Assembly: GCA_009889515.1 (NCBI GenBank)
Contig: WUQR01000139.1
Location: 558,001 to 622,000 of the forward strand
Length of the DNA stretch: 64,000 nucleotides
Source: Nitrososphaerota archaeon
GTDB lineage: Archaea; Thermoproteota; Nitrososphaeria_A; Caldarchaeales; Calditenuaceae
Direction: 5' to 3'
Shown: piece by piece, positions 1-64,000 of the stretch
How positions within the stretch are numbered: the first letter of the stretch is position 1
How the letters are laid out: every line of letters starts with the position of its first letter
The notes under the pieces: generated by a model
Told to the model about the DNA's origin: nothing
The model's input: the letters and a program-made list of their open reading frames with translations, nothing else
Database searches by the model: none
Position numbers and translations under genes: made by a program

Positions 1-2
1 GA

Positions 3-150
3 CCCCTCATCGCATCCATCCAATACATCTCGAGTGAGAAGATAACTTCGAACGTGAGGAACGAGGTGAAGGAGATAGTACACTATGAATTAAAAAACAT
101 CACCATGTTGACTGACCTAATTCTGCGGGGTGAGGTCCGCCTCTTCTAGT
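3..150 (+). CDS. C-terminal end of an unrecognised protein (partial)
   Basis: Only the last 49 residues are inside the window. The frame is open from the first base and ends at a TAG that overlaps the stop of the facing nucS gene by five bases. The fragment is mostly charged and helical-looking, ending in LILRGEVRLF. I do not recognise the family. Because the frame is short and truncated, it could be chance, but the tight tail-to-tail packing with nucS is typical of real genes here. Confidence 0.4.
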
Positions 151-895
151 CTTCCTGGTATAGGAACCTGTCGAGTCCTTTCCTCCTCCTTATGATTTCC
201 TGTGCCTTGCGTGGTGAGAGCTGTCTAAACTCTACCCCCAAAATTCTGGCCTTTCTCGCCGCTCTGCTTGATAAGAGTGGGGCGACTATCATCTGCCTAG
301 GCTTAGACCCAAACTCTTCTTCTATCTGAGCAGAGTACCTGACGAGTTGCTCGACGTCTCCGACATCTGCCTTCTCCCTCTTTATCTCTATCACCACCAG
401 CCTACCTTCCCTGTCAACTCCCAGTATGTCTATGTATCCGCTCTTGGTCTTCCTTTCGCTCTCAACAACTCTGAATCCGTCCTCAATTATGCTGGGCTCA
501 GCAATGATCGCCTGCTTCATATCCTCTTCGCGGGCGTGTATCTGGAACATGGCCTCATCCCTCAGCCCGAAGGATGATAGGTGGAGTATCCGCGTGATAG
601 TGATTTTCAGCATTTCAGGTGGTGAGGTGCGCTTTGAGACTATCACCAGTTTGCCCTCCTCGCTCCATACGTCTATGTGGCTGCCGGCCGGCTGCCAGTT
701 TGTGGGCTCGTAGCCTGTAGGCCGGTGGACGAGGACGCTCCTATCTTGTTTAATGACTAGGAGTCTTTCGCCTCTGCCTAGCCAGCTGATGGATCGCCCC
801 TCGTAGAAGACCTCCATTTCGCCTACTAGTGTGACTAGTCTGCCGGCAGCAATTGCCGACTTGATCTCATCAACCGCCTCGTCGATGCTGATCAA
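146..895 (-). CDS. nucS: Endonuclease NucS/EndoMS (mismatch-specific)
   Basis: NucS/EndoMS cuts both strands at mismatched bases and works with the sliding clamp in archaea and actinobacteria, most of which lack MutS/MutL. The protein is 249 residues, the usual size. The N-terminal half (to about residue 125) matches the DNA-binding/dimerisation domain. The C-terminal half is a RecB-like nuclease with GYIDILGVD (D156), VIEIKR (E170, K172) and QLVRY (183-187), the family's catalytic signature. The C-terminus (GLDRFL) is compatible with a clamp-binding tail, which is inference. It lies six bases after elp3 on the same strand and probably ends the transcript that starts at fixA or the nitroreductase. 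Confidence 0.92.
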   Translation of the reverse strand: MISIDEAVDEIKSAIAAGRLVTLVGEMEVFYEGRSISWLGRGERLLVIKQDRSVLVHRPTGYEPTNWQPAGSHIDVWSEEGKLVIVSKRTSPPEMLKITITRILHLSSFGLRDEAMFQIHAREEDMKQAIIAEPSIIEDGFRVVESERKTKSGYIDILGVDREGRLVVIEIKREKADVGDVEQLVRYSAQIEEEFGSKPRQMIVAPLLSSRAARKARILGVEFRQLSPRKAQEIIRRRKGLDRFLYQED

Positions 896-900
896 GTCGT

Positions 901-2505
901 CTACACTAGCATTTTAGCCATGTAGGGCCCATGCCTCTCATAGCCTTGCTTGGCATAATACTCCTTGACTCCGAGCCCGCTAATCACTACGACCCTCCGA
1001 TAACCCTGTTTCTGGGCTATTTCTTCAGCTCTTCTCAGGAGCTTGGCGCCTATGCCTCGATGCTGCCAAACTCCGCGGTCGGGTCTGCTTCCCACCGGTA
1101 TCATCTCCCCATAGACATGGAGTTCCCTGACTAAGGCTGCCCCATCTAGCAGCTGGTTTGCGGGCTCCTCAGGGAGCCTAAGCCTCAGCAAGCCGGCCAA
1201 GACCCATCCATCACTGGTTTCATAAGATATGAAGACTTCTCGGCCTCCCAGCGTGTCGTACCATAGCTCCTTAACCTCCATAGACTGGATATATTCCTCG
1301 CTAAGCGATGACTGTCTCCCAACCTCTCGGCATCTGATACACCTGCACCTTATGCCGCGCCTCTCAGCCTCCCTCTCAACTAGCTCCCTCAGGTTGCCGG
1401 GGTATCTACCATCTACAGCGGTCTCGCCGGGTATCTCGCGCCTAATTCTCTGTATTCTGACGTACGGGGGTGTGTGTTCTATCATCCGGACTAGGAGGTC
1501 AATCAGTGTCTCAACATCGTATGGTCTATACTCGCCCCTCTTCCAGAGGTGGTAGAGGGGTGTGTCGGGCAGAACCATGGTTGGGTAAATCTTGATGGTG
1601 TCCGGCCTGAAGCGTGGGTCTTGGAAGAGTGTCCGATACATTTCTAGGTCTTTCTCAGGGTTTGAGCCTGGTAGCGCGGGCATAAAGTGGTACCCGACTT
1701 TAAAGGCCCTATCTCTGAGTATTCTTGTTGCTTCTACAACATCTTGGACAGTATGGCCGCGAGCTATGAGGCGATAGATCTCGTCATCAAGTGCCTGTAC
1801 CCCCAGCTCAACCCGCGTCACACCCAGCCTAACCAGCTCATCTGCAATCTCCGGTCTTACCCAGTCAGGCCTCGTCTCTATCATCATGCCTACCAGACGG
1901 GGGCGGGCCCACTCCGCCCTCCTCACCGCCTCCTCAACACTACTTGACTTGGAGTCGTGAAGCCCGTCGAGGGCCGCCTTAATGTATGATCTCTGTGCCT
2001 CAGGGCTTGCTGACGTGTATGTGCCTCCGATGAATATGATCTCGACCTTATCGACCTCATGCCCCATATTCTCCAGTCTCCTTAGATAGTTTCTGACCTG
2101 TGCCTCCACGTTATATCCGACGCTCCGCGCGAAGCTGACTACTGGCTCAGCCCCTGTGTAGCTTTGGGGGAACCCCGTCTGGCCTCCGCCTGGACAATAT
2201 ATGCATCGGCCGTGTGGGCAGTTGAAGAGGGGGATCACGACTGTTATTATGGTGACGCCCGACCTTGTCTTGACTGGCTTGCGGCGAAGCTGTCTAAGCA
2301 GTGTGGATGGAGCTCCACGCTCCTTTAACGCCTGTATAAGCTCCGTGTTGCTCGGTATTTCCTTAACGTCAAGCCTCCTCGCCAAAATTAATTTCGTGGC
2401 TGAGATGCCTGTGCTTAGGAGTTGCGGCTCCCTAAGTAGGGCCTCCGCCAGCTTTTCAGCAACCTTACTTCTTGAGTGGCTCTCCGAACCGTCCATAATA
2501 GGCAA
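901..2505 (-). CDS. elp3: tRNA uridine-34 carboxymethyltransferase/acetyl-CoA-dependent Elp3
   Basis: Archaeal Elp3 makes carboxymethyl-type modifications on U34 of tRNA using S-adenosylmethionine and acetyl-CoA. The 534-residue protein has the radical SAM cluster motif CPHGRCIYC (C96, C101, C104), a TIM-barrel middle region, and a C-terminal GNAT domain with an acetyl-CoA loop QHRGIGAKLL near residue 481. Length and order match stand-alone archaeal Elp3; the other Elongator subunits are absent, as usual in archaea. The start overlaps the nitroreductase gene by 41 bases; an ATG at 2496 is an alternative. Translational coupling with its neighbours is likely. Confidence 0.95.
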   Translation of the reverse strand: MPIMDGSESHSRSKVAEKLAEALLREPQLLSTGISATKLILARRLDVKEIPSNTELIQALKERGAPSTLLRQLRRKPVKTRSGVTIITVVIPLFNCPHGRCIYCPGGGQTGFPQSYTGAEPVVSFARSVGYNVEAQVRNYLRRLENMGHEVDKVEIIFIGGTYTSASPEAQRSYIKAALDGLHDSKSSSVEEAVRRAEWARPRLVGMMIETRPDWVRPEIADELVRLGVTRVELGVQALDDEIYRLIARGHTVQDVVEATRILRDRAFKVGYHFMPALPGSNPEKDLEMYRTLFQDPRFRPDTIKIYPTMVLPDTPLYHLWKRGEYRPYDVETLIDLLVRMIEHTPPYVRIQRIRREIPGETAVDGRYPGNLRELVEREAERRGIRCRCIRCREVGRQSSLSEEYIQSMEVKELWYDTLGGREVFISYETSDGWVLAGLLRLRLPEEPANQLLDGAALVRELHVYGEMIPVGSRPDRGVWQHRGIGAKLLRRAEEIAQKQGYRRVVVISGLGVKEYYAKQGYERHGPYMAKMLV

Positions 2506-2983
2506 TCTGCTCCAGAGGTAATCTATTCTTCCTGCCTATAATCCTCTTCACGGGATAGCCGAATCCGACGAACCCCGCAATAGCATAGTTAGGAGGAATC
2601 TTCAGCCAATTCCTCAGGGCTTCCTCGTTATAGCCTGTACAGATGCATGAGACTATGCCCCGGCTCCAAGCCTCTAGCATCATATTTGTTATAGCCCGCC
2701 CGGCGTCGAGGAGGTGCCAAGCGTATCTCGAATCGGTAAGAACTACTACAGCAAAGTTTGCGCCACTCACCCATTTACCCGTAATGCTTAGGTCTGCGAG
2801 CTTCTGGAGGTCCTCGCGCTTATCTAGGAGTATGAAGCGCCAGTGCTGGCTGTTCATGCCAGACCCTGCCATCCTACCCGCATCAAGTATGCTGATCTTA
2901 TCCTCCCACGGCACATCTTTAGGTGAGAAGTTTCGCACGTCTAGCTTGGTCCGTATTACATTTGTAACTGATGTTAACGCCAC
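2465..2983 (-). CDS. Nitroreductase-family flavoprotein
   Basis: A 172-residue member of the FMN-dependent nitroreductase family, which reduces nitro compounds, quinones or flavins as homodimers. The N-terminal segment RTKLDVRNFS and the GMNSQHWRF segment (residues about 55-64) are typical of the FMN phosphate and ring contacts, and the C-terminal GFVGFGYPVKR is the family's closing strand. Its position directly after fixCX suggests a role linked to flavin or quinone electron flow, which is inference. The substrate cannot be told from sequence. Confidence 0.85.
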   Translation of the reverse strand: MALTSVTNVIRTKLDVRNFSPKDVPWEDKISILDAGRMAGSGMNSQHWRFILLDKREDLQKLADLSITGKWVSGANFAVVVLTDSRYAWHLLDAGRAITNMMLEAWSRGIVSCICTGYNEEALRNWLKIPPNYAIAGFVGFGYPVKRIIGRKNRLPLEQIAYYGRFGEPLKK

Positions 2984-3019
2984 GTTCTATTTTCTGGTTG
3001 GGCTGTGTATTAAATTTTT

Positions 3020-4729
3020 CTACCCGTACTTGAATCTGACTCCGTGTCCGTCCCTCTCATGGCCGAAGTCTACTATATCTGGCGGACCGATAATTCCGCA
3101 TGTACCGCATGCCACGCATGCTACGTGGTCAAAGTTCAGCCTAGCACGTGCCATATCTTGTAGCGTTTCAGCCCTTGCCAAAGCTTTTGCCCTCTCCTCA
3201 GACACTCCCTCTGCAATTTTTCTCGCCAGGTTGTACTTGTAGAGGTCCTTCAAAGAGGCGAAAACTCCTTTCTCCAGAACGAGAGTATAGCAGTTCACGG
3301 GGCAGGCCGGTACCCACATCTTCAGCCTTTGTGCAGAGGCCTTAGCTGTATCTACTTTTATGTGGCTGTATTCTTTGTCCTCATCATAGTCCAGAAGTCC
3401 TGTCCTCTCCTGCACCCTTTTAATCGCGTCGATGTCTAGGGGGTTTGATTCCCTTTGGACGACTTTGGCCTCTACCCTCTCCCCAGTTAGACTGAGCATA
3501 AGCCTCGGCGCAAGTCTGTATGCGATTGAGGACTCCGTGAGCATCGCGTTCCTACCCGATTTCTGGACATCCCTGTAAATCGGGGCGAGCAAATCCTTGT
3601 ATATTGCTAGTGTCTTCGCGCTGAAGTCCCCCTCCTTTGCGGCTCTAAGATAGGCCTGGGCCGCCATAATCCCCGTTGCGACGGCCCGCCTCATCCCATC
3701 TATAAGGCCTCCAATCTTGACAAAGGCGCCCAGCGCATCCCCCGCAACTATGTAGCCTGAAGTGTAGGGCTGCGCAAGCATCGTTTTATAGCCCTTCGGG
3801 ATATTGTGTGCGGAGTACTCTACTAGCTCACCACCCTCGAGGAGGGGTGCAACCTCTGGGTGGGACTCTAGTCTCTCGAGAATGTCGAGTGGTTTACCGA
3901 GGGTCTCCATCTCCTCTAGCGCACGTTTAAGGAATGAGTCGAGAGAGATGACTATCCCGACGCTAAGCGTGTCCTTGTTAGTGTAGAGAAAGCCGCCACC
4001 ATTCACGCCCTGCATGACATCACCCATGTAGAAGATCGCCTTCCCCTCCCCTGGCTTGAGGCCGAACCTCTCCTCTATCTTCTCGGGCGAAAGCTTGTAG
4101 ACATGCTTAACACCATGATAGACTTTATCAGGGGTGAGAAGAGGCCTAAGCCCAGCCCTGTCTACTAGCCTAGAGGTTACACCCGAGGCATCGATAACCA
4201 GATTACATGTGACTGTCTCAGAACTTGTGATGACTCCCTTTACTTGGTTACCCTCGAGGTAGAGGTCTTCCACCGCCTTGTACGTGACCACTACTCCACC
4301 GCTCTCAGAGACCTTCCTAGCCATCCACTTGTCCAGCTTCGCCCTCAGAACCGAATACCCCTCCGATCCGGTCAGGTCAAAGCCTGTAACACCCATCTTG
4401 TTTAGGAACGAGTCCTCCCCTATCCGCGCCCTCCTATACACCACACTTCCATTCCTTGTCTCGGGCCACGATAAGACAGCCACTTCGTGGGAAACTATCT
4501 TCCTCTCCAGTGGGGCCTCCTCCCGAAATCCAGGGAATGCGTCGTCAAAACTATACCCGGGTAGATACTGAGTGTATATCACTCCGCCCGTAACGTTTTT
4601 CTGCCCGGGGACCTGCGCCTTATCAACTAGGGCTACGTCAACCCCCTGTCTGGCTAGGTAGTTAGCCGCTGCGCAACCGGCTGGGCCTGCGCCCACAACT
4701 ATAACATCATAGTCAGGCTTCATTCCCAC
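3020..4729 (-). CDS. fixC: FixC-FixX fusion: ETF-quinone oxidoreductase-like flavoprotein with ferredoxin domain
   Basis: FixC passes electrons from electron-transfer flavoprotein to quinone; FixX is its small iron-sulfur partner. In EtfABCX complexes the set can bifurcate electrons from NADH to quinone and to ferredoxin. The 569-residue protein has the FAD dinucleotide motif VVGAGPAGCAAA near residue 10 and, at the C-terminus, a FixX-like unit with C476 and the triad CVACGTC (C538, C541, C544). FixX is normally a separate protein of about 90 residues; here it is fused and carries roughly 35 extra charged residues between its first and later cysteines. The gene overlaps fixB by 17 bases, so the three genes form one transcript. 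Confidence 0.93.
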   Translation of the reverse strand: MGMKPDYDVIVVGAGPAGCAAANYLARQGVDVALVDKAQVPGQKNVTGGVIYTQYLPGYSFDDAFPGFREEAPLERKIVSHEVAVLSWPETRNGSVVYRRARIGEDSFLNKMGVTGFDLTGSEGYSVLRAKLDKWMARKVSESGGVVVTYKAVEDLYLEGNQVKGVITSSETVTCNLVIDASGVTSRLVDRAGLRPLLTPDKVYHGVKHVYKLSPEKIEERFGLKPGEGKAIFYMGDVMQGVNGGGFLYTNKDTLSVGIVISLDSFLKRALEEMETLGKPLDILERLESHPEVAPLLEGGELVEYSAHNIPKGYKTMLAQPYTSGYIVAGDALGAFVKIGGLIDGMRRAVATGIMAAQAYLRAAKEGDFSAKTLAIYKDLLAPIYRDVQKSGRNAMLTESSIAYRLAPRLMLSLTGERVEAKVVQRESNPLDIDAIKRVQERTGLLDYDEDKEYSHIKVDTAKASAQRLKMWVPACPVNCYTLVLEKGVFASLKDLYKYNLARKIAEGVSEERAKALARAETLQDMARARLNFDHVACVACGTCGIIGPPDIVDFGHERDGHGVRFKYG

Positions 4730-5819
4730 CGCCTCCGAGGTACTCTGCGAGCTTGGGTAGAACTTCGTATAGGTCTCCTACTATGCCGTAGTGGGCGATC
4801 TGGAATATGGGGGCTGCGGGGTCCGTGTTTATAGCCACTATCTTCTTGGCCCTCATGATGCCTACCCTGTGCTGTATCGCGCCACTTATCCCGGCAGCGA
4901 TGTAAATATCTGGTGCGACGGTCTTCCCTGTCTGCCCCACCTGCCTATCCTTGACGATCAGGCCTTCAAGCTCCTTGATACCTGAGTAGATTAGAGCCCT
5001 CGACGCACCTATCTCCGCCACAACTCCTAGACGCTTCTCAACTGCATTCTTCAACTTCTCCGCATATCTATACGCCTCCGCCGGGTTCCTCGGATTTCCC
5101 TTAGCATCCTTCAAGACTCCCAAGCCAAGGCTGATTATCACCTTCGCCTCCTCAAGCTTTACAGGACTCTTAGGCAGCCTCCACTCCTCTATAACCTCGA
5201 CGGCGAAAGCCTCTGGTGGTATTTCAGCCTCCCATTCAACCACCTCTCCCTTCCTAGACTCGTCCCGCGGTAGCGGTGTAAACGAGCCGGGCCTGATATT
5301 GCTCATCTGCGGCCTGTGCCTCGGGGTGAAGATCTTGGCTATACGGGTGGCGAAGTCTGGGCGTACCTGTGCGATGCAGTCCTTGAAGACTTTAGTCCCC
5401 TGGGGCGTATGCATTACAAAGTCTTCAACGAGGAGGTCTATGCAGTCTGCCGCTAGTCCTGTAACTGTCCTAAATGCTACACGGGCGCCGAGCTCCCTAC
5501 CCATCTCGTTTGCGATAAAGAGGAAGGCCCAGGGCTTCAGCTTAAGCACCATGTCTGACAAAACGTAGGCGTAAGGTATCGCCTGATAGCTCTTCAGCAA
5601 AGGAGTATCACATACTATCACCTTATCTGCGCCGTAGTAGATCGGCTCTCGAGCCACTTTCCCGAGATTATATCCTAATAGTACGCCCACGACCTTCATA
5701 CCCACCTTGTCCGCAATCTTCCGCGCCCCGGCGATCACCTCAGTTGTCGGACGGGTAAGCTCTCCGTCTTGGACCTCGCAATAAACCCAAACGTCCCTAT
5801 ACTCACTGCTCTCTTGCAA
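4713..5819 (-). CDS. fixB: Electron transfer flavoprotein alpha subunit FixB/EtfA
   Basis: The alpha subunit of ETF binds the electron-shuttling FAD. The 368-residue protein has an N-terminal ETF alpha/beta domain and the C-terminal FAD-binding domain, with the stretch VGQTGKTVAPDIYIAAGISG near residue 285 followed by AINTDPAAPIFQIAHYGIVGD, the alpha-subunit signature. Length is slightly above the usual 310-340. It overlaps fixA and fixCX by 17 bases each, so translation of the three is probably coupled. In this context it serves the FixABCX complex rather than a plain acyl-CoA ETF. Confidence 0.95.
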   Translation of the reverse strand: MQESSEYRDVWVYCEVQDGELTRPTTEVIAGARKIADKVGMKVVGVLLGYNLGKVAREPIYYGADKVIVCDTPLLKSYQAIPYAYVLSDMVLKLKPWAFLFIANEMGRELGARVAFRTVTGLAADCIDLLVEDFVMHTPQGTKVFKDCIAQVRPDFATRIAKIFTPRHRPQMSNIRPGSFTPLPRDESRKGEVVEWEAEIPPEAFAVEVIEEWRLPKSPVKLEEAKVIISLGLGVLKDAKGNPRNPAEAYRYAEKLKNAVEKRLGVVAEIGASRALIYSGIKELEGLIVKDRQVGQTGKTVAPDIYIAAGISGAIQHRVGIMRAKKIVAINTDPAAPIFQIAHYGIVGDLYEVLPKLAEYLGGGGNEA

Positions 5820-7011
5820 TGCTCACCCTCACCCCAAATAACTCCTCAACAAGGTCCTCAAGACCAAACACCTTGATTACGCCACGCTCCTTTAGATGGT
5901 CTAAAACATCTGGGGGCAGGTCATCAGCCTTGCTCAGCCTCTCAAAAGGTCCATACTTCTTACCATTAAACTCAAACTCCTCCACGCGGGTTGAGAACAC
6001 AAGTGTCTTCCCAACGAACTTCTGAACAGGCGGGCCACCAATATCTATACCAGGCCCTACTATCGTCGGAGAACCTGCCAACCCGATTAACTGCGGGTTG
6101 GCACCGATCATATCCGCGTTCCAGACCACGCTCTCCAGGACCTTCTTTGCATAATTGTATAGGCGAGCCCTCTTCTTCAGCCTTAGCTGCGGAGTGCGGG
6201 GACGATAGTCGGTAGAAATCGTTATCACACAGGGTAAAGGTACGCGGAGCTTCTGGACTATATCGCCGAGCTTGCGCTCAACGTAGATGAACCCTGCCTC
6301 AGGGTCGGCCTCTAGATCTCTGACATATGTGACGCTCGGTATAAATCTGCCAAGCATTCCGGAAAGGGCCTCAGCAACCTGCGGACCAGTACTCCCTGTC
6401 TCTCCGTCGCTAGTCTTGATACCAGCAATAACTACGAATCTCCCCACCTCCTGCCTAACCTTCTCCAACACTCTCACCGCCTCCTCCCTACTTATTTCAC
6501 CCCTCAACAACCTCTCAGTCAGAGTCTCGCCCCTGAGCGTAGGCAGTGTAGAGTAGACAATGTTTGGGATTAGGTTCTTTTCATAGAGTTCTTTCGCCTT
6601 CTCTGCAAAAGACTGAGGGCTTACACCCGCTTGCAGAAGAGTTACAAGCTCGTCAACAGCCGCTAAATGTGTCTCGACAATCTTTTTGACACCTAGGCTG
6701 ACGGTATAGGCTGTAGCCCAAGTATCGGCACCCGCCATCCTCCTGTCGCTGAGAATGTAGGACTCGTCAACACCCTCGACAGGAGCTTCATAGAGGCTTG
6801 TAGCTATGGGCTTAAGCTTGAAATCAGGCCCCATCGTCAGCGAGACTACCTTGCCGCCAAACGCCCTCTTCAGGTAGTCCGCCGCCTCTATAGCCTTGTA
6901 GTCGAACGGGTTCATAACAAGATCCATCTCCTCCCTCCGCAAGACACCCCCCACAGTCACAATCTTAGTTGTTCTCGCAGGCACAGCCTTGTAAAGGGAT
7001 ATGATAAGCAT
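5803..7011 (-). CDS. fixA: Electron transfer flavoprotein beta subunit FixA/EtfB, enlarged
   Basis: The beta subunit carries the bifurcating FAD in FixAB-type ETFs. Recognisable parts are NPFDYKAIEAA (34-44), LTMGP, LSDRRMAGADTWATAYT (88-103) and AGIKTSDGETGSTGPQVAEAL (196-216). At 402 residues it is far longer than the usual 250-280. The extra material is mainly about 80 helical residues at 111-190, between the GADTWATAYT motif and the DGETGSTGP motif, plus a longer C-terminus. It is the first gene of the fixA-fixB-fixCX transcript; a divergent small gene begins at 7080. Confidence 0.93.
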   Translation of the reverse strand: MLIISLYKAVPARTTKIVTVGGVLRREEMDLVMNPFDYKAIEAADYLKRAFGGKVVSLTMGPDFKLKPIATSLYEAPVEGVDESYILSDRRMAGADTWATAYTVSLGVKKIVETHLAAVDELVTLLQAGVSPQSFAEKAKELYEKNLIPNIVYSTLPTLRGETLTERLLRGEISREEAVRVLEKVRQEVGRFVVIAGIKTSDGETGSTGPQVAEALSGMLGRFIPSVTYVRDLEADPEAGFIYVERKLGDIVQKLRVPLPCVITISTDYRPRTPQLRLKKRARLYNYAKKVLESVVWNADMIGANPQLIGLAGSPTIVGPGIDIGGPPVQKFVGKTLVFSTRVEEFEFNGKKYGPFERLSKADDLPPDVLDHLKERGVIKVFGLEDLVEELFGVRVSIAREQ

Positions 7012-7079
7012 GTGTTATCGCGAGACTACAAGTAGAAACCGAAAATATATATCCATCCCGAAGGTACTGACCCCAGCAA

Positions 7080-7418
7080 TTGTCCTCGAAGAAGCATGTG
7101 ATGAGCGAATGTGTACTTTGTGGTGAGCAGCTCCCAATAGTAGACGCTCTCACAGCCCGTTTCCCCTGCCTGACAACCTGCCTCAGAATCACAAACTCGA
7201 AGCATCTGAGGGGGTGTCATGGCGAGTATCTCGAGCAGTCGGAGAGAAGGGCGCCACTATACTTCTTCGCCTTTGCAGCGTCTTCCCTCTCAGCGATAGC
7301 TTCTCTACTGACCGGGAATATCTTTGCGGCTCAACTTCTTGGAGCGGTTGCCGCAGTATCACTTATTTGGGGGACTATTGTTCGTAAACGGCTAATTAAG
7401 CAATATTCATCGCGCTGA
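7080..7418 (+). CDS. Small membrane protein with a four-cysteine N-terminus
   Basis: The family is not recognised. The 112-residue protein begins with a possible zinc-binding set (C11, C14, C30, C34), followed by two hydrophobic stretches around residues 60-78 and 82-100 that look like membrane helices, and ends in a basic tail. The TTG start at 7080 lies about 33 bases after an A/T-rich element (7042-7052); an in-frame ATG at 7101 is the alternative. It is divergent from fixA and may share its promoter region. Function unknown. Confidence 0.6.
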   Translation: MSSKKHVMSECVLCGEQLPIVDALTARFPCLTTCLRITNSKHLRGCHGEYLEQSERRAPLYFFAFAASSLSAIASLLTGNIFAAQLLGAVAAVSLIWGTIVRKRLIKQYSSR

Positions 7419-7452
7419 GCTTATAAGCATGTGAGAAGCTCTAAACCATAGA

Positions 7453-8493
7453 GTGCGGATAGTCGACCTATCCCCCGAGCTTTCACACAAGGCATTTTTA
7501 CCCGTGAGTAGGAGGAAAGTAATCATAGCCGGCGCCATAATTACAGCCCTCTCACTCTTACTAATGATTATTAAGCCTCAGGACCCCCTCAACCCGCAAG
7601 GACCCAGTCCCGCACTTTTGATATTTGTAACAGCAGTCATCCTGATCCTTTTAGCCCTAAGCACAGGCAAGACTCCCCTAAGATCGGTAAGTGCCGTGTC
7701 CGGAGACCGAGGAGAACAGTTACGTGTCAGCCTTGAGTTTAAGAGACCGATTAGTGGAGTCTTAGAAGTTGGAGAACTCACCGCGACTGAATATCATATC
7801 GGCGAGTCACTACGAACGTCTTTTGATTTTACTCCCAGCTCAAAAATGGAGCTACACTCGGTGGCTAACCTACACATTGCCTTGCCACGTGGCCAAGTGG
7901 TCGGTCTTCTGATAGGGCGCGGCGAGAATGCTAAGGGAATCCTCAAATGCCCAGCCCTGAAGATATCCCTAACCCACGGTCCGGAGCTGTATGTTGTTTG
8001 GGTCAAGTCTTCCGGCGGCCTCTTAAAAATCGGCCTCGAGAAATCCTACCTACATCTTGAAGGCGCCCAATGCTCGCTAAGCTACGGCTCAAAGGGGGGC
8101 ATCAACTACCTACTCTCTGCAGCGGAGAGAGCCGGCAAGTTCTTCTCAGGAAAAGTCAGGCTGAAACTCTCAAGAATACTCAATCACGGTGCCCTAAACC
8201 TAAAACACGAGGAGGTGTTGGCTGATGTGAGGAGTGGGGAGGTTGACTGGGGTGTTTGGAACCCGAGAACATATAGTGGAGAGGACGCGTTGATTATCCT
8301 TAACGGGTCTAGGCGGCTAGGGGAGCTATTGAATGCCTTGAATATGCGCGAATTCATCGCCGACCCTGTCCCCGGTGTGGTGTACTCTTTTGTCCTTGAG
8401 GGGGGGAAGTGGGGGCTGTATAGCGAGAGGGATGTCGCCCCCATCACGATCCACTCATCTGGGGAGGAAGAAGAAAAAGAAGAGAGAGCCTAG
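7453..8493 (+). CDS. Hypothetical membrane-anchored protein
   Basis: I do not recognise this 346-residue protein. Two hydrophobic segments near residues 24-42 and 54-70 suggest an N-terminal hairpin anchor; the remaining 275 residues look soluble and beta-rich (many short alternating hydrophobic stretches). The GTG start at 7453 follows the previous gene by 34 bases, so the two may be co-transcribed. Its end overlaps the facing DUF2116-like gene by 39 bases, one of the larger convergent overlaps in the window. Confidence 0.65.
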   Translation: MRIVDLSPELSHKAFLPVSRRKVIIAGAIITALSLLLMIIKPQDPLNPQGPSPALLIFVTAVILILLALSTGKTPLRSVSAVSGDRGEQLRVSLEFKRPISGVLEVGELTATEYHIGESLRTSFDFTPSSKMELHSVANLHIALPRGQVVGLLIGRGENAKGILKCPALKISLTHGPELYVVWVKSSGGLLKIGLEKSYLHLEGAQCSLSYGSKGGINYLLSAAERAGKFFSGKVRLKLSRILNHGALNLKHEEVLADVRSGEVDWGVWNPRTYSGEDALIILNGSRRLGELLNALNMREFIADPVPGVVYSFVLEGGKWGLYSERDVAPITIHSSGEEEEKEERA

Positions 8494-8673
8494 CAGGGCT
8501 ATGTAGAGTATTAGGAGTAGGAGGCGGGTTCTTCTCTCCCTCTTGAGCCTCCCCTCATAGACATTCTTACACTCGTCAGAGCATAGCTCCTCCTTAGGAG
8601 GAACCGGCCGTCCACATATGATGCAGTGTCTATGGTCGGGGATTCTGGCTTTTCGCTCCTTTATTTGTGACAT
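8455..8673 (-). CDS. DUF2116-like zinc-ribbon protein with C-terminal membrane helix
   Basis: A 72-residue archaeal protein with an N-terminal zinc ribbon (CIIC at 17-20, C31 and C35 in CSDEC) and a C-terminal hydrophobic helix from about 49 to 70 ending in FFFFFLP. This layout is typical of the archaeal Zn-ribbon family DUF2116, whose role is unknown. Tail anchoring would leave the zinc ribbon in the cytoplasm, which is inference. Confidence 0.8.
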   Translation of the reverse strand: MSQIKERKARIPDHRHCIICGRPVPPKEELCSDECKNVYEGRLKRERRTRLLLLILYIALLGSLFFFFFLPR

Positions 8674-8706
8674 TACAAATCCATGTGCTTGAGTCAGATA
8701 TTAACA

Positions 8707-9510
8707 CTATTTTTTCTTCCCCCTCTTGACGAATATGTTGTAGAGCCGTACATATCCTCGCTTCGTCTTTAACGGTAAGATTCTCTGGGAGCTGAAACCG
8801 TGTTTTGAGGCTATTCTCGCAAGTTCTCGAGGCTCATAGAACCTGACATGCGATACATCTAGGAAAACTACCACGTTCTCTCCTCTCCACCTACCCAAGT
8901 ATCTCTCCCGCTCGCTTGGCGGGCTGAATCCTCTAGGCTGCCCGAAGACGATGTAGACGTCCCTACTCTTCATCACGTTTCGTCTAATCTCTCCTACAGA
9001 GACACGGACTATCTGGCCTCCCTTAAACCTCCAAGAGTCGATAACCGGCCTGCCTACATCCCCCCACACTATATCGCTTGGCCTTTCGTAGTCTATTATC
9101 AGGATGCCCCCCTCTCTTAGGAGGCGGGCCGTGTTAGAGAAGAATCTCTCCACGTCTCTCAGGGTGACTGGGATTGACCAGTTTAGGCAGAGGGCGCCAT
9201 CGAACCTTGTCTTAGGGTTGTAGGTGTAGTAGTCCGCTTTTACGAACTTTGCACGTTTTATGCCGCGCGCCCTCTTCTTAGCCACCCTTATCATTGATGG
9301 AGAGAGGTCTATCCCTACTGCGCTGTACCCTAGTCTTGCCAGCTCCCTCACGTGGATGCCTGTTCCGCACCCAAGATCTATTACACTCTTGACTTGATTC
9401 TCCCTGAACACCCTATCTATGAGCGAGATCTCTGCCCTGTAATTCCTCTCCTCTATCGTCTCGTAGAGCTCCGCCAACTCGTTGTAGAGTGGTCGTATGG
9501 TGCCTCTCAA
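8707..9510 (-). CDS. Class I SAM-dependent methyltransferase
   Basis: A 267-residue Rossmann-fold methyltransferase. Motif I is VIDLGCGTG (43-51), followed by the acidic GIDLSPSMI strand that contacts the ribose of S-adenosylmethionine, then KADYYTY. A YERPSD segment follows the post-I region and suggests a small-molecule or protein substrate rather than rRNA, but the substrate cannot be assigned. It faces away from the spermidine-synthase-like gene at 9567, with only 56 bases between their starts. Confidence 0.85.
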   Translation of the reverse strand: MRGTIRPLYNELAELYETIEERNYRAEISLIDRVFRENQVKSVIDLGCGTGIHVRELARLGYSAVGIDLSPSMIRVAKKRARGIKRAKFVKADYYTYNPKTRFDGALCLNWSIPVTLRDVERFFSNTARLLREGGILIIDYERPSDIVWGDVGRPVIDSWRFKGGQIVRVSVGEIRRNVMKSRDVYIVFGQPRGFSPPSERERYLGRWRGENVVVFLDVSHVRFYEPRELARIASKHGFSSQRILPLKTKRGYVRLYNIFVKRGKKK

Positions 9511-9566
9511 CTCGTGGTCATTAAAACCTAAACGGATTATATAGTCTATCCGAATGGGTGTAGTGG

Positions 9567-10286
9567 ATGCCTAAGATATGCTTCGACGACTCGGAGTATA
9601 TTGTTTATCAACCATACCCCGGCCTCCACGTCGTATATCATGCTAAGAAGGTGCTGTTCAGAGGGCGGTCAATGTTTCAGCGGATAGACATCATAGAGAA
9701 TGAGGCCTACGGCGTCATGCTTCTCTTGGACGGGAACCTTCAGCACACAGAGTTTGACGCGCACATTTTCAACAGGGCTTTAGTGGGGCCGGTTCTGAGG
9801 CGCGGGTTGAAAAACGTCTTAGTTCTCGGCGGTGGTAGCGGTCAGACACTGAAAGCGCTTCTCAGTAGCCCGAGTATAGAGAGGGTAACCATTGTAGAGA
9901 TTGACCCCCTTGTGGTTGAGGCATGTCGACTCCATATTCCCGGCGTAAAGGAGGCCTTAGAGGACCCTAGGACTAGGCTTGTGATAGGTGATGCCTTCAG
10001 ATTCATCAGGGATGATGAGGGGTATTATGACGCATTAGTCCTCGATTTAACAGAGGAGTGGCTAGGCGGAGGAGTTGGGCTGGAGGAGCTCTACCGGTTT
10101 GTAGCTGCGAGGTGCGGTGGTCGCTGCTCGTGCTACATTGGACCCGCCTCGCCTCAGACGGGTGGTCCTGAAAGAAGGAGGAGGCACCTCGAAGCGGCTG
10201 GGAAATTTCTCAAGGGTGTAAGAGTTCGGAAAGTCTTTATCCCATCCTTTGGTAGCGAACAGTTATTCCTCTATGGCGGCCTGTAG
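9567..10286 (+). CDS. Spermidine-synthase-like protein with altered active-site motifs
   Basis: The fold is that of aminopropyltransferases: beta-rich N-terminus (LLLDGNLQHTEFD) and a Rossmann core with LVLGGGSGQTLKALL (86-100), VEIDP (110-114), GDAFRFI and VLDLTEEW (158-165). True spermidine synthases have GGGDG and a DEF-x-YHE segment that bind the substrate amines; here the glycine loop has Ser91 in place of Asp and the N-terminal segment reads FDAHIFNRA. At 239 residues it is also shorter than the usual 280. It may use another substrate or be a divergent aminopropyltransferase. An agmatine-to-putrescine pair lies 10 kb away. Confidence 0.75.
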   Translation: MPKICFDDSEYIVYQPYPGLHVVYHAKKVLFRGRSMFQRIDIIENEAYGVMLLLDGNLQHTEFDAHIFNRALVGPVLRRGLKNVLVLGGGSGQTLKALLSSPSIERVTIVEIDPLVVEACRLHIPGVKEALEDPRTRLVIGDAFRFIRDDEGYYDALVLDLTEEWLGGGVGLEELYRFVAARCGGRCSCYIGPASPQTGGPERRRRHLEAAGKFLKGVRVRKVFIPSFGSEQLFLYGGL

Positions 10287-10289
10287 TTA

Positions 10290-10898
10290 TCATTTATGGG
10301 TGACAAGTGGGTTCCTCCTTACGTGTCTGCTAAAACCTTGCTTGAACCTCTCCTCTTCCCAAACATTCCCCCTCTCGTGATAGCCATAAGCCTCCCAAAA
10401 CCCATCCATATAAGTGTCTGAGAACTCTATCTCGCAGAGGTGCTTAGCAGACTTCCAGCCATAGAGATGGGGGATGAAGGCCCGGCATGGGTATCCATTC
10501 TCCAGTTTCAGCGGCTCTCCATTCATCTTCAAGACCACAATCGCCTTTTCCGAGAGGGCGTCCTCGATGGGGACTGGAGCCATGTAGCCGTCTAAACAGC
10601 GGAAAAATACCCACGCAGCACCATTCTTCACTCCAGCCTGCTCTGCGAACCATCTAACAGGGATACCCTCCCACAAAACATCCCGCACAGACCACTTAGT
10701 GACACAGTGGAAGTCTGACCTATAGGTTGTCTTTACAGGATTATTTAGGAGCGCCTCGTATGAGAACTCCAGCTCCTTATCGACGCTGCCGGTAACCCTC
10801 AGCCTATAGCTCTCAATATCGACCTCAGGTAAGCCAAGTGCCGCATAGATTATGAATCCTCTCACATATCTCTGGCCGGGTGGAAGCACTGTCTCCAT
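10290..10898 (-). CDS. Molybdopterin-binding oxidoreductase (sulfite oxidase/MsrP family core)
   Basis: The 202-residue protein consists of the oxidoreductase molybdopterin-binding domain alone. The molybdenum-ligating cysteine is C65 in SDFHCVTKWS. Later segments FRCLDGYMAPVP and NGYPCRAFIPHLYGWKSAK are characteristic. It lacks the C-terminal dimerisation domain of sulfite oxidase and has no visible twin-arginine signal, so it is probably cytoplasmic. The substrate is unknown. It ends four bases from the end of the spermidine-synthase-like gene (convergent). Confidence 0.85.
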   Translation of the reverse strand: METVLPPGQRYVRGFIIYAALGLPEVDIESYRLRVTGSVDKELEFSYEALLNNPVKTTYRSDFHCVTKWSVRDVLWEGIPVRWFAEQAGVKNGAAWVFFRCLDGYMAPVPIEDALSEKAIVVLKMNGEPLKLENGYPCRAFIPHLYGWKSAKHLCEIEFSDTYMDGFWEAYGYHERGNVWEEERFKQGFSRHVRRNPLVTHK

Positions 10899-10962
10899 GA
10901 CTCAAGATGTACGGTGAGGGGCGGCTCAATTAACTATATCTCCACTACTCGGTTTAAAAGAG

Positions 10963-11373
10963 ATGGTGTCCAGCGGGCAAAACCTATTTGTTGAGAACTG
11001 GAAAAGGGTTTCATGGGCGATGGGCAGATATCTGGAGCAGCTCCCAGAGATGGTGAGAGTGAAGCTGGGCTATGCACCGGATCTTACGCCAATTCTGGAG
11101 CTATCCTTGGAGGAGGTGGGCGGTTATGGTCTTTTGGAGGCCGTAGGGGAGGCTGTGAAAAAGGGGCAGGAGCGGTTGGATGCGCTGAACAGATTCGGGA
11201 GAGAGTTCCTGTCCGCGGTCCCAGAACCTGTTGTAACCCTTGTGCCTAGGGACAGGATTGTATCCCTTGTTAAGCTGTTGGAGTCCAAGGGAGTCAACCC
11301 GTTCAACGACCCCATCATCCTAAGGATAGGCGATACAGTCCTGACGCTCTCCATAGAGTTTGAGTGTGGTTAA
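10963..11373 (+). CDS. Hypothetical protein
   Basis: A 136-residue protein with no family I recognise. It is soluble-looking with two predicted halves: a helical N-terminus (to about residue 85) and a beta-containing C-terminus ending in VLTLSIEFECG. The ATG at 10963 lies about 28 bases after a TATA-like CTATATCTC, which supports a leaderless start. The strand and the 62-base gap to the ROK kinase gene allow co-transcription, but no functional link can be stated. Confidence 0.6.
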   Translation: MVSSGQNLFVENWKRVSWAMGRYLEQLPEMVRVKLGYAPDLTPILELSLEEVGGYGLLEAVGEAVKKGQERLDALNRFGREFLSAVPEPVVTLVPRDRIVSLVKLLESKGVNPFNDPIILRIGDTVLTLSIEFECG

Positions 11374-11435
11374 AGTGTGTCCCATCGCTCGAGAAGGGCG
11401 GTAATCTTTAATCCTCGTTAAATAGTGCTAGAATT

Positions 11436-12410
11436 GTGAGCGGGCTTATTCTCGCTGCGGATGTGGGTGCGACGAATATGCGTGTGGGGGTGTTCAACGA
11501 GGAGGGGAGGCTGCTCCGGTTTAAGAGTGGGAAAACCCCACAAACCAACTCTCCTGAGTCTGTCCCGAGGGCGCTCTTGGACTTGGCTAGGGAGGTGGCG
11601 GGCCAGGACTGGTCCGCGATTTGGAGGTGTGGTGTGGCCTCAATCGGACCCTTGGATTCAAAGAGGGGGGTGATCCTGAAGGCCCCCAACATTGCCGACA
11701 AGGGGCGCGAGATCCCCCTCCTAGCCTATCTGAAGGAGGAGCTGGACGTTGATTACTACTTCCTAAACGACTGTAACGCGGCCGCCTATGGAGAATGGTG
11801 GTCAAGAAAGGAGGAGGGAGTCAGGAATCTTATATACATCACAATCAGCAGCGGGATTGGAGGCGGGGTTGTAGACAATGGGCACCTAATCCTAGGAAAA
11901 ATTGGGAATGGGGCTGAGATAGGCCACATAGTCATCGATGCGGCTGGATACATGGACTGCGGGTGTGGTGGGCGGGGCCACTGGGAGGCGTATTGTTCGG
12001 GTGCGAATATACCCCGCCTAGCTGAGAGGCTTCTTAGGGATGGGCGACTGGAAAGGGGGACGGGCCTGGAGAGGGCGTACATTGATAAAAGTCTTGATGC
12101 CAAGAAGTGTTTTGAATTATACTATGTTGGAGACAGGGCGGCCTTGGGGCTGTTTGAGCTGCTAAAGGACTTTTACGCTGCAGGATTCGCAGGTGTAATC
12201 AACGCCTTCGACGCGGAAGTATTGGTGATAGGTGGGGCCATCTATCTCGGGCACGAGACCTTCTTCCAAAGCGAGGTATTTCCACGTATAGACAAGTTCC
12301 TTCTACTCGATAAGCCCCGCATAGCCAAGCCAGTACACGGAGATCTTGCACCACTATATGGTGCAGCGCTCTGCGCTCTCGACGGAGTTGAAGGGGCGAG
12401 GGTCGACTAG
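11436..12410 (+). CDS. ROK-family sugar kinase (probable glucokinase)
   Basis: ROK kinases phosphorylate glucose or related sugars with ATP. The 324-residue protein has the phosphate loop AADVGATNMRV (7-17), the catalytic aspartate D112 in NDCNAA, the EIGHI substrate motif (161-165) and the zinc site starting CGC at 175-177. The usual zinc motif CxCGxxGCxE reads CGCGGRGHWE here, with His182 in the third Cys position; histidine can also bind zinc. A GTG start gives SGLILAADVG, the expected N-terminus. Making glucose 6-phosphate would feed the F420-linked dehydrogenase operon at 32-36 kb; this link is inference. Confidence 0.85.
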   Translation: MSGLILAADVGATNMRVGVFNEEGRLLRFKSGKTPQTNSPESVPRALLDLAREVAGQDWSAIWRCGVASIGPLDSKRGVILKAPNIADKGREIPLLAYLKEELDVDYYFLNDCNAAAYGEWWSRKEEGVRNLIYITISSGIGGGVVDNGHLILGKIGNGAEIGHIVIDAAGYMDCGCGGRGHWEAYCSGANIPRLAERLLRDGRLERGTGLERAYIDKSLDAKKCFELYYVGDRAALGLFELLKDFYAAGFAGVINAFDAEVLVIGGAIYLGHETFFQSEVFPRIDKFLLLDKPRIAKPVHGDLAPLYGAALCALDGVEGARVD

Positions 12411-12450
12411 CCATCTACTCGTAGGTTTGTTTTAAGAGTGTGAGTGCAAG

Positions 12451-13146
12451 CTGGCCACTCCCAAATACATAGTTCTTCTCGCAGACTCCGCGGTCGAGTT
12501 TATCCCTCGAGAGATCTGGAGCCACCCGGCTGTGGCCTCCTATTGTCGAAGGAGGGGAAAGAGCCCTGCGAGGACTCTACTAGACTCCTCATACCATCAT
12601 ACGGCGATGAGAGGTCTTCCAGGGAGAGAAAGGAGGGGACGGCCCGACATACTCCACTTCACTATCCTAGAGGTTCTCGGCTCACCGCTCAACAAGGCTG
12701 AGAGGCTGGAGGTATACATTCACACCCAGCAAGGCCACATGATCTGGGTGAACCCCAAGGTTAGACTCCCGAGAAATTATGACCGCTTCAAAAGTCTTTT
12801 TGAGAAGCTCCTGGCCGAGAAAGTGATCGAGTCTGATGCAGGTGAGGTTCTGCTCCGCGTATTGGACTCGGACCTCAAGAGTTGGGTGAGGGGCTTAGGG
12901 GCTGGGAGCGTGGTCCTCCTCTCAGAGACCGGAGTTCGTGTGGAGATGAGGGTGCTGGAAGAGCTCTCTAAGAGTCCTAAGCCAACTGTCTTTGTAGTAG
13001 GATGTTTCCCCCACGGAGACTTTTCTCCAGAGATAAGATCGATCGCCCATAGGGAGGTCAGGCTCTCTGAGCACACGCTGGATGCATGGGTCGCCGCTTC
13101 TAGGATTCTATGTCTGCTGGAGCTGGTGGAGGCAGGTAACAGATAG
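12451..13146 (+). CDS. nep1: 16S rRNA pseudouridine N1-methyltransferase Nep1/Emg1, non-canonical start
   Basis: Nep1 is a SPOUT methyltransferase that methylates a pseudouridine in the small-subunit rRNA and helps ribosome assembly. The sequence has YIVLLADSAVEFIP at the N-terminus, the RGRPDILHF motif, the IYIHT strand, NPKVRLPRNYDRF and VGCFPHGDF near the knot. The frame opens after TAA at 12433 and has no ATG, GTG or TTG until a GTG at 12532, which would remove the conserved first strand. CTG at 12451 is chosen: GTGA at 12440-12443 sits seven bases before it. A one-base error in the CCC at 12460-12462 with a GTG start at 12444 is the other explanation. Confidence 0.88.
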   Translation: MATPKYIVLLADSAVEFIPREIWSHPAVASYCRRRGKSPARTLLDSSYHHTAMRGLPGRERRGRPDILHFTILEVLGSPLNKAERLEVYIHTQQGHMIWVNPKVRLPRNYDRFKSLFEKLLAEKVIESDAGEVLLRVLDSDLKSWVRGLGAGSVVLLSETGVRVEMRVLEELSKSPKPTVFVVGCFPHGDFSPEIRSIAHREVRLSEHTLDAWVAASRILCLLELVEAGNR

Positions 13147-13241
13147 GAGTAGGCGGGGGATTTGGGCGAGACAGCCCTTGTGCTGCCTTGAGGGGTGATA
13201 GTCTTTAAATGCTGGCTTTTGTATGTTTTTTCAGATATTTT

Positions 13242-13664
13242 ATGTCCGCGCTTGCTTCGAGAAAGTTTGGTGAGGAGTTCGCCTCAGTGCTTGAGAGAGT
13301 TGTGACTGTTTTAATGGCGAATGGGAGAAGGGTTACAGGGAGGGTTGCGGCATATAATCCTACAGACTACAGCCTATGGCTAGTAGACGCCACGACGGAT
13401 GATGGTAAGCCTGTCTCAAGGATTTTCATCTCGGGCCGCAGCGTCTCTACGATCGAGGTGGTGGAGGCTGGCCCCGACCTAACCTCACTCTTCGAAAGGA
13501 TAAACGCCCTTTTCCCGAACATGGCACGGTACATACGGGAGGCCGGGGTGATAGTTGTGATGGATAGGATTAGGGTGACTAAGGACGGTGTTATTGAGGG
13601 ATCGGGACCGGCAGCCGAGAGGATTCAGAGGATCTGGGAGGAGTGGAAGCGCGAGACAGGATGA
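13242..13664 (+). CDS. Sm-like (Lsm) RNA-binding protein with C-terminal extension
   Basis: The 140-residue protein has an N-terminal Sm fold: VTVLMANGRRVTGRVAAYNP (Sm1) followed by SLWLVDATTDDG and, after a short insertion, IFISGRSVSTIEVVE (Sm2-like). The second half, about 65 residues, is an extra alpha/beta domain resembling the longer archaeal SmAP3 type. Sm proteins form rings that bind U-rich RNA. The ATG at 13242 is chosen over an upstream in-frame ATG at 13209, because the extra residues are hydrophobic and lie before the conserved fold. It is about 95 bases after nep1, another ribosome/RNA gene. Confidence 0.85.
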   Translation: MSALASRKFGEEFASVLERVVTVLMANGRRVTGRVAAYNPTDYSLWLVDATTDDGKPVSRIFISGRSVSTIEVVEAGPDLTSLFERINALFPNMARYIREAGVIVVMDRIRVTKDGVIEGSGPAAERIQRIWEEWKRETG

Positions 13665-13672
13665 GCCATTCT

Positions 13673-14419
13673 TTATGCCTCAAGCCTAGCGATGCTCCTG
13701 CTCGAGACGGTTATTAGCTCGCTTACCCCAACCCCCTCTAATCCGAGCGAACAAAGCTTTGAGAGAGCCTCTACACCCCTCTGGGCTGCATAATAGTCCG
13801 GCATAGAATTTCCAATCTCAATCAGCATGCCCATGTTTTCAAGGCCTCTCTGCCCCGCCATAACCATCATTATCCCCGCAGCACCTACAATCTGTCCACC
13901 ATAAACCTCCCCTCCCACGAGCCCCATGTACTTCTCGAGGTAGGCTTTGCTGGTTGAGGAGCAGTATATCCTCCGTCTCTGCGCTACGTCCTCCTTCCCA
14001 CCCAAGCCGCCGAGTGTGAAGACGCGCCTAACACCGTGTTTGGCGGCTATATCTATTATCTTTCCACACAGTTCGTGCTGACCGTAGCTGCTTGAGGGCT
14101 GGGAGGTGCCGTACACTATCAGCGTGGGTGAAGGGTCTTCAACGGCGTATATGTCGAGAAAGTGTGGCAGGAGTTTTCCCTCTGATATGAATCCATAAGA
14201 GGGGAAATGGGGCGAGTAGACCCTGCAAAGCTTTACAGGCTTTACCTTCCCCAAAATGTAGGCTACACTGATTTTCGAAACAAGACCAATACCAGGAAGA
14301 CCCTCAATTAGGGATGCGTCTTCGAGATAGAAGTCTTCCATCCCCTCCTCATAGACAACTATAGACTCGTTGACCGGCAATACCGGAATAACAGTTCTAC
14401 CTTTAGTCTTATAAACCAT
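13673..14419 (-). CDS. PAC2-family protein (proteasome-assembly-chaperone-like)
   Basis: A 248-residue PAC2-family protein. Diagnostic segments are LIEGLPGIGLVSKISVAYIL near the N-terminus and TLGGLGGKEDV in the middle. Eukaryotic PAC2 helps assemble the 20S proteasome; archaeal members are not well characterised. The frame is open further upstream through the end of cysteine synthase, but the ATG at 14419, three bases after that gene's stop, gives the conserved N-terminus. A second PAC2 paralogue is at 50901-51722. Confidence 0.85.
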   Translation of the reverse strand: MVYKTKGRTVIPVLPVNESIVVYEEGMEDFYLEDASLIEGLPGIGLVSKISVAYILGKVKPVKLCRVYSPHFPSYGFISEGKLLPHFLDIYAVEDPSPTLIVYGTSQPSSSYGQHELCGKIIDIAAKHGVRRVFTLGGLGGKEDVAQRRRIYCSSTSKAYLEKYMGLVGGEVYGGQIVGAAGIMMVMAGQRGLENMGMLIEIGNSMPDYYAAQRGVEALSKLCSLGLEGVGVSELITVSSRSIARLEA

Positions 14420-14421
14420 TC

Positions 14422-15339
14422 TCAGCCCAGCAGCAGGTTTACATACCTGGCAGCGCCGTCGGGGATCAGAGTTACGACAACAGAGCCCGGATTCTCTAGT
14501 GCAACTCGGAGCGCGGCTGCCACGTTTGCTCCCCCCGACAGCCCCGCCAGAACACCCGCACGACATGCTAGGAGCTTAGAATGCTGGTAAGCCTCTTCAG
14601 TCGAGATCTGTATCAGGCTATCCGCGAAGGATGGATCGTATATCTTCGGCTTTATCGAGCTCTCCATGTGCTTGAGGCCCTCAATCCCGTGGAGCGGGCC
14701 GTCGGGCTGCACCTCAATGATCTTTATCCTCTTGTTATATTCGCGTAGACGTTGGCCAGCCCCCATCAGGGTTCCCGAAGTCCCTACGCCTGCCACGAAG
14801 TGGGTTACCCTGCCCCGCGTCTGGCGTATAATCTCAGGCCCGGTTGTCTCATAGTGGGCCCTGACGTTGGAGGGGTTATCATACTGGTTTGAATAGTAGT
14901 ATTTCTTGGGGTCGGATTCTGCCAGCCTCCTCGCCTCCCTTATGGCGCCGTCTATCCCCTCAAGCGGGTCTGTGTAGACTATCTCCGCGCCCAGTATCCG
15001 GAGCAGTCCTATCTTCTCTCGACTGATGTTTTCTGGGACGACTATCTTCGTCTTTAGACCGAAGCAGGCGGCCATCAGGGATAGGCTTACAGCCATGTTT
15101 CCGGATGAAGCGTCAAGGATTGTCATATTTGGTGTTACCAGCCCCTGAGCTATAGCGTCTCTGACGATGTATAGGGCGGGTCTATCTTTGACAGAGCCAC
15201 TAGGGTTGAAAAACTCTAACTTAGCAAGGACCCTTGACCCATTCTTGATCGAGAGTGGCTCTGTAAGGTCTACTATCGGAGTGTTTCCAACTGCATCCGC
15301 GACGGTTTGGAGAACGCCTCTGCGCAGGACGCGATACAC
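14422..15339 (-). CDS. PLP-dependent cysteine synthase (CysK/CysM family)
   Basis: A 305-residue fold-type II pyridoxal-phosphate enzyme that replaces the acetyl or phospho group of an activated serine with sulfide. The PLP lysine is K51 in NPSGSVKDRPA; DASSGNMAVSL binds the substrate carboxylate, and GVGTSGTLMGAG binds the cofactor phosphate. It lacks the extra N-terminal domain of Aeropyrum O-phosphoserine sulfhydrylase, so the acceptor (O-acetylserine, O-phosphoserine, or homocysteine as in CBS) is open. The start is GTG. It is followed after two bases by PAC2. Confidence 0.9.
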   Translation of the reverse strand: MYRVLRRGVLQTVADAVGNTPIVDLTEPLSIKNGSRVLAKLEFFNPSGSVKDRPALYIVRDAIAQGLVTPNMTILDASSGNMAVSLSLMAACFGLKTKIVVPENISREKIGLLRILGAEIVYTDPLEGIDGAIREARRLAESDPKKYYYSNQYDNPSNVRAHYETTGPEIIRQTRGRVTHFVAGVGTSGTLMGAGQRLREYNKRIKIIEVQPDGPLHGIEGLKHMESSIKPKIYDPSFADSLIQISTEEAYQHSKLLACRAGVLAGLSGGANVAAALRVALENPGSVVVTLIPDGAARYVNLLLG

Positions 15340-15424
15340 AATAAATTAGGGCACCTCGAAAACCCATGACCTAGCGTCCTATTTAGCTGTTAGTCTCCTT
15401 CACCAAAAAAGAGACTCATAGTAG

Positions 15425-16153
15425 TCAGAGGAGCTTCATTTCTGAGAGGAGTTCCTCGAAATCCTCACCCGAATATGTCTCCTTATACCGCCTTAGGGTC
15501 TGCCTCTCCACCCAGCCCAGACCGAGGTCCCGCCTCACCTTCTCAAGCTCTTTTGAGCTGATGTAGTTTATGAATGAGGTCAGGTTTTTTGGACGGCTTG
15601 AAAATCCGGCTGAGCCGAAATCTATAATGACAGGCCCACCCTGCGTGACTATCACATGCTTGCTTGCGTCGCTCAGCTCTCTATGGTCTATCCGAGCCCT
15701 GTCGAGCCTGTGGCACTGCATCGCAACTTCCAATAGTGTGTGCCTGGCGGCACTGCTGGGTGGGTTTGAGTGGAGTAGCCACTTGGTCAGGTCTACACCC
15801 TCGACTAGGCTCATGACTAAGACTGGATCTCTGTGCCCTAAGAGCTTGGGGCCAACACCCACCCTGTTAGCCTGTTCAAGCATATACGCCTCACGAAAGG
15901 TTGACTTAACGGCATAGTCGAGTCTCCTCACCTTAAGAGCCACCCTCACCATACCTCTAAACCCGACCAAGACAATATTTCTGAACCCTTTACCGATCAG
16001 TCTCAGTCTCTCAGGGTTTTCCAGCTCCAGGGCCTCAACACCAAGCTCTTCGAGCGCTCCCAACACTAGCGCTGCGTAGTCGGGGTCTGGAGATGGGTAG
16101 GAGAGCTGTAGCAAGAGGTGGTGATTTCTTCTCAGTTCTTCGATCTTTAGCAT
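15425..16153 (-). CDS. RIO-like predicted Ser/Thr protein kinase (COG2112 type)
   Basis: A 242-residue small kinase-like protein. A glycine loop GKGFRNIV (54-61), K74 in VALKVRR and E88 in FREAYMLE fit the N-lobe. DHRELSDASKHVIV (156-169) and IIDFGSA (176-182) fit the catalytic and metal loops. The HRD aspartate position is glutamate (HREL), which from memory is usual for this archaeal group and should not be read as a dead site. The start overlaps the end of the CCA enzyme gene by seven bases, so the two are translated together; a link to tRNA biology is inference. Confidence 0.8.
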   Translation of the reverse strand: MLKIEELRRNHHLLLQLSYPSPDPDYAALVLGALEELGVEALELENPERLRLIGKGFRNIVLVGFRGMVRVALKVRRLDYAVKSTFREAYMLEQANRVGVGPKLLGHRDPVLVMSLVEGVDLTKWLLHSNPPSSAARHTLLEVAMQCHRLDRARIDHRELSDASKHVIVTQGGPVIIDFGSAGFSSRPKNLTSFINYISSKELEKVRRDLGLGWVERQTLRRYKETYSGEDFEELLSEMKLL

Positions 16154-17556
16154 TTCTTCGCGAAGTGTCTGAGAGGTGTAGCTACACCGTCGAGGAAGTT
16201 TTTCAGAAACACTCTAAAATCCTCGCTATGTCTAATTCTGTCGATTAGGCCGCTTCTACTGGTCAGTATCTCAGCCTCCCTCAAACTGTCTGCCAACTCG
16301 CGCGATATGGCTACCTCCCCTCTCCTAATCCACTCCCTCAATAGTTCATCGGCGTTGACGTTTTTCCTCCTGAAGAGGGCGTAAAGTCTCTCACCATCTA
16401 CCCACGGTCCCGCAACCCTCTCCTCCCTGCTGAGAGTCTTCCTCACAAAGTCTATTGCGTTGTCAAGCCAGACGGGTGGTCCCATCCGCAGCTCGAGTGG
16501 TGGAAGAGAGAGGCTCGAGAGCTCGAAGAGTAGAAGAACCTCCTCGCCCGACTGGGCGGCCGCTGCCCTGTAGACTTGAAACCCCTCCTTCACCAGCCGC
16601 CTCGAAACCCCGTTAAGGGTGTGCTTGATCTCCCCCCAAAGTATGTCAGGAGGCCGCTCCTCAACTCGGAAGATGATTCCGAGGAGCTCGTGGCTGTCGC
16701 GCCAGTCCCCCTCATATGGGGGTTTGAGGGCTTCGGGCATGAAGTATTGGATGCTTGGCTCTCTCAGGAAGAGCTTGGACGCCAGAATTAGCTCTGCGAG
16801 CTTTGTCTTGCTCACGGCTGCTGCTACGTTTCGGGCGGGGTCTACTGGGTCAGGGAATATAAGGGCGGCATTGGGGAAGAGCCTGAGCGCGTCTTCACGC
16901 CTGACTCTACCGGTCAAGTCGACGAAAGCCGGTATTCGCCATTCCGCGGCTTTCTTCAACAACTCGACGAATCCGCCATGACTAATGACTAGGAGCTCTG
17001 AGAGATATCCGCTGAAGCCCTCAACCCTGATCTCCGCCCCGTAAAGTCCACACCCCATCAAGAAGCCCTTGAAGAGACGTATGTCGCGTCTGAGCTGGGG
17101 GGTTATTCGCGACCTTACAAACTCTGTGTGGTAGTGGGTTCTGTCGACGGCACTAATCCAGCGGCCAGGCTCGGTCTTGAAACATCCGACGATGTTGACG
17201 CGGATACCCTCAACCATGCCCTCAACATATGGATGGCTGGCGTATCTGAGCCAGTGCCTTCCGCCGAGCGCCTCAATAACCCTGCGCCCCAGCTCCAGAA
17301 TAGTTGACTCCAGCCTCTCCCTACCCGCACTGGGTGTGAAGTGGATAAAGACGTCAACCTCCTCCCTCCCCTTGACCCACGTGTCCTTTGCCACCGACCC
17401 TTCTATGGAGACATCAACCACCCCTTCCCGTCCCAAGAACTCCTGCCTACAGGCTGAGAGGAGCTTGGCCGCCAGCTCAGAGACGCGGCTCCTCTCCGGC
17501 TCAGTGGGCTCTACCAGCTCCGCCGCCTTGGCTAAAACCTCCTGTAGCCTTGTCAA
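16147..17556 (-). CDS. cca: CCA-adding tRNA nucleotidyltransferase (class I, archaeal)
   Basis: This enzyme adds or repairs the 3' CCA of tRNAs; none of the three tRNA genes in this window encodes CCA, so it is required. The 469-residue protein has the class I nucleotidyltransferase motif GSVAKDTW (53-60) and EEVDVFIHF with carboxylates E66 and D68, matching the two metal-binding residues of the archaeal enzyme. The downstream helical and tail domains give the usual archaeal length. It is upstream of, and overlaps, the RIO-like kinase gene. Confidence 0.94.
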   Translation of the reverse strand: MTRLQEVLAKAAELVEPTEPERSRVSELAAKLLSACRQEFLGREGVVDVSIEGSVAKDTWVKGREEVDVFIHFTPSAGRERLESTILELGRRVIEALGGRHWLRYASHPYVEGMVEGIRVNIVGCFKTEPGRWISAVDRTHYHTEFVRSRITPQLRRDIRLFKGFLMGCGLYGAEIRVEGFSGYLSELLVISHGGFVELLKKAAEWRIPAFVDLTGRVRREDALRLFPNAALIFPDPVDPARNVAAAVSKTKLAELILASKLFLREPSIQYFMPEALKPPYEGDWRDSHELLGIIFRVEERPPDILWGEIKHTLNGVSRRLVKEGFQVYRAAAAQSGEEVLLLFELSSLSLPPLELRMGPPVWLDNAIDFVRKTLSREERVAGPWVDGERLYALFRRKNVNADELLREWIRRGEVAISRELADSLREAEILTSRSGLIDRIRHSEDFRVFLKNFLDGVATPLRHFAKKC

Positions 17557-17609
17557 CTCTGTGGTGAAAAACGTTAGACGACTATTTTTAGTCGCCGCGA
17601 GGCTCGTGT

Positions 17610-18575
17610 TCAGGGATAGGGATAGTAGTATCGGTAGACGGCCTCAAGGTCCTTGAGTATGGGAATCATCTCTTGGTCACCTCTCACGGTAGTGACTAGT
17701 GAGCCGACAAGAGTGGCCCTTCTCAAGGATTCGAACAGGTTTCGGCCCGCCAGCAAGCATGCTAGGAACGTCCCAGCCAACCCGTCTCCAGCGCCTATGG
17801 GGTCTTCTACGTTGACTTGGACTGCCTCGGCACGAGCCTTCTCACTTCCAGATGCGGCAACAGCCCCCCTCTCCCCCAGCTTTACCACTACAGTCTCTAT
17901 GCCGAGGCTTCTAAAGACCTCCAATATCTTCTCGGGCTCGCTCTCACCCACCAGAATCTCGGCGTCTGTCGGGTCTGTGAAAAGAATGTTCGCCTTCTCA
18001 ATCATTGGCATCAAAACCCTAGCAGCTTCCTCTAGGCTGGGCCACAAGGCTGGACGGATATTGGTGTCTATGGAGACTTGGACACCGTTTTTCTCCGCCA
18101 GCTGCAGGGCCTTGAGGCACGCCTCCCTCGCCGACTGGCTCAGCGCAGGTGTGATTCCAGTGAAGTGAAATATTCTCGAGTCTTTAAACGCCTCCTCCTC
18201 GACGTCTTCCGGCGAGAGCCTGCTCCCGGCAGAGCCGCGCCTGTAATAAAACATGGTACTTCTTGCCGGTATTGGGTATCCTCGCTGCACAAAGTAGATT
18301 CCAGTCGGCGCGCTGGGATCCGTCTTAAGCCACCTCGTATCGACCTTCTCAGCCCTCAGCCAGGCCTCGATGTTCCTGCCGAACTCGTCATCACCTACTC
18401 TTCCGATGAAGGCTGAGCTCCTTCCCAGCCTGCTCACGCAGACCGCCACGTTCGCCTCTGCTCCTGCAACGTGCTTCTCAAACAAAGTAACGTGTCTAAG
18501 CGGTCCCTTGGTGAGGGCGTTAAACTGTATGAGGGCCTCCCCCATCGCGACTAGCTCAGCCAAGTCTAGCCACAT
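17610..18575 (-). CDS. kdgK: 2-keto-3-deoxygluconate kinase-like PfkB sugar kinase
   Basis: A 321-residue ribokinase/PfkB-family kinase. The N-terminal MGEALIQFNALT and GGA-like AGAEANVAV strands and IGRVGDDEFG resemble KDG kinases; the C-terminal anion hole and base is DPIGAGDGLAGT (D258, D264). KDG kinase phosphorylates 2-keto-3-deoxygluconate in the semi-phosphorylative Entner-Doudoroff pathway. Its start overlaps the 3' end of the KDG-aldolase-like gene by 20 bases, which supports this assignment over fructo- or ribokinase. The pair is divergent from a GfcR-like regulator. Confidence 0.85.
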   Translation of the reverse strand: MWLDLAELVAMGEALIQFNALTKGPLRHVTLFEKHVAGAEANVAVCVSRLGRSSAFIGRVGDDEFGRNIEAWLRAEKVDTRWLKTDPSAPTGIYFVQRGYPIPARSTMFYYRRGSAGSRLSPEDVEEEAFKDSRIFHFTGITPALSQSAREACLKALQLAEKNGVQVSIDTNIRPALWPSLEEAARVLMPMIEKANILFTDPTDAEILVGESEPEKILEVFRSLGIETVVVKLGERGAVAASGSEKARAEAVQVNVEDPIGAGDGLAGTFLACLLAGRNLFESLRRATLVGSLVTTVRGDQEMIPILKDLEAVYRYYYPYP

Positions 18576-19461
18576 CCTCCGCCAACTTGTTAATGGGAGC
18601 GAGCCCCCGGGACAGTTGCTCCATCTCCTCCTGTCGTAGATGCCTCGTGGGCGGTATGGGTGGACCCATGTTTAAGCCTCTCAGTGTGAGTGCGTAGCGG
18701 TAGGATGCCGTGTCCGGCCCTACGCTCCTCAACAACCGCCTAGCCCTGTTAACGGCCAGCTGAAGCCTCAGCGCTTCTTCGCGGTCTCCACGCGCAACCG
18801 CCCTAAAGACACCCACGGCCAGCTCCGGATAGATGGATGCTAAGGCGCTCACGTGGGCCCTGATGCCGATCGAGAAAGCGTAGTAGAGGAGGTTGTCTCC
18901 ACCACATGCTATGAAGTGGCTGGACCCGAAGCTGGACTGGAGCTCAAGAATCAGGTCAGGGTCTCCACTGCTATCCTTGACGCCTCGTACAGCTGGGGCC
19001 AGCTCGAAAAGCCTCGCAATCTCCTGAAGACTTATCGGGTAGGCCTGCCTGCCGGGGTTGTTGTAGAATAGTACTGGTAGATTTGTGGAGGATCCGAGAG
19101 CCGTGTAGAAATTTGCTAGGGATTCCGCATCATACCTGTAATAGTATGGTGCGACGGCGGAGACGGCATCGGCCCCGATTTCTTGCGCGTGTTTAGCGAG
19201 TCTCAAGGATGATTCCAAGTCTGAAGAGCCCACGTGAACTATTTTTAAGAATCTGTCCCCTGCGAGAGAGACGATCTTTTTAGCCGCGTTCTCCCTAGCT
19301 TGGACTGAGAGCTTCGCGCCCTCACCCATCGTCCCCAGCACGAATATCCCGCCCACACCCCTCTCATGTAGAAACCTCAGATATGCCTCGATATCCGCAT
19401 CTTCGACGCCGTTAGGGGTAATGATCGCGGCTATTACACCCTTGAACCCTTCTAACTTCAC
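18556..19461 (-). CDS. kdgA: 2-keto-3-deoxy-(6-phospho)gluconate aldolase (DapA/NAL family)
   Basis: A class I aldolase of 301 residues in the dihydrodipicolinate synthase/N-acetylneuraminate lyase family. The Schiff-base lysine is K162 in GVKDSSGD; Y133 in FYNNPG is the proton shuttle; the phosphate/carboxylate loop GTMGEG (43-48) has Met where GTTGE is common. The pairing with a KDG kinase gene argues for cleaving KDG or KDPG to pyruvate and (phospho)glyceraldehyde rather than lysine synthesis. The start is GTG, and a TATA-like GATAATTATG (minus strand, about 19483-19492) lies some 27 bases upstream, consistent with a leaderless message. Confidence 0.85.
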   Translation of the reverse strand: MKLEGFKGVIAAIITPNGVEDADIEAYLRFLHERGVGGIFVLGTMGEGAKLSVQARENAAKKIVSLAGDRFLKIVHVGSSDLESSLRLAKHAQEIGADAVSAVAPYYYRYDAESLANFYTALGSSTNLPVLFYNNPGRQAYPISLQEIARLFELAPAVRGVKDSSGDPDLILELQSSFGSSHFIACGGDNLLYYAFSIGIRAHVSALASIYPELAVGVFRAVARGDREEALRLQLAVNRARRLLRSVGPDTASYRYALTLRGLNMGPPIPPTRHLRQEEMEQLSRGLAPINKLAEDVARLG

Positions 19462-19528
19462 ACATTTTTTAAGAATCAGGCAGCATAATTATCTTTCGAG
19501 TATAGTGTTCTCTGCGAATTGACCAGTA

Positions 19529-19560
19529 TTTCATGAAAGCTTAAATCCGAGTTTCATGAT
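19529..19560. promoter_or_regulatory. Palindromic candidate operator between kdgA and the GfcR-like gene
   Basis: TTTCATGAAA at 19529-19538 is a perfect ten-base palindrome. TTTCATGATG at 19552-19561 repeats its first eight bases. Between them lies CTTAAAT (19540-19546), a good TATA box 30 bases before the regulator's TTG start. The repeats therefore flank the core promoter and suit autoregulation. They also lie upstream of kdgA on the other strand. That the GfcR-like protein binds here is inference. Confidence 0.5.
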
Positions 19561-19574
19561 GAGTCGGTCGGTGG

Positions 19575-20294
19575 TTGACAAAGATTTCGGACTTGTATCT
19601 GAGGCTAAGCGCAGTTGAGGTATTAGCCTATCTTCGGGAGAGGTATGGATACAAGTCGCTCTCCGAGATGCTCGGCCTCCAAGTCTCTATTCTCAGCAGA
19701 TACATAAACGGTCATGTCCTACCAAACACAGCTAGGGCCGAGAAGATTGTCAGGCTATTCAACGAGTCCCTGCTCTCCGAGATAGTAAAGAAGAGGCTGA
19801 CCAGAACGGAGGATGGATTCTACGACCTATCCGCCATAGTAGCGGATGTGGGTCTGCTCCGCCTCATCGCAAAGGTAGTAAGCGCCGAGTTCAACGTCTT
19901 CTCAATAAACAAGCTGCTCACCGTAGCCACTGACGGCATACCACTTGCGGTCCAAGTTGCCACCGAGTTGAGGGCCGACCTAATAATCGCTAAGAAGAGA
20001 AAGGACCTGAACGTTAAGAGCTACATTGAGGAGCCGATAAAGCGTACGCCAGCGCTGGTGGAGTACCTCTACGTGCCTAGGCAGGCTTTGAGGAAGAGCG
20101 ACGTTGTATTGATTGTTGACGACGTGGCCCGTAGCGGTGAAACAATCCATGGAATGATTCGTATAGTGAATAGGGCGGGGGCAAAACTGGCTGGTGTCTT
20201 CACAATCGTGATGCTCGAGGAGGTGAAAGAGAGGATTGGGCAGCTCCTCCCACCCTCCGGCGTACTAAAGAGCCTCGTCACATTCTCTTCTTAG
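19575..20294 (+). CDS. GfcR-like transcription regulator: HTH plus phosphoribosyltransferase-type domain
   Basis: The 239-residue protein has an N-terminal helix-turn-helix (about 26-62; SLSEMLGLQVSILSRYING) and a phosphoribosyltransferase-like domain with the PRPP loop VVLIVDDVARSGET (177-190). This is the architecture of archaeal orotate-phosphoribosyltransferase-like regulators; in Haloferax, GfcR of this type activates the semi-phosphorylative Entner-Doudoroff genes. Its location, divergent from kdgA-kdgK, agrees with that role. The loop has ARSGET where enzymes have TTGGT-type residues, consistent with binding rather than catalysis. The start is TTG with GGTGGT just upstream. Confidence 0.85.
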   Translation: MTKISDLYLRLSAVEVLAYLRERYGYKSLSEMLGLQVSILSRYINGHVLPNTARAEKIVRLFNESLLSEIVKKRLTRTEDGFYDLSAIVADVGLLRLIAKVVSAEFNVFSINKLLTVATDGIPLAVQVATELRADLIIAKKRKDLNVKSYIEEPIKRTPALVEYLYVPRQALRKSDVVLIVDDVARSGETIHGMIRIVNRAGAKLAGVFTIVMLEEVKERIGQLLPPSGVLKSLVTFSS

Positions 20295-20300
20295 GAATTT

Positions 20301-21344
20301 TCAACCCTCTATTGAGGGCTGTTGCATCGTAACACAGTGTATCCCGCCCAAACCGTAGAAAAGCTCCTTGCACAGAATCCCGACTACGCGCCTATGGGGG
20401 AAGCAGTCGGCTAGGATGGACAACGCTGTCTCATCCTCCTCCACGCCGAAAACCGGTACCAGGACGGCGGAGTTGGAGATGTAGAAGTTGAGATAGGTGG
20501 CGGGGACGTATTGGTCTAATATCTTGAGAGGAGGTGGGCATGGAACCCTCACAATCTCTATACCGGCCTCCCTACTCTCCATATATTCGGCGAGTCTCCG
20601 GTACGCCCTCTCAAGAATCCTCTTATTCACATTTTCCCGTTCCTCCTCGGCTAACACGACTTTTTCCGGCGAGACAAATCTGCAGAAGACATCCACATGC
20701 CCATCCGTGTCGTCCCCCACCAGCCCCTCTTCGAACCAAATTACATCACGTACTCCGAGATATCTGTTGAACTCCAGCTCCAAGTCCTCCCGGCTTAGCC
20801 CCGGGTTTCTGGCTGGGTCGAGGAGGCATTTCTCAGTGGTTAGAAGTATCCCGTTGCCCGAGACTTCAATAGCTCCTCCCTCAACCACGTATTCGCGGTA
20901 TATGGGCTCGGCTCCTGAGAGGTTGAGAATTTGGCGTCCGGCCTCGTCATCTTTTGCGAGTTCAGGATATTTCATTCCCCACGCGTTGAACTTCCACTTG
21001 ACGCCTACTAGAACATCCAAGCCCTCATCCCGAACGAATATAGGTCCATAATCTCTTACCCAGACATCCTCTGTATGGACTTTATGGAATTCCACATTCC
21101 CCATCGAGGGTCCAGCCTCTTCTAGGAGTTTCTGAACCTTCTCTGCCTCACTCTCGTCATTTACGAGGATTTTGACGAGCTCACCTCTCGCGACCTCGTA
21201 GACCATTTCGCAGTAAGCTTCCTCAACCTTCTCAATCAGCTGGGGTGGAAAGGTCGACTCGTTGTGGGGCCAGGCAATCCAAGTGCAGCTATGCCTCTCC
21301 CATTCTGCGGGGGCTCTCAACCTATCCCCCTCGCCTCGTGTCAT
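20301..21344 (-). CDS. aguA: Agmatine deiminase
   Basis: Agmatine deiminase converts agmatine to N-carbamoylputrescine and ammonia. The 347-residue protein has WIAWPHNESTFP near the N-terminus, VWVRDYGPIFV, GDDTDGHVDVFCRF and the C-terminal GGIHCVTMQQP, where C337 is the nucleophile that forms the covalent amidino intermediate. It begins four bases inside the end of aguB, so the two enzymes are translationally coupled and carry out consecutive steps to putrescine. Confidence 0.95.
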   Translation of the reverse strand: MTRGEGDRLRAPAEWERHSCTWIAWPHNESTFPPQLIEKVEEAYCEMVYEVARGELVKILVNDESEAEKVQKLLEEAGPSMGNVEFHKVHTEDVWVRDYGPIFVRDEGLDVLVGVKWKFNAWGMKYPELAKDDEAGRQILNLSGAEPIYREYVVEGGAIEVSGNGILLTTEKCLLDPARNPGLSREDLELEFNRYLGVRDVIWFEEGLVGDDTDGHVDVFCRFVSPEKVVLAEEERENVNKRILERAYRRLAEYMESREAGIEIVRVPCPPPLKILDQYVPATYLNFYISNSAVLVPVFGVEEDETALSILADCFPHRRVVGILCKELFYGLGGIHCVTMQQPSIEG

Positions 21345-22180
21345 CGCGTTAAATCACCATAGGTCTCGGGCCTTCTCTTAGAAAGGAAGCCCCAGCCCCT
21401 CCTGATGGCCGGCCCCTGCTCCAAGTCTATCTTGCCTGTGAAGACGCCCTCTTCCCTGTCAGCTCTGACTACAACTTTTCCGAAAGCATCTATGAGGAGT
21501 GACCTGCCCCAGAACTCTATCCTGCCCTCCACCCCTACGCGGTTGGTGACGGCCACGGGCAGTGCGTTGGCTATCGCATGCCCTCTCTGGACGGTTTCCC
21601 AAGCCTCAGCCCAGTCTCCCTCCTCCTGAGATATTCCCGAGACTGAGCCGATGGCTGAGGGGTAGAAGATAATCTCCGCACCCTTTAGAGCGAGTATCCG
21701 CGCTGGCTCAGGAAACCACTGGTCATAACAGATCAGCACACCAACCCTACAGAGAGATGTTTCAAATACATTGTATCCTAGGTCGCCTGCTGTGAAGTAG
21801 TGGGCCTCCCAGAAGCATTCATCGTCCGGGAGATGCATCTTTCTGTACTTGCCCACGTATCGTCCGGCCGAGTCAATGACAAAGGACGTGTTATACAGGG
21901 CGCCGCCGCTTGACTCTGGTACTGAGCCTGCCACGACTACAAGGTCATGCTTTCTCGCCAGCTCCGATATAGTCTCCGACAATCTGCCCGGAACCTCTTC
22001 GCAGTGGGGGGCCTCGACACCGAGTGTCTGAGGAAAATAAGTTGTGGTGAATAGCTCTGGTAGACAGGCAATATCCGCCCCATCCTTGGCGGCCTCCTCG
22101 AGGAAGAGCATAGCCCTCTCAATATTCTTTCCAACGTCCTCTGACATCCTCATCTGGATAAGCGCGACCCTAACATGCAT
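21341..22180 (-). CDS. aguB: N-carbamoylputrescine amidase
   Basis: A 279-residue nitrilase-superfamily amidase that hydrolyses N-carbamoylputrescine to putrescine, CO2 and ammonia. The catalytic triad is visible: E42 in CLPELF, K114 in KYRKMHLP and C151 in LICYDQWFPE. The C-terminal NRVGVEGRIEFWGRS matches plant and bacterial AguB. With aguA it forms an agmatine-to-putrescine route that avoids agmatine ureohydrolase. The source of agmatine (arginine decarboxylase) is not in this window. Confidence 0.94.
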   Translation of the reverse strand: MHVRVALIQMRMSEDVGKNIERAMLFLEEAAKDGADIACLPELFTTTYFPQTLGVEAPHCEEVPGRLSETISELARKHDLVVVAGSVPESSGGALYNTSFVIDSAGRYVGKYRKMHLPDDECFWEAHYFTAGDLGYNVFETSLCRVGVLICYDQWFPEPARILALKGAEIIFYPSAIGSVSGISQEEGDWAEAWETVQRGHAIANALPVAVTNRVGVEGRIEFWGRSLLIDAFGKVVVRADREEGVFTGKIDLEQGPAIRRGWGFLSKRRPETYGDLTR

Positions 22181-22265
22181 CTGTCCACTACCCCTGTGGG
22201 TCTCCCTACTTAAATTAATCGTGGCAGAGAATCTTTTTAAGCCTCCCTAGTGTGCCATTATTGAA

Positions 22266-22688
22266 GTGGTTGGGGAGCATATAATTAAGGCAAAGGATGT
22301 AATGAATCCTTTCGTAGTCACCGTTCGGCCTGACGATACCGCTTGGACCGCCCTAGAACTCATGATGTCTAGGGGTATTGGTGCCTTAGTTGTCGTGGAA
22401 GGGAACAGGCCTGTGGGCATAGTAACCGAGAGGGACATTCTGAGAAGCCTGCTATGGGGGAAGGGGCCTGAAGACCTCCTCTCCACCCTAGTCAGGGACG
22501 TGATGAGTAAAGAACTCATTACTTGCACACCTGAAACACCACTCGTTGAAGTGCTAGCCAAGATGGTTGAGAAAAATATTAGACGAGTTCCAGTAATAAG
22601 TAATGGAATGCTTGAGGGTATAATAACTGAAAGAAACTGTATTAAGGCTCTGCTAGACATTATAGGCGCCCACAGGGTAGCGGTCTAA
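22266..22688 (+). CDS. Tandem CBS-domain protein
   Basis: A 140-residue protein consisting only of two CBS domains: KAKDVMNPFVVTVRPDDTA and GALVVVEGNRPVGIVTERDIL for the first; VRDVMSKELITCTPETPL and RRVPVISNGMLEGIITERNCI for the second. Such stand-alone pairs bind adenosyl ligands (AMP, ATP, SAM) and regulate partner proteins. No partner is fused or obviously adjacent. A TTTTTAAGCC TATA-like element lies about 30 bases before the GTG start, so the message is probably leaderless. Confidence 0.9.
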   Translation: MVGEHIIKAKDVMNPFVVTVRPDDTAWTALELMMSRGIGALVVVEGNRPVGIVTERDILRSLLWGKGPEDLLSTLVRDVMSKELITCTPETPLVEVLAKMVEKNIRRVPVISNGMLEGIITERNCIKALLDIIGAHRVAV

Positions 22689-22713
22689 TAAACTGTGGTG
22701 GGAGGAGCAGAGG

Positions 22714-23292
22714 CTAAAACTTCTCAGCGAACTTTACATTAACTAGGCCCTTACTGATGGTCTTGTCTTGGATCTCGAGTCCGTACTTTTCTAGCACGCC
22801 CTCTATGAAGTGGTAGACACAGTTTGTGGACTCGATCCTACCTCCGACGCCGACGGCGCTCAGCTCGTATGTTGTGTGGTTGAGCCGTCGCAGACTAACC
22901 CTCTTTAGGGGTAGGAGGGTTGAGAGTGTCTGGGCTAGAGTGACTAGCTTCTCAATATCCATCGCCTCTAGCTTGAAGTATTCGGCCAATTCCATTCCGA
23001 GCTGTTTGAAGGAGTTTAGAAGCTCCTTTTGATTATTCTTGTAAAGCTCGTAGATCAATTTGTCGAGAAAGTCTGATGGTATGACTACTGCATCAACATC
23101 CCTCAAAATCTTCAACACACTCACAAGGTTTCTTAACGCCTGAAAATCCACACCCATCTTCATAAGAAGTATCGCTGTCTCGAGGATCTGGTTGGTGAGG
23201 GCGAATAAAGTCATGTTCTTCTCCTTAGCCAGTGCAAGCAGCTCCTTAGCTATCTCACCATTAACGGAGAGTGTGGATCGGTACATCTGCAT
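22714..23292 (-). CDS. Hypothetical protein with ribbon-helix-helix-like N-terminus
   Basis: A 192-residue protein of no family I can name. Residues 1-42 (YRSTLSVNGEIAKELLALAK, then MTLFALTNQILETAI) read like a ribbon-helix-helix DNA-binding motif. The middle is helical, and the last 60 residues are beta-containing (RVSLRRLNHTTYELSAVGVG, HFIEGVLEKYG). This could be a transcription regulator with a sensor domain, but that is inference. A TATA-like TATATATG... region lies about 25 bases upstream of the start on the minus strand. Confidence 0.65.
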   Translation of the reverse strand: MQMYRSTLSVNGEIAKELLALAKEKNMTLFALTNQILETAILLMKMGVDFQALRNLVSVLKILRDVDAVVIPSDFLDKLIYELYKNNQKELLNSFKQLGMELAEYFKLEAMDIEKLVTLAQTLSTLLPLKRVSLRRLNHTTYELSAVGVGGRIESTNCVYHFIEGVLEKYGLEIQDKTISKGLVNVKFAEKF

Positions 23293-23363
23293 CCAACAAT
23301 ACGTATTCGCCTCATTATATATGTGTTTAAATGAGTAGATTGTTTAACGCTGCAGCCTGTCTA

Positions 23364-24083
23364 TTAGGGGTCGGCCTTTATCCTCCCAGAATCCAGGTGT
23401 TGGGGCGATAGTCTTCGCCCTAGTTTCAATACGGTGGTGGGGGGTGAGGGGAGTGTTGCAGGATGCTCAGAGAAGAGGCTGACCAGAGACCTGAAGGGGG
23501 ATATGAATACATCAGAGACGGTGGGGGATGCGTAGGGCGAGACTAGTACAGGGACTACATAGTGTGTAACTGGCCCCGTGCCGTGGAGTTTTAAGAGGGC
23601 TTGGCAGAAGATCTCAGCCCTCTCCCTCAGTTTTTTAGCCTCAGTCTGGGCTAGGCTTCCCGACACGCTCCTCATCCACCTCTTACACTCGAGCAGATAC
23701 ACGGTATAATCTCTCAAGGCAATCACGTCCAGCTGAGCCCTCCTTCTACCGACGGTTACCGTGATATTTCTCTTAGCGTACAGGCCTGCCGCCTCCAATA
23801 TCCTGGCTATGAGGGTCTCGAAAAGGTCCCACGTAAGGCTTTTGGAAACCTCTTCGAAGGACCGGTTCTTCTCCAGCCACTCTACTGCCACCTCCACCAT
23901 TCTATCCCTATTTAGTCCACCCTCCCCCGTTAAGCCCAAGCGTTGTAGAGCTTCTCTAACTATCCCCTCAGCTAGTTGAGTCTCAAGGGATATTGTTGAC
24001 GGATTGATGGTGTTGTGTTTCAGGACCGCTCTTAAGACTCTCAAGTCTATGGTGGTTAGCGCGGGCATGTTGTCTCGCCTCAT
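23364..24083 (-). CDS. PD-(D/E)XK restriction-endonuclease-like protein with winged-helix N-terminus
   Basis: The 239-residue protein combines an N-terminal winged-helix-like segment (about 10-50) with a nuclease-fold core. The core has E89 in WDLFETLIARILEAAG, D119 in AQLDVIAL, and E132/K134 in YLLECKRW, the PD-(D/E)XK pattern of Mrr-like enzymes. The GRRRAQLDV and ECKRW motifs suggest an intact active site. It has no adjacent methylase or specificity subunit, so a role in DNA repair or a stand-alone defence nuclease is equally possible. Confidence 0.75.
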   Translation of the reverse strand: MRRDNMPALTTIDLRVLRAVLKHNTINPSTISLETQLAEGIVREALQRLGLTGEGGLNRDRMVEVAVEWLEKNRSFEEVSKSLTWDLFETLIARILEAAGLYAKRNITVTVGRRRAQLDVIALRDYTVYLLECKRWMRSVSGSLAQTEAKKLRERAEIFCQALLKLHGTGPVTHYVVPVLVSPYASPTVSDVFISPFRSLVSLFSEHPATLPSPPTTVLKLGRRLSPQHLDSGRIKADP

Positions 24084-24102
24084 CTAGCCTCGGTCAAAAG
24101 GC

Positions 24103-24846
24103 CTAGAATAGGCTCTCCTCCTTGGGCCTAATTATTTGAGAGGCTCCCGTCTCACCTGTCTTATACTTGTATCCGCGTATGAGTACGGCAGGTATTCCCT
24201 CACCCGCCTGCCCCATGGCCAGCTCAGCTGCAGAAGCCAGCTCATCCGCTACGCAGATCTGCTTACTCCTGAGTATGCGGCCGAAGAGGTCGGGCTCTCC
24301 GCGCCTATCCCATATCGGCTCGATGCCGCTGCAACCTATCGCGATGTTCACTGCTCCGCGTCTAAACGGTCTGCCATGCGAGTCACAAATTATCACCGCA
24401 ACCTTCGCGCCAGTAGCTTCCTCGATTTCTTTCCTGATTCTTCTTGCAGAGGCGTCAGGGTCCTCGGGTAGTGTAGCCGCCCACCCCTCGCCTACATTTG
24501 AGAGGTCTACTCCGCTGTTCGCGCATATCAAGCCGTGTCTAGTCTCGGTGATCAAGACCTCGCCCCTGACCCTGACTATTCTTTTCGCCTCTCTCAGAAT
24601 GACCTCTATGTGTGCTGGGTCCTTGTTAGTGATGCGGGCCAGCTCTATTGCTTGGGGGCTGGGCGTTATCTCTGAGAGCCGGTATATTCTGCCCTCCGCC
24701 TTTGCAACCACCACATGACTAACCACGACTATGTCTCCATCAACCGGCCGAATCCCGCGCCCCGCTAAAGCATTTACAATCTCAACCCCCAGCCTATCCC
24801 CCGGCGCTATAATTTTCATCCCCTCAACAGGGATGATCTGGATCAA
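24103..24846 (-). CDS. cofE: Coenzyme F420-0:L-glutamate ligase
   Basis: CofE adds L-glutamates to F420-0 using GTP, finishing the deazaflavin cofactor F420. Family signatures are PVEGMKIIAPGDRL at the N-terminus, DGDIVVVSHVVVAKAEGR, RVRGEVLITETRHGLICANSG (in part), and CDSHGRPFRRGAVNIAIGCSG. A TTG at 24846 gives the expected start (IQIIPVEG); the frame stays open to an ATG at 24891, which would add 15 non-conserved residues. It supports F420 use by the dehydrogenase at 35230-36276. The rest of the F420 pathway is not in this window. Confidence 0.93.
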   Translation of the reverse strand: MIQIIPVEGMKIIAPGDRLGVEIVNALAGRGIRPVDGDIVVVSHVVVAKAEGRIYRLSEITPSPQAIELARITNKDPAHIEVILREAKRIVRVRGEVLITETRHGLICANSGVDLSNVGEGWAATLPEDPDASARRIRKEIEEATGAKVAVIICDSHGRPFRRGAVNIAIGCSGIEPIWDRRGEPDLFGRILRSKQICVADELASAAELAMGQAGEGIPAVLIRGYKYKTGETGASQIIRPKEESLF

Positions 24847-24918
24847 GCCATCGACCCAGATATCGCTAACATCTCCCCGAACTAAAAACAATATCGCCTC
24901 TGGAGGATGGCGGCGGGG

Positions 24919-25245
24919 CTAAAGCCCCAAGTCCTCCAATCTCTTTCTGCTCTTGTCCGTCAGCCCTAGCCGGGGTACAACCTCTTCAGGCATCTTCTCC
25001 TCCGTCTTCCTCTTCACGAATATTCCACACCTGCCGTCTGGGAGTAGCTTTACTTGGACGCAGCTTGCGTAGGGGCATTTATAGCCGATGCAGGGGGCGT
25101 TGACCCAGTGGCACCAGGGCGGGTCTCTATGTATGTCTAGGGCAAATCTCCCGGCTGAGAGCATCTTCTTGCAGCGGAAAAACCTGCAGAGTGGGTTGCA
25201 GATAGGGGTTGGCTCACGGCTCAGAGTCCAGCCCAACTCTCGCAC
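24919..25245 (-). CDS. Cysteine-rich hypothetical protein
   Basis: A 108-residue protein with eight cysteines (C17, C21, C25, C45, C52, C57, C62, C73) arranged as CxxxCxxxC and CxxxxxxCxxxxCxxxxC. The pattern suggests an iron-sulfur cluster or two zinc sites. I do not recognise the family. It is transcribed toward cofE, 28 bases before the longest cofE frame, so it may share an operon with cofE. Function unknown. Confidence 0.65.
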   Translation of the reverse strand: MRELGWTLSREPTPICNPLCRFFRCKKMLSAGRFALDIHRDPPWCHWVNAPCIGYKCPYASCVQVKLLPDGRCGIFVKRKTEEKMPEEVVPRLGLTDKSRKRLEDLGL

Positions 25246-25401
25246 CCTCTAGGCCTACGCCTTCATAAACCCTCTCACGATATATATTCTTGACTCATCG
25301 ACCAAAGATGGCATCATACCTATGCTGAGGCTGAAAACCAGTACAAACACCCGGTCTGGCGCCCCAGAGCCTATAAATACGATGCCCCACACCATCTAGA
25401 C

Positions 25402-25698
25402 GTGCCGAGATACATCCTACTCTCAAATGTGACGTGTGAAGGATTGGAGACGATCAGCAAAAACCCTGCAAGAATTCTCGAGGTTAACAGAGAGGTCGAA
25501 GCAATGGGCATAAAGATAATCGACCAATACGCCGTCTTGGGACCGTATGATTTTGTAACAATTATTGAGGCTCCTGACGATGCGACAGTGGCTAAACTCT
25601 CCGTTAGGCTCGGAAGCCGTGGAACCGTGAAAATCACAAGCCTCCCCGCAATACAGACTAGAGAATTTGTCGAAAAGCTGTCTGAGAAAAAGACCTAG
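25402..25698 (+). CDS. GYD-domain protein
   Basis: A 98-residue ferredoxin-fold protein of the GYD family, named for a Gly-Tyr-Asp motif that appears here as LGPYDFVTIIEAPDD. These small alpha/beta-barrel proteins are widespread and uncharacterised; some relatives act as ligand sensors or monooxygenase-like dimers. A GTG at 25402 gives PRYILLSNVT, the expected first strand. It stands alone between a Cys-rich gene and a radical SAM gene. Confidence 0.85.
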   Translation: MPRYILLSNVTCEGLETISKNPARILEVNREVEAMGIKIIDQYAVLGPYDFVTIIEAPDDATVAKLSVRLGSRGTVKITSLPAIQTREFVEKLSEKKT

Positions 25699-25839
25699 CG
25701 CATAAAGGCGGCCACACGATCAGGAACGCCTCCCGACAGAACTGTTGAGATTGATGACAAACTAATTAGAAAGGAACCCCACAATAGCTGGCCAACATTT
25801 TTTAATGATGCTCACTTAAATGTTAAACAGGGGAGCCTT

Positions 25840-26949
25840 TTGTCGATAAGCTGCGCTCTCTGCTCAGGCGGGCTCCCGGTCTCGAGGGGGTTGAAGGTCT
25901 GCGTCAGATGTTTGAGGGAGAGGCCTGAGGAGGCCCTTGAGATAGCGATGCAGGGGCATCTTCTGAGTAGGAGACGGTTCGGGCTACCCCCCACTCCTCC
26001 GAAGACTCGAGGAGGCATACCCTGCAGCCTCTGCGCAGCGGGATGCATCATTGGTGAGGGCGAGGTCGGCTACTGCGGAATACGTGGAAACCGCGGAGGC
26101 AAGATGTATACGCTGGCCCCGCATGGAAAGGCCCTCCTCCACTACTATCTCGACCCACACGTAACCAATTGTTGCAACGCATACTTCTGCCCAGCCGGGA
26201 CAGGGGCTGGCTATCCAAAATACGCGTGTAGGATCGGCCCAGAGCTTGGATACTACAACCTCGCCCTATTCTTCTATGGCTGCGGCCTGAACTGTCTCTT
26301 CTGCCAGAACTGGTCACATAAAAACGTGCAGGAGGCGCCACACGTGTCCGTGGAAGAGATTGTCAACCTAACGCTATCGAACGATAGAATCTCCTGCTGG
26401 TGCTGGTTCGGCGGCTCGCCCGAGCCTCAACTCCCCTTCGCAATAGAGGCCTCTAGGAGGGTTCATGAGGAGAAACCAGCTGGAAGAGTGTTGAGGATTT
26501 GCTATGAGTGGAATGGAGACGGCAACCCATCCCTAGTTAGGAGGGCTGTCGAGACAGTCTTGGAGAGCGGCGGGAATGTCAAATTCGACCTCAAAGCCTT
26601 CAACCCCAACATCCACAAAGCACTAACAGGCCTCGACAACAAGAGGATACTGGAAAACTTTGAAATGGTCCACCGATCCTTCTACGATAAGAGGCCTGAC
26701 CTACCGGTCTTGGCTGCAACAACGTTGCTTGTCCCAGGCTATGTTGACGCCGCAGAGGTCTCGGCCATTGCCGAGTTCATAGCCTCCCTCGACGAGACCA
26801 TACCCTACAGCCTCCTAGTCTTCTACCCCCACTTCATGATGGACGACCTACCGATAACCCCTTGGAAGCAGGTCATAGAGTGCTATAGAGCGGCGACAAG
26901 ACATCTAAAAAGGGTTGAGATTGGCAACATACATCTCCTAACAATATAG
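25840..26949 (+). CDS. AmmeMemoRadiSam-type radical SAM enzyme (PflA-like)
   Basis: A 369-residue radical SAM protein. The cluster motif is CGLNCLFCQNW (C148, C152, C155), preceded by NLALFFYGC, the signature of the AmmeMemoRadiSam radical SAM component. An N-terminal extension carries further cysteines (C5, C8, C21, C24, C62, C65, C69, C79), probably zinc ribbons. The usual partners, an AMMECR1-domain protein and a Memo-like protein, are not in this window. The reaction is unknown; by homology it may be an activase or modify a protein or nucleotide. Confidence 0.88.
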   Translation: MSISCALCSGGLPVSRGLKVCVRCLRERPEEALEIAMQGHLLSRRRFGLPPTPPKTRGGIPCSLCAAGCIIGEGEVGYCGIRGNRGGKMYTLAPHGKALLHYYLDPHVTNCCNAYFCPAGTGAGYPKYACRIGPELGYYNLALFFYGCGLNCLFCQNWSHKNVQEAPHVSVEEIVNLTLSNDRISCWCWFGGSPEPQLPFAIEASRRVHEEKPAGRVLRICYEWNGDGNPSLVRRAVETVLESGGNVKFDLKAFNPNIHKALTGLDNKRILENFEMVHRSFYDKRPDLPVLAATTLLVPGYVDAAEVSAIAEFIASLDETIPYSLLVFYPHFMMDDLPITPWKQVIECYRAATRHLKRVEIGNIHLLTI

Positions 26950-27009
26950 CCAGCTGCCCCGCCAAAAACGCATATATCAGCCCTAATTCATCATTCACCC
27001 CCGCGAAAG

Positions 27010-27630
27010 TTGAAAAGCTACTACGAGATATCAACAAGCAGGTTTCCCAGCAAATATTGGCACAGAAGAATTGTCAAAGCAACTAAAAGCATGATTAATG
27101 GGTATAAAATCTCTGAGCCGGCTCTTGATTTAGGGTGCGGAGACGGTGTCAGAGTACGGATGATACTCGGAGACTCGGTGGAAATACATGGCGTGGACAT
27201 TGACCCCGAGATGGTTGAGTTCGCTAAAAAGAGGTTAGACAAAGTATATCTAGGTAGCATCGAGGACCCGCCCACAGAGATTCTCAACAGGCAGTATGGA
27301 ACAATTGTATTAATGGAGAGTCTCGAACATGTAAACAACCCTGAAAGAGTCCTGGACATTGCAGAGAAATTACTGACAGAGAATGGGTTATTGATAGTCA
27401 TAGTGCCCCTAGAGACGCTGCTATTCAGAGTTATCTGGTGGTTGTGGACGCGCTCGTGGGGGAGGAGGTGGAAGAATACCCATCTATTCAAGTTTAAGTC
27501 TGAACGGCAGCTATTCTCAATCTTGGAGAAAAGGTTCAAGGTAGTCGAGCATAAAAAGACGAACCTTGGCTGCATAATCATAACAATCTGTAGTAAGAAA
27601 GACGTTGTGGAAACACGGCCCCCTCTTTGA
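27010..27630 (+). CDS. Class I SAM-dependent methyltransferase, A+T-rich gene
   Basis: A 206-residue methyltransferase with motif I LDLGCGDGVRVRM near residue 38, GVDIDPEMVEFA as motif II and IVLMESLEHVNNPE (motif IV), then a hydrophobic VIWWLW segment as in methyltransferase-11 enzymes of lipid or sugar modification clusters. Codon use and base composition are visibly richer in A and T than the neighbours, and it stands alone beside a tRNA gene, so transfer is possible. The start is TTG. Substrate unknown. Confidence 0.8.
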   Translation: MKSYYEISTSRFPSKYWHRRIVKATKSMINGYKISEPALDLGCGDGVRVRMILGDSVEIHGVDIDPEMVEFAKKRLDKVYLGSIEDPPTEILNRQYGTIVLMESLEHVNNPERVLDIAEKLLTENGLLIVIVPLETLLFRVIWWLWTRSWGRRWKNTHLFKFKSERQLFSILEKRFKVVEHKKTNLGCIIITICSKKDVVETRPPL

Positions 27631-27809
27631 ATGCAACCTAAATAAAATTCAGTATATGCGTGTTGTGGTCAATTTTATGCAAATAAGCGCGCCCTTCTTT
27701 TCGTAGATTTTTCATAATCCATTTAATGCCTCTTCAAAACGCATTGGCAGCTCTAAAAATGGTTGCTCTATACTTCAGACATATGTGTGGGGGTAAGAGC
27801 TTGAATTGT

Positions 27810-27882
27810 AGCGGGGGGTGGATTTGAACCACCGATCTCCGGGTTATGAGCCCGGCGGGATTCCTGGCTACCCTACCCCGCT
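27810..27882 (-). tRNA. Initiator tRNA-Met (CAT)
   Basis: The minus strand folds as a full cloverleaf of 73 bases: acceptor AGCGGGG paired with CCCCGCT, D arm GGGT...TCCC, anticodon stem CCGGG/CCCGG with loop CTCATAA, T arm GGTGG TTCAAAT CCACC. The CAT anticodon, A1:U72 pair and G-C-rich anticodon stem identify the archaeal initiator rather than elongator Met or Ile2. No intron and no encoded CCA. Confidence 0.95.
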
Positions 27883-27904
27883 TCGCTGTGAAGATGTATG
27901 TCCG

Positions 27905-27914
27905 ATAATTTAAG
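27905..27914 (-). promoter_or_regulatory. TATA box of initiator tRNA-Met
   Basis: CTTAAATTAT on the minus strand is centred about 27 bases before the tRNA 5' end, the standard archaeal TATA distance. It overlaps the stop codon end of the gene at 27910-28758. Confidence 0.6.
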
Positions 27915-28758
27915 TTTCAGAGGGGGTTGGGGGGTGGGCTGGAGGCTTATCGGGCCTTCCTTGAAGCCATCTAAGCTCTTTTTCAGTCCAAGCCTCAAGC
28001 CCTTCTTCGAGTCCTAGCGGGACTATGTATTTTTGCACGAATCCTATGTGTTGTTTGACGTGCTCTTCTACTTCGCTCGCTGGTAGGGGTTTTTGTTGGT
28101 AGAGTCTTAGTAGGGTTTGTAGGGGGGTGAACCTGTAGGGGAGGACGGTGTATAGTATCCTCGTGAGCGTCTTTTTCTGGAGGTGTTTCTTGAGGCTGAC
28201 AGCGGCTCCTGGGTCGCAGATGCATGCGGAAGACTTGAACCTGCCCGCCTCCCTCAGAATGAACTCAACCTCCTCTTCGAGCTTGCTTTTACCGAATTCA
28301 ACCATCTCCTCTACTATGCTCAGCCACTGCTCTAGGCTCACCGTCTTAGTAACCGAGTCTCGCAGTATGAGCGAAGGCAGCTCTAGGGTAGCCCGTATCT
28401 CTTCATCGGTGGGGTTAGGTGAATAGCAAATAATCTCCCTCCCCGCCGAGACCCTGGGCAGGAGTCTGAGAAAGGTCTCATGACCCCTAATAAGCGATGT
28501 GAGGTAGCTCTCAGACAGCCCCGAGCCTGTTTTTGCCCCCTCAATAAAGCCTTCGACGTCTCCGGTCTCGGCTAGCTTGGTGACGTGTCGTTGGAGGCAT
28601 CGGGGCAGGTTGAGGAATATCGCCTCATACTCGCCCGCACCGATCAACGTGATTGCTTCGAAGTCGGCTCGTCTGAGGGGCGGTTTTACGACGAGGTCTA
28701 TGCCTCCCCACACGCCCACATAATCTTGTCTCTCCGAATTTTTAAAGGGTGTTGTCAA
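27910..28758 (-). CDS. Hypothetical protein coupled to a site-2 protease gene
   Basis: I do not recognise this 282-residue protein. The first half is alpha/beta (GVWGGIDLVVK, ITLIGAGEYEAIFLNL), the second mostly helical, with a charged segment at about 160-185 and a proline-rich tail (PDKPPAHPPTP). No signal peptide or membrane helix is visible. Its ATG lies eight bases after the stop of the site-2 protease gene on the same strand, so it is almost certainly co-transcribed and could be a partner, regulator or unrelated passenger. Confidence 0.7.
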   Translation of the reverse strand: MTTPFKNSERQDYVGVWGGIDLVVKPPLRRADFEAITLIGAGEYEAIFLNLPRCLQRHVTKLAETGDVEGFIEGAKTGSGLSESYLTSLIRGHETFLRLLPRVSAGREIICYSPNPTDEEIRATLELPSLILRDSVTKTVSLEQWLSIVEEMVEFGKSKLEEEVEFILREAGRFKSSACICDPGAAVSLKKHLQKKTLTRILYTVLPYRFTPLQTLLRLYQQKPLPASEVEEHVKQHIGFVQKYIVPLGLEEGLEAWTEKELRWLQGRPDKPPAHPPTPSET

Positions 28759-28766
28759 CGGGCCAT

Positions 28767-30032
28767 TCAGACCAATAGTGCGAGGTATGGTATCATAAAG
28801 AGGGAGAGGACTAGCCCAACCAGAGCGAGGCTAACTGCTAGGGTGGCAGCCCTAACGCCCTTCTCTCCTATCGACGCGCCGAGTAATGTGGACAGTGTCC
28901 TTCTAAATATCTGTCCTCCGTCCAGTGGGTAGATGGGTAGTGCGTTGAAGATACCTACGTTGAAGTTTACGAACCATATCCAGTAGAGCATGTTCGCTAT
29001 GACCGGATATGAGCTGCCTAGTATCGGGTGTGTGTATAGGCCCGATACTGTGAAGCAGCGTGGTGAGGGTGCTGTGGAGTCAATGCATATCTGGGCCTCG
29101 GAGAAGGGGTGGAGAGAGTTTGGAAATGTTGGTGGGAGGAGGTAGATGAGGGGGTTCGCGATGCTGGCTGATTTGTATCTCTCCAAGTAGTCAGAGGCCC
29201 ACTCCTGCATCTCTGCATTCGCTAATCTCACACCAATCATCGGCCTCCCAGCCCCCAGTTCAGCAACACCAACAGTGAGTCTAAGAACCCCTACATCTTT
29301 CCTTATAACCTCGAGGCTTATCGAACCACCGTAGCCCGCTGAGTTAATGGCCTCTGATAGGACCGAGAGGCTGGTTACTGGACGGCCGTTGACGCTGGCT
29401 ATGATGTCGCCTTGCTGGAGTCCCGCCGCCTCTGCGGGAGAATTTCTGATGACCTCCTCAACAGTTATCATGGTTATAGGGTGTAACCCGTTGGTTGCTG
29501 CAATAAGCAGCCCAAGCGAGAGTATAGCTATCAGGATGTTTGACGCGGGTCCACCCGCAAGTATTCTTACGACATCCCTTCCCCTACCCTTTTTCATCTC
29601 CTCCTCATCCGTCTCAACAAATGCACCTATAGGCAGGACAGCCAAGAATATGAGACCGCTCGACTTCACATTATACCCGAGCTTGCGCGCCAAGACTCCA
29701 TGGGCGCCTTCATGAATTATTAGAGCCACCACGAGCCCAAGCCAGCCGTAAATGATGGGGAGGTAGGGGTTGAGTCCCGGTATGAGTAGGAGGCTCTGGG
29801 GTCCGGCCTCCCGCTGAGCCTCCTGAACCTCGGGCCTGCTCAGGAGGGCTTGGAGTGACAATAGAAGCAGGAACAGGCCGGCCCCCGCTATCGCGGGGAT
29901 TAGAGCAATCGATGACCAGCTGAAAAAGCCTACAACTCTGTACTTGGCGAGCCTATCGAAGAGGGCTGAAAATGATTGAGACTTGACGAGTATGAACGGT
30001 GGCTTAAACTCGACCTCCACTCGCCTGCCCAA
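28767..30032 (-). CDS. Site-2 protease (M50) with PDZ domain
   Basis: A 421-residue intramembrane zinc metalloprotease. The zinc motif is HEGAH (107-111) in a membrane helix; the third ligand lies in PLDGGQIF near residue 370. A PDZ domain (about 190-257, EEVIRNSPAEAAGLQQGDII) sits between the two halves and would screen substrates after a first cut. Several further hydrophobic helices are present. In bacteria such proteases release membrane-bound regulators; the archaeal substrates are largely unknown. The downstream gene at 27910 is part of the same transcript. Confidence 0.92.
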   Translation of the reverse strand: MGRRVEVEFKPPFILVKSQSFSALFDRLAKYRVVGFFSWSSIALIPAIAGAGLFLLLLSLQALLSRPEVQEAQREAGPQSLLLIPGLNPYLPIIYGWLGLVVALIIHEGAHGVLARKLGYNVKSSGLIFLAVLPIGAFVETDEEEMKKGRGRDVVRILAGGPASNILIAILSLGLLIAATNGLHPITMITVEEVIRNSPAEAAGLQQGDIIASVNGRPVTSLSVLSEAINSAGYGGSISLEVIRKDVGVLRLTVGVAELGAGRPMIGVRLANAEMQEWASDYLERYKSASIANPLIYLLPPTFPNSLHPFSEAQICIDSTAPSPRCFTVSGLYTHPILGSSYPVIANMLYWIWFVNFNVGIFNALPIYPLDGGQIFRRTLSTLLGASIGEKGVRAATLAVSLALVGLVLSLFMIPYLALLV

Positions 30033-30188
30033 CTTCTCTTTTCCTCTCTTTCCTGCCGCCTTAATTTCAGTGGGTCGTATTTATAGGAATGCCATAGTCT
30101 CAGGCTAAGCGCCTAAAACCATCGGAGGGATTCACACATCTCTTGGGCTGGAAAGATTCTAATTGGACTTTCTTGGGGATGGTGTTAG

Positions 30189-30935
30189 ATGGCGCTGGTG
30201 GCTGTTGTTATCCCGACTTATAATGAGGCTGCGAACATAGGGAGGGTGCTCGAATCACTGGAGTCCATGTCCAGTTTTGTGGACTTTGACATTCATGTGT
30301 TGGTTGTTGATGATGGCAGTGTGGATGGCACGGTTGAGATCGTGGAGGATTTTGGGAGAAGGTTTGGGAATGTCTCCGTCATGAGGCGGCCTGGCAAACT
30401 GGGTCTGGGCTCCGCATATGTGGATGGCTTTAGATGGTGCCTGAAGAATCTAGGCGACTTCGTGGCAGCTGTCGAGATGGATGCTGATGGGAGCCATGAT
30501 CCGGGCCAGCTTCCCAGGCTAGTTGAGCCGATACTTGAGGGTAGGGCCCAAGTTGTGGTGGGTTCAAGATATATTCGTGGTGGAGGGTGGAGGGGTGGAA
30601 GTGTTTGGAGAAAGCTGATCAGCCGGGGTGCAAACCTGCTAGTCAGGCTTACTGTAGGGTTAAAGGTGAAGGACGCCACGAGCGGCTACAGAGCCATCTC
30701 CAGAAAAGTGTTGGAAGAGGCCTTCACAGAGGATAGGAAATACGAGTCAGGGTACATCTTTCAGGTGGAGACCCTCCACCAATACCACCTCTTGGGCTAC
30801 AAGATCATCGAGGCTCCAATAGACTTCTACGAGAGGGCTGGGGGGAAGAGCAAGCTGGGGGTAGGGGAGCTTGCAAGCTTCGCTTGGTGGTGTTTTAGGC
30901 AGCTGGGGAAAAGAATCTTGAGAAGAACTACCTGA
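30189..30935 (+). CDS. Dolichol-phosphate mannosyltransferase-like glycosyltransferase (GT2)
   Basis: A 248-residue family 2 glycosyltransferase that moves a sugar from GDP/UDP-sugar to dolichol phosphate on the cytoplasmic side of the membrane. It shows VVIPTYNEAANIG at the N-terminus, VVDDGSVDGT (39-48), the metal-binding DAD (98-100) in VEMDADGSHDP, and KDATSGYRAISR, all typical of the DPM1 type without membrane helices. It would supply lipid-linked sugar for protein N-glycosylation or lipids. The 3' end overlaps the facing small membrane gene by eight bases. Confidence 0.9.
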   Translation: MALVAVVIPTYNEAANIGRVLESLESMSSFVDFDIHVLVVDDGSVDGTVEIVEDFGRRFGNVSVMRRPGKLGLGSAYVDGFRWCLKNLGDFVAAVEMDADGSHDPGQLPRLVEPILEGRAQVVVGSRYIRGGGWRGGSVWRKLISRGANLLVRLTVGLKVKDATSGYRAISRKVLEEAFTEDRKYESGYIFQVETLHQYHLLGYKIIEAPIDFYERAGGKSKLGVGELASFAWWCFRQLGKRILRRTT

Positions 30936-31218
30936 TAGCTCCTATAATTAGGCCTAAGAGCAATCCCACTGCTATAGCGGGATACCTTGCGAGTAGTGAT
31001 AGAAACTCCAATATCAGGCTCGCCAAGGGGCCAAAGAGTGATGCAACTGCTGTGGGAGATATGAGGCCTGCGATTGTGAATCCGAAAAAGAACAGTATTA
31101 TTAACGCGAATATGATGAGTAGCAGGCCCTTAACTGCCCTAGCAACGCCGAGCCCTATGAGCGCCCCGGCCAGCAGCAGAACTACGTTAACCAGCAGCCC
31201 CTCTACACTAATGTCCAT
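30928..31218 (-). CDS. Small multi-helix membrane protein
   Basis: A 96-residue, highly hydrophobic protein with three likely membrane helices (about 8-25, 29-52 and 72-94). The family is not recognised. It faces the DPM1-like gene and overlaps its last eight bases. Composition alone supports an integral membrane protein. Confidence 0.6.
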   Translation of the reverse strand: MDISVEGLLVNVVLLLAGALIGLGVARAVKGLLLIIFALIILFFFGFTIAGLISPTAVASLFGPLASLILEFLSLLARYPAIAVGLLLGLIIGAIR

Positions 31219-31327
31219 GGCTACATATCGTCTATGCGAGAGATACTTATGCTTTACACATGACTTCGAGGCTGATACACTTCTAAAGCAGTGGGAATAG
31301 GGTTTTTTACCAGCCTAAGCATCTAGA

Positions 31328-32452
31328 GTGTCAATAAACGACTTGATACTCGGCCCTGAATCCTACGGAGATAGGCTCGAAGCAATTAACAACATAGTTA
31401 GAGCACACCTTCCTGTCCGCGAGGCAGTCTATGTTGAAGGTGTCTTGACATTCAAGATAATGACGAGGGAAATTAAGGAAAGCTTCAAGAAAATATACTC
31501 GGAGCTTTCCCGCATAGGCTTTGTCCCCGTCGCCCAAGATATCGAGGGTGAAGTATTGTTAAAGGTCTATCCCTACACCGCACCGGAGAGGCGTAGGAGC
31601 AGGTGGCCGCTAGTCCTATTTATCATCACTGTCTTCACGGTATTCATAGATGGTGTGATAAGGTCGGGTGGGATTGGTGCCTTCCCAGCCGGGCCCAGAT
31701 TTTGGGAGGCGGTCGCCTACACTGTCGGCGTCCTCTCAATAATAGGAATACACGAGCTTGGGCACAAGATCTCTGCGTGGCAAGATAGGATCGATTCCAG
31801 CTTGCCCTATTTTATACCGGGCATTCCCGGTGTCATGCCGACGTTCGGGGCTATAATATTCCAGCGTGGGCCGATACGGAATAGGGACGACTTGTTTGAC
31901 TTGGGTGTAAGTGGGCCCATAGCCGGTTTTCTTGCGAGCCTGGTCGTTATGGTGTTTGCATTCCAGCAGGCTGAGTGGGTTGAGAGGAGGGTTGTCGAGG
32001 AGCTGGTCCGGCGGGGCGAGGTCTCCCTCCTACCCTCCCCCCTCATCTTCAACCTAGCCAACAACATTTTCTCACCAGGCAATCTCGTCCCCATATTCCC
32101 CGCTGTGGGATTCGCCGCATGGCTAGGAATGGTGGTGACCAGCCTGAACCTCCTGCCCGTTTGGCAGCTGGACGGAGGTAGGATATTCAGAAGCCTCACA
32201 AGCTTCAAGCGTTACAGGCTACTCTCCTTCATCTCGGTCGGAATATTATTCTTGACAGGCTACTACTATCTATCACTCCTACTACTCTTCTTCCTGATGA
32301 CGCCGATAGATTTTGCGCCGCTGGACATGGTTTCACCCCTCTCAAAGTTCAGAAAAATTTCATTCATAGGTGTAGTTCTGATGCTGGTTGTTACGTTTGT
32401 TATCCTTCCTGGGCCTCTCCTAGGACTCCTCTCTCCACTGCTACGCTTCTAG
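31328..32452 (+). CDS. Site-2 protease (M50) with N-terminal soluble domain
   Basis: A second intramembrane metalloprotease, 374 residues. The first 90 residues form a soluble alpha/beta domain ending before the first membrane helix (about 93-110). The zinc motif is HELGH (142-146), and QLDGGRIF near residue 283 provides the third ligand. It has no PDZ domain, unlike the protease at 28767; the layout resembles the plant EGY/cyanobacterial type. The GTG start is preceded by TTTTTTACC, suggesting a short or absent leader. It overlaps the facing LarA-like gene by four bases. Confidence 0.9.
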   Translation: MSINDLILGPESYGDRLEAINNIVRAHLPVREAVYVEGVLTFKIMTREIKESFKKIYSELSRIGFVPVAQDIEGEVLLKVYPYTAPERRRSRWPLVLFIITVFTVFIDGVIRSGGIGAFPAGPRFWEAVAYTVGVLSIIGIHELGHKISAWQDRIDSSLPYFIPGIPGVMPTFGAIIFQRGPIRNRDDLFDLGVSGPIAGFLASLVVMVFAFQQAEWVERRVVEELVRRGEVSLLPSPLIFNLANNIFSPGNLVPIFPAVGFAAWLGMVVTSLNLLPVWQLDGGRIFRSLTSFKRYRLLSFISVGILFLTGYYYLSLLLLFFLMTPIDFAPLDMVSPLSKFRKISFIGVVLMLVVTFVILPGPLLGLLSPLLRF

Positions 32453-33459
32453 CCCGTTGCCACCATCCCTGGGTCGATGTGTAGGCCTTCTCTGACTAGC
32501 AGCATTCTGTGCCCCCGTCCATGAAGCCTTAGTATCTGGGCAAACCCCTCCTGCACTGTCTCGAACGTCTTGATGCCTATAAGTAGCTTGGCAAGGCTGC
32601 GGGGAAGGGAGGTTACCATGTAGGTTCTGTAGCTTCGAAGAGCGGTCGCTAGCCCCGCAGCTATGAGTTTGTATGGATCGGCATCAGGGCTTAGCTCGCC
32701 TTCTAGATCAGGCTTTAGGCTCTCATAGAGTTGACGTACAAACTCAGGTGGCCCCAGCCCCTCTTTACACTCTGAGACCGCGAGTATTGTCGTCTCATCC
32801 CCGCAGGCCGATGATGAGAGGATGATGGACTGGGCTGCTAGGTAGAGGGTGGAGTCTAGGGGTGCCTTACCGGGCGAGACTATGACCGAGTCGAACACGG
32901 GGGGCTTATGGTCTGGCCTGGGGTTTTGTGTCCAGATTCCGTGAATCGAGCCGTCGATGCTGTAAGAAATCTCCACAGGAAAGAGATTGATTCGAAAAGG
33001 ATCGAGGCCGCTGATTCCGTGGATTTTGAATAGCCATGCGAGATATTCATTCGTGCTTGTGGCGACTCGGCTTAGGAGCAGCCTCGAAGTGAGAGGATAA
33101 ATGAAGGTGGCTGATTCTAGGTTTGAAGTTTCATCTGCGAACTCCTTCAACGGCGCGAGTGGAGGCTTCTTCTCCAAGCTCTCAAGCTCTGCGACAGCCT
33201 CGCCTACTCTCTCAATCCCAAGTCGCCAAGATGAGACGTAGGCGATCTTACAAGTCTCAGCCAACCTCGCGAGCAGTGTTTTATAAGCGGTGGGTGTAGG
33301 AAGGTAGTCGATGAATACACAGGGCGTGTCAGGTATGGCTGAGACTCTAGATAATACTTCTTCGTAGGTTAGAGGGGTTGGACTGGGGGTTGTGACTGAT
33401 AGTTCGGGTGGGGCTTCGAAGAAGACCTCGGTGCTGCCCCACGGGATCCAATACTCCAT
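32449..33459 (-). CDS. LarA-like (DUF2088) protein, divergent and shortened
   Basis: LarA enzymes use a nickel-pincer nucleotide for racemisation or epimerisation. The 336-residue protein keeps the N-terminal IPWGSTEVFFEAP strand and, near residue 190-245, DSVIVSPGKAPLDSTLYLAAQ and ILAVSECKEGLGP, both typical of the LarA C-terminal domain. It is about 85 residues short of usual. The DxTRPxP-like motif reads IDYLPTPTAY, and I do not see the histidines or lysine that hold the pincer cofactor, so lactate racemase activity is unlikely. It is the last gene of the gnd operon, six bases after gnd, and may act on a sugar acid or lactone; that is speculation. Confidence 0.65.
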   Translation of the reverse strand: MEYWIPWGSTEVFFEAPPELSVTTPSPTPLTYEEVLSRVSAIPDTPCVFIDYLPTPTAYKTLLARLAETCKIAYVSSWRLGIERVGEAVAELESLEKKPPLAPLKEFADETSNLESATFIYPLTSRLLLSRVATSTNEYLAWLFKIHGISGLDPFRINLFPVEISYSIDGSIHGIWTQNPRPDHKPPVFDSVIVSPGKAPLDSTLYLAAQSIILSSSACGDETTILAVSECKEGLGPPEFVRQLYESLKPDLEGELSPDADPYKLIAAGLATALRSYRTYMVTSLPRSLAKLLIGIKTFETVQEGFAQILRLHGRGHRMLLVREGLHIDPGMVATG

Positions 33460-33465
33460 CCCTTA

Positions 33466-34866
33466 TCACTCACTGCTGCGTCCCCAGTCTGAGTGGAAGT
33501 AGCCCTCCCTGTCCACTCTTTTGAACATGTGTCCGCCGAAATAGTCTCTGATTCCCTGTATCAGGTTTGCGGGCAGCCTATCTGACCTTAGGGAGAGGTA
33601 GTATGAGAGGGCGCTCATGGAGGCTGGGGTGGGGATTCTCATCCTAGATGCGTTTGTGATGAATTGGAGCCATTGGGGCATCAGCTCCTCAAGCTGGGGT
33701 ATGATTTTATCGAAAGCAACAGCCGTAGGCTCGCCAGGGGTCCATGAAAGCTCCTTGTAGAGCTCCTCAACGATTCTGGACCTTATTATGCAGCCTGCCC
33801 GCCATACTCTGAGGGCCTCTGAAACCCTGAAGCCATAGTTCCGCGCCCCAGCCTGGAGGAGTGATATGCCTTGGATATAGGAGAGGAGTGTGGTGGCGAG
33901 TAGCGAGTTCTTAGCCGCTTCCACGGCCTCTCCCACATTCCTATCCCCGTTAAATCCAGCTTCCTGCGCGGGCCTCCTGAGTGTACGGAGGGTCGTGAGG
34001 GTCCTCTCATCCACTGCGGCGGCTATGGTGGGGGCTGAGACTCCCAGCTCCATGGCGGCCTCGACCGCCCACCTGCCTGTACCCTTCTGCTCAGCCTCAT
34101 CTAGGATTAGCTCGACCAGTGGCTTGCCAGTTTCAGGGTCGATGTATCTGAGAACCCTGGCCGCCGCCTCAAGTAGAAATGAGCGGAGCACGCCCTTCCC
34201 CCACTCCTCAAAGACCGAGCCCACCTCCCCGCTCGATAGGCCTACACCCCTCAAGAGATAGTCGTAGACCTCGGCTATCGCCTGCATTATAGCATATTCA
34301 ATCCCGTTGTGTACAATCTTGACGAAGTGTCCGGCCCCGCCCTCGCCGAAGTAGCTGACGCACTTGGAGTTCTCGAAGACAGCTGCGGCGCGCCCTATCT
34401 TATTCTCGGCCTCGATGTAGGCGGAGAAATCTCCTCCGAACATCATGGAGGGGCCCTTTAACGCTCCCTCCTCGCCACCACTCACACCCACTCCCAGAAA
34501 TCTTATACCCCTGCCGCTAAGCTCGGCGAATCTCCTGTCAGAGTCCCTGTAATGAGAGTTGCCACAGTCAATGATGATGTCGCCCTTCTCAAGCATGTGT
34601 GTTAAGGTCTCGACCACCTCGTCAACCGGCTTCCCAGCCTTCACGAATAAAACGATCATCCTAGGCCTTGAGAGGGAATCTACAAACTCCTTGAGATCGG
34701 TGAAGCCCTGTATCCTCTTTCCCTTGGCTTTGCCTTGGAGAAACTGTGTTGTTTTCTCGGCAGTCCTGTTGTAGACGGCTACGGTGAGGCCTCTGCTCTC
34801 GAGGTTGAGGGCGAACGCCTCACCCATCACGCCCAGGCCGTAAACTCCTACATCGAGTCCATTCAT
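33466..34866 (-). CDS. gnd: 6-phosphogluconate dehydrogenase (decarboxylating)
   Basis: This enzyme oxidises 6-phosphogluconate to ribulose 5-phosphate and CO2. The 466-residue protein has the N-terminal dinucleotide motif VYGLGVMGEAFALNL, the catalytic VKIVHNGIEYAIMQ with lysine and asparagine, and a C-terminal RDYFGGH tail that closes over a neighbouring subunit. VYNRTAEKT after the second strand has the Arg typical of NADP preference. It lies between an ArsC/Spx-like gene and a LarA-like gene, three and six bases away, in the fgd operon. The oxidative pentose phosphate pathway is rare in Archaea. Confidence 0.95.
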   Translation of the reverse strand: MNGLDVGVYGLGVMGEAFALNLESRGLTVAVYNRTAEKTTQFLQGKAKGKRIQGFTDLKEFVDSLSRPRMIVLFVKAGKPVDEVVETLTHMLEKGDIIIDCGNSHYRDSDRRFAELSGRGIRFLGVGVSGGEEGALKGPSMMFGGDFSAYIEAENKIGRAAAVFENSKCVSYFGEGGAGHFVKIVHNGIEYAIMQAIAEVYDYLLRGVGLSSGEVGSVFEEWGKGVLRSFLLEAAARVLRYIDPETGKPLVELILDEAEQKGTGRWAVEAAMELGVSAPTIAAAVDERTLTTLRTLRRPAQEAGFNGDRNVGEAVEAAKNSLLATTLLSYIQGISLLQAGARNYGFRVSEALRVWRAGCIIRSRIVEELYKELSWTPGEPTAVAFDKIIPQLEELMPQWLQFITNASRMRIPTPASMSALSYYLSLRSDRLPANLIQGIRDYFGGHMFKRVDREGYFHSDWGRSSE

Positions 34867-34869
34867 TCC

Positions 34870-35223
34870 CTAATGAGCCACCCTCCTTTCTCGGGGATGG
34901 CCTACTATCTTTAAGGCATCCCTACCAGCGTAGACCTCATCTCCCGCGATGACGACGGGGCGTATAAGCCTCTTAGGCTCGAGCCTCAGCTTTTCCAGAA
35001 ACCTCTCTAGACCCTCCTTCTCTAGGGCTTTCCTCGCCTCAGACTTACCGACCCTAACAACACCCTCAACACCATACTTCTCCACAAGCTCTTTCAGAAC
35101 TTTCTTATCAGGAGGATTCTTGACTATGTCTATAAAATTAAGGCTCAGCCCCTGCGAGGTTAGGGCCCTTTCAACCTCCCGGCTCGTCTTACACCGCTTG
35201 TAGCCATAGAAGATTATACTCAT
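34870..35223 (-). CDS. ArsC/Spx-family thioredoxin-fold protein
   Basis: A 117-residue protein of the ArsC/Spx family: FYGYKRCKTSREVERAL at the N-terminus with a single active-site-like cysteine C11 in CKTS, then LIRPVVIAGDEVYAGRD near the C-terminus where ArsC has LIxRPIV. The second cysteine of Spx-type CxxC is absent. Family members are arsenate reductases or redox-responsive regulators. Its place between fgd and gnd (gaps of six and three bases) suggests a role in redox control of that operon, which is inference. Confidence 0.8.
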   Translation of the reverse strand: MSIIFYGYKRCKTSREVERALTSQGLSLNFIDIVKNPPDKKVLKELVEKYGVEGVVRVGKSEARKALEKEGLERFLEKLRLEPKRLIRPVVIAGDEVYAGRDALKIVGHPRERRVAH

Positions 35224-35229
35224 GAGGGC

Positions 35230-36276
35230 TCACTCTGATGTGATTCTTATGGGTATCCGGAGGCTCTCGTAGTACTCTCTCACCCAGGGCAGTATCTCCC
35301 TGCCCAGCAGGTTTAGGAACTTCTCCTCATCGGGTGAGGAGCTGTGGATGAATACCCTGTCGAAGCCAAGCTTGAGGAATTCTCCGAGTGCCTTGTAGAT
35401 GTCGTCTGGATCACTTGTTATTAGCCAAGTCTTCTTAATCTTCTCAACCTCGCTCTCGCCTACCATCGCCTCAAGTTCCCGCGGGTCTGCAACCCTCTCC
35501 CTCTTCTCCCTAGGAATAGCTGTGGGGGCCCAGAACAGGGCGCCTTCCAGCGCCTTTCCATAGTCTGGGTCGTAAGAGACTTTAAACTCCATACACTTGC
35601 TGAGAGTTGAGATGTCTTTTCCCGCCTTCTTAGCCCCCTCTTCAAGTGCTTTCACTATCAAATCATAGTTCTCAAGCCCCCGGGGATTCGTGAGTATCCC
35701 GTCGGCGTATTGCCCGGCTATCTCAGCCACCTTTCTATCCGCTGTGGCGATGTATAGTTTGATATTCTTCTTCGGCTTGGTGTATAGCTTAGCCTTTACT
35801 AGGCGGTAGTATTTCCCCTCGTAGTCAACAAAGTCTCCGCGCCAGAGGAGCTGAATTATCTCAACCGCCTCCTTCAGCCTCTCAACCTTCTCCTTATAGC
35901 TCGGCCACTGAAACCCTAGGGGTACTTCATTCATGGCGTGCCCGGTGCCCACTGTTAGAAAGATGCGGCCAGGATACATGTAGTCAAGAGTTGCGAAGGC
36001 CTGGGCCACGATGGCGGGATGATACCTGAAAAGAGGGGTGGTGACGGCGGTCCCAACCTCAACACCCTTCAACCTCTCCGCAACCGCCGTCATCCATATC
36101 CAGGGGTGTGCTGAGTGGCCTCCTTTGTCCCTCCAGGGGTGGAAGTGGTCGCTGGTTACTATGGTGTCAAAGCCCACGATTGAGGCGTGTATTGCGAACT
36201 CCATCAGCCTGTCGGGCGGATATTGCTCCTGTGCTACCCAGTAGCCGAGGCTTATACCCCTCATCCGGGGATACAC
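35230..36276 (-). CDS. F420-dependent glucose-6-phosphate dehydrogenase-like luciferase-fold enzyme
   Basis: The 348-residue protein aligns along its length with mycobacterial Fgd1: QEQYPPDRLMEFA, TSDHFHPWRDKGGH (42-54), TPLFRYHPAIVAQAFATL, and ECKVSYD-like and KTWLITSDPDD segments. His44 matches the active-site His40 of Fgd1, and two phosphate-binding lysines appear kept. The acid Glu109 of Fgd1 is replaced: GTGEALNE reads GTGHAMNE (His113). So a phosphosugar and F420 are likely, but glucose 6-phosphate is not certain. An ATG at 36264 is an alternative to the GTG start. It leads the four-gene operon ending with the LarA-like gene. Confidence 0.85.
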   Translation of the reverse strand: MYPRMRGISLGYWVAQEQYPPDRLMEFAIHASIVGFDTIVTSDHFHPWRDKGGHSAHPWIWMTAVAERLKGVEVGTAVTTPLFRYHPAIVAQAFATLDYMYPGRIFLTVGTGHAMNEVPLGFQWPSYKEKVERLKEAVEIIQLLWRGDFVDYEGKYYRLVKAKLYTKPKKNIKLYIATADRKVAEIAGQYADGILTNPRGLENYDLIVKALEEGAKKAGKDISTLSKCMEFKVSYDPDYGKALEGALFWAPTAIPREKRERVADPRELEAMVGESEVEKIKKTWLITSDPDDIYKALGEFLKLGFDRVFIHSSSPDEEKFLNLLGREILPWVREYYESLRIPIRITSE

Positions 36277-36367
36277 TCTCCCATGCCCAATATATCTATA
36301 ATCCGCTTGGAGCGGCAGAGTAATTAAACAAAATACATGAGGGTAGAGGTGGGCAGGTGGAAAGTCT

Positions 36368-37030
36368 TTGAGGCTCGTCCTACTCTCACACAGGGTGGGG
36401 AGAAGTACCCCACTCTACCCCGGAACACCCCCTATACAGCTCACACATTATAGAAGCATAGAGCGTGGAGACTCGAGCAACCTCTGGGTCATCAGCATGG
36501 CCAATCACACCGGCACACACGTCGATGCGCCAAACCACTTCTACAAGAATGGCCGAAAAATATCCGAGTACGCGGCGGAGGAGCTCCTCTTTGAGAACGT
36601 CCGGCTGATTGATGTCCCGAAGCAGCCCGGTGGAGAAGTCTTGGCCGAGGACTTGAAGCCATACAGTCACATCATCGAGTCCTGTAGCCTGCTCCTAATA
36701 CGGACCGGCCTCCAATCCTATAGGGACACGGACCCGGATGCATATTCCTCCAAGGGCCTCCTATTCTCGCCGTCAGCAGCCAAGTTCCTCAAAGACTCGT
36801 TCCCAAACCTCAGGGGTATCGGAATAGACGCAATCAGCGTCTCCACGCCTTTACGGAGAAGCGAGGGGCGAGAAAGCCACAGAATACTTCTCTCAGACAA
36901 CCGGTTCCTAATAGTTGAGGATATGGACCTAGCAGGCAAACCGGCTGCCTACAGGTACGTCATCTTGGCCCCACTGCTTTTAGAAGAGGTCGACAGCGCA
37001 CCCTGCACCGTCCTCGGAATCACCGATTAA
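36368..37030 (+). CDS. Cyclase-family metal-dependent hydrolase (kynurenine formamidase-like)
   Basis: A 220-residue member of the cyclase family (PF04199), zinc/manganese amidohydrolases that include arylformamidase. The metal motif HTGTHVDAPNHF supplies H47, H51, D53 and H57; IGIDAISVSTP is the second conserved segment. No tryptophan catabolism genes are nearby, so a substrate cannot be named. The start is TTG, preceded by GGTGG. It overlaps the facing metallopeptidase gene by 11 bases. Confidence 0.87.
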   Translation: MRLVLLSHRVGRSTPLYPGTPPIQLTHYRSIERGDSSNLWVISMANHTGTHVDAPNHFYKNGRKISEYAAEELLFENVRLIDVPKQPGGEVLAEDLKPYSHIIESCSLLLIRTGLQSYRDTDPDAYSSKGLLFSPSAAKFLKDSFPNLRGIGIDAISVSTPLRRSEGRESHRILLSDNRFLIVEDMDLAGKPAAYRYVILAPLLLEEVDSAPCTVLGITD

Positions 37031-37424
37031 GGTCTTGAAGACCCCTAAGCCTCCTGGAAAGCCTCTTGACCTCTCCCCTAAAGTCTAGTCTGCCATGGCT
37101 GATCAACCCGCCCCCCATCGTCCTCGGGATGTGAAGTAGCTCGTGAAGTATGACCTCCACCTTCTCTTCACTCGACAGTCTGTCAAAAATCTCTGAGACG
37201 AACTCGATCACGTAGTGGGGGCTGAGTCCGAGGCCTGTCCAGAGCGCCCTACTCCCTGAGTGGACGCGAGCGGCTATACTCCTAGACCTTGTCTCATAGC
37301 TCCTCACACATTTAATCCTCGTGTAGTCGAGATAGACGAGCCCAGCACGAGACCCAATCTCCTTAACATACTCCTCAAGCGACCTATCCCTCACATACCT
37401 AGCCATCGCCAAGGCCCAGCCCAC
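37020..37424 (-). CDS. Predicted small metallopeptidase
   Basis: A 134-residue protein with a zinc-peptidase helix VILHELLHIPR (H94, E95, H98) followed by a possible third ligand at H110 in ISHGR. This matches archaeal putative metallopeptidases of the COG4900 type. The N-terminal half is helical and lacks a signal peptide, so it is cytoplasmic. An internal ATG at residue 7 may be the true start. Substrate unknown. Confidence 0.75.
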   Translation of the reverse strand: MGWALAMARYVRDRSLEEYVKEIGSRAGLVYLDYTRIKCVRSYETRSRSIAARVHSGSRALWTGLGLSPHYVIEFVSEIFDRLSSEEKVEVILHELLHIPRTMGGGLISHGRLDFRGEVKRLSRRLRGLQDLNR

Positions 37425-37552
37425 GTCGCCTCATTTAACTGTATAACGGTGAGTGCGACAAAAGATATAATCAACGGTCCAGAGCCTCATTATTGGGATG
37501 ATGACCAACGTCCACGCCGAGAAGTGAGGCGTCGATGGGCAGTCTGACCCTC

Positions 37553-39898
37553 TTATCCCACTTCTACTATGTTGTGCATTGCAACAAGGTCTTCCTTGAA
37601 GGGCGCGAGTTCTTCGGGCACGCTAATCCTTATTGGGTCCCTCAAAGATAGGTTCATCTCCTTCTTCCGACGCCAGACATCACTGTTAAAGGAAACCAGC
37701 GGCTCGGTATACTTTGTGTAAGATTTGTCCCACCTAGGCTTCGGGAACCTTTCCAAGTGTATGGACCTCTCGGAGTATAGGGTCCGCCAGATATAGTCTG
37801 TCACGAACGGCGTTATAGGCGCAAGGAGCAGTAGGCAGGACTTTAGCACGGTGTGTAGAGTGTACCATGCAGCCCTTGCGCCCTGCTTGTCCGACGACCT
37901 GCCGAGAGCCCTCATCTTCGTCATCTCCACATAGTGGCTGGCGAAGAGGTTCCAGAGAAAGTTTCTAACCTTCGTGGCAGGGATGAAAAAGTTGTACTCC
38001 CTGTAGCCCTCCAATGCCTCTTCAATTAGAGCCGATAGCTCTGAGAGGATCCACCTGTCGGAGGGCAGCAGCTTCGCTCCCCGAGGCTGGGGAAACTGTG
38101 AGACATACCTAGCAACGTTCCAGAGCTTAGTTAAGAATTTGCCTGCGGACTGTATCCGCGCCTCTGAGATCCTGAAGTCGTAACCGAGGCTCGCCTCCTG
38201 CGCACACCAGAACCTGAAGATGTCGGCTCCATACTTCTCGAGTATTGGACGGGGGTCAATCACGTTTCCCTTACTCTTACTCATCTTCTCACCTTTCTCG
38301 TCAAGCCCCATTCCGCTGACCCAGACACCCTTGAAGGGCGGCTTCCCTGTCAGCTGATAGCATCTGAGGAGGGTGTAGTACAGCCAAGTCCTCACAATGT
38401 CCTTCCCCTGAGGCCTGATAGCTACTGGGTATGCGCGGCGGAAGAGCCTCTCATCCCTCATGTATCCCGAGATGAATAGGGGAGAAATGCTAGAGTCGAC
38501 CCACGTGTCGAGGGTTCTCTCCTCTCCTACGAACTCTCCGGCACCACACTTCTCGCACTTGCTGAAGGGTGGGCTCTCCTTCCAGGGGCGGTAGTATTTG
38601 CCTGGCGGTGGGAGGTTTGGCCAGCCGCAAGACTTACAATACCAGATAGGTATCTCGGTCGCGTAGTACCTCCGCCTAGAGATTGGCCAGTCAAATTTCA
38701 GGGAGTTTATCCAGTCGACGAGTAGCTGTCTATGGAACTCTGGATAAAAGGTCATCCTCGAACCGGCCTCGAGTAGCTCTTCCCTCAAGCTCAACTGTGT
38801 CAGATAATACTCCTCCATGGGGATGATCTCTATGGGTGTGTTCGACCGCTCACATATCGGTACTTGGTGCATTATCTTCTCAATTTTTACGACTCTGCCT
38901 TCACTAGACAACAGCTCGACAATCCTACGTCTTGCTTCCTCGACAGTCAGCCCTCTAAGCGGCCCTGCAGTCTCAAGCATGCGGCCATCCAATCCTATTA
39001 ATATGACCTCTTCAAGGCCCAGTTCTCGGAAGAGCATGACATCCGTCCTGTCCCCATAGCTGCAGACCATTACAAGTCCTGTACCGAACTCGGGTCTCGC
39101 AGCGCTGTGAGCAATTATTGGAACCTCCCTGCCATAGATGGGGACAACCGCGCTTCGACCCTCTAGGTGCTGGTACCTCTCGTCTGAGGGGTTGTAGATG
39201 ACTGCCCTGCACGCTCCCAGGAGTTCTGGCCGGGTGCTGGCCACGACAATCTCTCCACCATCTTTTAGGTCGAAGCGCATGTAGACGAGGTCTGTCGGCA
39301 TCTCGGCATAGTCCACCTCCGCGTCTGCTATAGTTGTCCCACAGTCAGGGCAGAAGTTGTTCGGCCTAGACGCCCTGTAAATCAGCCCCTTTCTAAATAG
39401 CTCGATGAAAGTGGCCTGTGTGAGGGACCTATACTCCTCAGAGTCTGTCCTATACCTGTTTTTGAAGTCCCCCGAGAGGCCTGCCCTCCACATGATCCAG
39501 AGCATCTCTGCCTCAAGCTCGTCCAGAGTCTGGGAGCAGATGCGTAAGAACTCCTCCCTAGGAAGGCTAGTCAGCCTAATCTTCATCTCGCGCTCCACAA
39601 ACCTCTCCACCGGTATCCCGTTCCTATCGATACCGATTGGGAAGTAGACTTCATACCCCATCATCCGGGCCGTCCTCGCTATCATGTCGATCTGGGTATA
39701 GTGAGCTGCAGCTCCTATGTGCCAAGGCCTCCCTGAAGGATATGGTGGAGGAGTATCGATCAGGAATAACCTCCTCCTCGAATCCTTCCTGAAGGCGTAG
39801 AGTTTCTCAGAATCCCATTTCGCGAGAAGCTCCTCCTCCAGCTTGGGCTCCCACCGCGTCTCCCTCAACTTCGGCTCAAGCTTAATAGTCTCCGACAC
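37553..39898 (-). CDS. valS: Valyl-tRNA synthetase
   Basis: Class I aminoacyl-tRNA synthetase for valine. The 781-residue protein has TPPPYPSGRPWHIGAAAHYTQ (class I HIGH region at 60-66), the editing (CP1) domain with FCPDCG and VASTRPELLGACRAV, and GEKMSKSKGNVIDP. The WHIGAAAH form and GIDRNGIPVE are typical of crenarchaeal-type ValRS rather than LeuRS or IleRS. Several CxxC pairs (CKSCG, CEKCG) suggest zinc binding. The Toprim gene lies 14 bases upstream on the same strand. Confidence 0.93.
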   Translation of the reverse strand: MSETIKLEPKLRETRWEPKLEEELLAKWDSEKLYAFRKDSRRRLFLIDTPPPYPSGRPWHIGAAAHYTQIDMIARTARMMGYEVYFPIGIDRNGIPVERFVEREMKIRLTSLPREEFLRICSQTLDELEAEMLWIMWRAGLSGDFKNRYRTDSEEYRSLTQATFIELFRKGLIYRASRPNNFCPDCGTTIADAEVDYAEMPTDLVYMRFDLKDGGEIVVASTRPELLGACRAVIYNPSDERYQHLEGRSAVVPIYGREVPIIAHSAARPEFGTGLVMVCSYGDRTDVMLFRELGLEEVILIGLDGRMLETAGPLRGLTVEEARRRIVELLSSEGRVVKIEKIMHQVPICERSNTPIEIIPMEEYYLTQLSLREELLEAGSRMTFYPEFHRQLLVDWINSLKFDWPISRRRYYATEIPIWYCKSCGWPNLPPPGKYYRPWKESPPFSKCEKCGAGEFVGEERTLDTWVDSSISPLFISGYMRDERLFRRAYPVAIRPQGKDIVRTWLYYTLLRCYQLTGKPPFKGVWVSGMGLDEKGEKMSKSKGNVIDPRPILEKYGADIFRFWCAQEASLGYDFRISEARIQSAGKFLTKLWNVARYVSQFPQPRGAKLLPSDRWILSELSALIEEALEGYREYNFFIPATKVRNFLWNLFASHYVEMTKMRALGRSSDKQGARAAWYTLHTVLKSCLLLLAPITPFVTDYIWRTLYSERSIHLERFPKPRWDKSYTKYTEPLVSFNSDVWRRKKEMNLSLRDPIRISVPEELAPFKEDLVAMHNIVEVG

Positions 39899-39912
39899 CA
39901 GAGCCGAGTTAT

Positions 39913-40284
39913 CTACGGGGACATAAATATCTGATGTATGGTTCTCAGTCCTCTCTTGTATTTCAGCGTCTTCCTCAACCTCAACCTCGCACTATGGTCC
40001 AGTCTTAGAAGATTAGAGAACCTCTCCTCCAGCCGTCTTAAAATACTTTCACCCTCCCTATCCAAGTCCAGCAAAGTTATCAGCCTCAAACCACCCAAAT
40101 CATTTTTCACAGCCCTATAGAGTTCGTGAAGGGTGAAAATCCTACCCTTAACACCCCTCATAAGAAGAGCCTCCCGATCGCTTACACCCTCAACCAGTAT
40201 GCCAGCACCCCTATCACACTCTTCATTGATGTACCTGACAATCTCATCGATTTCCTCGTCTTCGCGCCCCCTCAAAATCTTCAT
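39913..40284 (-). CDS. Small Toprim-domain protein
   Basis: A 123-residue protein made almost entirely of a Toprim fold: E32 in ILVEGVSDREAL and D73/D75 in LITLLDLDREGE are the metal-binding acidic residues of primases, topoisomerases and RNase M5-like enzymes. Stand-alone archaeal members are described as small primase-like proteins of unknown role. It starts the transcript into valS and is divergent from cdrS-ftsZ. Confidence 0.82.
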   Translation of the reverse strand: MKILRGREDEEIDEIVRYINEECDRGAGILVEGVSDREALLMRGVKGRIFTLHELYRAVKNDLGGLRLITLLDLDREGESILRRLEERFSNLLRLDHSARLRLRKTLKYKRGLRTIHQIFMSP

Positions 40285-40393
40285 TATCCGACAAAATGTA
40301 TCCGCCTCACCTATTTAATATTATCATTTTCTGCAACAGAAATCCCCTTTTTTCGGTGGAGGGTCATCACGCGATATTAATCACCGTATTACG

Positions 40394-40405
40394 AAGCTTT
40401 ATTTG
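40394..40405 (+). promoter_or_regulatory. Promoter of the cdrS-ftsZ operon
   Basis: AAGCTTTATTTG contains a TATA-like core 40-45 bases before the cdrS GTG. A Shine-Dalgarno-like GGTGTGGTGGA directly precedes the start, so the message likely has a short leader. Confidence 0.4.
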
Positions 40406-40442
40406 AGATTCACTTTCAGATGCCTCTCCGAGGTGTGGTGGA

Positions 40443-40589
40443 GTGAAGGTTGTGACTGTTCACCTTCCTGAAGCATACCTTGAAGCTATAGATGAGCTGG
40501 TTAAGAGACGGCTATACCCGAACAGGGCTGAGGCTATCCGCATGGCGGTCCGCGACTTCATAAAGGAGGAGGCTAGGTCGAGTGAGTAG
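40443..40589 (+). CDS. CdrS-like ribbon-helix-helix regulator upstream of ftsZ
   Basis: A 48-residue protein with the complete ribbon-helix-helix fold: strand KVVTVHLPEAY, helix LEAIDELVKRR, turn LYPNRAEAIRMAVRDFIKE. The PNRAEAIR turn is the family hallmark. It begins with GTG behind GGTGTGGTGGA and overlaps ftsZ by eight bases. In haloarchaea the short RHH protein CdrS is encoded beside ftsZ2 and controls cell division genes, so the same role is likely here. Confidence 0.85.
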   Translation: MKVVTVHLPEAYLEAIDELVKRRLYPNRAEAIRMAVRDFIKEEARSSE

Positions 40590-41748
40590 CCAAGAGGCTT
40601 CGGCAGGATATGAGGATGGTTTCGGCGTCAAGATCAAGCTAATAGGCTTAGGCGGTGCTGGAAGCAACACTGTCCACAGGCTCGTCTCCTCCGGGCTCTA
40701 TGGGGCGACGGCGATAGCCGCAAACACTGATAGGCAGCACTTAGACACAGTAAACGCGCATCACAAAATCCTCCTAGGCCCGAAGACGACTAGAGACCAC
40801 GGCGCAGGTGGAAACCCGGAGGTAGGGAGGCTAGCGGCCGAAGAAAGCATAGAAGAGATTAGAAAAGCCTTGGAGGGTTCTGACCTAGTATTTATTGCCG
40901 CCGGACTTGGCGGGGGAACTGGAACCGGCGCAGCACCCGTCTGTGCTAGGGTCGCGAGAGAGCTTGGAGCCATAGTCGTTGGCGTCGTCACAATGCCCTT
41001 CAGGTTTGAGGGAGGAGTTAGAAAGAGGATCGCCCTAAGAGGCCTCTCAGAGCTTCAGCAGTACGTGAACACGGTCGTCGTGGTAGACAACAACAGGCTG
41101 CTAGAACTTTACCCCCAGTACAACTTGAAGACCGCCTTCGCCCTCGCAGACGAAGTAATCAACAACATGATACTGAGCATAACGGAGTCAATAGTGAAGC
41201 CAAGCCTCATAAACATCGACTTCGAGGACTTCAAAACTGTAGTATCGAGGGGCCGCCTCGCGACACTCGGTATAGGCAGGAGCAGCTCGCCCAACAGGGC
41301 TGAAGAAGCCACATTCAACGCCCTCCAATCACCACTCTTTGAGGGCAGCGTAGGTTTAGAGGGGGTATCCGCCGCAATAGTCCATGTTACGGGCGGAGAA
41401 GACATGAAGCTGAAAGAAGCCTCTAGGCCCCCTGAAATAATATACGAGCTAATGGGAGACGACGGCCTAATAGTCTGGGGGGCAAGGGTCGACAACTACT
41501 ACAACTCGACTATCCAGGTATCCCTCATACTCGCAGGGCTGGAGACCGAGAGCTACATCAGAGAGATGGAGGCATCCGTACAAACCATAGACGAACGCTT
41601 CTTCAAACGCGAGCCAGCGCAAGACCTACCACCAAAGAAGGAGGCCACCGAGCCTCTCCAAGCCACCACGAGAGAAGAGGACGAGCTCGACAAAATAATA
41701 TCCGAACTCGGCATAAAGAGGCTCAAAACAGAGAAAGCAACACTATAA
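40582..41748 (+). CDS. ftsZ: Cell division GTPase FtsZ
   Basis: FtsZ polymerises with GTP into the division ring. The 388-residue protein has GLGGAGSNTVHRL (22-34), ANTDRQHL, the tubulin signature GLGGGTGTG (109-117 region), MPFRFEGG and the T7 loop INIDFEDFKTV that completes the neighbour's GTP site. A linker then leads to a C-terminal peptide DELDKIISELGIKRL, where membrane-anchor proteins such as SepF bind. The GTG start lies inside cdrS, 12 bases after AAGGAGG. No sepF or cdv gene is in the window. Confidence 0.96.
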   Translation: MSSQEASAGYEDGFGVKIKLIGLGGAGSNTVHRLVSSGLYGATAIAANTDRQHLDTVNAHHKILLGPKTTRDHGAGGNPEVGRLAAEESIEEIRKALEGSDLVFIAAGLGGGTGTGAAPVCARVARELGAIVVGVVTMPFRFEGGVRKRIALRGLSELQQYVNTVVVVDNNRLLELYPQYNLKTAFALADEVINNMILSITESIVKPSLINIDFEDFKTVVSRGRLATLGIGRSSSPNRAEEATFNALQSPLFEGSVGLEGVSAAIVHVTGGEDMKLKEASRPPEIIYELMGDDGLIVWGARVDNYYNSTIQVSLILAGLETESYIREMEASVQTIDERFFKREPAQDLPPKKEATEPLQATTREEDELDKIISELGIKRLKTEKATL

Positions 41749-41921
41749 AAATCCAAAAGAGACACAGTTTATAGACAACTCGTAGTGGACGGATCTCCCC
41801 CTTTTATCTATGATTTGAGAGCAGCGCCAAGTCAGAATGCAGGGGGAGGCACAAAACTATAAGTCTCAGCCGTTTTACCCATGCGGTGTGCAAAGTTTAA
41901 GTAAAAAATTATATACGTAAT

Positions 41922-41939
41922 ATGCTTTATTGAAAGCAT
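41922..41939 (+). promoter_or_regulatory. Inverted repeat directly before the PaaK-like start
   Basis: ATGCTTT (41922-41928) and AAAGCAT (41933-41939) form a perfect seven-base inverted repeat with a four-base loop, ending one base before the ATG. A TATA-like AAATTATATAC lies about 26-35 bases before the start. The repeat could be an operator over the transcription start or an mRNA hairpin that blocks initiation. Confidence 0.45.
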
Positions 41940-41940
41940 C

Positions 41941-43212
41941 ATGCTTGTCAGCGTCATAAAAAATTTTATTTCGTTGCAACGGTCTCAATGGTTTGATGGG
42001 CAGAAGATTTCTAAAATTCAATCTAAGAAACTGCGCGAAGTAATTCTACATGCCTACAGAAATGTGGCTTTTTATAAGGAACTATATTCTAGGGCTGGCG
42101 TGGAATTAAATAAGCCTATAGTTCTTGAGAAGTTGCCATTTGTGACAAAAGAGGATTTAAGAAATGTCCCACTTGAAAGCCGAGTTTTGCGAGGGATCAT
42201 ATCTAAAAAACACCATGTAATATACACATCAGGCTCAAGCGGTATGCCATTCAAAATAGTACAAGATTCGAGAGAGGTAGCGATTTTCGAGGCGCTCCGA
42301 ATAAGATCCATCCTGGCGCAGGGTGCTAGGTTCACTGATAAGGTTTGTCAGTTGAGGCCCGTTTCAGTAGGTGGAGAGCAACAATTTTATCTGCTTGCTG
42401 AAAGGAAGAGGTTCTACGGATTTATCAGAAAGGGAAGGGCACGTCCAATCCCACTTACATCACAAATCGACGCTCATTTGGAGGTTATTGAAAAATGGAA
42501 GCCTCAAATTTTATTCGCCCCTCCATCGTATCTAGTAGCGCTGATGGATTACTGTGAAAAAATTGACCGGCGACCTGCATTCAGGATAGTTAGATCATCA
42601 GGAGAAGTTCTCACTGCTCGCGTTAGGAAAGCTGTTAGCGATTTCTTTCAGGCTGAAGTCTATGATAACTATGGAGCTGCTGAAGTTGGGAGCATTGCTT
42701 GGGAGTGTCCGGCTCGTGAAGGCTATCACATAAACGCGGAGACGGTGTTTGTGGAGGTGCTCAGAGACGGTCATCCCGTATCTCCGGGTGAAGAGGGTGA
42801 GATATGTGTCACTTCGCTGTATAGATATACTACTCCGTTTATACGATATCTCTTAGGAGATATTGTAACTTTGCTCGATGATGAATGTTCATGTGGTAGG
42901 GGTCTTCCCCTTTTAGGCAAGATACATGGGAGGATGGTTGACGTAATAGTACGTAGGGATGGTCTTCCGGTTTTTCCGTTGACCATCCTTCACTCTTTTC
43001 ACGATATTGAGGGTCTTGATCGCTTCAAGGTGGTTCAGAGGAGCGATTATGTCATAGAGGTGTACATAAAGCCTCGCGTGGGGTGGTCTGAAGAAGCAGT
43101 TAAAAGTGAAGTTGAAAAAAGATGTAATATTTTGTTTCCCGACACGCCGTATACCTTGAAGATTGTAGAGGAGTTCGAGAATAACGCAGCGAAGTTCAGA
43201 CCTGTTATATAG
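41941..43212 (+). CDS. PaaK-like adenylate-forming enzyme (phenylacetate-CoA ligase family)
   Basis: A 423-residue ANL-superfamily protein related to phenylacetate-CoA ligase and CapK. YTSGSSGMPFKIV is the phosphate loop; YDNYGAAEVGSIAWEC matches the adenylate-binding A5 motif, and RYLLGDIV the A7 hinge region; EFENNAAKFRPVI is the C-terminal lysine region. PaaK-like proteins of this kind are often found with polysaccharide genes and have unknown acids as substrates. The gene is richer in A and T than its surroundings and stands alone between ftsZ and metG, suggesting later acquisition. Confidence 0.85.
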   Translation: MLVSVIKNFISLQRSQWFDGQKISKIQSKKLREVILHAYRNVAFYKELYSRAGVELNKPIVLEKLPFVTKEDLRNVPLESRVLRGIISKKHHVIYTSGSSGMPFKIVQDSREVAIFEALRIRSILAQGARFTDKVCQLRPVSVGGEQQFYLLAERKRFYGFIRKGRARPIPLTSQIDAHLEVIEKWKPQILFAPPSYLVALMDYCEKIDRRPAFRIVRSSGEVLTARVRKAVSDFFQAEVYDNYGAAEVGSIAWECPAREGYHINAETVFVEVLRDGHPVSPGEEGEICVTSLYRYTTPFIRYLLGDIVTLLDDECSCGRGLPLLGKIHGRMVDVIVRRDGLPVFPLTILHSFHDIEGLDRFKVVQRSDYVIEVYIKPRVGWSEEAVKSEVEKRCNILFPDTPYTLKIVEEFENNAAKFRPVI

Positions 43213-43377
43213 TTTGTTAATGATGATAAGAGGAAGTCTCTATCTCAGCTATACACTTCATAAGTCGATACATTGCAGCTCGGATCTATCTTAATGTACA
43301 ACTATTGTCAAGCTAGCCCGAGCGGTTGGACAAGTATGCTGAGCTTTTCCCGAGATAAGTGGTGAAAAGGGGCGGGT

Positions 43378-45057
43378 TTAACCGGTATGAGTCCCTTCAC
43401 TCTTCTGCAGTACCTCTTTTTCACTTACTTTTCTGAATAGCGGTTCTGGGCGTGCAATCTTCGTGTTAGGCTTGATTATGATGTCCCCGAGTTGTCTCCA
43501 GCTACCGCTCAAGTCGAAGTCGATGCCGATCATGTTTCTGAGATGGCGTGCGGTATCTGGTGTGAAGATCTCGAGGAATATAGCTAGGGAGGCCACTATC
43601 TGTGAGGCCGTGTAGAGTGTTGTGGCGGCCTTTTCGGGGGCTGTTTTCTGAAGCTTCCAAGGCTCTTTAAGGTTGAGGTAGCTGTTTGCCTCCTTAACTA
43701 ATGTGAGCACCTCTATCAGTGATTGTCTCTCCCGCACTTCGCCCATCAGCTCGTCGATCCTGTCTCTTGTCTCGGTGATTTTCGCAAGGATTCTCTTGTC
43801 ATCGTCGTCTAGTTCGTGTGGTTCTGGGACTCTGCCGCCGAAGTATTGGTAGATGAATGTCAGAACTCGGTGTATGTAGTTTCCTATATCGTCGTTTAGG
43901 TCGCTGTTTACTGTGGAGATAAAGTCCTGCCACTTAAAGTTGGTGTCACTGGTCTCGGGCCTTATCTTGACTAGGTAGTATCTCCAGTAGTCGCTTGGCA
44001 GTATCTCTAGCGCCTCATCAAGCCACACTCCAATCCTCTTACTCTTCGAGAACTTCTGGCCCTCGAAGGTGAGGTACTCTGTCGCCGAGACATTCCATGG
44101 TAGAACATAGCCGTCCCCGTGCGCCAGGAGTAGGGCGGGGAGGATTATTGTGTGGAAAGGTATGTTATCCTTTCCTATGAAAAAGACGGTGCGGGTCTGC
44201 TTGTCAAGCCAGTATCTCTCCCATAGGCTCGGGTCTCCCCGAGATATTCCAAGCTCTACTGTTGCGGAGATGTAGCCTAGAACGGCCTCGAACCATACGT
44301 AGATTGTTTTTCCCTCCGCGCCTGGGAAGGGTGCCGGGATTCCCCACTTATTGTCGCGAGTTACGGCCCTTGGTCGCAGTCCTTCCTCTATCCAGCTTAA
44401 GCTGAAGGCCTTGACACGCTCATGCATGTGTTGGTTTTGGGCGAGCCAGTTTCTTATGGGCTCGGCTAGTCGAGGTAGGTCGAGGAACCAGTGTCTGGTG
44501 GTTTTGACTACTGGTGTTGAGCCGCAGATTGCGCATACAGGGTTTTTTAGGTCTAGCGGGTCTAGGACTCTTCCGCAGGCCTCGCACTGGTCTCCCCTGG
44601 CATAGTTGTATCCGCAGTGGGGGCAGGTCCCTAGTACGAACCTGTCCGGCAGAAATCTTCTACAGTTCTCGCAGTAGAGCTGGTCGATTTCCCTCTCGAA
44701 GATGTATCCGTTCTCATATATCCGCTTGAAGAAGTCTTGGCAGAAGGATATGTGTATCGGGTTATGCGTCCTTGTGTAGTTGTCGAACGATAGGCTGAAT
44801 CTCCTAAAAATCTCCACGACCTTTGCGTGGAACTTGTCGGTCAGGGTCTTAGGGTCTACACCCTGCCTAGCGGCCTCAACCTCAATCGGCGTACCATGCT
44901 CGTCTGAGCCACTGACAAAGACAATGTCTTCACCCCTTAGCCTCAGATACCTAGCATAGACGTCGGCTGATAGCTCAGACCCTATGAGATTACCTATGTG
45001 TGGGATCCCGTGGATATATGGCCACGCGCCCCCGACAACCCACCTGCCGAGCTCTAC
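43378..45057 (-). CDS. metG: Methionyl-tRNA synthetase, non-canonical start
   Basis: Class I synthetase for methionine. Reading the frame up from the first GTG (44817) recovers the missing N-terminus: GRWVVGGAWPYIHGIPHIGN, with HIGN as the HIGH motif, then YARYLRLRGEDIVFVSGSD and DEHGTPIEVEA. Two zinc ribbons (CENC, CPHC, CEAC, CAIC), the KFSKSKR signature and a helical anticodon domain follow. The frame opens after TGA at 45058-45060 and contains no ATG, GTG or TTG before the conserved strand. GGTGA at 45058-45062 lies six bases before CTC at 45049-45051. Deleting one G at 45039-45041 would instead give a GTG start. Total about 550 residues, normal for archaeal MetG without the C-terminal tRNA-binding domain. 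Confidence 0.93.
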   Translation of the reverse strand, partial: VELGRWVVGGAWPYIHGIPHIGNLIGSELSADVYARYLRLRGEDIVFVSGSDEHGTPIEVEAARQGVDPKTLTDKFHAKVVEIFRRFSLSFDNYTRTHNPIHISFCQDFFKRIYENGYIFEREIDQLYCENCRRFLPDRFVLGTCPHCGYNYARGDQCEACGRVLDPLDLKNPVCAICGSTPVVKTTRHWFLDLPRLAEPIRNWLAQNQHMHERVKAFSLSWIEEGLRPRAVTRDNKWGIPAPFPGAEGKTIYVWFEAVLGYISATVELGISRGDPSLWERYWLDKQTRTVFFIGKDNIPFHTIILPALLLAHGDGYVLPWNVSATEYLTFEGQKFSKSKRIGVWLDEALEILPSDYWRYYLVKIRPETSDTNFKWQDFISTVNSDLNDDIGNYIHRVLTFIYQYFGGRVPEPHELDDDDKRILAKITETRDRIDELMGEVRERQSLIEVLTLVKEANSYLNLKEPWKLQKTAPEKAATTLYTASQIVASLAIFLEIFTPDTARHLRNMIGIDFDLSGSWRQLGDIIIKPNTKIARPEPLFRKVSEKEVLQKSEGTHTG

Positions 45058-45142
45058 TCACCTACCCTATGATGCACACCTGCCCTCCCTCTATTAAATC
45101 TAATCCACAGCCTAGTAAAGTGGCATGAACTCGTCCCGCCGC

Positions 45143-45409
45143 CTACTTAAACTTGAGGACTACCAAGAGGGCGACGGCTAGGGCGACTTGCCATATAACG
45201 AGGTCGATTGCGAGAAGGAATAGGTCTACGTTCCAGAAGTCAGCCGGTCCAGCGAATGTGGACAAGGTGTGTGTAGCCCAGCTCAGGGGGAGGCCGTGGA
45301 CATCGTGGACGAAGTCGGGCCAGTCTCGCCTAAACCCCCACGTCAAACCGAGGGTAGAGCCTAAAGACCAGGCCGTCAACACTGCTAAAACACGCCCCCA
45401 TACAGACAT
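45143..45409 (-). CDS. Small membrane protein
   Basis: The family is not recognised. The protein has two hydrophobic stretches (VLAVLTAWSLGSTLGLTWGF and the last 30 residues ending VALAVALLVVLKFK) separated by a tryptophan-rich soluble loop (RRDWPDFVHDVHGLP). A TATA-like GTTAATATAT (45431-45440, minus strand) is centred 26 bases before the ATG at 45409, so that start is preferred over the longer frame to 45442. It is 86 bases downstream of metG's unusual start, on the opposite side. Confidence 0.55.
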   Translation of the reverse strand: MSVWGRVLAVLTAWSLGSTLGLTWGFRRDWPDFVHDVHGLPLSWATHTLSTFAGPADFWNVDLFLLAIDLVIWQVALAVALLVVLKFK

Positions 45410-45505
45410 ACACATAGGCCTGGCCGCGGCATATATTAACAAATACCAGGGCGAGGAGTCCTGTCCGGCTATGCGGGATTGAATCGCTTAGCAAGGGTTG
45501 TTACG

Positions 45506-45514
45506 TTTAAATTA
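45506..45514 (+). promoter_or_regulatory. TATA box of tRNA-Lys
   Basis: TTTAAATTA is centred 26 bases before the tRNA 5' end. A copy of GGGCCC (45522-45527) lies between the box and the tRNA, repeating the acceptor stem sequence. Confidence 0.65.
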
Positions 45515-45535
45515 ATCGTGAGGGCCCATCTGGTT

Positions 45536-45609
45536 GGGCCCGTAGCTCAGGCAGGTAGAGCGGCCGGCTCTTAACCGGTAGGTCGAGGGTTCAAATCCCT
45601 CCGGGCCCG
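45536..45609 (+). tRNA. tRNA-Lys (CTT)
   Basis: A 74-base cloverleaf: acceptor GGGCCCG/CGGGCCC, D arm GCTC...GAGC, anticodon stem GCCGG/CCGGT with loop CTCTTAA (anticodon CTT), T arm GAGGG TTCAAAT CCCTC, discriminator G. No intron, no encoded CCA. Confidence 0.96.
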
Positions 45610-45695
45610 GGGCTTAGCTACATTCTATTGTGTCTTTGCTGAGCAACTTAATATTTATGGAGTTTTCAGATATTTGCTGGAGTTGGTGCCGATTT

Positions 45696-46154
45696 ATGAC
45701 TAGGAGGATTGTTGAGGAGGTTGTGAAGCTGATAAGCAGCCCCAGCACGACAGGCCTAGCCACCCTCAGGCACTATCCTATGGAGAGGAGGATCTATCAG
45801 AAGTTCGGGTCCTGTGGGTTTAGCCTAGAGATAGTACAGTCGGAGGGTGGGAAGAGGCGGAGGGTCTATGTGCTTGTGGAGGCTCAGGCCCGAGGAGCTG
45901 GGCGTGGCAGGAAGACGGGCTACGAGAAGGTGGGTGGTGTGGTTAGATGTGTGATAGCGGAGGATGTGGATGGTAAACTCAAGTACAGGGTCCTGAGGGG
46001 GCGTTACAGAAACATGGCAGAACTCTTCAAGAGTGTTGAGGAGGTGAGGAGTGCATTCTACGAGAAATATAGGGCCCTTAAACCTGGAGTGGCTGAGAAG
46101 GAGATATTCCACGCTGCTGGAATTCCTGATGATGAGCTACTACTCGGGGTATAG
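45696..46154 (+). CDS. Hypothetical basic protein
   Basis: A 152-residue protein starting at the ATG at 45696; an upstream in-frame start at 45630 would add 22 poorly supported residues. It is basic, with short strands (GFSLEIVQSEG, RRVYVLVEAQARG, VVRCVIAEDVDGK) in the middle and a helical C-terminus (MAELFKSVEEVRSAFYEKY) ending IPDDELLLGV. I cannot assign a family. It is 86 bases after tRNA-Lys and has no same-strand partner. Confidence 0.6.
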   Translation: MTRRIVEEVVKLISSPSTTGLATLRHYPMERRIYQKFGSCGFSLEIVQSEGGKRRRVYVLVEAQARGAGRGRKTGYEKVGGVVRCVIAEDVDGKLKYRVLRGRYRNMAELFKSVEEVRSAFYEKYRALKPGVAEKEIFHAAGIPDDELLLGV

Positions 46155-46213
46155 AGTAAGGAAAATATCGGGAGATAAATAATTTCAGGTTTTTTCTCTG
46201 GATAGTCGGTCCT

Positions 46214-46765
46214 CTATCCTGCTATCGGAGTGAGCTGTCCTCTAATCTCTCCTGTCGGGAACCTTGCTGTATGTACATTCACGTAGGCGGCCCCAGCCCT
46301 TATAGCCTCTATCACCGAGTCGAGGTCTCCTGCGCTAAGCCCCTGCCCAGCTATAGCTTGAACATCAGAGGCCGATAGTGTCCCAGTGACTCTGCCGTGT
46401 GAGCTTGGACATGCAGGTTTGGGGCCTCCACAGAGCCATACGGCTACACCTCCAACATGCCCGTCCTTACCTATGTGTATGTGTGCCATAGATACGTCGG
46501 CGAGGCCGTAGTAGACAAGCTCATAGGATATGCTTTTCCCATCCTCAGATATCCTCACAGTTGCCCAGCCGATGCCCCCCGAGACAATAGATGGAACCTC
46601 GTTAAAGCCTGAAAGTGTGGCTGTGAAGAGCCTCGCACCGGGGGAAGCCGGCACGATTACTGTGAAGACTAAGAGCGTCGCGACGGCTATGGCGGAGATC
46701 GATAAAACCACTATAGCAGCTATATTGTTGGTTATTTTTGCCATGCTATAGTGGGGCACTGGCAA
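46214..46765 (-). CDS. CHRD-domain exported protein
   Basis: A 183-residue protein with an N-terminal membrane anchor or signal (residues about 13-34) and a CHRD domain: FTATLSGFNEVPSIVSGG, then MAHIHIGKDGHVGGVAVWLC and AAYVNVHTARFPTGEIRGQL. The domain is named from animal chordin and is also found in microbial surface proteins. The conserved HIHIG and NVHTxxFPxGEIRG motifs are intact. It likely acts outside the membrane; its role is unknown. ATG at residue 8 is an alternative start. Confidence 0.85.
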   Translation of the reverse strand: MPVPHYSMAKITNNIAAIVVLSISAIAVATLLVFTVIVPASPGARLFTATLSGFNEVPSIVSGGIGWATVRISEDGKSISYELVYYGLADVSMAHIHIGKDGHVGGVAVWLCGGPKPACPSSHGRVTGTLSASDVQAIAGQGLSAGDLDSVIEAIRAGAAYVNVHTARFPTGEIRGQLTPIAG

Positions 46766-46878
46766 TTATATATTATTTCACCTTCTACTAAATATTGGCT
46801 TCGTAATACCGTGAAATCCTTGGCTATCTGGTCGGGCGAAACCCTTTATTTTCGGATGCGGCTCGATGGGTCTTCGGG

Positions 46879-47169
46879 ATGGATAGAGTAGCTCGAGGGC
46901 TTTTAGAGGTTGGGGTCGGTCTGGGGCTGGGAGTGGCGCCTACACTCGCTGCGCTGGCCCTAGTCGCCTTTGGATTGACGTCTTCACCCCTTGTCCAGGG
47001 TCTGATGGCTGAGTTGGCGGGCTTATTCTCGGTTAACCTTGTTCTAAGCATCTTGGCATGCCCTGTTGTCATATTGGGTCTAAGGGACTTTAGGGGTGGT
47101 CTGAGGGCTAGGGCTGAGCAGTTGAATGCTGAGAGCGAGGCGGGCCGAGAGATCCCTGCTTCTCCCTAG
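46879..47169 (+). CDS. Small membrane protein
   Basis: A 96-residue protein with two hydrophobic helices (about 9-33 and 42-66) and a charged C-terminal tail (RARAEQLNAESEAGRE) probably in the cytoplasm. The family is not recognised. A TTTATTTT TATA-like element lies about 30 bases before the ATG. It faces sucC with a seven-base gap. Confidence 0.55.
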   Translation: MDRVARGLLEVGVGLGLGVAPTLAALALVAFGLTSSPLVQGLMAELAGLFSVNLVLSILACPVVILGLRDFRGGLRARAEQLNAESEAGREIPASP

Positions 47170-47175
47170 GTGCGT

Positions 47176-48291
47176 TTAGGCCGCCTCTTTAACCGCCGCC
47201 TCAGCGGCCTCAAGCATTCTAGTGAAATACCCGATATTTCTAGACTCTAGGATTCTCTTCCCCTCCTCCTCTCTAGTCCCCACCAGCCTCACAACAATTT
47301 TCTTGGAGCCTCCGAACTCGTCAAATGCCTTCACTATCCCCTCCGCTACCTCGTCGCATCTTGTAATGCCGCCCAGAACGTTTAGGAAAACCAGCTTGAT
47401 GTGGGGCCTGTTTAGGAGGAATTTGAGGGCCGTGTACACCCTCTCTGAGGATGCGCCTCCGCCAAGGTCTAGGAAGCATCCGGGCCTACCGCCCAATGTA
47501 TGTATTAGGTCCATGGTAGCCATGGTGAGTCCTGCGCCGTTGCAGACAACGCCAATATCCCCGTCCAGCTCAACATAGTTGAGTCCCAGCTTCTCTGCCT
47601 CGCTCTCAGCGCCAGCCTCAGCCGCGAATCTAAACCCTTTTATCCTAGCGGCATTATCGTCGACAATAATCTTAGCGTCCAAGGCGATCAGCCTCCCATC
47701 CTCCGTCAATGCTAGAGGATTTATTTCTGCTAGGTCGCAATGATACTGTGTGTAGAGATTGTATAGTTTCTTTACAATGTCTTGGAGCTGTGTTGCGGTG
47801 TTTGTAGATAGGTTGAGCTTTGCTGCCAGTTTCCTCGTATGCCATTCGCGCAGCCCGGTTAGTGGGTCTACGGGCACCCTGATGAGGGCTTCTGGATGGC
47901 TCTTTGAGAGCTCCTCCACATCGACACCTCCCATCCGGGAGGCGAGTATCAGGTGCCTGTTTGAGGCCCTGTCTACAATTATGGATAGGTAGAGCTCCTC
48001 AGAGTGTTTAACAGCTTCAGCGACGATCAGCTTCCGAACCCTCTCACCCCTAATCTCAGAGCCTAGGAGCCTGCTTGCAACGCTTCTCGCATCTTCGAGA
48101 GTCTCAACAACCTTCACCCCACCGGCCCTACCTCTCCCCCCAACTAGAACCTGGGCCTTCAAGACGGCGGGGAGCCCAATCTGTTTTGCAGCTTCGACAG
48201 CGCCTTCCGGCTCGTCCACTACGCTGAACCGTGGGATGGGTATGCCGGCCTCTGAGAGAAGCCTGAAACCCTCATACTCGATAATCCTCAT
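47176..48291 (-). CDS. sucC: Succinyl-CoA synthetase beta subunit (ADP/GDP-forming)
   Basis: SucC provides the ATP-grasp domain of the citric-acid-cycle enzyme interconverting succinyl-CoA and succinate. The 371-residue protein has the N-terminal ATP-grasp segment VLKAQVLVGGRGRAGGVKVV, EINPLALTEDGRLIALDAKI at the metal site, and the C-terminal flavodoxin-like domain with DLGGGASSERVYTALKFLL and VFLNVLGGITRCDEVAEGI. The alpha subunit gene sucD, normally adjacent, is not present within the window. Confidence 0.94.
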   Translation of the reverse strand: MRIIEYEGFRLLSEAGIPIPRFSVVDEPEGAVEAAKQIGLPAVLKAQVLVGGRGRAGGVKVVETLEDARSVASRLLGSEIRGERVRKLIVAEAVKHSEELYLSIIVDRASNRHLILASRMGGVDVEELSKSHPEALIRVPVDPLTGLREWHTRKLAAKLNLSTNTATQLQDIVKKLYNLYTQYHCDLAEINPLALTEDGRLIALDAKIIVDDNAARIKGFRFAAEAGAESEAEKLGLNYVELDGDIGVVCNGAGLTMATMDLIHTLGGRPGCFLDLGGGASSERVYTALKFLLNRPHIKLVFLNVLGGITRCDEVAEGIVKAFDEFGGSKKIVVRLVGTREEEGKRILESRNIGYFTRMLEAAEAAVKEAA

Positions 48292-48330
48292 AAATAGACA
48301 ACACCGGTAGGTGGACTGAGGCTCTACTTT

Positions 48331-48936
48331 CTAAACCTTAACCTTGCTGAACCTCTTCTCCACATCGTCCCAGTTTACAACCTGCCACCATGCATCCACA
48401 TAGCTGGCGCGGTCATTCTTGTATTGCAGGTAATATGCATGCTCCCATACGTCGAGCGATAGTAGAATTGGTAGCTGGGCGAGGTGCATTAGATTCTGCT
48501 TCTCTATCTGCGTTAAGACCAGTCTGTCCGTCTCAGGGTCGTAGAGGAGGAGGGCCCACCCCACACCCTCAACCGTCTTAGCCGCGTCGCTAAACAGTTT
48601 TTTGAACCGGTCAAACCCTCCAAATTCCTTCTCGATACGATCTGCAATCCCGCCGCCAGGCTTTCCACCCCCCTTGCCAGGTGGTGCCATGTTTGGCCAG
48701 AAGATGGAGTGAAGCTTATGCCCATCGAGGTTAAAGCTCAAATCCCTCAGCACTGCTCGGACATCGATCTCCAACTCACCGCGCGAAGCCTTCTCAATCT
48801 TCTCCAAGGCAGCGTTGGCGCCATTCACGTATGCTTGGTGGTGTTTCGTGTGGTGTAGCGTCATAATCTGCTCAGAGATTACTGGCTCGAGAGCATTGTA
48901 TGCGTAAGGTAGTTGGGGAAGAGTATACCTCTGCAC
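48331..48936 (-). CDS. sod: Superoxide dismutase (Fe/Mn)
   Basis: A 201-residue Fe/Mn superoxide dismutase. Metal ligands are H28 (LHHTKHH), H76 (GHKLHSIFW), D162 and H166 in LDVWEHAYYLQY, the family signature. No signal peptide, so cytoplasmic. A TATA-like CATATATCC (minus strand, 48955-48963) lies about 23 bases before the start. It may be functionally linked to the downstream oxygen-related genes only by location. Confidence 0.95.
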   Translation of the reverse strand: MQRYTLPQLPYAYNALEPVISEQIMTLHHTKHHQAYVNGANAALEKIEKASRGELEIDVRAVLRDLSFNLDGHKLHSIFWPNMAPPGKGGGKPGGGIADRIEKEFGGFDRFKKLFSDAAKTVEGVGWALLLYDPETDRLVLTQIEKQNLMHLAQLPILLSLDVWEHAYYLQYKNDRASYVDAWWQVVNWDDVEKRFSKVKV

Positions 48937-49128
48937 GGATTAGATAGTTTCTGTCGGATATATGAGCCTTTCCAACCAACAATCCATTGGATCAATAATA
49001 CGGACTATGCCTGAACTCTACCGCCTCAATCATACCGAGAGACAGTCTGGGTTGAGAATGTGCCGTACCTCTAGACCAAGACTTCTGCCGTATAACTGCT
49101 GACTACCACATGGGATAGACCATAGCTT

Positions 49129-49704
49129 CTATTGTGTAACCTCTATCACTCCCCACATCCCCCTGTCGATGTGGCTGTGGGGGAACACTCCAACTACCTC
49201 AGCGCAAACATAGTAATACGTTCCAGGCTCAGTAAGGGTTAGGAAGAACTCCTTTCTCTCCCCGGGCTCAACCTCAACCTCGCTCTCTTTCACCCCATTT
49301 ACTGTAAGAACATCCATGACAACATACTTGTGGTGAAGCATTTCTAACTCCTCAGACTCCATTATCTCCTCCATACTCATCCCCATGCCCTGAAGCTCCA
49401 TCACCTTCTTATCCAGCTCGCTGTGGAAACTTTCCACATTCTTAACGATCATAAACTCGTGATCCATCCCTCCCCTATTCACTAGGACTATCTTTACCTG
49501 TTCTCCACTCTTGATTCGAATGGTTGGACCCCCTGATGGTTGGTTAAACCCAAACTCCTGAGCCGTCAGCGAAATCTCTGTGGGGCCTCTCGGAATCAAA
49601 TAGAGGAACGAGACTGCTGCAACGACCACTATTACTGCTGCAACAACGATCGCGACCGCTAGCCTAGATGCTGCTACCCTTGAGGATTTAATTGATCTCC
49701 TCAT
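49129..49704 (-). CDS. Membrane-anchored cupredoxin-like protein
   Basis: A 191-residue protein with an N-terminal membrane anchor (about 15-40) and a blue-copper-type fold: ISLTAQEFGFNQ, IRIKSGEQVKIVLVN, then the ligand set H in DHEFMI, C in YYYVCAEV, H in HSHIDRG and M in GMWGVIEV. All four type 1 copper ligands are present. A methionine-rich insertion (LQGMGMSMEEIMESEELEM) precedes the second half and might bind copper as well. It could carry electrons outside the membrane or handle copper. Confidence 0.85.
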   Translation of the reverse strand: MRRSIKSSRVAASRLAVAIVVAAVIVVVAAVSFLYLIPRGPTEISLTAQEFGFNQPSGGPTIRIKSGEQVKIVLVNRGGMDHEFMIVKNVESFHSELDKKVMELQGMGMSMEEIMESEELEMLHHKYVVMDVLTVNGVKESEVEVEPGERKEFFLTLTEPGTYYYVCAEVVGVFPHSHIDRGMWGVIEVTQ

Positions 49705-49749
49705 ACCTTAGGTGGATGAGCACTGTGTTTCGTATATATAAATATCGGA

Positions 49750-49770
49750 GGTACGCAGATTTGCAGTACC
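49750..49770. promoter_or_regulatory. Imperfect palindrome at the cupredoxin promoter
   Basis: GGTAC (49750-49754) and GTACC (49766-49770) are complementary arms extended by GCA/TGC with one bulged base. The element lies just upstream of a TATA-like TATATATAAATAT (about 49732-49745), placing it where an activator or metal regulator would bind. The regulator is not known. Confidence 0.35.
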
Positions 49771-49797
49771 GCGCGCTATAGTGGATGGTCTGGAGCT

Positions 49798-50655
49798 TCA
49801 CCGCTCGTCCTTCTCTGCAACCACTGAGGGGCTTGGAGTGGAGTAGAAGTGCTTGTATATTCTGTCCAGATCATATCGTGTGCTTAGGATTCTTTTAACC
49901 TTGCTTACATTCTCAGCTGCCTTAGTCCTCTCTAATACCTCAACCAATTCTGTAACTGAATCCCTGTATTTCTTGAATAGTTTTATCGCTTCAGGATTTG
50001 TCATAGGATACTCGGTGTAAAACTCAGTGGGCTCTAGGAGGCTGATGGAGACTAGTGTCAGAAGGGCCTCTAAGCTCTTTGTCATCACACCCATAGTTGC
50101 CGTCCTTGATAATAGCTGAGCGGATGAGATCCCTATAAAATGTGTGAGGGAGAGGGCAACAAGCATGACCTTGTCATGTTCTGACCACGTCATCTTATGG
50201 ATCGTAGTTCTCGGAAGCAGCCTCCGCACAATTATATCCTCTGCCCTATTCTCCCTCCCCACGTGGATCGTAACGGTTCCCCTATCGTCCCTCTGTCCGG
50301 GCCCGAAAAGGGGGTGTATCGAGGCCACTACGTGCCCTCTCCTCCTCGCATAGACTATCTGTCTCAGCAAAGGCTTCTTGAAGGAAGATATCTCAACTAT
50401 TCTGAACCGGCGGCTTTTAATCTTGGCAAGCTGGCCTAGAACTTCGAAGGTCGCTTTAATGGGCAGGGCGAGTAGAATCGGCGACTGTGGGGGAATATCG
50501 TCTAGAGATGTTACGACCCTTCCACCAACTTTCCCAGCAATATCGGCAGCCCTTCTCCTCTCCCGGTCGATGAGCAGGAGATCCGCACCTCTTTTAGCGA
50601 GTCTCTCTGCGAACCATGAACCCATTCGTCCGCATCCAATTATTGTAAATCTCAC
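49798..50655 (-). CDS. Prephenate dehydrogenase-like protein (TyrA family)
   Basis: A 285-residue NAD(P)-dependent dehydrogenase. FTIIGCGRMGSWFAERLAKRG is the nucleotide fold; EISSFKKPLL and SIHPLFGPGQRDDRG are the prephenate dehydrogenase active-site segments. A helical C-terminal domain follows. Archaeal TyrA makes 4-hydroxyphenylpyruvate for tyrosine. No other aromatic biosynthesis gene is nearby. A small possible gene on the other strand begins 20 bases upstream. Confidence 0.87.
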   Translation of the reverse strand: MRFTIIGCGRMGSWFAERLAKRGADLLLIDRERRRAADIAGKVGGRVVTSLDDIPPQSPILLALPIKATFEVLGQLAKIKSRRFRIVEISSFKKPLLRQIVYARRRGHVVASIHPLFGPGQRDDRGTVTIHVGRENRAEDIIVRRLLPRTTIHKMTWSEHDKVMLVALSLTHFIGISSAQLLSRTATMGVMTKSLEALLTLVSISLLEPTEFYTEYPMTNPEAIKLFKKYRDSVTELVEVLERTKAAENVSKVKRILSTRYDLDRIYKHFYSTPSPSVVAEKDER

Positions 50656-50675
50656 TTCTAGGTGGAGTTAATACC

Positions 50676-50825
50676 ATGTTATTGAATTTTTCCCAGAGTT
50701 ACCTAGTGGTGAGGAGGAGGTTCCGAGGGTTCACATGTGTCGATGAGTCGGTAAAAGCCTTCCCGACTTTATTTTGGCGCCTAAAAATACTGTATTACTT
50801 CACCAGAGACCCTCCGTCAGTCTAA
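50676..50825 (+). CDS. Possible 49-residue protein
   Basis: An ATG frame with a strong Shine-Dalgarno-like GGTGGAG (50661-50667) eight bases before it. The product is basic and aromatic (TLFWRLKILYYFTRD near the C-terminus). It is unlike any family I know and sits in an otherwise empty 245-base gap between two genes reading leftward. The ribosome-binding site is the only positive evidence. Confidence 0.25.
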   Translation: MLLNFSQSYLVVRRRFRGFTCVDESVKAFPTLFWRLKILYYFTRDPPSV

Positions 50826-50900
50826 GCTCTATTGCAGCATAGTTCACATCGTTCCAGTAGGGAGCGACTTTCGGATGACGGAGGTGATTTATGTATAATG

Positions 50901-51722
50901 CTAAACTATGTAGCCCGGGGGTCTTGATTCCTCGTCATACTCCCTCTCTAAACTTTCGACTATCCGTCTAAGGTCGCTGTCATTCTCTACTAGACTTGAT
51001 ACTTTGCCCTCAAACACCGAGGCCTCAACGTAAAGTCTGTCGAGGTTGAGCTGCATGTCAAGGACTGCTCCCACCTTCTCGAGCACGCTAGCGACTACGC
51101 GTGGGTTTGCTATGTTGAGGTAGTGGGGGACATGGCCCCATATGGATACTGCCTTCAAGCCCAGCTTCCCACACTCGTACATTAGGTAGCTGTGGATGCT
51201 TGCTGGGCCCTGATAGTTAGAGGGCCTCAACCCAAGTGAGAGGGCCTTATAGTAGAGCTCCTTGTCTGTTGTTAAGAATGATATTCTGACAGGCCTGGTG
51301 TGTGGCACTCTGTCGAGTAGTCCGCCGATAGAGACTAGTCTCTCCACGCCAAACCTATCTGCGAGAGCGAATATGGCTTTGACCAGCTTGTCCCAACCAC
51401 TCATCGGCTCATATCCTCGTATCATTATCACGTCCCTCTCGGCGGCAATCCCCCAATAAATCTCGAAGCCCGGCATCCCTATAGACTTCAGAATCCCATC
51501 CTCGATAACCACCACCGGCCTATGCTGTGTGTGGTCGATGAATTGGGACATGTCGATGTGCCCGATCTGGCTAGCATTCAGGAGCTCCCTGAGATAAGAG
51601 ATTGAGAGGGAAGAGACTCCGCCTGCGTCCGGCCAGCCAGAGAATCCTATGACTATTGCTGGACTCCTCATCTCGGGGGTGAATCTTAAATGAAGTAGCG
51701 ACTCGCTCATCTGCTCCGCCAC
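50901..51722 (-). CDS. PAC2-family protein
   Basis: The second PAC2 paralogue, 273 residues. Conserved parts are AIVIGFSGWPDAGGVSSLSI, RDVIMIRGYEPMSGWDKLV, SIGGLLDRVPHTRPV and a C-terminal helical segment that binds like an assembly factor. It corresponds to the DUF75-type ATP-grasp-associated PAC2 proteins. Its exact role in archaea is unknown, although proteasome assembly is often proposed by homology. Confidence 0.87.
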   Translation of the reverse strand: MAEQMSESLLHLRFTPEMRSPAIVIGFSGWPDAGGVSSLSISYLRELLNASQIGHIDMSQFIDHTQHRPVVVIEDGILKSIGMPGFEIYWGIAAERDVIMIRGYEPMSGWDKLVKAIFALADRFGVERLVSIGGLLDRVPHTRPVRISFLTTDKELYYKALSLGLRPSNYQGPASIHSYLMYECGKLGLKAVSIWGHVPHYLNIANPRVVASVLEKVGAVLDMQLNLDRLYVEASVFEGKVSSLVENDSDLRRIVESLEREYDEESRPPGYIV

Positions 51723-51831
51723 AACATATTGATCAAGAGATGGTTAAAAAGATGCGCATCCGCGGCAATAAGAATAAAATACCAGCCACCGTAACATTAT
51801 CTCGAGAATAGCCCGGTCGTCTAGCGGCCAA

Positions 51832-51862
51832 ACCCCCCAAATGGCCAGACGTGAGGGGCCAA
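51832..51862 (+). other. Non-canonical intron in the D loop of tRNA-Gln
   Basis: A 31-base insertion between GGCCAA (51826-51831) and GGAT (51863-51866). The sequence GGCCAA recurs at 51857-51862, so the exact cut sites can shift within the repeat. CCCC near the 5' side pairs with GGGG (51855-51858) to form the helix. Confidence 0.75.
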
Positions 51863-51878
51863 GGATCCCGGGCTCTGG

Positions 51879-51898
51879 ATCCCTCATGCGGAGGGGAT
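51879..51898 (+). other. Canonical-position intron (37/38) of tRNA-Gln
   Basis: Twenty bases inserted after G37. GGATCCCTC pairs with GAGGGGATCC across a small loop, giving the bulge-helix-bulge shape that the archaeal splicing endonuclease cuts. Removing it restores a seven-base anticodon loop. Confidence 0.8.
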
Positions 51899-51959
51899 CC
51901 CCGGGGACGCCGGTTCGAATCCGGCCCGGGCTACTTTTCTTAGGCTTACGATTTATTAC

Positions 51960-53078
51960 TTGGATGGGCTTACAGCGAGCATAGAAATGTCAGCGCTAGA
52001 GGAGTTCCTGTACCCCGCTCTGGTTTTTTCAATAATTTTAGCCATTGGTTTTGCTGTTAGAAAACTTCTGACGAGGATTATCCGGCATTGGGCAGAGAGG
52101 ACTGAGACTAAGCTTGACGACGTCATACTCGGGGCTATCCGCTCTCCGATAATTCTCTGGTTCTTCGTAGGAGGGATCTATGCGGCGGTTGGTTTAATCC
52201 GTCTTCCCGCCCAGTTTGCCGTGGTTATTGACAGGGGTCTCCTAGCCCTTCTTATACTCTCCATCGCATGGACTGTAGCCAACATAGCTTCGGGGGTGAT
52301 AAAATACTACGGATCCAAGATTGGGGCGGCCATCCAAGTGACTAGTCTGGGGCAGGTCATCACGAAGTTCGCTATCTTATCGCTGGGTATTGTGATAGTC
52401 CTGTCGGAGCTGGGAATAGAGATTACACCACTCGTAGCTTCGCTGGGTATTGGTGCCCTCGCCATAGCCCTGGCTCTCCAAGACACGCTGGCGAACTTCT
52501 TCTCCGGCTTCTACATCTTGGCCGAGAAGTCGATAAGGGTTGGAGACTACATAAGCATCGAGGGTGTGGGCGAGGGAACGGTGGTCGACATAAGCTGGAG
52601 AACAACTAAGATCCAAACGCTTCAAAATAACCTAATAATAATCCCGAACAAGAAGCTTGCCGAGTCGATAGCGACTAACTATGATCTGCCCGAACAGGAG
52701 CTCTCACTCTCCACAACTATAGGTGTTAGCTATGATGAGGATCCCGACAGGGTCGAACAGATACTACTCGACGAGGCGAGCAAAGCGGTCAAGGAGATGG
52801 GCGGGGCAAACCCCGACTTCACTCCACTGATAAGATTCGCGCCTGCAGACTACTCGCTCAATTTTACAGTCATCTGGAGAGCGACTAACGTTAGAGAGCG
52901 TGGTCGACAGATACATGAGATGAATAAGAGGCTTGTCAAAAGACTGAGGGCTGAGGGGATCGAGATACCCTTCCCCGTCAGAACGGTATACATTAGGCAG
53001 GAAAGGGGGCAGAGGCTTAGGGCTGCCTCTAAAAGACCGGCGACTAGAAAGGCGGGGGAAGACTCGAAGGGGGTTTAA
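51960..53078 (+). CDS. MscS-family mechanosensitive channel
   Basis: A 372-residue small-conductance channel protein that opens under membrane tension to release solutes. Four hydrophobic helices (about 17-38, 62-82, 92-113, 130-150) precede the pore helix region LVASLGIGALAIALALQDTL and FFSGFYILAEKSIRVGDYI, the MscS signature. A cytoplasmic beta domain follows and the tail is basic. It uses a TTG start 26 bases after tRNA-Gln. Confidence 0.93.
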   Translation: MDGLTASIEMSALEEFLYPALVFSIILAIGFAVRKLLTRIIRHWAERTETKLDDVILGAIRSPIILWFFVGGIYAAVGLIRLPAQFAVVIDRGLLALLILSIAWTVANIASGVIKYYGSKIGAAIQVTSLGQVITKFAILSLGIVIVLSELGIEITPLVASLGIGALAIALALQDTLANFFSGFYILAEKSIRVGDYISIEGVGEGTVVDISWRTTKIQTLQNNLIIIPNKKLAESIATNYDLPEQELSLSTTIGVSYDEDPDRVEQILLDEASKAVKEMGGANPDFTPLIRFAPADYSLNFTVIWRATNVRERGRQIHEMNKRLVKRLRAEGIEIPFPVRTVYIRQERGQRLRAASKRPATRKAGEDSKGV

Positions 53079-53115
53079 TCGGGCTATACGGTATAGTTGA
53101 AGGGTTTATATAGGG

Positions 53116-53604
53116 GTGTCCAAGGATTTACGCGAAATGTTGAAAAAAGTTGATGAAGTCGACCTTAAACTCATAAACATACTCAGTCGAAATGGGCGTG
53201 CCTCCTATAGGGAGCTGGCGAAGGCGCTGGGCGTCTCGGTGGCAACGGTTGCATACCGTGTTTCACGGCTGCAGAGGAACGGTCTGATCAAGGGGTTCGC
53301 CGCCCTGATAGACTACGAGAAATTCGGCTACGATATCACTGCTGTAATAGAGCTTGTGATTAGGGAGGGGAGGCTTCTCGAGGTCCAGAGGGAGCTGGCT
53401 AAGGAGCCGAACGTTGTCGCGGTCTATGATGTTACAGGCGAGGTAGACTCGATAATCATAGCTAGGTTTAGAGATCGGCAGGAGCTTAGCCAGTTTGTGA
53501 AGAAGGTCTTAAGGATGCCCTACGTTGAGAGAACGTCAACGCATATTGTCTTGGAGGTTGTGAAGGAGGACTTCTTCTCCCCCCAACTAGTGGAAAGCGT
53601 TTAG
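53116..53604 (+). CDS. Lrp/AsnC-family transcription regulator
   Basis: A 162-residue regulator with an N-terminal winged helix (DLKLINILSRNGRASYRELA, then VSVATVAYRVSRLQRNGLI) and a C-terminal RAM domain (VIELVIREGRLLEVQREL, NVVAVYDVTGEVDSIIIARF). Lrp-type proteins often sense amino acids. It ends four bases inside the end of the glutamate synthase amidotransferase gene, convergent to it, and could regulate nitrogen metabolism; that link is inference. Confidence 0.93.
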   Translation: MSKDLREMLKKVDEVDLKLINILSRNGRASYRELAKALGVSVATVAYRVSRLQRNGLIKGFAALIDYEKFGYDITAVIELVIREGRLLEVQRELAKEPNVVAVYDVTGEVDSIIIARFRDRQELSQFVKKVLRMPYVERTSTHIVLEVVKEDFFSPQLVESV

Positions 53605-55679
53605 CCCTCTTCAGGTTCTTCTACTCTTGTGCGAGTATCCGGCTTCGGGTATATTATAGTAAAATAGTTTTCCTCGACAACTCTGTTAACCTCTTCTCTA
53701 AGGTTGAAGATTTTGCCGAACTCTTCGAAATGGGGTTGGAGAACTGCTAGATCGCTGCTACTTAGTCTTCGATACTCTACCACAAGCTCTTTCCAGTATT
53801 TGTTTACGTATAGTTTGGAGACGTGCTTAACAGCCTCTGGCGACAGTATTTCTCTGAGCGTGATGAGTGAGAAGTCTTTGAGCGACTCTATTGCCTCGTA
53901 TTCTTTTAGGGATATCATCTCTTCTAATAATAGCCCGCGTAAATACTGCATAACGTCGGCTCTGGGAGGGTTGAGACCTATCTTTCTTGGACTGACCTTA
54001 CCCCTAATGTATATTGTCCCACCAACCATGCCGCTCGCCACGCAGTCTCCAACAATCTCCACATCGGTATCAAGGTAGTTTAGGCCCAAGACAACAATCA
54101 CTCCTCCGGCCATATACTCGCCGAGATAGTCGTCGACCCTGCCGCCGATCATCAATACGGGACGCCTATCCCTATACTCTCTCATCTGTATACCACACCT
54201 GTTGCCCGCGTTGCCCTTGACATAGATGGCTCCTCCTTGAAAGGCTTGGGCAAGAACATCCCTAGCATCGCCGTGAACTATTACGCGCCCTCCCGTCATG
54301 ACATCCCCAACATCGTCTTGGACGTTTCCGAAAACCTCGATCTCGAGGCTCTTGTTCAGGTTCGCGAGGCAGTTCCCGGGTGTGCCGAAGATTCTGAGCT
54401 TTACGGGATAGTCCAGCCCAACGCCGATATACCTCTGCCCTCTAACGTTGATGATGTCTACTTGCCTAGCCCCGGCCTTTATCCTCTCCAAAATGGCTTG
54501 GTTTAGCATCCTATAATTCATGTAAGATGCGTCAATGCAATCCCTAGTGGTGGGAGGGTGCTTGAGCTGTGTGGACAGGGTATAAAATCTTTCATGAAGA
54601 GTCCTCCCCGGATAAATTACCCCCTTCTTCAATGAGGCGAGGAAGTAGTCTCCAGGCTCTATGGTCCAGACGTTGGCTTCTGGGCTGATCGTCCTTATCT
54701 GTGCTTCTTCGCTGGCGGCGTAGATGTAGTTTTCATCCTCGCCGACTATGATTGGCCTAAATTTGAAGCGGTCAGCGAACGCCACCATGTATACGTCGTC
54801 TCCATCGCAGAACCCCGCTATGACGCTGAAAGGCCCATCCAGTCGCGCTCCACGCCACCTATAGAACAGCTTAATGCTTTCTTGGTCTGGTAAACCTCTG
54901 TTAAACCTGTTGCACAGTATCCTTACAGCTTCCTGCACGTTGAGGCGTTGGATGCTGGTTAGATAGTCGAGGAGGTAGGCGATTACTTCACTATCTGTGC
55001 CTACAAAGCTCTCATAGCCAAGCGACCAGAGAAGCTCCATGTTAGAGCCGAAAGAGCTTATGTCGCCATTATGGACAATAGCCCAGTCACCGCTGGAGAA
55101 CGGGTGAGACCATACCGGCAGCCTTCCCGGAGAGTTCGTGGGCTGCCTCGTGTGGGCAATCCATAGATCAGCATCTAAACCCCGGTTCTCCATCTGGTAG
55201 AGGCTATAGACATCGGCCGGGTATCCAACACCCTTATACACGTCAACAAACCTGCCCCAGGAATATATTCGCCCCTTGAATCCATCCCTCCAGAGCACCT
55301 CATTAACCTCTTGGACCGCGCTCCAGAGGCTTTCGTAGCTGGCATCAACATACGCGGTATAGGATGTCAGGGCCCCATTCATGGGAGCGTACTCGGGTGA
55401 GGGCTGAGATAAGACCTCTACATGTCCATTTTCCTCGAGCATGTCGAATATCTGGTAAGCGACTGTATCGGATACCGCGAAGGCCTTTACTCTCCAACCC
55501 CGCGCTGAGTCCAGCCTAATCCTTGCGAATCCAGCCCCCATTTTGCTGCCCCTATACCTTACACATTCGATGGCGTTGAGGGCATAGGCAGACGGTATAG
55601 TCCTTGAGTGAGCCTTCCGCAGTACACCGAAGATACCGCACCCAGATTTAACTTGGGAGACGTGGTGGCTACTCTCCAG
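53601..55679 (-). CDS. Glutamate synthase glutaminase plus GXGXG domain, non-canonical start
   Basis: The protein joins a class II glutamine amidotransferase with the GXGXG beta-helix of glutamate synthase. The catalytic cysteine is encoded at 55638-55640 (GCGIFGVLRKAHSRTIPSAY follows), 99 bases before the first ATG (55541), so the true start is upstream. No ATG, GTG or TTG exists in frame between the TGA at 55686-55688 and the cysteine. CTG at 55677-55679, six bases after GGTGA (55686-55690), gives a 13-residue leader before Cys, which could be cleaved as in other GltB proteins. GDVMTGGRVIVHGDARD and MIGGRVDDYLGEYMAGGVIVVL are GXGXG repeats. The FMN subunit is encoded just upstream. Confidence 0.85.
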   Translation of the reverse strand: MESSHHVSQVKSGCGIFGVLRKAHSRTIPSAYALNAIECVRYRGSKMGAGFARIRLDSARGWRVKAFAVSDTVAYQIFDMLEENGHVEVLSQPSPEYAPMNGALTSYTAYVDASYESLWSAVQEVNEVLWRDGFKGRIYSWGRFVDVYKGVGYPADVYSLYQMENRGLDADLWIAHTRQPTNSPGRLPVWSHPFSSGDWAIVHNGDISSFGSNMELLWSLGYESFVGTDSEVIAYLLDYLTSIQRLNVQEAVRILCNRFNRGLPDQESIKLFYRWRGARLDGPFSVIAGFCDGDDVYMVAFADRFKFRPIIVGEDENYIYAASEEAQIRTISPEANVWTIEPGDYFLASLKKGVIYPGRTLHERFYTLSTQLKHPPTTRDCIDASYMNYRMLNQAILERIKAGARQVDIINVRGQRYIGVGLDYPVKLRIFGTPGNCLANLNKSLEIEVFGNVQDDVGDVMTGGRVIVHGDARDVLAQAFQGGAIYVKGNAGNRCGIQMREYRDRRPVLMIGGRVDDYLGEYMAGGVIVVLGLNYLDTDVEIVGDCVASGMVGGTIYIRGKVSPRKIGLNPPRADVMQYLRGLLLEEMISLKEYEAIESLKDFSLITLREILSPEAVKHVSKLYVNKYWKELVVEYRRLSSSDLAVLQPHFEEFGKIFNLREEVNRVVEENYFTIIYPKPDTRTRVEEPEEG

Positions 55680-56688
55680 CCGGCTTCACCCCCAGTCTCT
55701 CACACATGTGGTAGGGCAGATCGATGGCTCTAAACAATTCCCGGTTTCCAACAATCGAGCTCTGAAACGAGCTGACTCCTGCAGCGCCCATTAAGAGCTT
55801 TATCTCCCTCTGCATGCCTATGAGAAGGTTTTCAATCCTCTCCGACAATTGGTGAGCTGGGATGTCCGGCTTATAATCAACCCCAATGAGCCATGCATCT
55901 CTAATTATGCAGGCGTCCGCGCCAAGTCCGCCGAGCTTGAAAATGTCGGAGCTGGAACGAATCCTCTTCGACGCCGCTATTAGTCCCACATAGTACCGGG
56001 CAGGGAAGCCATTGATCGGCAACTTCTTTAACGTGTGGTCGGCCTCAGAGAGGGACACCTCAAGCGGCTCCTCACCACCTAAGTCCTCATCGATTATTAC
56101 TGTCTGAAACCCGGCAAATAGAACCTCTCGATATAATGAGCGGTTAGCTGAGGAAGGGACCCTGGCAATCAGTTGTGTGTCAAGCCCTAAACTTTTCACG
56201 GCACGCCTAACCTTAGCCAGCTCCTCTACACTCTCTATGCTAAAGACCACTGGGCCGCTTTGCAGGCCTTGAAGATCACCCTCGGAGGCCTCGAGAAAAA
56301 CATGCCTTCTGACGTCCACGTGGAACTGTAGGCTGGGTGGGTTCTCTAAATGGATACCCACACCCATTCTAAAGCCCGCCAGCATCACAACGTCCAAGTG
56401 CTTGGCATCTACACTTGTTAAGCCACCTATTATGATGGGCATTGTAAGCCTGAGGTCGCCGCCGAGAAGGTAGACCTCTGTCTCAGTGGGTTCACGGTAC
56501 GGGTCGATACTCGGCCTCGTGACTTGGGCGCCATCCGAAACTATATGGTCGAGTATAAACAGGGGCCTCTCTATGAGAGGAGGGTTTGTCGCCCCCATGC
56601 TAGCTATTGGCGGCTCGCCGGCCGTCTTACCCTCAACGCCAGCGAGTAGGCGCAGATTCGATACAATGTCTCGCCTCCAGACACTCAA
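55669..56688 (-). CDS. Degenerate paralogue of the glutamate synthase FMN domain
   Basis: A 339-residue protein with the outline of the glutamate synthase FMN-binding barrel: [53 protein letters not shown] and an ending ([21 protein letters not shown]) matching the C-terminus of GltS. It lacks the KIGQGAKPG active-site segment and the cysteine motif for the 3Fe-4S cluster. It is probably a structural or regulatory subunit, located between the true FMN subunit and the glutaminase, overlapping both. Confidence 0.75.
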
Positions 56689-58007
56689 TTTTTACCGCTC
56701 ACACCCCTGACTCCTAGAACTCTGAGTGTGGAGTCGCTTAACCCGGTCCCCACCAGCAGATCCCTACGCCCTCTCAACTCTTCAACACTCTTCAGTCCAA
56801 GTCTCTCTAGAATCAGCTTAAGCTCCGCGGACCATCCCTCTATCAGGTTCACAACCCACCTCGTTGCGGTATCGAGTGAGAGGACCTTTTTGGGATTATC
56901 GGTTATCTTGTTTGTAATTACTGCGGGACAGAAACCTAGGTGGCATTTGTGAATCATTATGCAGCCCATGGCTATGAGGGCTGCGGTCCCTATCGAGGCT
57001 ACATCCGCGCCCAGTGCCGTTAGCTTTGCAGCGTCCTCAGCACTGCTCACCCTCCCCGCGGCTATGATTGTGAAGCCGTCCCGCAGCCCCTCACGTCTCA
57101 GCATCTCGTCGGCAGCAGCCACCGCAAGCTCAATGGGAATCCCCACATTGTCCCTGACAACTGAGGGTGCTGCTCCGGTCCCCGCACCTTGACCATCAAT
57201 TATAATTCCGTCCGCACCCATCCTCGCCACACCCGAAGCAATGTAGGGAATGTAATTGGTGGCGGCGACTTTAACCAGCACGGGCCGACCGGTCGCCTCC
57301 TTGAGGGCGAGTATCCTCTGCTCCAAATCCTCGATCGAGTATATGTCATGGTGAGGGGCTGGCGAGATCGCATCTACGCCAACAGGAATACGCCTGGTCT
57401 GAGAGATTATCTCCACGACCTTTACACCCGGAAGATGACCACCTATCCCAGGCTTGGCTCCTTGACCGATCTTTATGACAACGGCCATTCCCTTCCTCAA
57501 TACATCGAGGTCCAGTCCGAACCTTGCTGACGCCCACTGGACCGCAATCCTACTACACTTCCCCACTTCCGGGTGAAGCCCACCCTCACCGATACCCGCA
57601 AGCGTCCCGGTCAGGTCGGCGGCTCGGGCGATGGCGATGTTAGGAACCCCGCTTAGGGCGCCGAAGGACATATCGCCGAGATACAGCGGGTGGGCGAGCT
57701 CTATACTTCCATAACAGATGCGGGTTGAAACCGATATCCCGTCCGGCACCTCGTAATCACCTTCCTCGACACCGGCATCTTCCAACTCTTTCCAGAAGAA
57801 GACGCGGTCGAGAATCCTGGAGGTCTCGGACTTGCACCTATCCCAGACCATCTTAGGTTTCCCGGTAGAGGCGAGGTATCTAATGTGCTGGATTCTGCTC
57901 TCAGTCCAGAACTCCTTAGACTCCCGCTTAGGTATTGGGAGATATTTCGTGATAAGTATTGGTGTTGACTTCGTGTTTATCATTGGATTCGTCAAACTAG
58001 CGCCCAC
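56685..58007 (-). CDS. gltB: Glutamate synthase FMN-binding synthase domain
   Basis: A 440-residue subunit that reduces 2-oxoglutarate and ammonia (from the glutaminase) to glutamate. [44 protein letters not shown] and [16 protein letters not shown] form the FMN and substrate site; [17 protein letters not shown] carries the three cysteines of the 3Fe-4S cluster. It starts the three-gene operon and overlaps the next gene by four bases. No NAD(P)H-oxidising GltD-like subunit is adjacent, so ferredoxin may be the electron donor. Confidence 0.92.
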
Positions 58008-58128
58008 TCACGCTGCACCCTGTCTGGTTGCCATTTACAAATCTGGTTAGAATTTAAACCTTTTGATTAGAGACGCTTATAAGTATTAACCTTTAAAATC
58101 CAGCGAGCTCTCGATATTTAGACTCAAT

Positions 58129-58944
58129 CTATCCGGCCCTCTGCCTCGCACTCTTTTGGCTCCTGCGGCCCTCTGCTTCTTCAGGCGCTGTCCAGAGCGG
58201 CATATGTGCAAGCTTCACAATCCTCACATAAAAGTATCTCATCTCGCCTATTGAGTCCACGAATGACGTCACTTCACGACCGTTCTCCGTGACGTAGCGT
58301 AGGAATCCGGCTTTAGGATCCTCCTTAGTCTCCACGTAGAGGAAGACGGGGAGGGCGTTAGCGTCATAGTAGTCAAAGACCGGTGCTATAACTCCGAATA
58401 TCGAGTGGCCGTTGTGCCTGAAGCTCCAGATTGGCGGGGATGAAGAGTCCTCGGAGAGTATCAGCAGTGTTCTGACTAGGACCGTCATATCTTTAGCCTT
58501 TGTTAGCACGGGCCTGAAGTCTCGCTGTATGGTCTTGTTCTTGAGTGATCTGAGGAGGAAGTCAGGAGGTGACTCAATCTCCATTATTGCGCCGTATACG
58601 TATCTGGGGTCGTCTCCCGAGTTGGTGAAGATGCACTCCTCTTGGCCTATGCTTCGGTAGGCTAGGAAGGCTTTCGGCTCGACATCGGGGGGCAGTCTTG
58701 TATAGCAGAAGAGTGGAAGGTTACCCCTCCAGTACGGTATCAGGAAAAGGCTGCCTAGGATCTTCTCCCCGCCTACTGGGAAGTACCAGAACAGCCCGTC
58801 AGGCTCTCCCCGGTTTAGGACGAGCCTTGCTAGGTTCTGGAGGTCTACAACCTCTACGGCTACAGGGGGGCGAACCCTCTTCGGACCCACCCTCATCGTC
58901 AAAACCCAATTACCCACCTCACTATTTAAGCGGTTATTCTCCAA
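58129..58944 (-). CDS. Hypothetical protein
   Basis: I do not recognise this 271-residue protein. It appears all-beta to alpha/beta with repeated aromatic strands (GLFWYFPVGGEKILGSLFLIP, LPLFCYTRLPPD, HSIFGVIAPVFDYYDANALP in parts), no membrane segment and a basic C-terminal tail (GRRSQKSARQRAG). Two internal regions (about 50-115 and 160-235) look alike in outline, each with a strand pair then PxFxYxxxxxD/E-P, suggesting a duplication. It stands alone between divergent neighbours. Confidence 0.65.
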   Translation of the reverse strand: MENNRLNSEVGNWVLTMRVGPKRVRPPVAVEVVDLQNLARLVLNRGEPDGLFWYFPVGGEKILGSLFLIPYWRGNLPLFCYTRLPPDVEPKAFLAYRSIGQEECIFTNSGDDPRYVYGAIMEIESPPDFLLRSLKNKTIQRDFRPVLTKAKDMTVLVRTLLILSEDSSSPPIWSFRHNGHSIFGVIAPVFDYYDANALPVFLYVETKEDPKAGFLRYVTENGREVTSFVDSIGEMRYFYVRIVKLAHMPLWTAPEEAEGRRSQKSARQRAG

Positions 58945-59088
58945 TTACAGGCTGAGCGGAGGCCTCCGCTCAAAATATAAGGCCGACCCTCCACAAGAAG
59001 AGACACTACATAGATATTCATTTAGACTGCTCCAGATGATTCATACAAAACCTTGATTAAACGCTCAAGACAACGCTAGTCTGGGTAG

Positions 59089-59649
59089 GTGGATTTAGAT
59101 CTGAGCATCAAGAATGTCCGTAGAGCAGTCCTAATAGGGAGATTCCAGCCCTTCCACCTAGGCCACCTATCAGCTGTCAAAGAGATACTGGGAGGGTTTG
59201 ATGAAGCCATAATTGCGATAGGAAGCAGCCAGTTCAGCCACACTTTTGACAACCCCTTCACCGCGGGTGAGAGGATAGAGATGATTAGGCTGGCACTGGC
59301 CGAGGATGGCCAAGACCTCTCAAGAATCATCACGGTAACCATCCCTGATATTGGGGAACACCCCCTCTGGGTTGCGAGGCTAAAGTCCATGTGCCCAAGG
59401 TTCGACGTCGTCTACACCAACAACCCCTTCGTGAGGCTCCTACTGGAGGAGCAGAACATCAAGACTAGGGAGGCGCAACTATACGCGAGAGAGGAGCTAA
59501 ACGCCACCAAGATCCGGACCCTCATGGCGGAGGGTGGCGACTGGAAGAAGTACGTCCCCAAGAGTGTAGGAGACTACATCGAGATGATAGGCGGGGTTAA
59601 CAGGGTTAGGGTCGCGAAGGGGTCGGCAACCAGCGCCCTCCTAAGGTGA
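59089..59649 (+). CDS. nadM: Nicotinamide-nucleotide adenylyltransferase (archaeal NadM)
   Basis: NadM joins NMN and ATP to make NAD. The 186-residue protein has the nucleotidyltransferase motif GRFQPFHLGHLSA (17-29), IGSSQFSHTFDNPFTAGERIE in parts, and the C-terminal NATKIRTLMAEG, the ISxTxxR-like signature. Length matches archaeal NadM (about 170-190). GTG start. The last bases overlap the next gene (GTGA), so the two are translated together. Confidence 0.93.
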   Translation: MDLDLSIKNVRRAVLIGRFQPFHLGHLSAVKEILGGFDEAIIAIGSSQFSHTFDNPFTAGERIEMIRLALAEDGQDLSRIITVTIPDIGEHPLWVARLKSMCPRFDVVYTNNPFVRLLLEEQNIKTREAQLYAREELNATKIRTLMAEGGDWKKYVPKSVGDYIEMIGGVNRVRVAKGSATSALLR

Positions 59650-60056
59650 CCTGGTTGGATGTGGTTAAAGTGAAGCTTGTAGGCCTTGAGCCCCTATCCA
59701 GCATCATAGCATTCGAGCTCTCCGAGTTCCTATCAGGCGTTGGAGGGTTCGCTTTGCCGAGAGAGAGGGACGTGGTGATAGACCTGTCAGGCTCAAGCAA
59801 CTACTCCCTAAACATTGCAACACTTGTAAGCGAGTTGAAGGTGATTTTGGACCGGCTTGGAATGGCCGGAGACTACGTCATTGAAGTGGACAGGGACGCG
59901 GTAACGGTAAGGGCGCTTTCAAGTGAAAAGGTTGCAGAAATCCTCGAACAAGTCAAGAAGAACGCGCTGAGGCCTGAGATATGCCCCCACTGCGGTTTCA
60001 CAACACCATACCCCGAGGTCATGCGCGAACATATAAAAATCCACTATCTGCTCTAA
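59646..60056 (+). CDS. Hypothetical protein with C2H2-type zinc finger
   Basis: A 136-residue protein whose last 30 residues form a classical zinc finger: ICPHCGFTTPYPEVMREHIKIHYLL with two cysteines and two histidines in the usual C-x2-C-x12-H-x4-H-like spacing. The first 110 residues are alpha/beta and of no family I recognise. It overlaps the end of nadM by four bases and is followed by sdhA after about 25 bases. Confidence 0.7.
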   Translation: MTWLDVVKVKLVGLEPLSSIIAFELSEFLSGVGGFALPRERDVVIDLSGSSNYSLNIATLVSELKVILDRLGMAGDYVIEVDRDAVTVRALSSEKVAEILEQVKKNALRPEICPHCGFTTPYPEVMREHIKIHYLL

Positions 60057-60081
60057 CTATATTGGTTGAAGGTGGTGCCTT

Positions 60082-61791
60082 CTGGAGAAAATAACGTGTG
60101 ATGTGGTTGTTATGGGCTCGGGGCTGGCTGGGCTAAGAGCTGCCATCGAAGCTGCTAGGACTGGTAAAGGCCGCCTCTCGATTGCTGTGGTAACGAAGAC
60201 GCAGCCAATGAGGTCCCACAGCGTCTCGGCTGAGGGTGGAACTGCAGCCGTGCTTTACCCCGAGGAGGGCGACTCTCTTGAGTCGCATATGTGGGATACT
60301 GTGAAGGGGAGTGATTTCCTTGCTGACCAGGACGTGGTTGAGAGGTTTGTAAGCCTTGCACCTCGCGAGATCATCCAGCTTGAGCACTGGGGAATGCCTT
60401 GGGCTAGGAGGAAGGATGGGAAGATAGCCCAGAGGTATTTCGGTGGACAGAGCTATCCGCGGGCATGCTACGCCGAGGATAAGGTTGGCTTCTACGAGAT
60501 GAGCACACTTTACGACACATGTCTAAGATACGACGAGATAGTCTTCTACGACGAGTGGGTCGTCACCAAGATACTCCGGAATAATGGCCGCTTCGCTGGA
60601 GTCGTGGCTCTGAGTCTGAGAAATGGCGAACTCGCAGTCTTCAACGCGAAAGCCGGAATCCTCGCAACTGGGGGCGCTGGACGGATCTACAGCTTCGCGA
60701 CCTTCGGGCACAGCTCCACACCCGACGGTTACGCGATAGCCTATCGCGCCGGAATCCCGTTGAGGGATATGGAGTTCGTACAGTTTCACCCGACTGGACT
60801 TGTACCTAGTGGGATTCTCATAACTGAGGCGGCCCGCGGCGAGGGTGGGATACTCAGAAACAAGGACGGGGAGAGGTTTATGGAGAGATACGCACCCAAG
60901 GCCAAAGATTTAGCGCCGAGGGACATCGTGTCTCGGGCCATGATAACCGAGATACGCGAGGGGAGGGGGCTCAAGACCGAGGATGGCGAGGACTACCTCC
61001 TCCTAGACCTTACAGTCATAGACCCCGAAGTGATAAAGAAAAGACTTACAAGCATACGTGAAATATGCCTACGGAACGCTGGAATCGACCCAATAAACGA
61101 GCCCATACCTGTCAGGCCAGTGGCACATTACTACATGGGCGGAGTAGACGCCAACATTGACGGCGCAACCGAGTTGCCTGGCCTCTGGGCTGCTGGAGAG
61201 GTCGCATGCACCTCGATGAACGGAGCTAACAGGCTGGGCTCAAACTCTACAAGCGAGTGCCTGGTCTGGGGGAGAATAACTGGCGAACAGGCAGCCATGT
61301 TTGCCCTAGCCCATCAAGCAGTAGAGCCACCAAAGAGCGAGGTAGACCAAGAAGAGAAGAGGATCTACGACAAGCTACTCGGCCCCGCACCGCGCGTCAA
61401 CCCGTACAATATCAAGAAGGAGATCCAAGCCCTGATGGAGAAACATTTTCACGTCTATAGAGAGGCGAGTAGTATGGAGGAGGGTCTTAGAAAGCTTAGG
61501 GCCTTGAAGCAGCAGGCGGAGCTTGGTGTAGAGGATAAGAGCAGATACTATAACACAAACCTCGTGAACGTGCTCGAGATAGACTACATGTTTGACGTCT
61601 GTGAGGTTATTGGTGCGGCGGCTATTCATAGGAGGGAGAGCAGAGGTGCCCACGCGAGGGTCGACTATCCAACGAGGGACGACCAGAACTGGCTCAACCA
61701 CATACTAGTATACAAGAGAGCTGATGGATTCGAGTTCGCCTACAAGGAAGTGGTAATCACGAAGTATAAGCCAGTCGAAAGGACCTACTAG
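60082..61791 (+). CDS. sdhA: Succinate dehydrogenase/fumarate reductase flavoprotein subunit, probable CTG start
   Basis: SdhA holds covalent FAD and oxidises succinate. DVVVMGSGLAGLRAAIEA is the dinucleotide fold, MRSHSVSAEGGTAA contains the FAD-linking histidine region, QFHPTGLVPSGILITEAARGEGG binds substrate, and GLWAAGEVACTSMNGANRLGSNS closes FAD. The N-terminal strand begins before the first GTG (60103), which would cut it. The frame opens after TGA at 60067 and has only CTG at 60082, five bases after GGTGGT (60071-60076). GTG 60103 remains the alternative. sdhB, sdhC and sdhD are not adjacent. Confidence 0.9.
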   Translation: MEKITCDVVVMGSGLAGLRAAIEAARTGKGRLSIAVVTKTQPMRSHSVSAEGGTAAVLYPEEGDSLESHMWDTVKGSDFLADQDVVERFVSLAPREIIQLEHWGMPWARRKDGKIAQRYFGGQSYPRACYAEDKVGFYEMSTLYDTCLRYDEIVFYDEWVVTKILRNNGRFAGVVALSLRNGELAVFNAKAGILATGGAGRIYSFATFGHSSTPDGYAIAYRAGIPLRDMEFVQFHPTGLVPSGILITEAARGEGGILRNKDGERFMERYAPKAKDLAPRDIVSRAMITEIREGRGLKTEDGEDYLLLDLTVIDPEVIKKRLTSIREICLRNAGIDPINEPIPVRPVAHYYMGGVDANIDGATELPGLWAAGEVACTSMNGANRLGSNSTSECLVWGRITGEQAAMFALAHQAVEPPKSEVDQEEKRIYDKLLGPAPRVNPYNIKKEIQALMEKHFHVYREASSMEEGLRKLRALKQQAELGVEDKSRYYNTNLVNVLEIDYMFDVCEVIGAAAIHRRESRGAHARVDYPTRDDQNWLNHILVYKRADGFEFAYKEVVITKYKPVERTY

Positions 61792-61806
61792 TGAGGGGGG
61801 AATTAT

Positions 61807-62169
61807 TCAAGACCCTTCCTTCTTGCGGGATTCAAGATATTCCTTCAGCACCACGGCGTTGTTATGCGTGTTGTCTCTCGCCCCGTAAACTAGCGTTACA
61901 ACCCCATGAACTTTTTCCAGCTTGAGTAACTCGCCGATCAGCGCTGACTTGGAGTCAAGCTCTTTCGCGTACCGAGCCTTAAAGACGGGCCATCTGGCGG
62001 GGTCGTGTCCAAACCATTTCCTAAGCCCAGTACTAGGAGCTATTTCCCGCAACCAGAGGTCAATATGAGCTGACTCCCTACTCAAACCCCTGGGCCAGAT
62101 CCTGTCTACCAGGACTCTAAACCCATCATCCTTAGCAGGCGGGTCATACACCCTTTTAATCTTAAACAC
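61807..62169 (-). CDS. DUF488-family protein
   Basis: A 120-residue DUF488 protein: IKRVYDPPAKDDGFRVLVDRIWPRG at the N-terminus, LWLREIAPSTGLRKWFGHDP in the middle and VVTLVYGARDNTHNNAVVL at the end, all diagnostic. The family is widespread and uncharacterised; the conserved RIWPRG and TLVYGARD motifs suggest an enzymatic or binding pocket. It faces sdhA with a 15-base gap. Confidence 0.88.
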   Translation of the reverse strand: MFKIKRVYDPPAKDDGFRVLVDRIWPRGLSRESAHIDLWLREIAPSTGLRKWFGHDPARWPVFKARYAKELDSKSALIGELLKLEKVHGVVTLVYGARDNTHNNAVVLKEYLESRKKEGS

Positions 62170-62240
62170 TACCGCGTGGCCTGCAGGCCCCTATAAAACA
62201 TTTCAAGATTTACAAGGGGACGTGTCTTTGGGTGTTGTTA

Positions 62241-62423
62241 ATGGGTGTCCTGCTGGGTGACATAGTCACTGCCCCAAGGTTTGGGCTGATGTACATCGAG
62301 TTCGCAGACTATCTTTTCAGTCTCTGGTCATTCACCGGGCTAGTGCTAAGCCAGCTTGGGATAGCATCCTCTGTGATAATGTGCCTGTATAGAGGGAGGA
62401 GGGGTTCAAAGACCAGAGGTTAA
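62241..62423 (+). CDS. Small single-pass membrane protein
   Basis: About 60 residues from the ATG at 62241 (an upstream GTG at 62232 is in frame). One or two hydrophobic segments (FADYLFSLWSFTGLVLSQLGI, IASSVIMCLY) and a basic tail RGRRGSKTRG. No family recognised; weak evidence. Confidence 0.35.
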   Translation: MGVLLGDIVTAPRFGLMYIEFADYLFSLWSFTGLVLSQLGIASSVIMCLYRGRRGSKTRG

Positions 62424-62431
62424 GACCGATT

Positions 62432-62590
62432 TCAGTGCCCCTTCTCCTCTCTACGCCTCGCCCCAGATAAGACCTTCTCCAACACGCTCCAAGTGTCCTT
62501 CTCAACTTCGGCTGCTAGCTGGGCTGTTCGACCCCTAATTTTCGCCTCGCACTCTTTGAGGACCTCCTTTACCCTCTCCTCGATGCTCAA
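62432..62590 (-). CDS. Small charged helical protein downstream of atpD
   Basis: A 52-residue frame starting with TTG at 62590 behind GAGGTGAGGCAG, an excellent ribosome-binding site. The product (SIEERVKEVLKECEAKIRG, then QLAAEVEKDTWSVLEKVL) is an alpha-helical, coiled-coil-like chain. It starts 36 bases after atpD on the same strand, so it belongs to that transcript. It could be a peripheral-stalk-like or assembly element of the ATPase, but that is a guess. Confidence 0.5.
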   Translation of the reverse strand: MSIEERVKEVLKECEAKIRGRTAQLAAEVEKDTWSVLEKVLSGARRREEKGH

Positions 62591-62626
62591 CTCTGCCTCA
62601 CCTCTGAGGCCTGCCCCTATTAAGCT

Positions 62627-63268
62627 TTAACCCGCCGCCTTTCTCTCTAGAACTTTCTTGATGTGCTTAAGCTTTACGAAATAGTCCCTGTCCGCCTCCT
62701 CAAGCGCCATTGAGATGGTCTTGATAGCCTCCTCGTACCTCGGTATGATTATGTATTCGAGGGCGTTTAGGAGTCTTTGGGTCTTTCGAAGCTCATTCGC
62801 TACCCTGAAGATGTTGTTCTCGGTTGCAGCCGCCTTGCAGATGTCCGTTATCACCCTCCTAATCTTCCTAGCCGCCTCGTCTAAGCTTATCGATGTGTCT
62901 CCGAAACCGTATAGTAGGCCCGCCTCTTGGCTCTGGGCGTTTAGCGTTACGAGGGAGATGCCCATCATCGTGAAGGTGTCCATGCTTATGGTCACTGTCT
63001 CGGGGGCTGTGCGCGCTATAGACTCGATTTTCTGAGGGCCAAGCTCCATGTATGCTGAGAGCAGGTGTCTGTAGGACTCGGAAAGGTTTGAGAGTGCCCT
63101 GTTCCTCAGCTCTTGGGCCTCCTCCACAAGCTCGTTCAGCCGCGATATCAGAACATCCCGCTTATCCTCCAAGATCCTGTAGACCCTTTGGGCCGTCCTT
63201 ACAGCCCTCCTCAACCTTATCAGCTCTAGGCGGGTCCTAAGATAGCCCCGCCCGAACGAGACCGACAT
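62627..63268 (-). CDS. atpD: A-type ATP synthase subunit D
   Basis: Subunit D forms the central rotor stalk of the archaeal ATP synthase. The 213-residue protein is a long antiparallel coiled coil with the family N-terminus LRTRLELIRLRRAVRTAQR and LEDKRDVLISRLNELV, and the matching C-terminus RVANELRKTQRLLNALEYIII. The ATG at 63268 is chosen; the frame is open for 44 more residues, but they would overlap the atpB side and are not conserved. It is divergent from atpB, whereas A, B and D are usually consecutive on one strand. Confidence 0.9.
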   Translation of the reverse strand: MSVSFGRGYLRTRLELIRLRRAVRTAQRVYRILEDKRDVLISRLNELVEEAQELRNRALSNLSESYRHLLSAYMELGPQKIESIARTAPETVTISMDTFTMMGISLVTLNAQSQEAGLLYGFGDTSISLDEAARKIRRVITDICKAAATENNIFRVANELRKTQRLLNALEYIIIPRYEEAIKTISMALEEADRDYFVKLKHIKKVLERKAAG

Positions 63269-63387
63269 CCAAGTCATAGCGAAAGCCGCTTCAATAAGTA
63301 TTTTGCAAACCTCCATGAACCACTGAGGGTTTTTTAACAGGCAGTGTGTCTCAAGCATGGATGAGAAGAAGTCGGGCAGGGGGAGGC

Positions 63388-64000
63388 GTGGAATATACAA
63401 CCGTTAGGGAGATTCGCGGGCCTCTGCTAGTCGTGGACCGTGTGGTGGGCGTATCCTATGACGAATTAGTCGAGGTTGAGACGCCGAGCGGTGAGACTAG
63501 GCTGGGACGCGTGTTGGAGGTGGGCGAGGGCAAGGCCATAGTGCAGGTGTTCGAGGGTACCAGCGGTCTCTCAATCGAGGGTGTAAAGGCAAGGTTCCTA
63601 GGCGAAACAATGAAGCTCGGAGTATCCGAAGAGCTACTTGGCAGGGTCTTTGACGGATTGGGCAGGCCTATAGACGGTCTCCCACCACCACCCGCCGAGG
63701 ACTACAGAGACATTAGCGGCGAACCAATAAATCCAGAGCAGAGAGAGTATCCGAGCGACTTCATCCAGACCGGCATCTCCGCAATCGATGTGATGAACAG
63801 TCTCGTCAGAGGTCAGAAGCTACCAGTATTCAGCGGACCCGGCCTGACCCACAACATACTCGCAGCCCAGATTGCGCGGCAGGCGGTAGTGCCGGGTAAG
63901 GAGGAGGAGTTCGCCGTCATCTTCGCGGCCCTCGGTGTCCAGAACGATGAAGCCCGCTTCTTCAGGCGAAGCCTAGAAGAGAGCGGGGCCATGGGGAGGT
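63388..64000 (+). CDS. atpB: A-type ATP synthase subunit B (partial)
   Basis: The non-catalytic nucleotide-binding subunit of the ATP synthase head. The first 204 residues are inside the window: [60 protein letters not shown] and [18 protein letters not shown], where the P-loop is degenerate as expected for B. It starts with GTG at 63388 and runs off the end. Confidence 0.95.

Follow-up and report, generated by a model that had tools for sequence, protein, structure and literature searches.

How does translation begin where the conserved N-terminus of a protein is preceded by no ATG, GTG or TTG? Four housekeeping genes raise this question in the 64,000-nucleotide stretch of DNA that we analysed (the window), which belongs to a Candidatus Calditenuaceae genome (Caldarchaeales, "Aigarchaeota"), a group of hot-spring archaea: nep1, a glutamate-synthase-like gene (gltS-like), sdhA and metG, which encodes methionine--tRNA ligase (MetRS). 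An earlier note on this DNA had reported that all four lack a canonical start. We could confirm this together with all coordinates (Table 1): none occurs from the in-frame stop onwards up to the conserved N-terminus. The four genes are probably translated from non-canonical starts placed by SD elements, with the CUG of three of them read by the normal initiator tRNA and the CUC or CUA of metG limiting or regulating MetRS. The observations behind this proposal are the missing canonical starts, the conservation of the codons, their register with the SD, a TATA-like box close upstream and the normal anticodon of the initiator tRNA.

Table 1. Genes and putative initiation elements in the window.
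Feature	Position	Strand	Basis
nep1 (EMG1), rRNA pseudouridine methyltransferase	12451..13146	+	PF03587, E 2.1e-57; PRK04171-type NCBIfam below cut-offs
nep1 putative start codon CTG	12451..12453	+	CTG here in 5/6 genus members
nep1 partial SD GTGA	12440..12443	+	7 nt between GTGA and CTG
Initiator tRNA-Met, CAU anticodon	27808..27882	-	ARAGORN and sequence
metG, methionine--tRNA ligase	43378..45051	-	NCBIfam PRK00133.1 and TIGR00398 above cut-off
metG putative start codon CTC	45049..45051	-	Aligned codon CTC/CTA in 30/30 and 7 further loci
metG SD GGTGA, 6 nt ahead of CTC	45058..45062	-	GGTGN-N6-CTC/CTA in 31/37 Caldarchaeales copies
metG TATA-like box gatttaata	45092..45100	-	AT-rich peak in aligned upstream regions
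gltS-like gene, glutamate-synthase-like	53601..55679	-	NCBIfam FwdC, GltB, GlmS and PurF matches, all below cut-off
gltS-like putative start codon CTG	55677..55679	-	CTG at GGTGA-N6 in 6/6 genus members
gltS-like SD GGTGA	55686..55690	-	Within end of upstream gene; 6 nt to CTG
sdhA/frdA flavoprotein	60082..61791	+	NCBIfam PRK06069.1 and TIGR01812 above cut-off
sdhA putative start codon CTG	60082..60084	+	CTG in 4/6, TTG in 2/6 genus members
sdhA SD GGTGGT	60071..60076	+	5 nt between SD and CTG

Genes lacking a canonical start

Screening of 70 conserved open frames in the window for a missing canonical start flagged 15, among which the four genes above are the clear cases; inspection of the remaining 11 revealed a canonical start nearby in most. 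Two short frames (30899-31300 and 63456-63701) lack an early NTG as well as any Pfam match and were set aside as probably not genes, the former being interrupted by stops in one congener (G001). Non-overlapping gene sets were used instead of a list of all open reading frames in the window with homology ahead of the first NTG, which proved too noisy. Among the 413 conserved genes examined over 564 kb, at least 7 lack a canonical start, a count that is both a lower bound and a matter of judgement, 49 of the 413 having been assessed visually; some six short frames that lack an early NTG (e.g. o57, o95, o1049, o1574, o1565 and o898) were excluded as probable shadows of other features. Four of the seven cases lie inside the window, whose density is thus not supported for the 564 kb. 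The earlier note had proposed a count of CTG after GGTGA. In the 413 genes, the in-frame codon at spacing 6 is NTG at 14 of 35 sites, and CTG occurs at 2 of 35 sites at spacing 6 and 4 of 36 at spacing 5, a slight excess that alone is no proof of CTG starts.

CTG codons of nep1, the gltS-like gene and sdhA

In the window genome, the conserved N-terminus of these three genes contains no in-frame ATG, GTG or TTG. Along the open frame, the first NTG to follow is codon 32 in nep1, where an in-frame TAA lies five codons upstream of the CTG; codon 48 in the gltS-like gene, which encodes an N-terminal amidotransferase (CGIFG) and a C-terminal GltB/FwdC-like part; and codon 11 in sdhA, a GTG within the conserved CDVVVMGSG strand. 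When five congeners (other species of the genus) were compared, a canonical exchange at the same codon was found in sdhA, but none was seen in the gltS-like gene or nep1. Canonical starts at the same place in relatives had been held to speak against CTG initiation; those present in sdhA (TTG in two of six) we read as start-codon exchange, not as error. For metG and the gltS-like gene, the comparison with close relatives bears out the odd codon in all six genus members. It is weaker for nep1, which has a poor SD, lacks the CTG at this place in G001 and, in another congener (G002), has an in-frame GTG upstream. In a third congener (G003), the gltS-like gene has a GTG four codons upstream of the catalytic Cys. 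The start of the gltS-like gene lies within the end of the gene before it, so ribosomes might also reinitiate there at a different codon.

It is unlikely that the true start is some other non-canonical codon nearby, such as ATA in nep1 or GTT/GTC ahead of KSGC in the gltS-like gene, the CTG being incidental. Such candidate codons exist, and nep1 of G001 does without the CTG, but the CTG sits at SD spacing, is kept in every gltS-like gene and in all other nep1 genes of the genus, and is exchanged for TTG in sdhA. As far as sequences can tell, the CTG of all three genes looks like an SD-placed near-cognate start.

As a separate observation, one aligned codon in a cofD-like gene of these genomes is ATC, ATT, ACG or CTG besides ATG, GTG and TTG; given this variation, near-cognate starts seem to be tolerated.

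The metG codon in Caldarchaeales and Bathyarchaeota

The metG gene needs to be treated apart from the CTG genes, since CTC mismatches the anticodon CAU at its first and third positions, whereas the CTG of the other three is a single mismatch from AUG. The near-cognate starts that had been claimed for all four genes thus describe nep1, the gltS-like gene and sdhA, but not metG. In the window, the in-frame stop of metG is the TGA within the SD itself, there is no NTG from this stop to the CTC, and the next NTG is codon 80, past PHIGN.

The earlier note had missed that both the order and many Bathyarchaeota conserve the metG codon, CTC or CTA, and that G is never its third base within the order. 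In all 37 Caldarchaeales copies read, the codon just ahead of the conserved core, one to three codons upstream of a conserved Lys/Arg, is CTC (18) or CTA (19), with NTG or CTT in none of them; the six genus members all have CTC. Left out of the 37 are two f2 genomes with a different MetRS (G012 and G015) and two genomes without a full metG match (G010 and G011). In the other Leu columns of metG (14 columns, 30 rows), CTC and CTA together account for 46.8% overall and 58.6% at maximum, a comparison that is circular in being anchored on CTC/CTA within four codons of the core, although the 30-locus alignment shows the codons without that step. A codon-blind rule, which takes the rightmost GGTG in register, arrives at CTC/CTA in 32 of the 37 copies and at NTG in none, the other five giving GGA (2), ATC (1), GGG (1) and, in one copy, no GGTG in register. 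Between stop and core, NTG is wholly absent in 20 of 30 copies; in 10 of 30, an in-frame GTG lies 4-9 codons upstream of the core, where a canonical start is possible.

Among named Bathyarchaeota, 20 of 34 metG copies have CTC at the corresponding position, the exceptions including TTC (Phe) in two copies and GTT (Val) in one; a GTG stands two codons upstream in 7 of the 20 CTC copies, and canonical initiation is possible there. As NTG is seen at the metG codon in none of the Caldarchaeales copies, its role as a start in that order is an inference from homologs elsewhere, Thermoprotei loci mostly showing ATG, GTG or TTG at the corresponding place. CTC/CTA occurs in three separate clades of a MetRS tree, from which we use the clade separation alone: the tree was built quickly with FastTree, its long branches meet, and among its 17 'AWPY' rows three are genomes repeated under a second name. 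Among the literature matches listed, with subscription journals thinly covered, we found neither a CTC/CTA start of metG nor any phrase naming CUC, CTC, CUA or CTA as a start codon.

The chance that this codon stems from an error in sequencing or assembly, or from damage confined to one strain, is negligible: the assembly is fragmented (154 contigs), but metG agrees in five other species of the genus, in many other genera and in Bathyarchaeota. The earlier view that random sequencing error is a poor explanation is borne out by the comparison with five congeners, which excludes such error: all of them keep the odd codon in metG and the gltS-like gene, and sdhA shows the CTG/TTG exchange. Conservation in the congeners, and for metG across the order, also puts the pattern beyond chance.

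Aligned on CTC/CTA, the 37 metG upstream regions reach an AT content of 0.79-0.81 at -45..-36. At the usual archaeal spacing between TATA box and transcript start, a TATA-like box at this place leaves a leader of about 15-20 nt, which makes it very unlikely that a canonical start resides in an upstream exon joined by mRNA splicing, even though spliced mRNAs are plausible in these genomes, as their cbf5 is interrupted by 17-19 nt. We likewise give very little credence to initiation at the out-of-frame GTG inside GGTG, followed by a programmed +1 slip into the metG frame. This GTG does lie in the -1 frame in GGTGN-N6 copies, and a comparable arrangement is seen in trpE of these genomes, but a stop ends the -1 frame immediately in L089 (GTG AGC TAA), L090 (GTG AGA TAA) and L091 (GTG GTC TGA), and Bathyarchaeota provide further cases, L223 and L229 (GTG CGT TAA) among them. 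Direct closure applies to 3 of the 31 N6 copies, the remainder being excluded by homology; no shared slippery codon is visible by eye, and in the closed copies no open leader frame reaches a shared shift site.

In trpE, 25 of 25 loci (E<=1e-40, 41 genomes searched) have a leader ORF, conserved and lying in the -1 frame, that ends at one shift site. Upstream, the TrpE frame has no NTG in 14 of the 25 and GTG in 11 (once both TTG and GTG). The leader suggests +1 frameshifting at a Trp codon.

Decoding of the metG codon and known systems

A changed anticodon of the initiator tRNA was considered and rejected, for the anticodon is the normal CAU; A1 and the GGG/CCC anticodon stem are initiator features that we take to mark this tRNA. 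An unusual tRNA is possible, given that at least nine of 44 tRNA matches were left untyped by ARAGORN and two have four-base anticodons. The normal initiator tRNA would read the CUG of nep1, the gltS-like gene and sdhA, one mismatch from AUG, at reduced efficiency. The CUC or CUA of metG retains only the central U of AUG and, as no Caldarchaeales copy read has a G-ending codon, the MetRS start appears to be selected as nearly unreadable by the initiator. Most likely, it would keep MetRS synthesis low and tied to the stringency of start-codon choice, and would constitute translational control of the enzyme making Met-tRNAi. A start that is simply weak leaves the absence of CTT unexplained. The metG codon resembles a device particular to this gene more than it does sloppy initiation.

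A different decoding would have an elongator Leu-tRNA read the codon in the P site (anticodon GAG for CUC, UAG for CUA), so that MetRS synthesis would need no Met-tRNAi and would increase as Met-tRNAi runs low. In its favour, metG shows only codons that the initiator should read badly, and tRNA-Leu genes with GAG and UAG anticodons are present; it sits poorly, however, with the Phe and Val codons of Bathyarchaeota, with the absence of CTT, which tRNA-Leu GAG should read, and with the selection of initiator tRNA by aIF2. That MetRS of Caldarchaeales and many Bathyarchaeota can be started in this way, boosted when the initiator is short, we regard as doubtful; if true, the supplier of all initiator tRNA would be the one protein startable without it.

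Whether the metG codon acts as a limiting or regulatory start, as we favour, or by way of an elongator, a deeply conserved start with two mismatches would test how strict codon checking is in archaeal initiation and whether a non-initiator tRNA can start a natural protein, and the balance of MetRS and initiator tRNA in cells becomes directly testable in vitro. If true, metG and the trpE leader slip would together mean that aminoacyl-tRNA supply is controlled by recoding at the 5' end of the message. ATG, GTG and TTG are the only starts that the gene finder Prodigal takes into account (PMC2848648). A MetRS with a CTC/CTA start would consequently be called too short or misplaced, and the oddity hidden.

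CUG is reported to make up 0.024% of bacterial initiation codons and to be 0.86% as productive as AUG (PMC11497404). The starts of sdhA, nep1 and the gltS-like gene resemble such near-cognate CUG starts in their single mismatch and SD placement, but here CUG is kept in archaeal housekeeping genes. Mammalian cells initiate at CUG with Leu-tRNA; a Leu codon as start would be the common element, an analogy for the elongator model only. The +1 frameshift site of prfB is matched in trpE by NUU followed by a slow codon and, in many copies, by an SD-like element (GGTGG or GGGGG) immediately upstream, with the differences that UGG (Trp) replaces UGA, that the gene is trpE and that it is archaeal. The closest counterparts of metG may be infC and pcnB of E. 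coli, in which AUU is a rare start codon limiting expression, policed by IF3. Like them, metG functions in RNA metabolism or translation and keeps a rare start codon across species (37 of 37 Caldarchaeales copies), but the AUU of E. coli is one mismatch from AUG, whereas the CUC or CUA of archaeal metG is two mismatches away.

Non-canonical starts in the window and along the contig

The genome (2.11 Mb in 154 contigs), in which the window occupies bases 558001-622000 of contig C139, was compared with five further genomes of the same genus (G001-G005), which belongs to Candidatus Calditenuaceae, a family of Candidatus Caldarchaeales. Among 70 conserved open frames in the window, 15 lack an early ATG, GTG or TTG (NTG); the clear cases are nep1, a gltS-like gene, sdhA and metG (methionine-tRNA ligase, MetRS), and the remaining 11 were looked at individually. 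For these four, an earlier note had proposed CTG or, in metG, CTC starts just behind a Shine-Dalgarno (SD) element, and its coordinates were all correct on direct reading. It had also doubted sequencing error as the cause, and rightly so, as the odd codons recur across the six genus members: the gltS-like gene has CTG six nucleotides after GGTGA in all six, metG has CTC in six of six and nep1 has CTG in five, while sdhA carries CTG in four and TTG in two, a swap that would be expected of a start codon. Three observations count against a simple CTG-start picture, namely the absence of CTG at the start position in nep1 of G001, an in-frame GTG preceding CTG in nep1 of G002, and a GTG four codons ahead of the Cys codon in the gltS-like gene of G003. 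The gene upstream of the gltS-like gene ends at 55669 and contains the gltS-like start among its final codons, so initiation may be coupled to termination there.

Across C139:298001-862000, seven of 413 genes, each conserved in G005 or G001, have no canonical start in this genome (G000), and four of the seven are the window genes. This figure comes from 49 alignments judged by eye and a count of codons after the SD element; it depends on the author's reading of the alignments and sets a lower bound, since any gene whose true start is soon followed by an NTG passes the filter. Two further genes, trpE and cbf5, likewise lack a canonical start for other reasons and stand outside the seven. In cbf5 (GGTLDP / AVSGLLPILLGNATK), the frame is split, with an interruption of about 19 nt in G000 and of 17 nt in both G005 and G001 that looks like a small archaeal cbf5 mRNA intron. 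At 26 cofD-like loci (L373-L398), the codon at the start position is ATC in 5, ATT in 1, ACG in 4, CTG in 1, GTG in 2, ATG in 6 and TTG in 6, with 1 not read; some loci with an odd codon carry an in-frame NTG farther upstream.

Features discussed (C139, contig WUQR01000139.1)
Feature	Position	Strand	Remarks
nep1			identity by Pfam
gltS-like gene			NCBIfam matches below cut-off only: FwdC, GltB, GlmS, PurF
sdhA			NCBIfam match above cut-off
metG			NCBIfam match above cut-off
cofD-like gene	C139:806262-807209	+	outside window; ATC at start position in G000
gene without canonical start	C139:533644-534495		CTG in G000, TTG in G001
gene without canonical start	C139:460186-460659		CTG in G000, TTG in G005
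cbf5	C139:666676-667485 and upstream	-	outside window
TrpE frame	C139:417442-418824	+	outside window; no canonical start
initiator tRNA gene	window 27808-27882		normal CAU anticodon

The metG start position in Caldarchaeales

Thirty-seven Caldarchaeales metG copies were read (30, plus seven from G013, G016, G018, G020, G022, G028 and G025). One to three places ahead of a conserved Lys/Arg they carry CTC (18/37) or CTA (19/37), and none of the 37 has CTG, CTT, TTG, GTG or ATG there; changes between CTC and CTA are transversions, while CTT and CTG, which transitions would produce, do not occur. The codon follows GGTGN by 6 nt in 31 copies, 5 nt in four and 4 nt in one, and one copy lacks GGTG at this place. 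In the 14 other alignment columns where 90% or more of the 30 rows have Leu, CTC and CTA together make up 46.8% of cells, with a single-column maximum of 58.6%. We infer that selection probably acts on the metG codon. From the in-frame stop to the conserved N-terminal core, 20 of 30 copies contain no NTG anywhere; the other ten have an in-frame GTG 4-9 codons before the core, and one copy also an ATG.

A +1 frameshift into metG would need an open neighbouring frame; at two loci (L089, L090) both alternative frames are closed beside the codon, -1 by TAA and +1 by the TAG in CTAGAG. A start supplied by a spliced upstream exon is unlikely. In the 37 upstream regions aligned on CTC/CTA, AT content is 0.79-0.81 at -45 to -36 versus 0.46 at -35 to -31, and this AT-rich peak is a TATA-like box. 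The usual archaeal spacing would then give a leader of about 15-20 nt, in which a first exon and an intron could hardly fit.

The initiator tRNA, identified by A1 and three anticodon-stem G-C pairs, lies in the window and has the anticodon CAU. Genes for tRNA-Leu GAG and tRNA-Leu UAG are present, in a survey that left several matches without an assigned type. For the Sulfolobus system, one study reports that aIF1 favours discrimination against non-canonical starts (PMC6237735).

metG beyond the order and the MetRS tree

Among the best 80 of 585 related stretches, 34 are named Bathyarchaeota or Bathy-. Two codons before Lys/Arg, these have CTC (20), TTG (5), TTC (2), TTA, GTT, GTG and ATG (1 each), the remaining three showing another codon with TTG nearby; GTG stands two codons ahead of CTC in 7 of the 20 CTC copies. 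In additional genomes of the phylum, read by family and overlapping with this set, CTC occupies the position in f14 (4 of 4 copies read), in f34 and f38, and in a single f5 genome; two f5 genomes have TTA there, and f42 and f47 have CTA. An in-frame GTG precedes the codon in the f47 copy and in the CTC copy from f5. The codon is ATG, GTG or TTG in most of the remaining families read. The f5 genome G137 (L346) has TCG, after GGGTGC.

In a quick tree built from 106 MetRS rows, those with CTC/CTA form three separate groups, Caldarchaeales 'ALPY' (16 rows), Caldarchaeales 'AWPY' (17) and Bathyarchaeota (20), and there is a single Thermoprotei row besides. Nine changes of this state are required on the tree, and well-supported branches force at least five of them; two distant MetRS genes of one order thus both start with CTC/CTA. 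The two distantly related types are scattered over Caldarchaeales families (L083-L112), and the picture suggests gene replacement of MetRS inside the order. Family f2 (L340, L341; G012, G015) carries another kind of MetRS (FYITTAIPYVNAPPHIGHALEF), which differs from those read elsewhere in the order.

The trpE leader and known recoding

Matches to TrpE at E<=1e-40 gave 25 Caldarchaeales loci (within L409-L451) in 25 of the 41 genomes searched, and all 25 have a short leader in the -1 frame. Its possible start is ATG (20/25) or TTG (5/25); it ends in CTT (16/25) or GTT (9/25) followed by TGG, where a +1 slip enters TrpE. In the TrpE frame itself, 14 loci have no NTG upstream, and 11 have a GTG that is mostly part of the leader's GGTGG. 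Frameshift control of trpE at a hungry Trp codon is possible, as is the rival reading of a TTT start positioned by an SD-like element. As TGG is dictated by conserved Phe-Gly codons, the presence of a Trp codon does not by itself lend frameshift control independent support. In its geometry, the trpE site resembles the frameshift site of RF2 (prfB), except that UGA is replaced by Trp UGG. As for archaea, a 2021 review of recoding reports a single programmed -1 case (PMC8211752), and a 2016 review mentions an archaeal virus in which +1 shifting is likely (PMC5009743).

Follow-up and report, generated by a model that had tools for sequence, protein, structure and literature searches.

A conserved gnd operon of Caldarchaeales and its probable part in an F420-linked oxidative pentose phosphate branch

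Four open reading frames on the minus strand of the analysed stretch of 64,000 nucleotides (the window) are separated by gaps of 6, 3 and 6 bases and encode an FGD-like dehydrogenase, an ArsC-like protein, Gnd and a LarA-like protein (Table 1), in agreement with the one-strand, four-gene operon described in the first-pass annotation. CofE and a ROK kinase, which had also been placed in the window, were both found. The ROK kinase is possibly a glucokinase supplying glucose 6-phosphate; it is not linked to the operon. A PF04199 hydrolase gene is transcribed divergently from the operon. This conserved neighbour had been overlooked, as had a SIS-domain isomerase. The 91-bp region between operon and hydrolase gene probably acts as promoter. 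Bacterial promoter and Rfam scans gave no match in this region, and a bacterial terminator scan returned nothing useful.

Table 1. Features of the window discussed in the text.
Feature	Position	Strand	Description
ROK-family sugar kinase	11436-12410	+	PF00480 176.8 bits; NF045551 191 bits (cut-off 500)
cofE	24103-24891	-	F420-0:gamma-glutamyl ligase (F420 biosynthesis); PF01996 259.9 bits
LarA_C-like gene	32449-33459	-	shortened LarA-fold protein, 336 aa
gnd	33466-34866	-	NADP-dependent 6-phosphogluconate dehydrogenase, 466 aa
ArsC-like gene	34870-35223	-	ArsC/Spx-superfamily thioredoxin-fold protein, 117 aa
FGD-like gene	35230-36276	-	F420-dependent LLM-class dehydrogenase, 348 aa; start codon GTG, with an ATG in frame at codon 5
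Divergent intergenic region, 91 bp	36277-36367		between FGD operon and hydrolase gene; AT-rich TATA-like stretch
PF04199 cyclase-family metal-dependent hydrolase gene	36368-37030	+	220 aa; candidate 6-phosphogluconolactonase

Conservation of the operon in relatives, suggested earlier as a check, was confirmed within the genus (Caldarchaeales). Order, strand and neighbours of the four genes are the same in all six available genomes, at protein identities of 44-98%, and chance clustering was therefore ruled out. The FGD is the slowest-evolving of the four proteins (90-98% identity within the genus).

For Gnd, both equivalog models were passed (NF006765: 524 bits, cut-off 413; TIGR00873: 497 bits, cut-off 426.7). 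The protein carries full-length PF03446 and PF00393 domains and matched the solved 6PGDH 2w8z with 408 bits over the full length. When aligned to 2w8z, catalytic and substrate motifs were kept (KIVHNGIEY, VSGGEEGA, QKGTG and RDYFGGH). Judged by its sequence, this is a textbook 6-phosphogluconate dehydrogenase of the NADP-dependent type. A ribokinase (above cut-off) adjoins gnd in three genomes of family f4.

The FGD-like protein scored above the cut-offs of Bac_luciferase and TIGR03557 (236.6 bits vs 210 for the latter) and below the equivalog cut-off of TIGR03554 F420_G6P_DH (314 bits vs 420). It is matched over its full length, and E13, H40 and W44 of FGD are retained. Best PDB matches were Rh-FGD1 (5lxe, 304 bits), Mtb FGD1 (3b4y, 295 bits) and Adf (1rhc, 253 bits). 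In a small tree, the Caldarchaeales FGDs formed one clade, which joins FGD1, and not Adf or the paralogues, with support of 93/96 and across long branches. A scan of genome contigs with FGD returned eight loci, all Caldarchaeales; it relied on exact peptide patterns, which limited its reach outside the order.

For the order-wide survey, 44 Caldarchaeales genomes were compared, 24 with an FGD of this clade (FGD+) and 20 without (FGD-). Gnd at an identity of at least 44% was present in 23/24 FGD+ and 0/20 FGD- genomes; such counts are not independent across relatives, and by genus they become 8/0 vs 0/6. The PF04199 hydrolase was likewise found in 23/24 vs 0/20 genomes, and the SIS-domain sugar-phosphate isomerase in 24/24 vs 1/20. 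FGD and gnd lie at separate places in the g2 genomes, and three g10 genomes carry a divergent gnd without FGD. The SIS gene is convergent with FGD in G008, f3 and f4 and is encoded away from the operon in the source genome. A tandem-SIS reading of the N-terminal half of the SIS protein was not confirmed (profile comparison, E 0.26). Its AF2 model, made from a 3-sequence alignment, reached a pLDDT of 35 and was not used as evidence. By family searches, on which all genome-wide absences rest, canonical G6PDH (Zwf) was found in none of the 44 genomes, and full-size transketolase and lactonases of PF01182 and PF10282 in none of the 24 FGD+ genomes. RuMP synthase was present in only 3 of these 24. 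RpiA is present.

An F420-linked oxidative pentose phosphate branch, encoded by the operon together with its divergent neighbour, is the best reading of these data, because FGD, Gnd, PF04199 hydrolase and SIS isomerase co-occur while Zwf, the two tested lactonase families, transketolase and, mostly, RuMP synthase are absent. Its probability is put at roughly 0.6. The Caldarchaeales-specific FGD clade would reduce F420 and turn a hexose 6-phosphate into the lactone, with glucose 6-phosphate as the most likely substrate. The lactone would be opened by the PF04199 metal hydrolase of the adjacent gene, or would open by itself in the heat. Gnd would then decarboxylate 6-phosphogluconate with NADP+ to ribulose 5-phosphate, which RpiA would convert to ribose 5-phosphate. 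The SIS isomerase, whose gene adjoins FGD in other families, probably supplies the pool of hexose phosphates. The branch would thereby replace transketolase and, mostly, RuMP as the pentose source in these lineages. The direction of flux and the roles given to the SIS, LarA-like and ArsC-like proteins are predictions. The first-pass annotation had proposed the same type of branch. Its core is strengthened by the identity of Gnd, the order-wide co-occurrence of gnd with the FGD clade and the absence of Zwf, transketolase and, mostly, RuMP synthase from FGD-bearing genomes; two of its parts, a LarA-like lactonase and a general redox link through ArsC/Spx, were not supported, and residues that bind phosphate in characterised FGDs are altered in this FGD (see below).

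For the lactone-opening step, the PF04199 hydrolase (85.5 bits to PF04199) appears to be the best candidate. The six KynB metal-site residues (H50, H54, D56, H60, H161 and E173) correspond to H47, H51, D53, H57, H171 and E184, and since all six are invariant in 14 orthologues, it is a better candidate than the LarA-like protein. It scored below the cut-off of the arylformamidase model (64.6 bits vs 223) and belongs to neither PF01182 nor PF10282. No description of a 6-phosphogluconolactonase within the PF04199 family was found in the literature consulted. The strongest competing explanation, rated a little short of even odds, keeps the pathway as proposed and lets the lactone open without an enzyme or through another family, with the PF04199 protein acting elsewhere, for example on another FGD product. 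Spontaneous hydrolysis of 6-phosphogluconolactone is established chemistry and is quicker in heat, and characterised PF04199 members act mostly on amides. However, the hydrolase shares the phyletic profile of the FGD clade and is divergently adjacent to FGD in most genomes (families f1, f3 and f4), and a trans-dienelactone hydrolase is a member of its family (PMC5341072). Tentatively, and with odds somewhat against it, the PF04199 hydrolase may represent a new, non-homologous class of 6-phosphogluconolactonase; with a charge-rewired FGD clade and Gnd it would form an F420-linked oxidative pentose pathway on which entire families of archaea would depend as their only source of pentoses.

The substrate of the FGD clade was considered from its active-site residues. 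The FGD1 phosphate residues K198/K259/R283 are replaced by R/R/T(S) in 24/24 orthologues; two of these changes preserve charge and the third does not. The same 24 proteins have His in place of E109 and Glu in place of H260. An R282Q substitution leads to nearly complete loss of Rh-FGD1 activity (PMC5352752). On these residues, the clade is not a canonical FGD, and because the phosphate residues and E109 are altered, we only infer glucose 6-phosphate as its substrate. The same changes (E109H, R283T/S, H260E) could indicate an F420 dehydrogenase of another substrate, such as an alcohol, another sugar or a sugar acid, with 6-phosphogluconate for Gnd coming from gluconate phosphorylation and the co-location reflecting general sugar metabolism. 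Adf and hydroxymycolic acid dehydrogenase of the same subfamily do use other substrates, and the source genome has several FGD-like paralogues. This explanation is nevertheless considered unlikely. Around the phosphate site, R198, R256, K258 and R259 are invariant, so that cationic residues were gained and not only lost; K232 and H311 are shared with FGD1 proteins only; the clade co-occurs tightly with Gnd; and Zwf is absent.

The LarA-like protein, suggested in the first-pass annotation as the lactonase, matched LarA_C with 27.9 bits, confined to residues 190-250. Its AF2 model (pLDDT 90.9) matched lactate racemases in Foldseek (E 1.7e-13), and all top matches were of the LarA family (TM 0.54-0.66 over the query). 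A role as 6-phosphogluconolactonase is very improbable. The gene is directly downstream of gnd in 9/9 gnd-bearing genomes of the family, and the fold should be able to hold aldonates, since LarA relatives include D-gluconate 2-epimerases (PMC11770544). However, it is missing from the gnd loci of f3 and f4, and the protein evolves fast (22-79% identity). Among nine homologues there is no invariant His or Lys, and E11, E19, D51, S195, D202, C231 and R311 are the only invariant polar residues, which makes it a poor lactonase candidate without nickel-pincer chemistry. An active nickel-pincer epimerase on 6-phosphogluconate can practically be dismissed in spite of the full-length LarA fold, as the catalytic residues H108 and H174 and the NPN ligands R75, K184 and H200 of LarA (PMC11770544) have no invariant His/Lys counterpart and the N-terminal domain is ~85 residues shorter. 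Residue loss thus rules out or makes unlikely both enzymatic roles. The protein is more probably a family-specific partner of gnd with an accessory or regulatory function.

The ArsC-like protein was below the cut-offs of both the arsC_related and ArsC models (TIGR01617: 39.6 bits, cut-off 75; TIGR00014: 31.5 bits, cut-off 106). It has a single Cys, within RCKTSR; canonical Spx carries CxxC. Identification as Spx or arsenate reductase is not supported on these grounds. The gene is present in 6/6 genomes of the genus and outside it only in G009, there beside FGD. This restriction, like the score below the cut-off of the Spx model, argues against the general redox link proposed earlier, and it suggests a lineage-specific addition.

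To our knowledge, archaeal pentose synthesis is settled for few groups only, by RuMP, transketolase or the oxidative branch of Haloferax. The gene set described here suggests a lineage-by-lineage swap between known pentose routes and an F420-linked oxidative branch in an uncultured thermophile order, and it points to a testable lactonase candidate. The pentoses of DNA and RNA are probably made by F420-dependent glucose phosphate oxidation in this heat-loving uncultured archaeon. F420 would thereby gain a defined central-metabolic role in TACK archaea, for which a 2021 review saw no definitive experimental evidence of F420 production and roles (PMC8498797).

Compared with FGD (EC 1.1.98.2) acting with Gnd, the system shares the LLM/TIM-barrel subfamily, E13/H40/W44 and, as proposed here, the use of F420 in the step leading into the pentose phosphate branch. 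It differs in the phosphate residues (R/R/T(S) instead of K/K/R) and at E109 (His here), and it is archaeal and operonic with gnd, with a PF04199 gene next to it and a PF01182 lactonase lacking. The hydrolase shares the HxGTHxDxxxH metal motif and the distal His and Glu with KynB, isatin hydrolase and trans-dienelactone hydrolase. The LarA-like protein resembles LarA nickel-pincer racemases and epimerases in overall fold, but not in NPN-binding and catalytic residues. Haloferax volcanii likewise oxidises glucose 6-phosphate and then uses Gnd; its G6PDH, as summarised in PMC8506132 (Pickl and Schonheit 2015), is of the SDR family and unrelated to the FGD here. FGD-annotated genes of related archaea were reported for the thaumarchaeote Gagatemarchaeum (up to 12 copies, by KEGG K15510) and assigned to stress resistance, in a passage that describes no gnd operon (PMC10640624). 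For Calditenuis fumarioli and relatives, of the same order, an 'incomplete oxidative PPP' with the non-oxidative phase absent was described (PMC10547907). The pathway passage of that account names no glucose-6-phosphate dehydrogenase, lactonase or FGD, and this pathway could be completed by the genes described here for the FGD clade, the PF04199 hydrolase and the SIS isomerase.

The window lies in contig C139 of a 2.11-Mb metagenome-assembled genome (G000) of the Caldarchaeales, formerly Aigarchaeota, presented in a survey of the order as geothermal archaea (PMC10547907). The first-pass annotation had proposed an operon of four closely spaced genes, and this was borne out: four - strand ORFs are separated by 6, 3 and 6 bases. 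The last of them (LarA-like) shares 4 bases with the end of an M50 peptidase gene that converges on it. At the other end, 91 bp separate the F420-dependent glucose-6-phosphate dehydrogenase-like LLM gene (FGD) from a PF04199 hydrolase gene of opposite direction. The order GT - M50 - (LarA-like - gnd - ArsC-like - FGD) - PF04199 - PhageMetallopep - LeuRS was found in 6/6 genomes of the genus. G008, of the same family, is without the ArsC-like gene, and there gnd and FGD are separated by the metallopeptidase and PF04199 genes. G006 and G009 keep gnd paired with the LarA-like gene and have FGD at a separate site. The PF18894 'phage metallopeptidase' family gene looks like a resident cellular gene, because it is syntenic beside the operon in the genus and nearby in G008.

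Coordinates of the operon and associated features
Feature	Sequence	Position	Strand
LarA-like	window	32449-33459	-
gnd	window	33466-34866	-
ArsC-like	window	34870-35223	-
FGD-like	window	35230-36276	-
PF04199 hydrolase	window	36368-37030	+
PF18894 family gene	window	37020-37424	
PfkB kinase and DHDPS/KDPG-aldolase-family gene	window	17610-19461	
SIS-domain protein gene	G000:C139	322635	
Distant FGD-like/PF04199 pair	G015:C8	45037-46705	convergent

The firm anchor of the pathway reading is Gnd, which scores above both NCBIfam equivalog cut-offs, aligns end to end with solved 6-phosphogluconate dehydrogenases and keeps their motifs. This family converts 6-phosphogluconate to ribulose 5-phosphate. 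A ribokinase above cut-off precedes gnd in three genomes of family f4. Divergent gnd genes (39-41% identity) were seen in three genomes of genus g10 (L118, L119 and L120 in G026, G024 and G033), with transketolase present and the FGD clade, Zwf and the tested lactonases absent.

The idea of an F420-linked oxidative pentose branch stood at its core, with a caution over its dehydrogenase. The protein exceeds the cut-off of TIGR03557 (F420 LLM subfamily), and its top-scoring model is TIGR03554 (FGD), yet below that model's cut-off. Its closest solved structures are Rh-FGD1 and Mtb FGD1, with Adf behind. Orthologues (at least 67% identity) occur in 24/44 genomes of the order (FGD+) and in 0/37 sampled genomes from other orders of the phylum, where the best match has 48% identity and Glu at 109. 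In a 33-row tree the Caldarchaeales sequences form a single group (support 99/98) that joins FGD1/Rh-FGD1 (93/96, subject to a long-branch warning). Every orthologue retains E13, H40 and W44; E109 is replaced by His, H260 by Glu, K198 and K259 by Arg, and R283 by Thr/Ser. The clade is thus not canonical FGD. The phosphate residues (K198, K259 and R283) are important, and the R282Q variant of Rh-FGD1 was left almost inactive (Nguyen et al., PMC5352752). Simple loss of phosphate binding is disfavoured, because the same segment carries extra invariant cations (R256, K258, R259) and K232 and H311 are kept, which among the rows compared are common to the clade and FGD1 proteins only. From these alignments we infer a putatively re-wired phosphosugar pocket. 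In G015, a distant FGD-like gene (48%) adjoins a distant PF04199 gene (33%), so dehydrogenase and hydrolase may be paired outside this clade as well.

The PF04199 gene, a SIS-domain gene and the f4 ribokinase are neighbours overlooked at first pass. All 24 FGD+ genomes encode the 385-aa SIS protein, as does a single FGD- genome, which is incomplete; its gene is convergent with FGD in G008, f3 and f4, and remote from the operon in genus g1. The C-terminal half of the protein is similar to 6-phospho-3-hexuloisomerase (90 bits against a cut-off of 160) and also matches PDB 9lj9. A sugar-6-phosphate isomerase gene adjoining FGD is indirect evidence for a hexose-6-phosphate substrate.

A PF04199 orthologue was found in 23/24 FGD+ genomes, divergently adjacent to FGD in 18/24, and in none of the FGD- genomes, G015 and G041 holding 33% relatives only. 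All six KynB active-site residues correspond to invariant H47, H51, D53, H57, H171 and E184. Family members include amidases, esterases and a trans-dienelactone hydrolase (PMC5341072); lactone opening thus has chemical precedent. This hydrolase is now the predicted lactonase candidate, replacing the LarA-like protein.

The AF2 model of the latter (pLDDT 90.9) matches lactate and malate racemases along its length, so the predicted LarA fold holds. LarA function involves R75, K184 and H200 for the nickel-pincer cofactor and H108/H174 as acid/base (PMC11770544). No His or Lys is invariant across the nine aligned members, which tells against the lactonase role first suggested, and the N-terminal half is shortened relative to longer archaeal LarA relatives. 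It is most plausibly a LarA-fold protein without the cofactor, which might sense a ligand or act as a partner of Gnd; its link to gnd is confined to the family. Further alignable Caldarchaeales proteins (344-440 aa; loci L019, L023, L034 and others) may likewise be without the usual LarA motifs, possibly forming a broader cofactor-free family. The ArsC/Spx-like protein, once put forward as a possible redox tie of the operon, was demoted: it has a single Cys, scores below threshold for the ArsC and the Spx model and accompanies FGD in the genus and G009 only (adjoining it in the latter). A redox role is possible.

PF00479 (Zwf) was found in 0/44 genomes of the order, and PF01182 and PF10282 lactonases and full-size Transketolase_N matches in no FGD+ genome; the last are present in FGD- genera g10, g12 and g13. 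RpiA is nearly universal. RuMP synthase (HPS) was not found in families f1 and f4, and is present in FGD- f2, g13, g14 and one g12 genome. Within g6 it is above cut-off in 3/6 genomes (G016/G018/G020) and not in G013/G022/G028; all six carry the FGD-PF04199-SIS-gnd set. Neither FGD clade, full-size HPS nor transketolase was found in G030 and G032 (93-95% complete). Fisher tests by genus, a fairer guide though also not independent, gave p = 3.3e-4 for FGD-PF04199 and for FGD-gnd and 0.055 for FGD versus transketolase; per-genome values (1.2e-11, 1.2e-11 and 2.2e-5) are inflated by shared ancestry. Elsewhere in the window, a PfkB kinase (382; KDG/KDGal kinase cut-off 400) overlaps a DHDPS/KDPG-aldolase-family gene, likely a branched Entner-Doudoroff pair.

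The survey of Caldarchaeales reports an incomplete oxidative pentose branch, the genes discussed here not being named in the text consulted (PMC10547907), and Fgd-like genes of related Thaumarchaeota have been linked to stress resistance (PMC10640624). As far as the consulted parts of these reports go, this gene set is undescribed; its composition is therefore new, within a kind of pathway already known.

Follow-up and report, generated by a model that had tools for sequence, protein, structure and literature searches.

Two predicted introns in a tRNA-Gln(CUG) gene of Caldarchaeales, one with a conserved apical-loop motif

A tRNA-Gln(CUG) gene with two inserts

The 64-kb stretch of DNA analysed here (the window) lies within the 2.1-Mb draft genome of a hot-spring archaeon (G000, contig C139:558001–622000) and contains, at 51810–51933 on the + strand, a tRNA-Gln(CUG) gene carrying two inserts, one of 31 nt in the D-loop (position 21/22) and one a 20-nt intron at position 37/38. 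Exon 1 (51810–51831, +) holds positions 1–21, that is, the 5′ strands of the acceptor and D-stem and the D-loop GCGGCCAA, as read from the sequence, from a parse of 72 homologs and from an intronless ortholog in a relative (L248). The D-loop intron follows (51832–51862, +), and both of its junctions are located by the BHB bulges as well as by the ortholog that has no intron, which reads TCTAGCGGCCAA^GGAT (^ marks a splice junction throughout). At this site the exon strand of the splice helix, a 4-bp H helix identified from pairing counts over 71 genes, is the GGCC at 51826–51829 (+), within a first GGCCAA copy at 51826–51831; the intron strand is the GGCC at 51857–51860 (+), next to the bulge AA^G and within a second GGCCAA copy at 51857–51862. 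Inside the intron lies an apical-loop motif, here ATGGCCAGA (51841–51849, +), with the consensus CTGGYCAGA over the order. Exon 2 (51863–51878, +) supplies the 3′ strand of the D-stem, the 5′ strand of the anticodon stem and the loop as far as G37, with the anticodon CTG at 51875–51877. The canonical intron at 37/38 (51879–51898, +) has an H helix of CTCT (51873–51876) with GGGG (51893–51896), and exon 3 (51899–51933, +) completes the tRNA with the 3′ strand of the anticodon stem, the variable loop, the T-arm, the 3′ strand of the acceptor and the discriminator A.

Upstream of the gene, an A/T-rich block, AATAAGAATAAAATACCAGCC (51768–51788, +), is kept in close relatives (L067, L070 and L071) and is probably an archaeal promoter. 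Downstream, the protein encoded at 51960–53078, which we take to be MscS-like, is 75–90% identical to proteins at loci of Archaeon HR02, an uncultured archaeon, a Candidatus Calditenuaceae archaeon and a Thermoproteota archaeon, and in each of these relatives the same tRNA precedes the matching segment of the protein by 10–125 nt. Judged by these matches and by the shared upstream tRNA, the host is a Calditenuaceae relative within Caldarchaeales, the order formerly called Aigarchaeota (PMC10547907).

Standard gene finders do not recover this gene: in the 64-kb window it was missed by ARAGORN with default settings and by Rfam at the gathering threshold, and a genome-wide Rfam tRNA search returned 44 tRNAs with neither tRNA-Gln among them. 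A search of the plasmid collection gave no match. ARAGORN names the gene tRNA-Gln(ctg) when both inserts are removed, and tRNA-Gln(ctg) with a 20-nt intron when the D-loop insert alone is removed; with both inserts kept and introns allowed, it returns a wrong tRNA. The original prediction, that removing 31 and 20 bases restores a cloverleaf, is borne out by this call and by five of five anticodon-stem pairs. Deleting 31 and 20 nt at other offsets also gave some tRNA-Gln call in 255 of 630 combinations, so the ARAGORN call alone is weak evidence and the argument rests on comparative data.

Homologs and pairing at the D-loop junctions

A second gene with both inserts is present in the same genome: tRNA-Gln(TTG) (C139:510759–510887), located by a T-arm and acceptor scan, has a D-loop insert of 32 nt and a 37/38 intron of 24 nt, and thus provides the second D-loop-interrupted tRNA, of the same architecture, that had been proposed as a check. 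Pattern searches over 44 genomes of the order and 398 of the phylum, together with targeted fetches, yielded 72 distinct insert-bearing tRNA-Gln genes, which were parsed into exon 1, D-loop intron, exon 2, 37/38 intron and exon 3; many of the patterns demanded an insert (one of them at least 5 bases), so intronless genes are under-counted. Caldarchaeales contributes seventy of these genes; the remaining two are L154, which belongs to family f13, and L134, from a genome (G326) that is assigned to a different family. The L134 gene is almost identical to that of G022, within the order, and its contig is perhaps misbinned or its genome misplaced.

The D-loop insert occupies one identical site in all 72 parsed genes, and the spliced reading of every one has five of five anticodon-stem pairs and an ARAGORN Gln call. 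Across the same site the intronless tRNA-Gln(TTG) of a relative (L248 in G014) reads TCTAGCGGCCAAGGAT, exactly the predicted junction. With these 72 homologs and this ortholog, the predicted coordinates and the reading as a tRNA-Gln(CTG) with D-loop and anticodon-loop introns in a TACK archaeon hold. The D-loop intron varies in length from 14 to 39 nt across the homologs, and a single Caldarchaeales gene (L073) has it with the 37/38 intron missing.

Over 71 genes, the D-loop H helix, formed by exon GGYC (18–20a) and intron positions −6 to −3, has 280 standard pairs out of 284, compared with 20 to 213 of 284 in controls in which the partner was slid by 1–4 bases; four genes have one unpaired position each. 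All 53 genes with C at exon base 20 have G opposite it, and 12 of the 18 with U there have A (Fisher p 1.5e-9 for exon U/intron A versus exon C/intron G, uncorrected for phylogeny). Six double-change cells were counted over 28 distinct rows, a number reached in none of 500 shuffles, likewise uncorrected for relatedness, and families f1, f3 and f4 all show the U-A state, as does every one of the four f1 genera. Within the D-loop intron, the h′ stem averages 2.7 bp versus 0.6 bp in shuffled introns, and the outer h helix is not adjacent, giving a relaxed HBh′ form in which 3-nt bulges hold the predicted cut sites. The canonical H helix has four of four pairs in 69 of the 70 homologs that carry the 37/38 intron. 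Junctions, pairing and covariation can thus be read directly from the aligned genes.

The pairing also bears on the GGCCAA copies that bound the D-loop insert. GGCC is palindromic, that is, its own reverse complement, so that the GGCC of the D-loop pairs with the GGCC near the intron end. In 18 of 71 genes, where the exon reads GGTC, the exact repeat is gone and the pairing is kept, so the conserved thing is the pairing and not the repeat. By this comparison, what looks like a repeat consists of both strands of a palindromic splice helix together with bulge As, and it is no evidence for mobility or slippage; the two copies lie where the original prediction placed them, and its suggestion of an intron that moves or slips is not supported. 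An insert that is a mobile or slippage-made unit between GGCCAA direct repeats is accordingly very unlikely and already largely refuted, even though the repeat is exact in the 51810–51933 gene and intron transposition in Thermoproteales has been published (Fujishima 2010, as cited in PMC4033280). Besides the paired GGTC genes, the two isoacceptors share a single insertion site in almost every genome of the order, by which the insert appears old and vertically kept, and no copy was found at another D-loop among the host genome's other tRNAs.

It is still less probable, to the point of being barely credible, that the D-loop segment is an enlarged D-loop retained in the mature tRNA rather than an intron. 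The BHB is not favoured by the folding model, which gives the pre-tRNA a minimum free energy of −58.4 kcal/mol versus −49.9 kcal/mol with cloverleaf and BHB imposed, and the H helix seldom forms in the ensemble; the same model likewise folds neither the mature tRNA nor the intronless ortholog as a cloverleaf, and is therefore uninformative here. Against retention stand the covariation of the splice helix, the 14–39 nt variation in segment length, the existence of the intronless ortholog L248, and the disruption by the insert of the D-loop G18–G19 that tRNAs use for elbow contact.

Splicing endonuclease and known systems

The host genome contains two splicing-endonuclease genes, alpha (186 aa, counted from the first ATG) and beta (179 aa). 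The alpha protein matches A. pernix 3p1z at 6.7e-55, with the catalytic His aligned (the residue changed from His to Ala in 3ajv), and its IPKPKGADF aligns with VEKPRGADF of A. pernix, placing a K-P-K loop at the CSL, the Crenarchaea-specific loop Lys-(Pro/Val)-(Lys/Arg) with residues K44, P45 and R46 (PMC12397907). The beta protein aligns to EndA, with Thr at the position of the catalytic His of M. jannaschii EndA. In having two genes, a CSL of the form K-P-(K/R) and a catalytic His in alpha and not in beta, the host enzyme resembles the A. pernix (alpha-beta)2 enzyme (3p1z, 3ajv), whereas the beta chain of the host has its closer sequence relatives in EndA of Methanopyrus and Methanocaldococcus, the A. 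pernix beta chain being more distant. The host enzyme is thus predicted to be of the (alpha-beta)2 type, and it carries the loop associated with broad specificity, in line with the suggestion that the endonuclease type be checked, which returned a two-gene enzyme with a CSL-like K-P-K in the catalytic subunit. Noncanonical introns have been tied to CSL-bearing (alpha-beta)2 enzymes (PMC6379350; PMC12397907), and for D-arm introns of Sulfolobus tokodaii, cleavage as predicted has been shown (PMC4307357).

From these elements we infer cutting, ligation and their order as follows. At the D-loop site, exon GGCC would pair with the GGCC of the intron 3′ end as the 4-bp H helix, with AA^A and AA^G as its bulges and a hairpin (h′) within the intron, and at 37/38 a full BHB would form; the (alpha-beta)2 endonuclease would cut at both introns, and a tRNA ligase would join the exons. 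On the strength of the second gene, the fixed site in 72 genes, the helix covariation, the intronless ortholog, the 72 of 72 Gln calls and the enzyme genes, we hold it to be very probable that this tRNA-Gln(CUG) gene is functional and that its transcript loses both introns through the (alpha-beta)2 endonuclease, a confidence that does not extend to any role of the loop motif.

The account of Candidatus Caldiarchaeum subterraneum, of the same order, reports introns in 13 of 45 tRNAs, three with several, one of these a multi-intron tRNA with anticodon CUG (PMC3293823). It prints that tRNA as tRNA-Glu[CUG], evidently Gln; two-intron tRNAs, one of them with anticodon CUG, had thus been reported before, and the kind of gene found at 51810–51933 was already known. 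That account differs from the present analysis in that the text consulted offers no analysis of the gene's sequence or motifs and is silent on the apical-loop motif and its conservation. Family f13 (L252–L271), which appears to be Thermoproteales-like and Pyrobaculum-like, shares the tRNA-Gln, the point of insertion in the D-loop and the pairing of exon GGCC with intron GGCT or GGCC; its tRNA-Gln genes differ in lacking CUGGYCAGA, in often having no 37/38 intron and in having T-arm introns in some cases.

The apical-loop motif and other introns

In 68 of 71 D-loop introns, compared with 3.2% of shuffled introns, the loop of the h′ hairpin carries the motif N-GG-Y-Y-R-G-R (matched at the DNA level as GGYYRGR), with the consensus CUGGYCAGA. 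Per-position figures for the motif are inflated, the motif having been found by the same pattern, which leaves the contrast of 68/71 with 3% unaffected. It is retained even in the 14-nt intron of L086, the positions that flank it hold little information and the rest of the D-loop intron diverges. The motif is missing in L073 (also without the 37/38 intron), L159 and L160, and in family f13 save for one loose match in L154, read as chance; canonical introns of tRNA-Gln have it in 0 of 70 cases. Our literature search, to which many subscription papers were closed, turned up no publication that treats the loop motif, and the retention of CUGGYCAGA throughout almost all of the order seems not to have been reported before.

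The chances seem evenly balanced that the D-loop intron of Caldarchaeales tRNA-Gln carries, in CUGGYCAGA, a functional element that is bound by a protein or RNA, or makes a tertiary contact in the precursor, and that acts before the intron is removed. Recognition ahead of splicing, whether by a protein, by some other RNA or by the pre-tRNA, would be the likeliest reason for the retention of the motif, a conjecture as likely to fail as to hold. A more specific role is unlikely, namely one in which pairing of the motif to the anticodon loop and to the 5′ splice site at 37/38 (UYUGG^RYC) makes removal of the D-loop intron a precondition for the second cut. With one base bulged, every one of the 68 motifs is pairable at each of the seven positions, and L073, the sole Caldarchaeales gene with a D-loop but no 37/38 intron, is without the motif; on the other side, L159 and L160 have the 37/38 intron and no motif, f13 genes with both introns lack it, motif position 7 remains G opposite U34 and not A, and ensemble pairing to the anticodon loop averages 4%. 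The role is ranked low because 16% of random octamers give a 5-bp run to both anticodon loops. The motif was also considered as antisense to the anticodon loop and rejected, its complementarity being no better than chance.

Just as improbable is that the motif is left over, without function, from duplication of the D-loop, an idea suggested by a resemblance to the exon CGGYCAA, with GGYCA common to the motif and the exon D-loop. The chance probability of such a match is ~8%, and near-invariance would not be expected of an inert remnant while flanks and length diverge.

Other introns of these genomes contain related sequences. Among V-arm introns of host-family tRNA-Leu, the heptamer GGCC[AG]GA recurs with no alignable intron bodies; introns starting with GTAGGCCAGA or similar occur in the host (L034, G000:C139:829384–829514) and in L166–L170, L179, L188, L189 and L249–L251, and the heptamer recurs with altered flanks in L168 and L169. 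These copies were rejected as the same element and kept as a lead only, the match being partly the h′ stem (GCC/GGC) and AGA alone independent. Seventeen canonical tRNA-Gln introns (L087–L101, L074, L075, L133), most of them belonging to tRNA-Gln(TTG) genes of family f4 and of one genus in f2, contain GGCCGC, which is complementary to GCGGCC in the D-loop exon of the same tRNA; pairing between the two is possibly another long-range contact.

By eye, the host tRNA-Leu(TAA) has a V-arm intron besides its anticodon intron, tRNA-Arg(CCT) (L035, G000:C139:238438–238529) has ~18 nt extra in the variable region, probably an intron, and tRNA-Gly(GCC) (L033, G000:C139:666375–666467), which ARAGORN calls an unknown tRNA, has an intron in the 5′ strand of the anticodon stem (~29/30). 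Elsewhere, tRNA-Leu(GAG) of G017 and G018 (L164, L165) apparently has three introns (D-loop, 37/38 and V-arm), with an intronless ortholog in G014 (L216), and a small contig of the host bin holds a truncated second tRNA-Tyr-like gene with an intron (L049, G000:C3:1–112), perhaps bin contamination.

To our knowledge, archaeal tRNA introns are mostly regarded as passive, bar the C/D-box guides in tRNA-Trp introns, and selection on a loop sequence inside such an intron would, if true, be unusual. The natural series of 14–39 nt introns, along with motif-less and intronless relatives, makes the motif question directly testable in vitro. A tRNA-Gln that standard finders miss or misname means that genomes may appear to be without tRNA-Gln. 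Across nearly the whole order, both tRNA-Gln would be reliant on noncanonical splicing.
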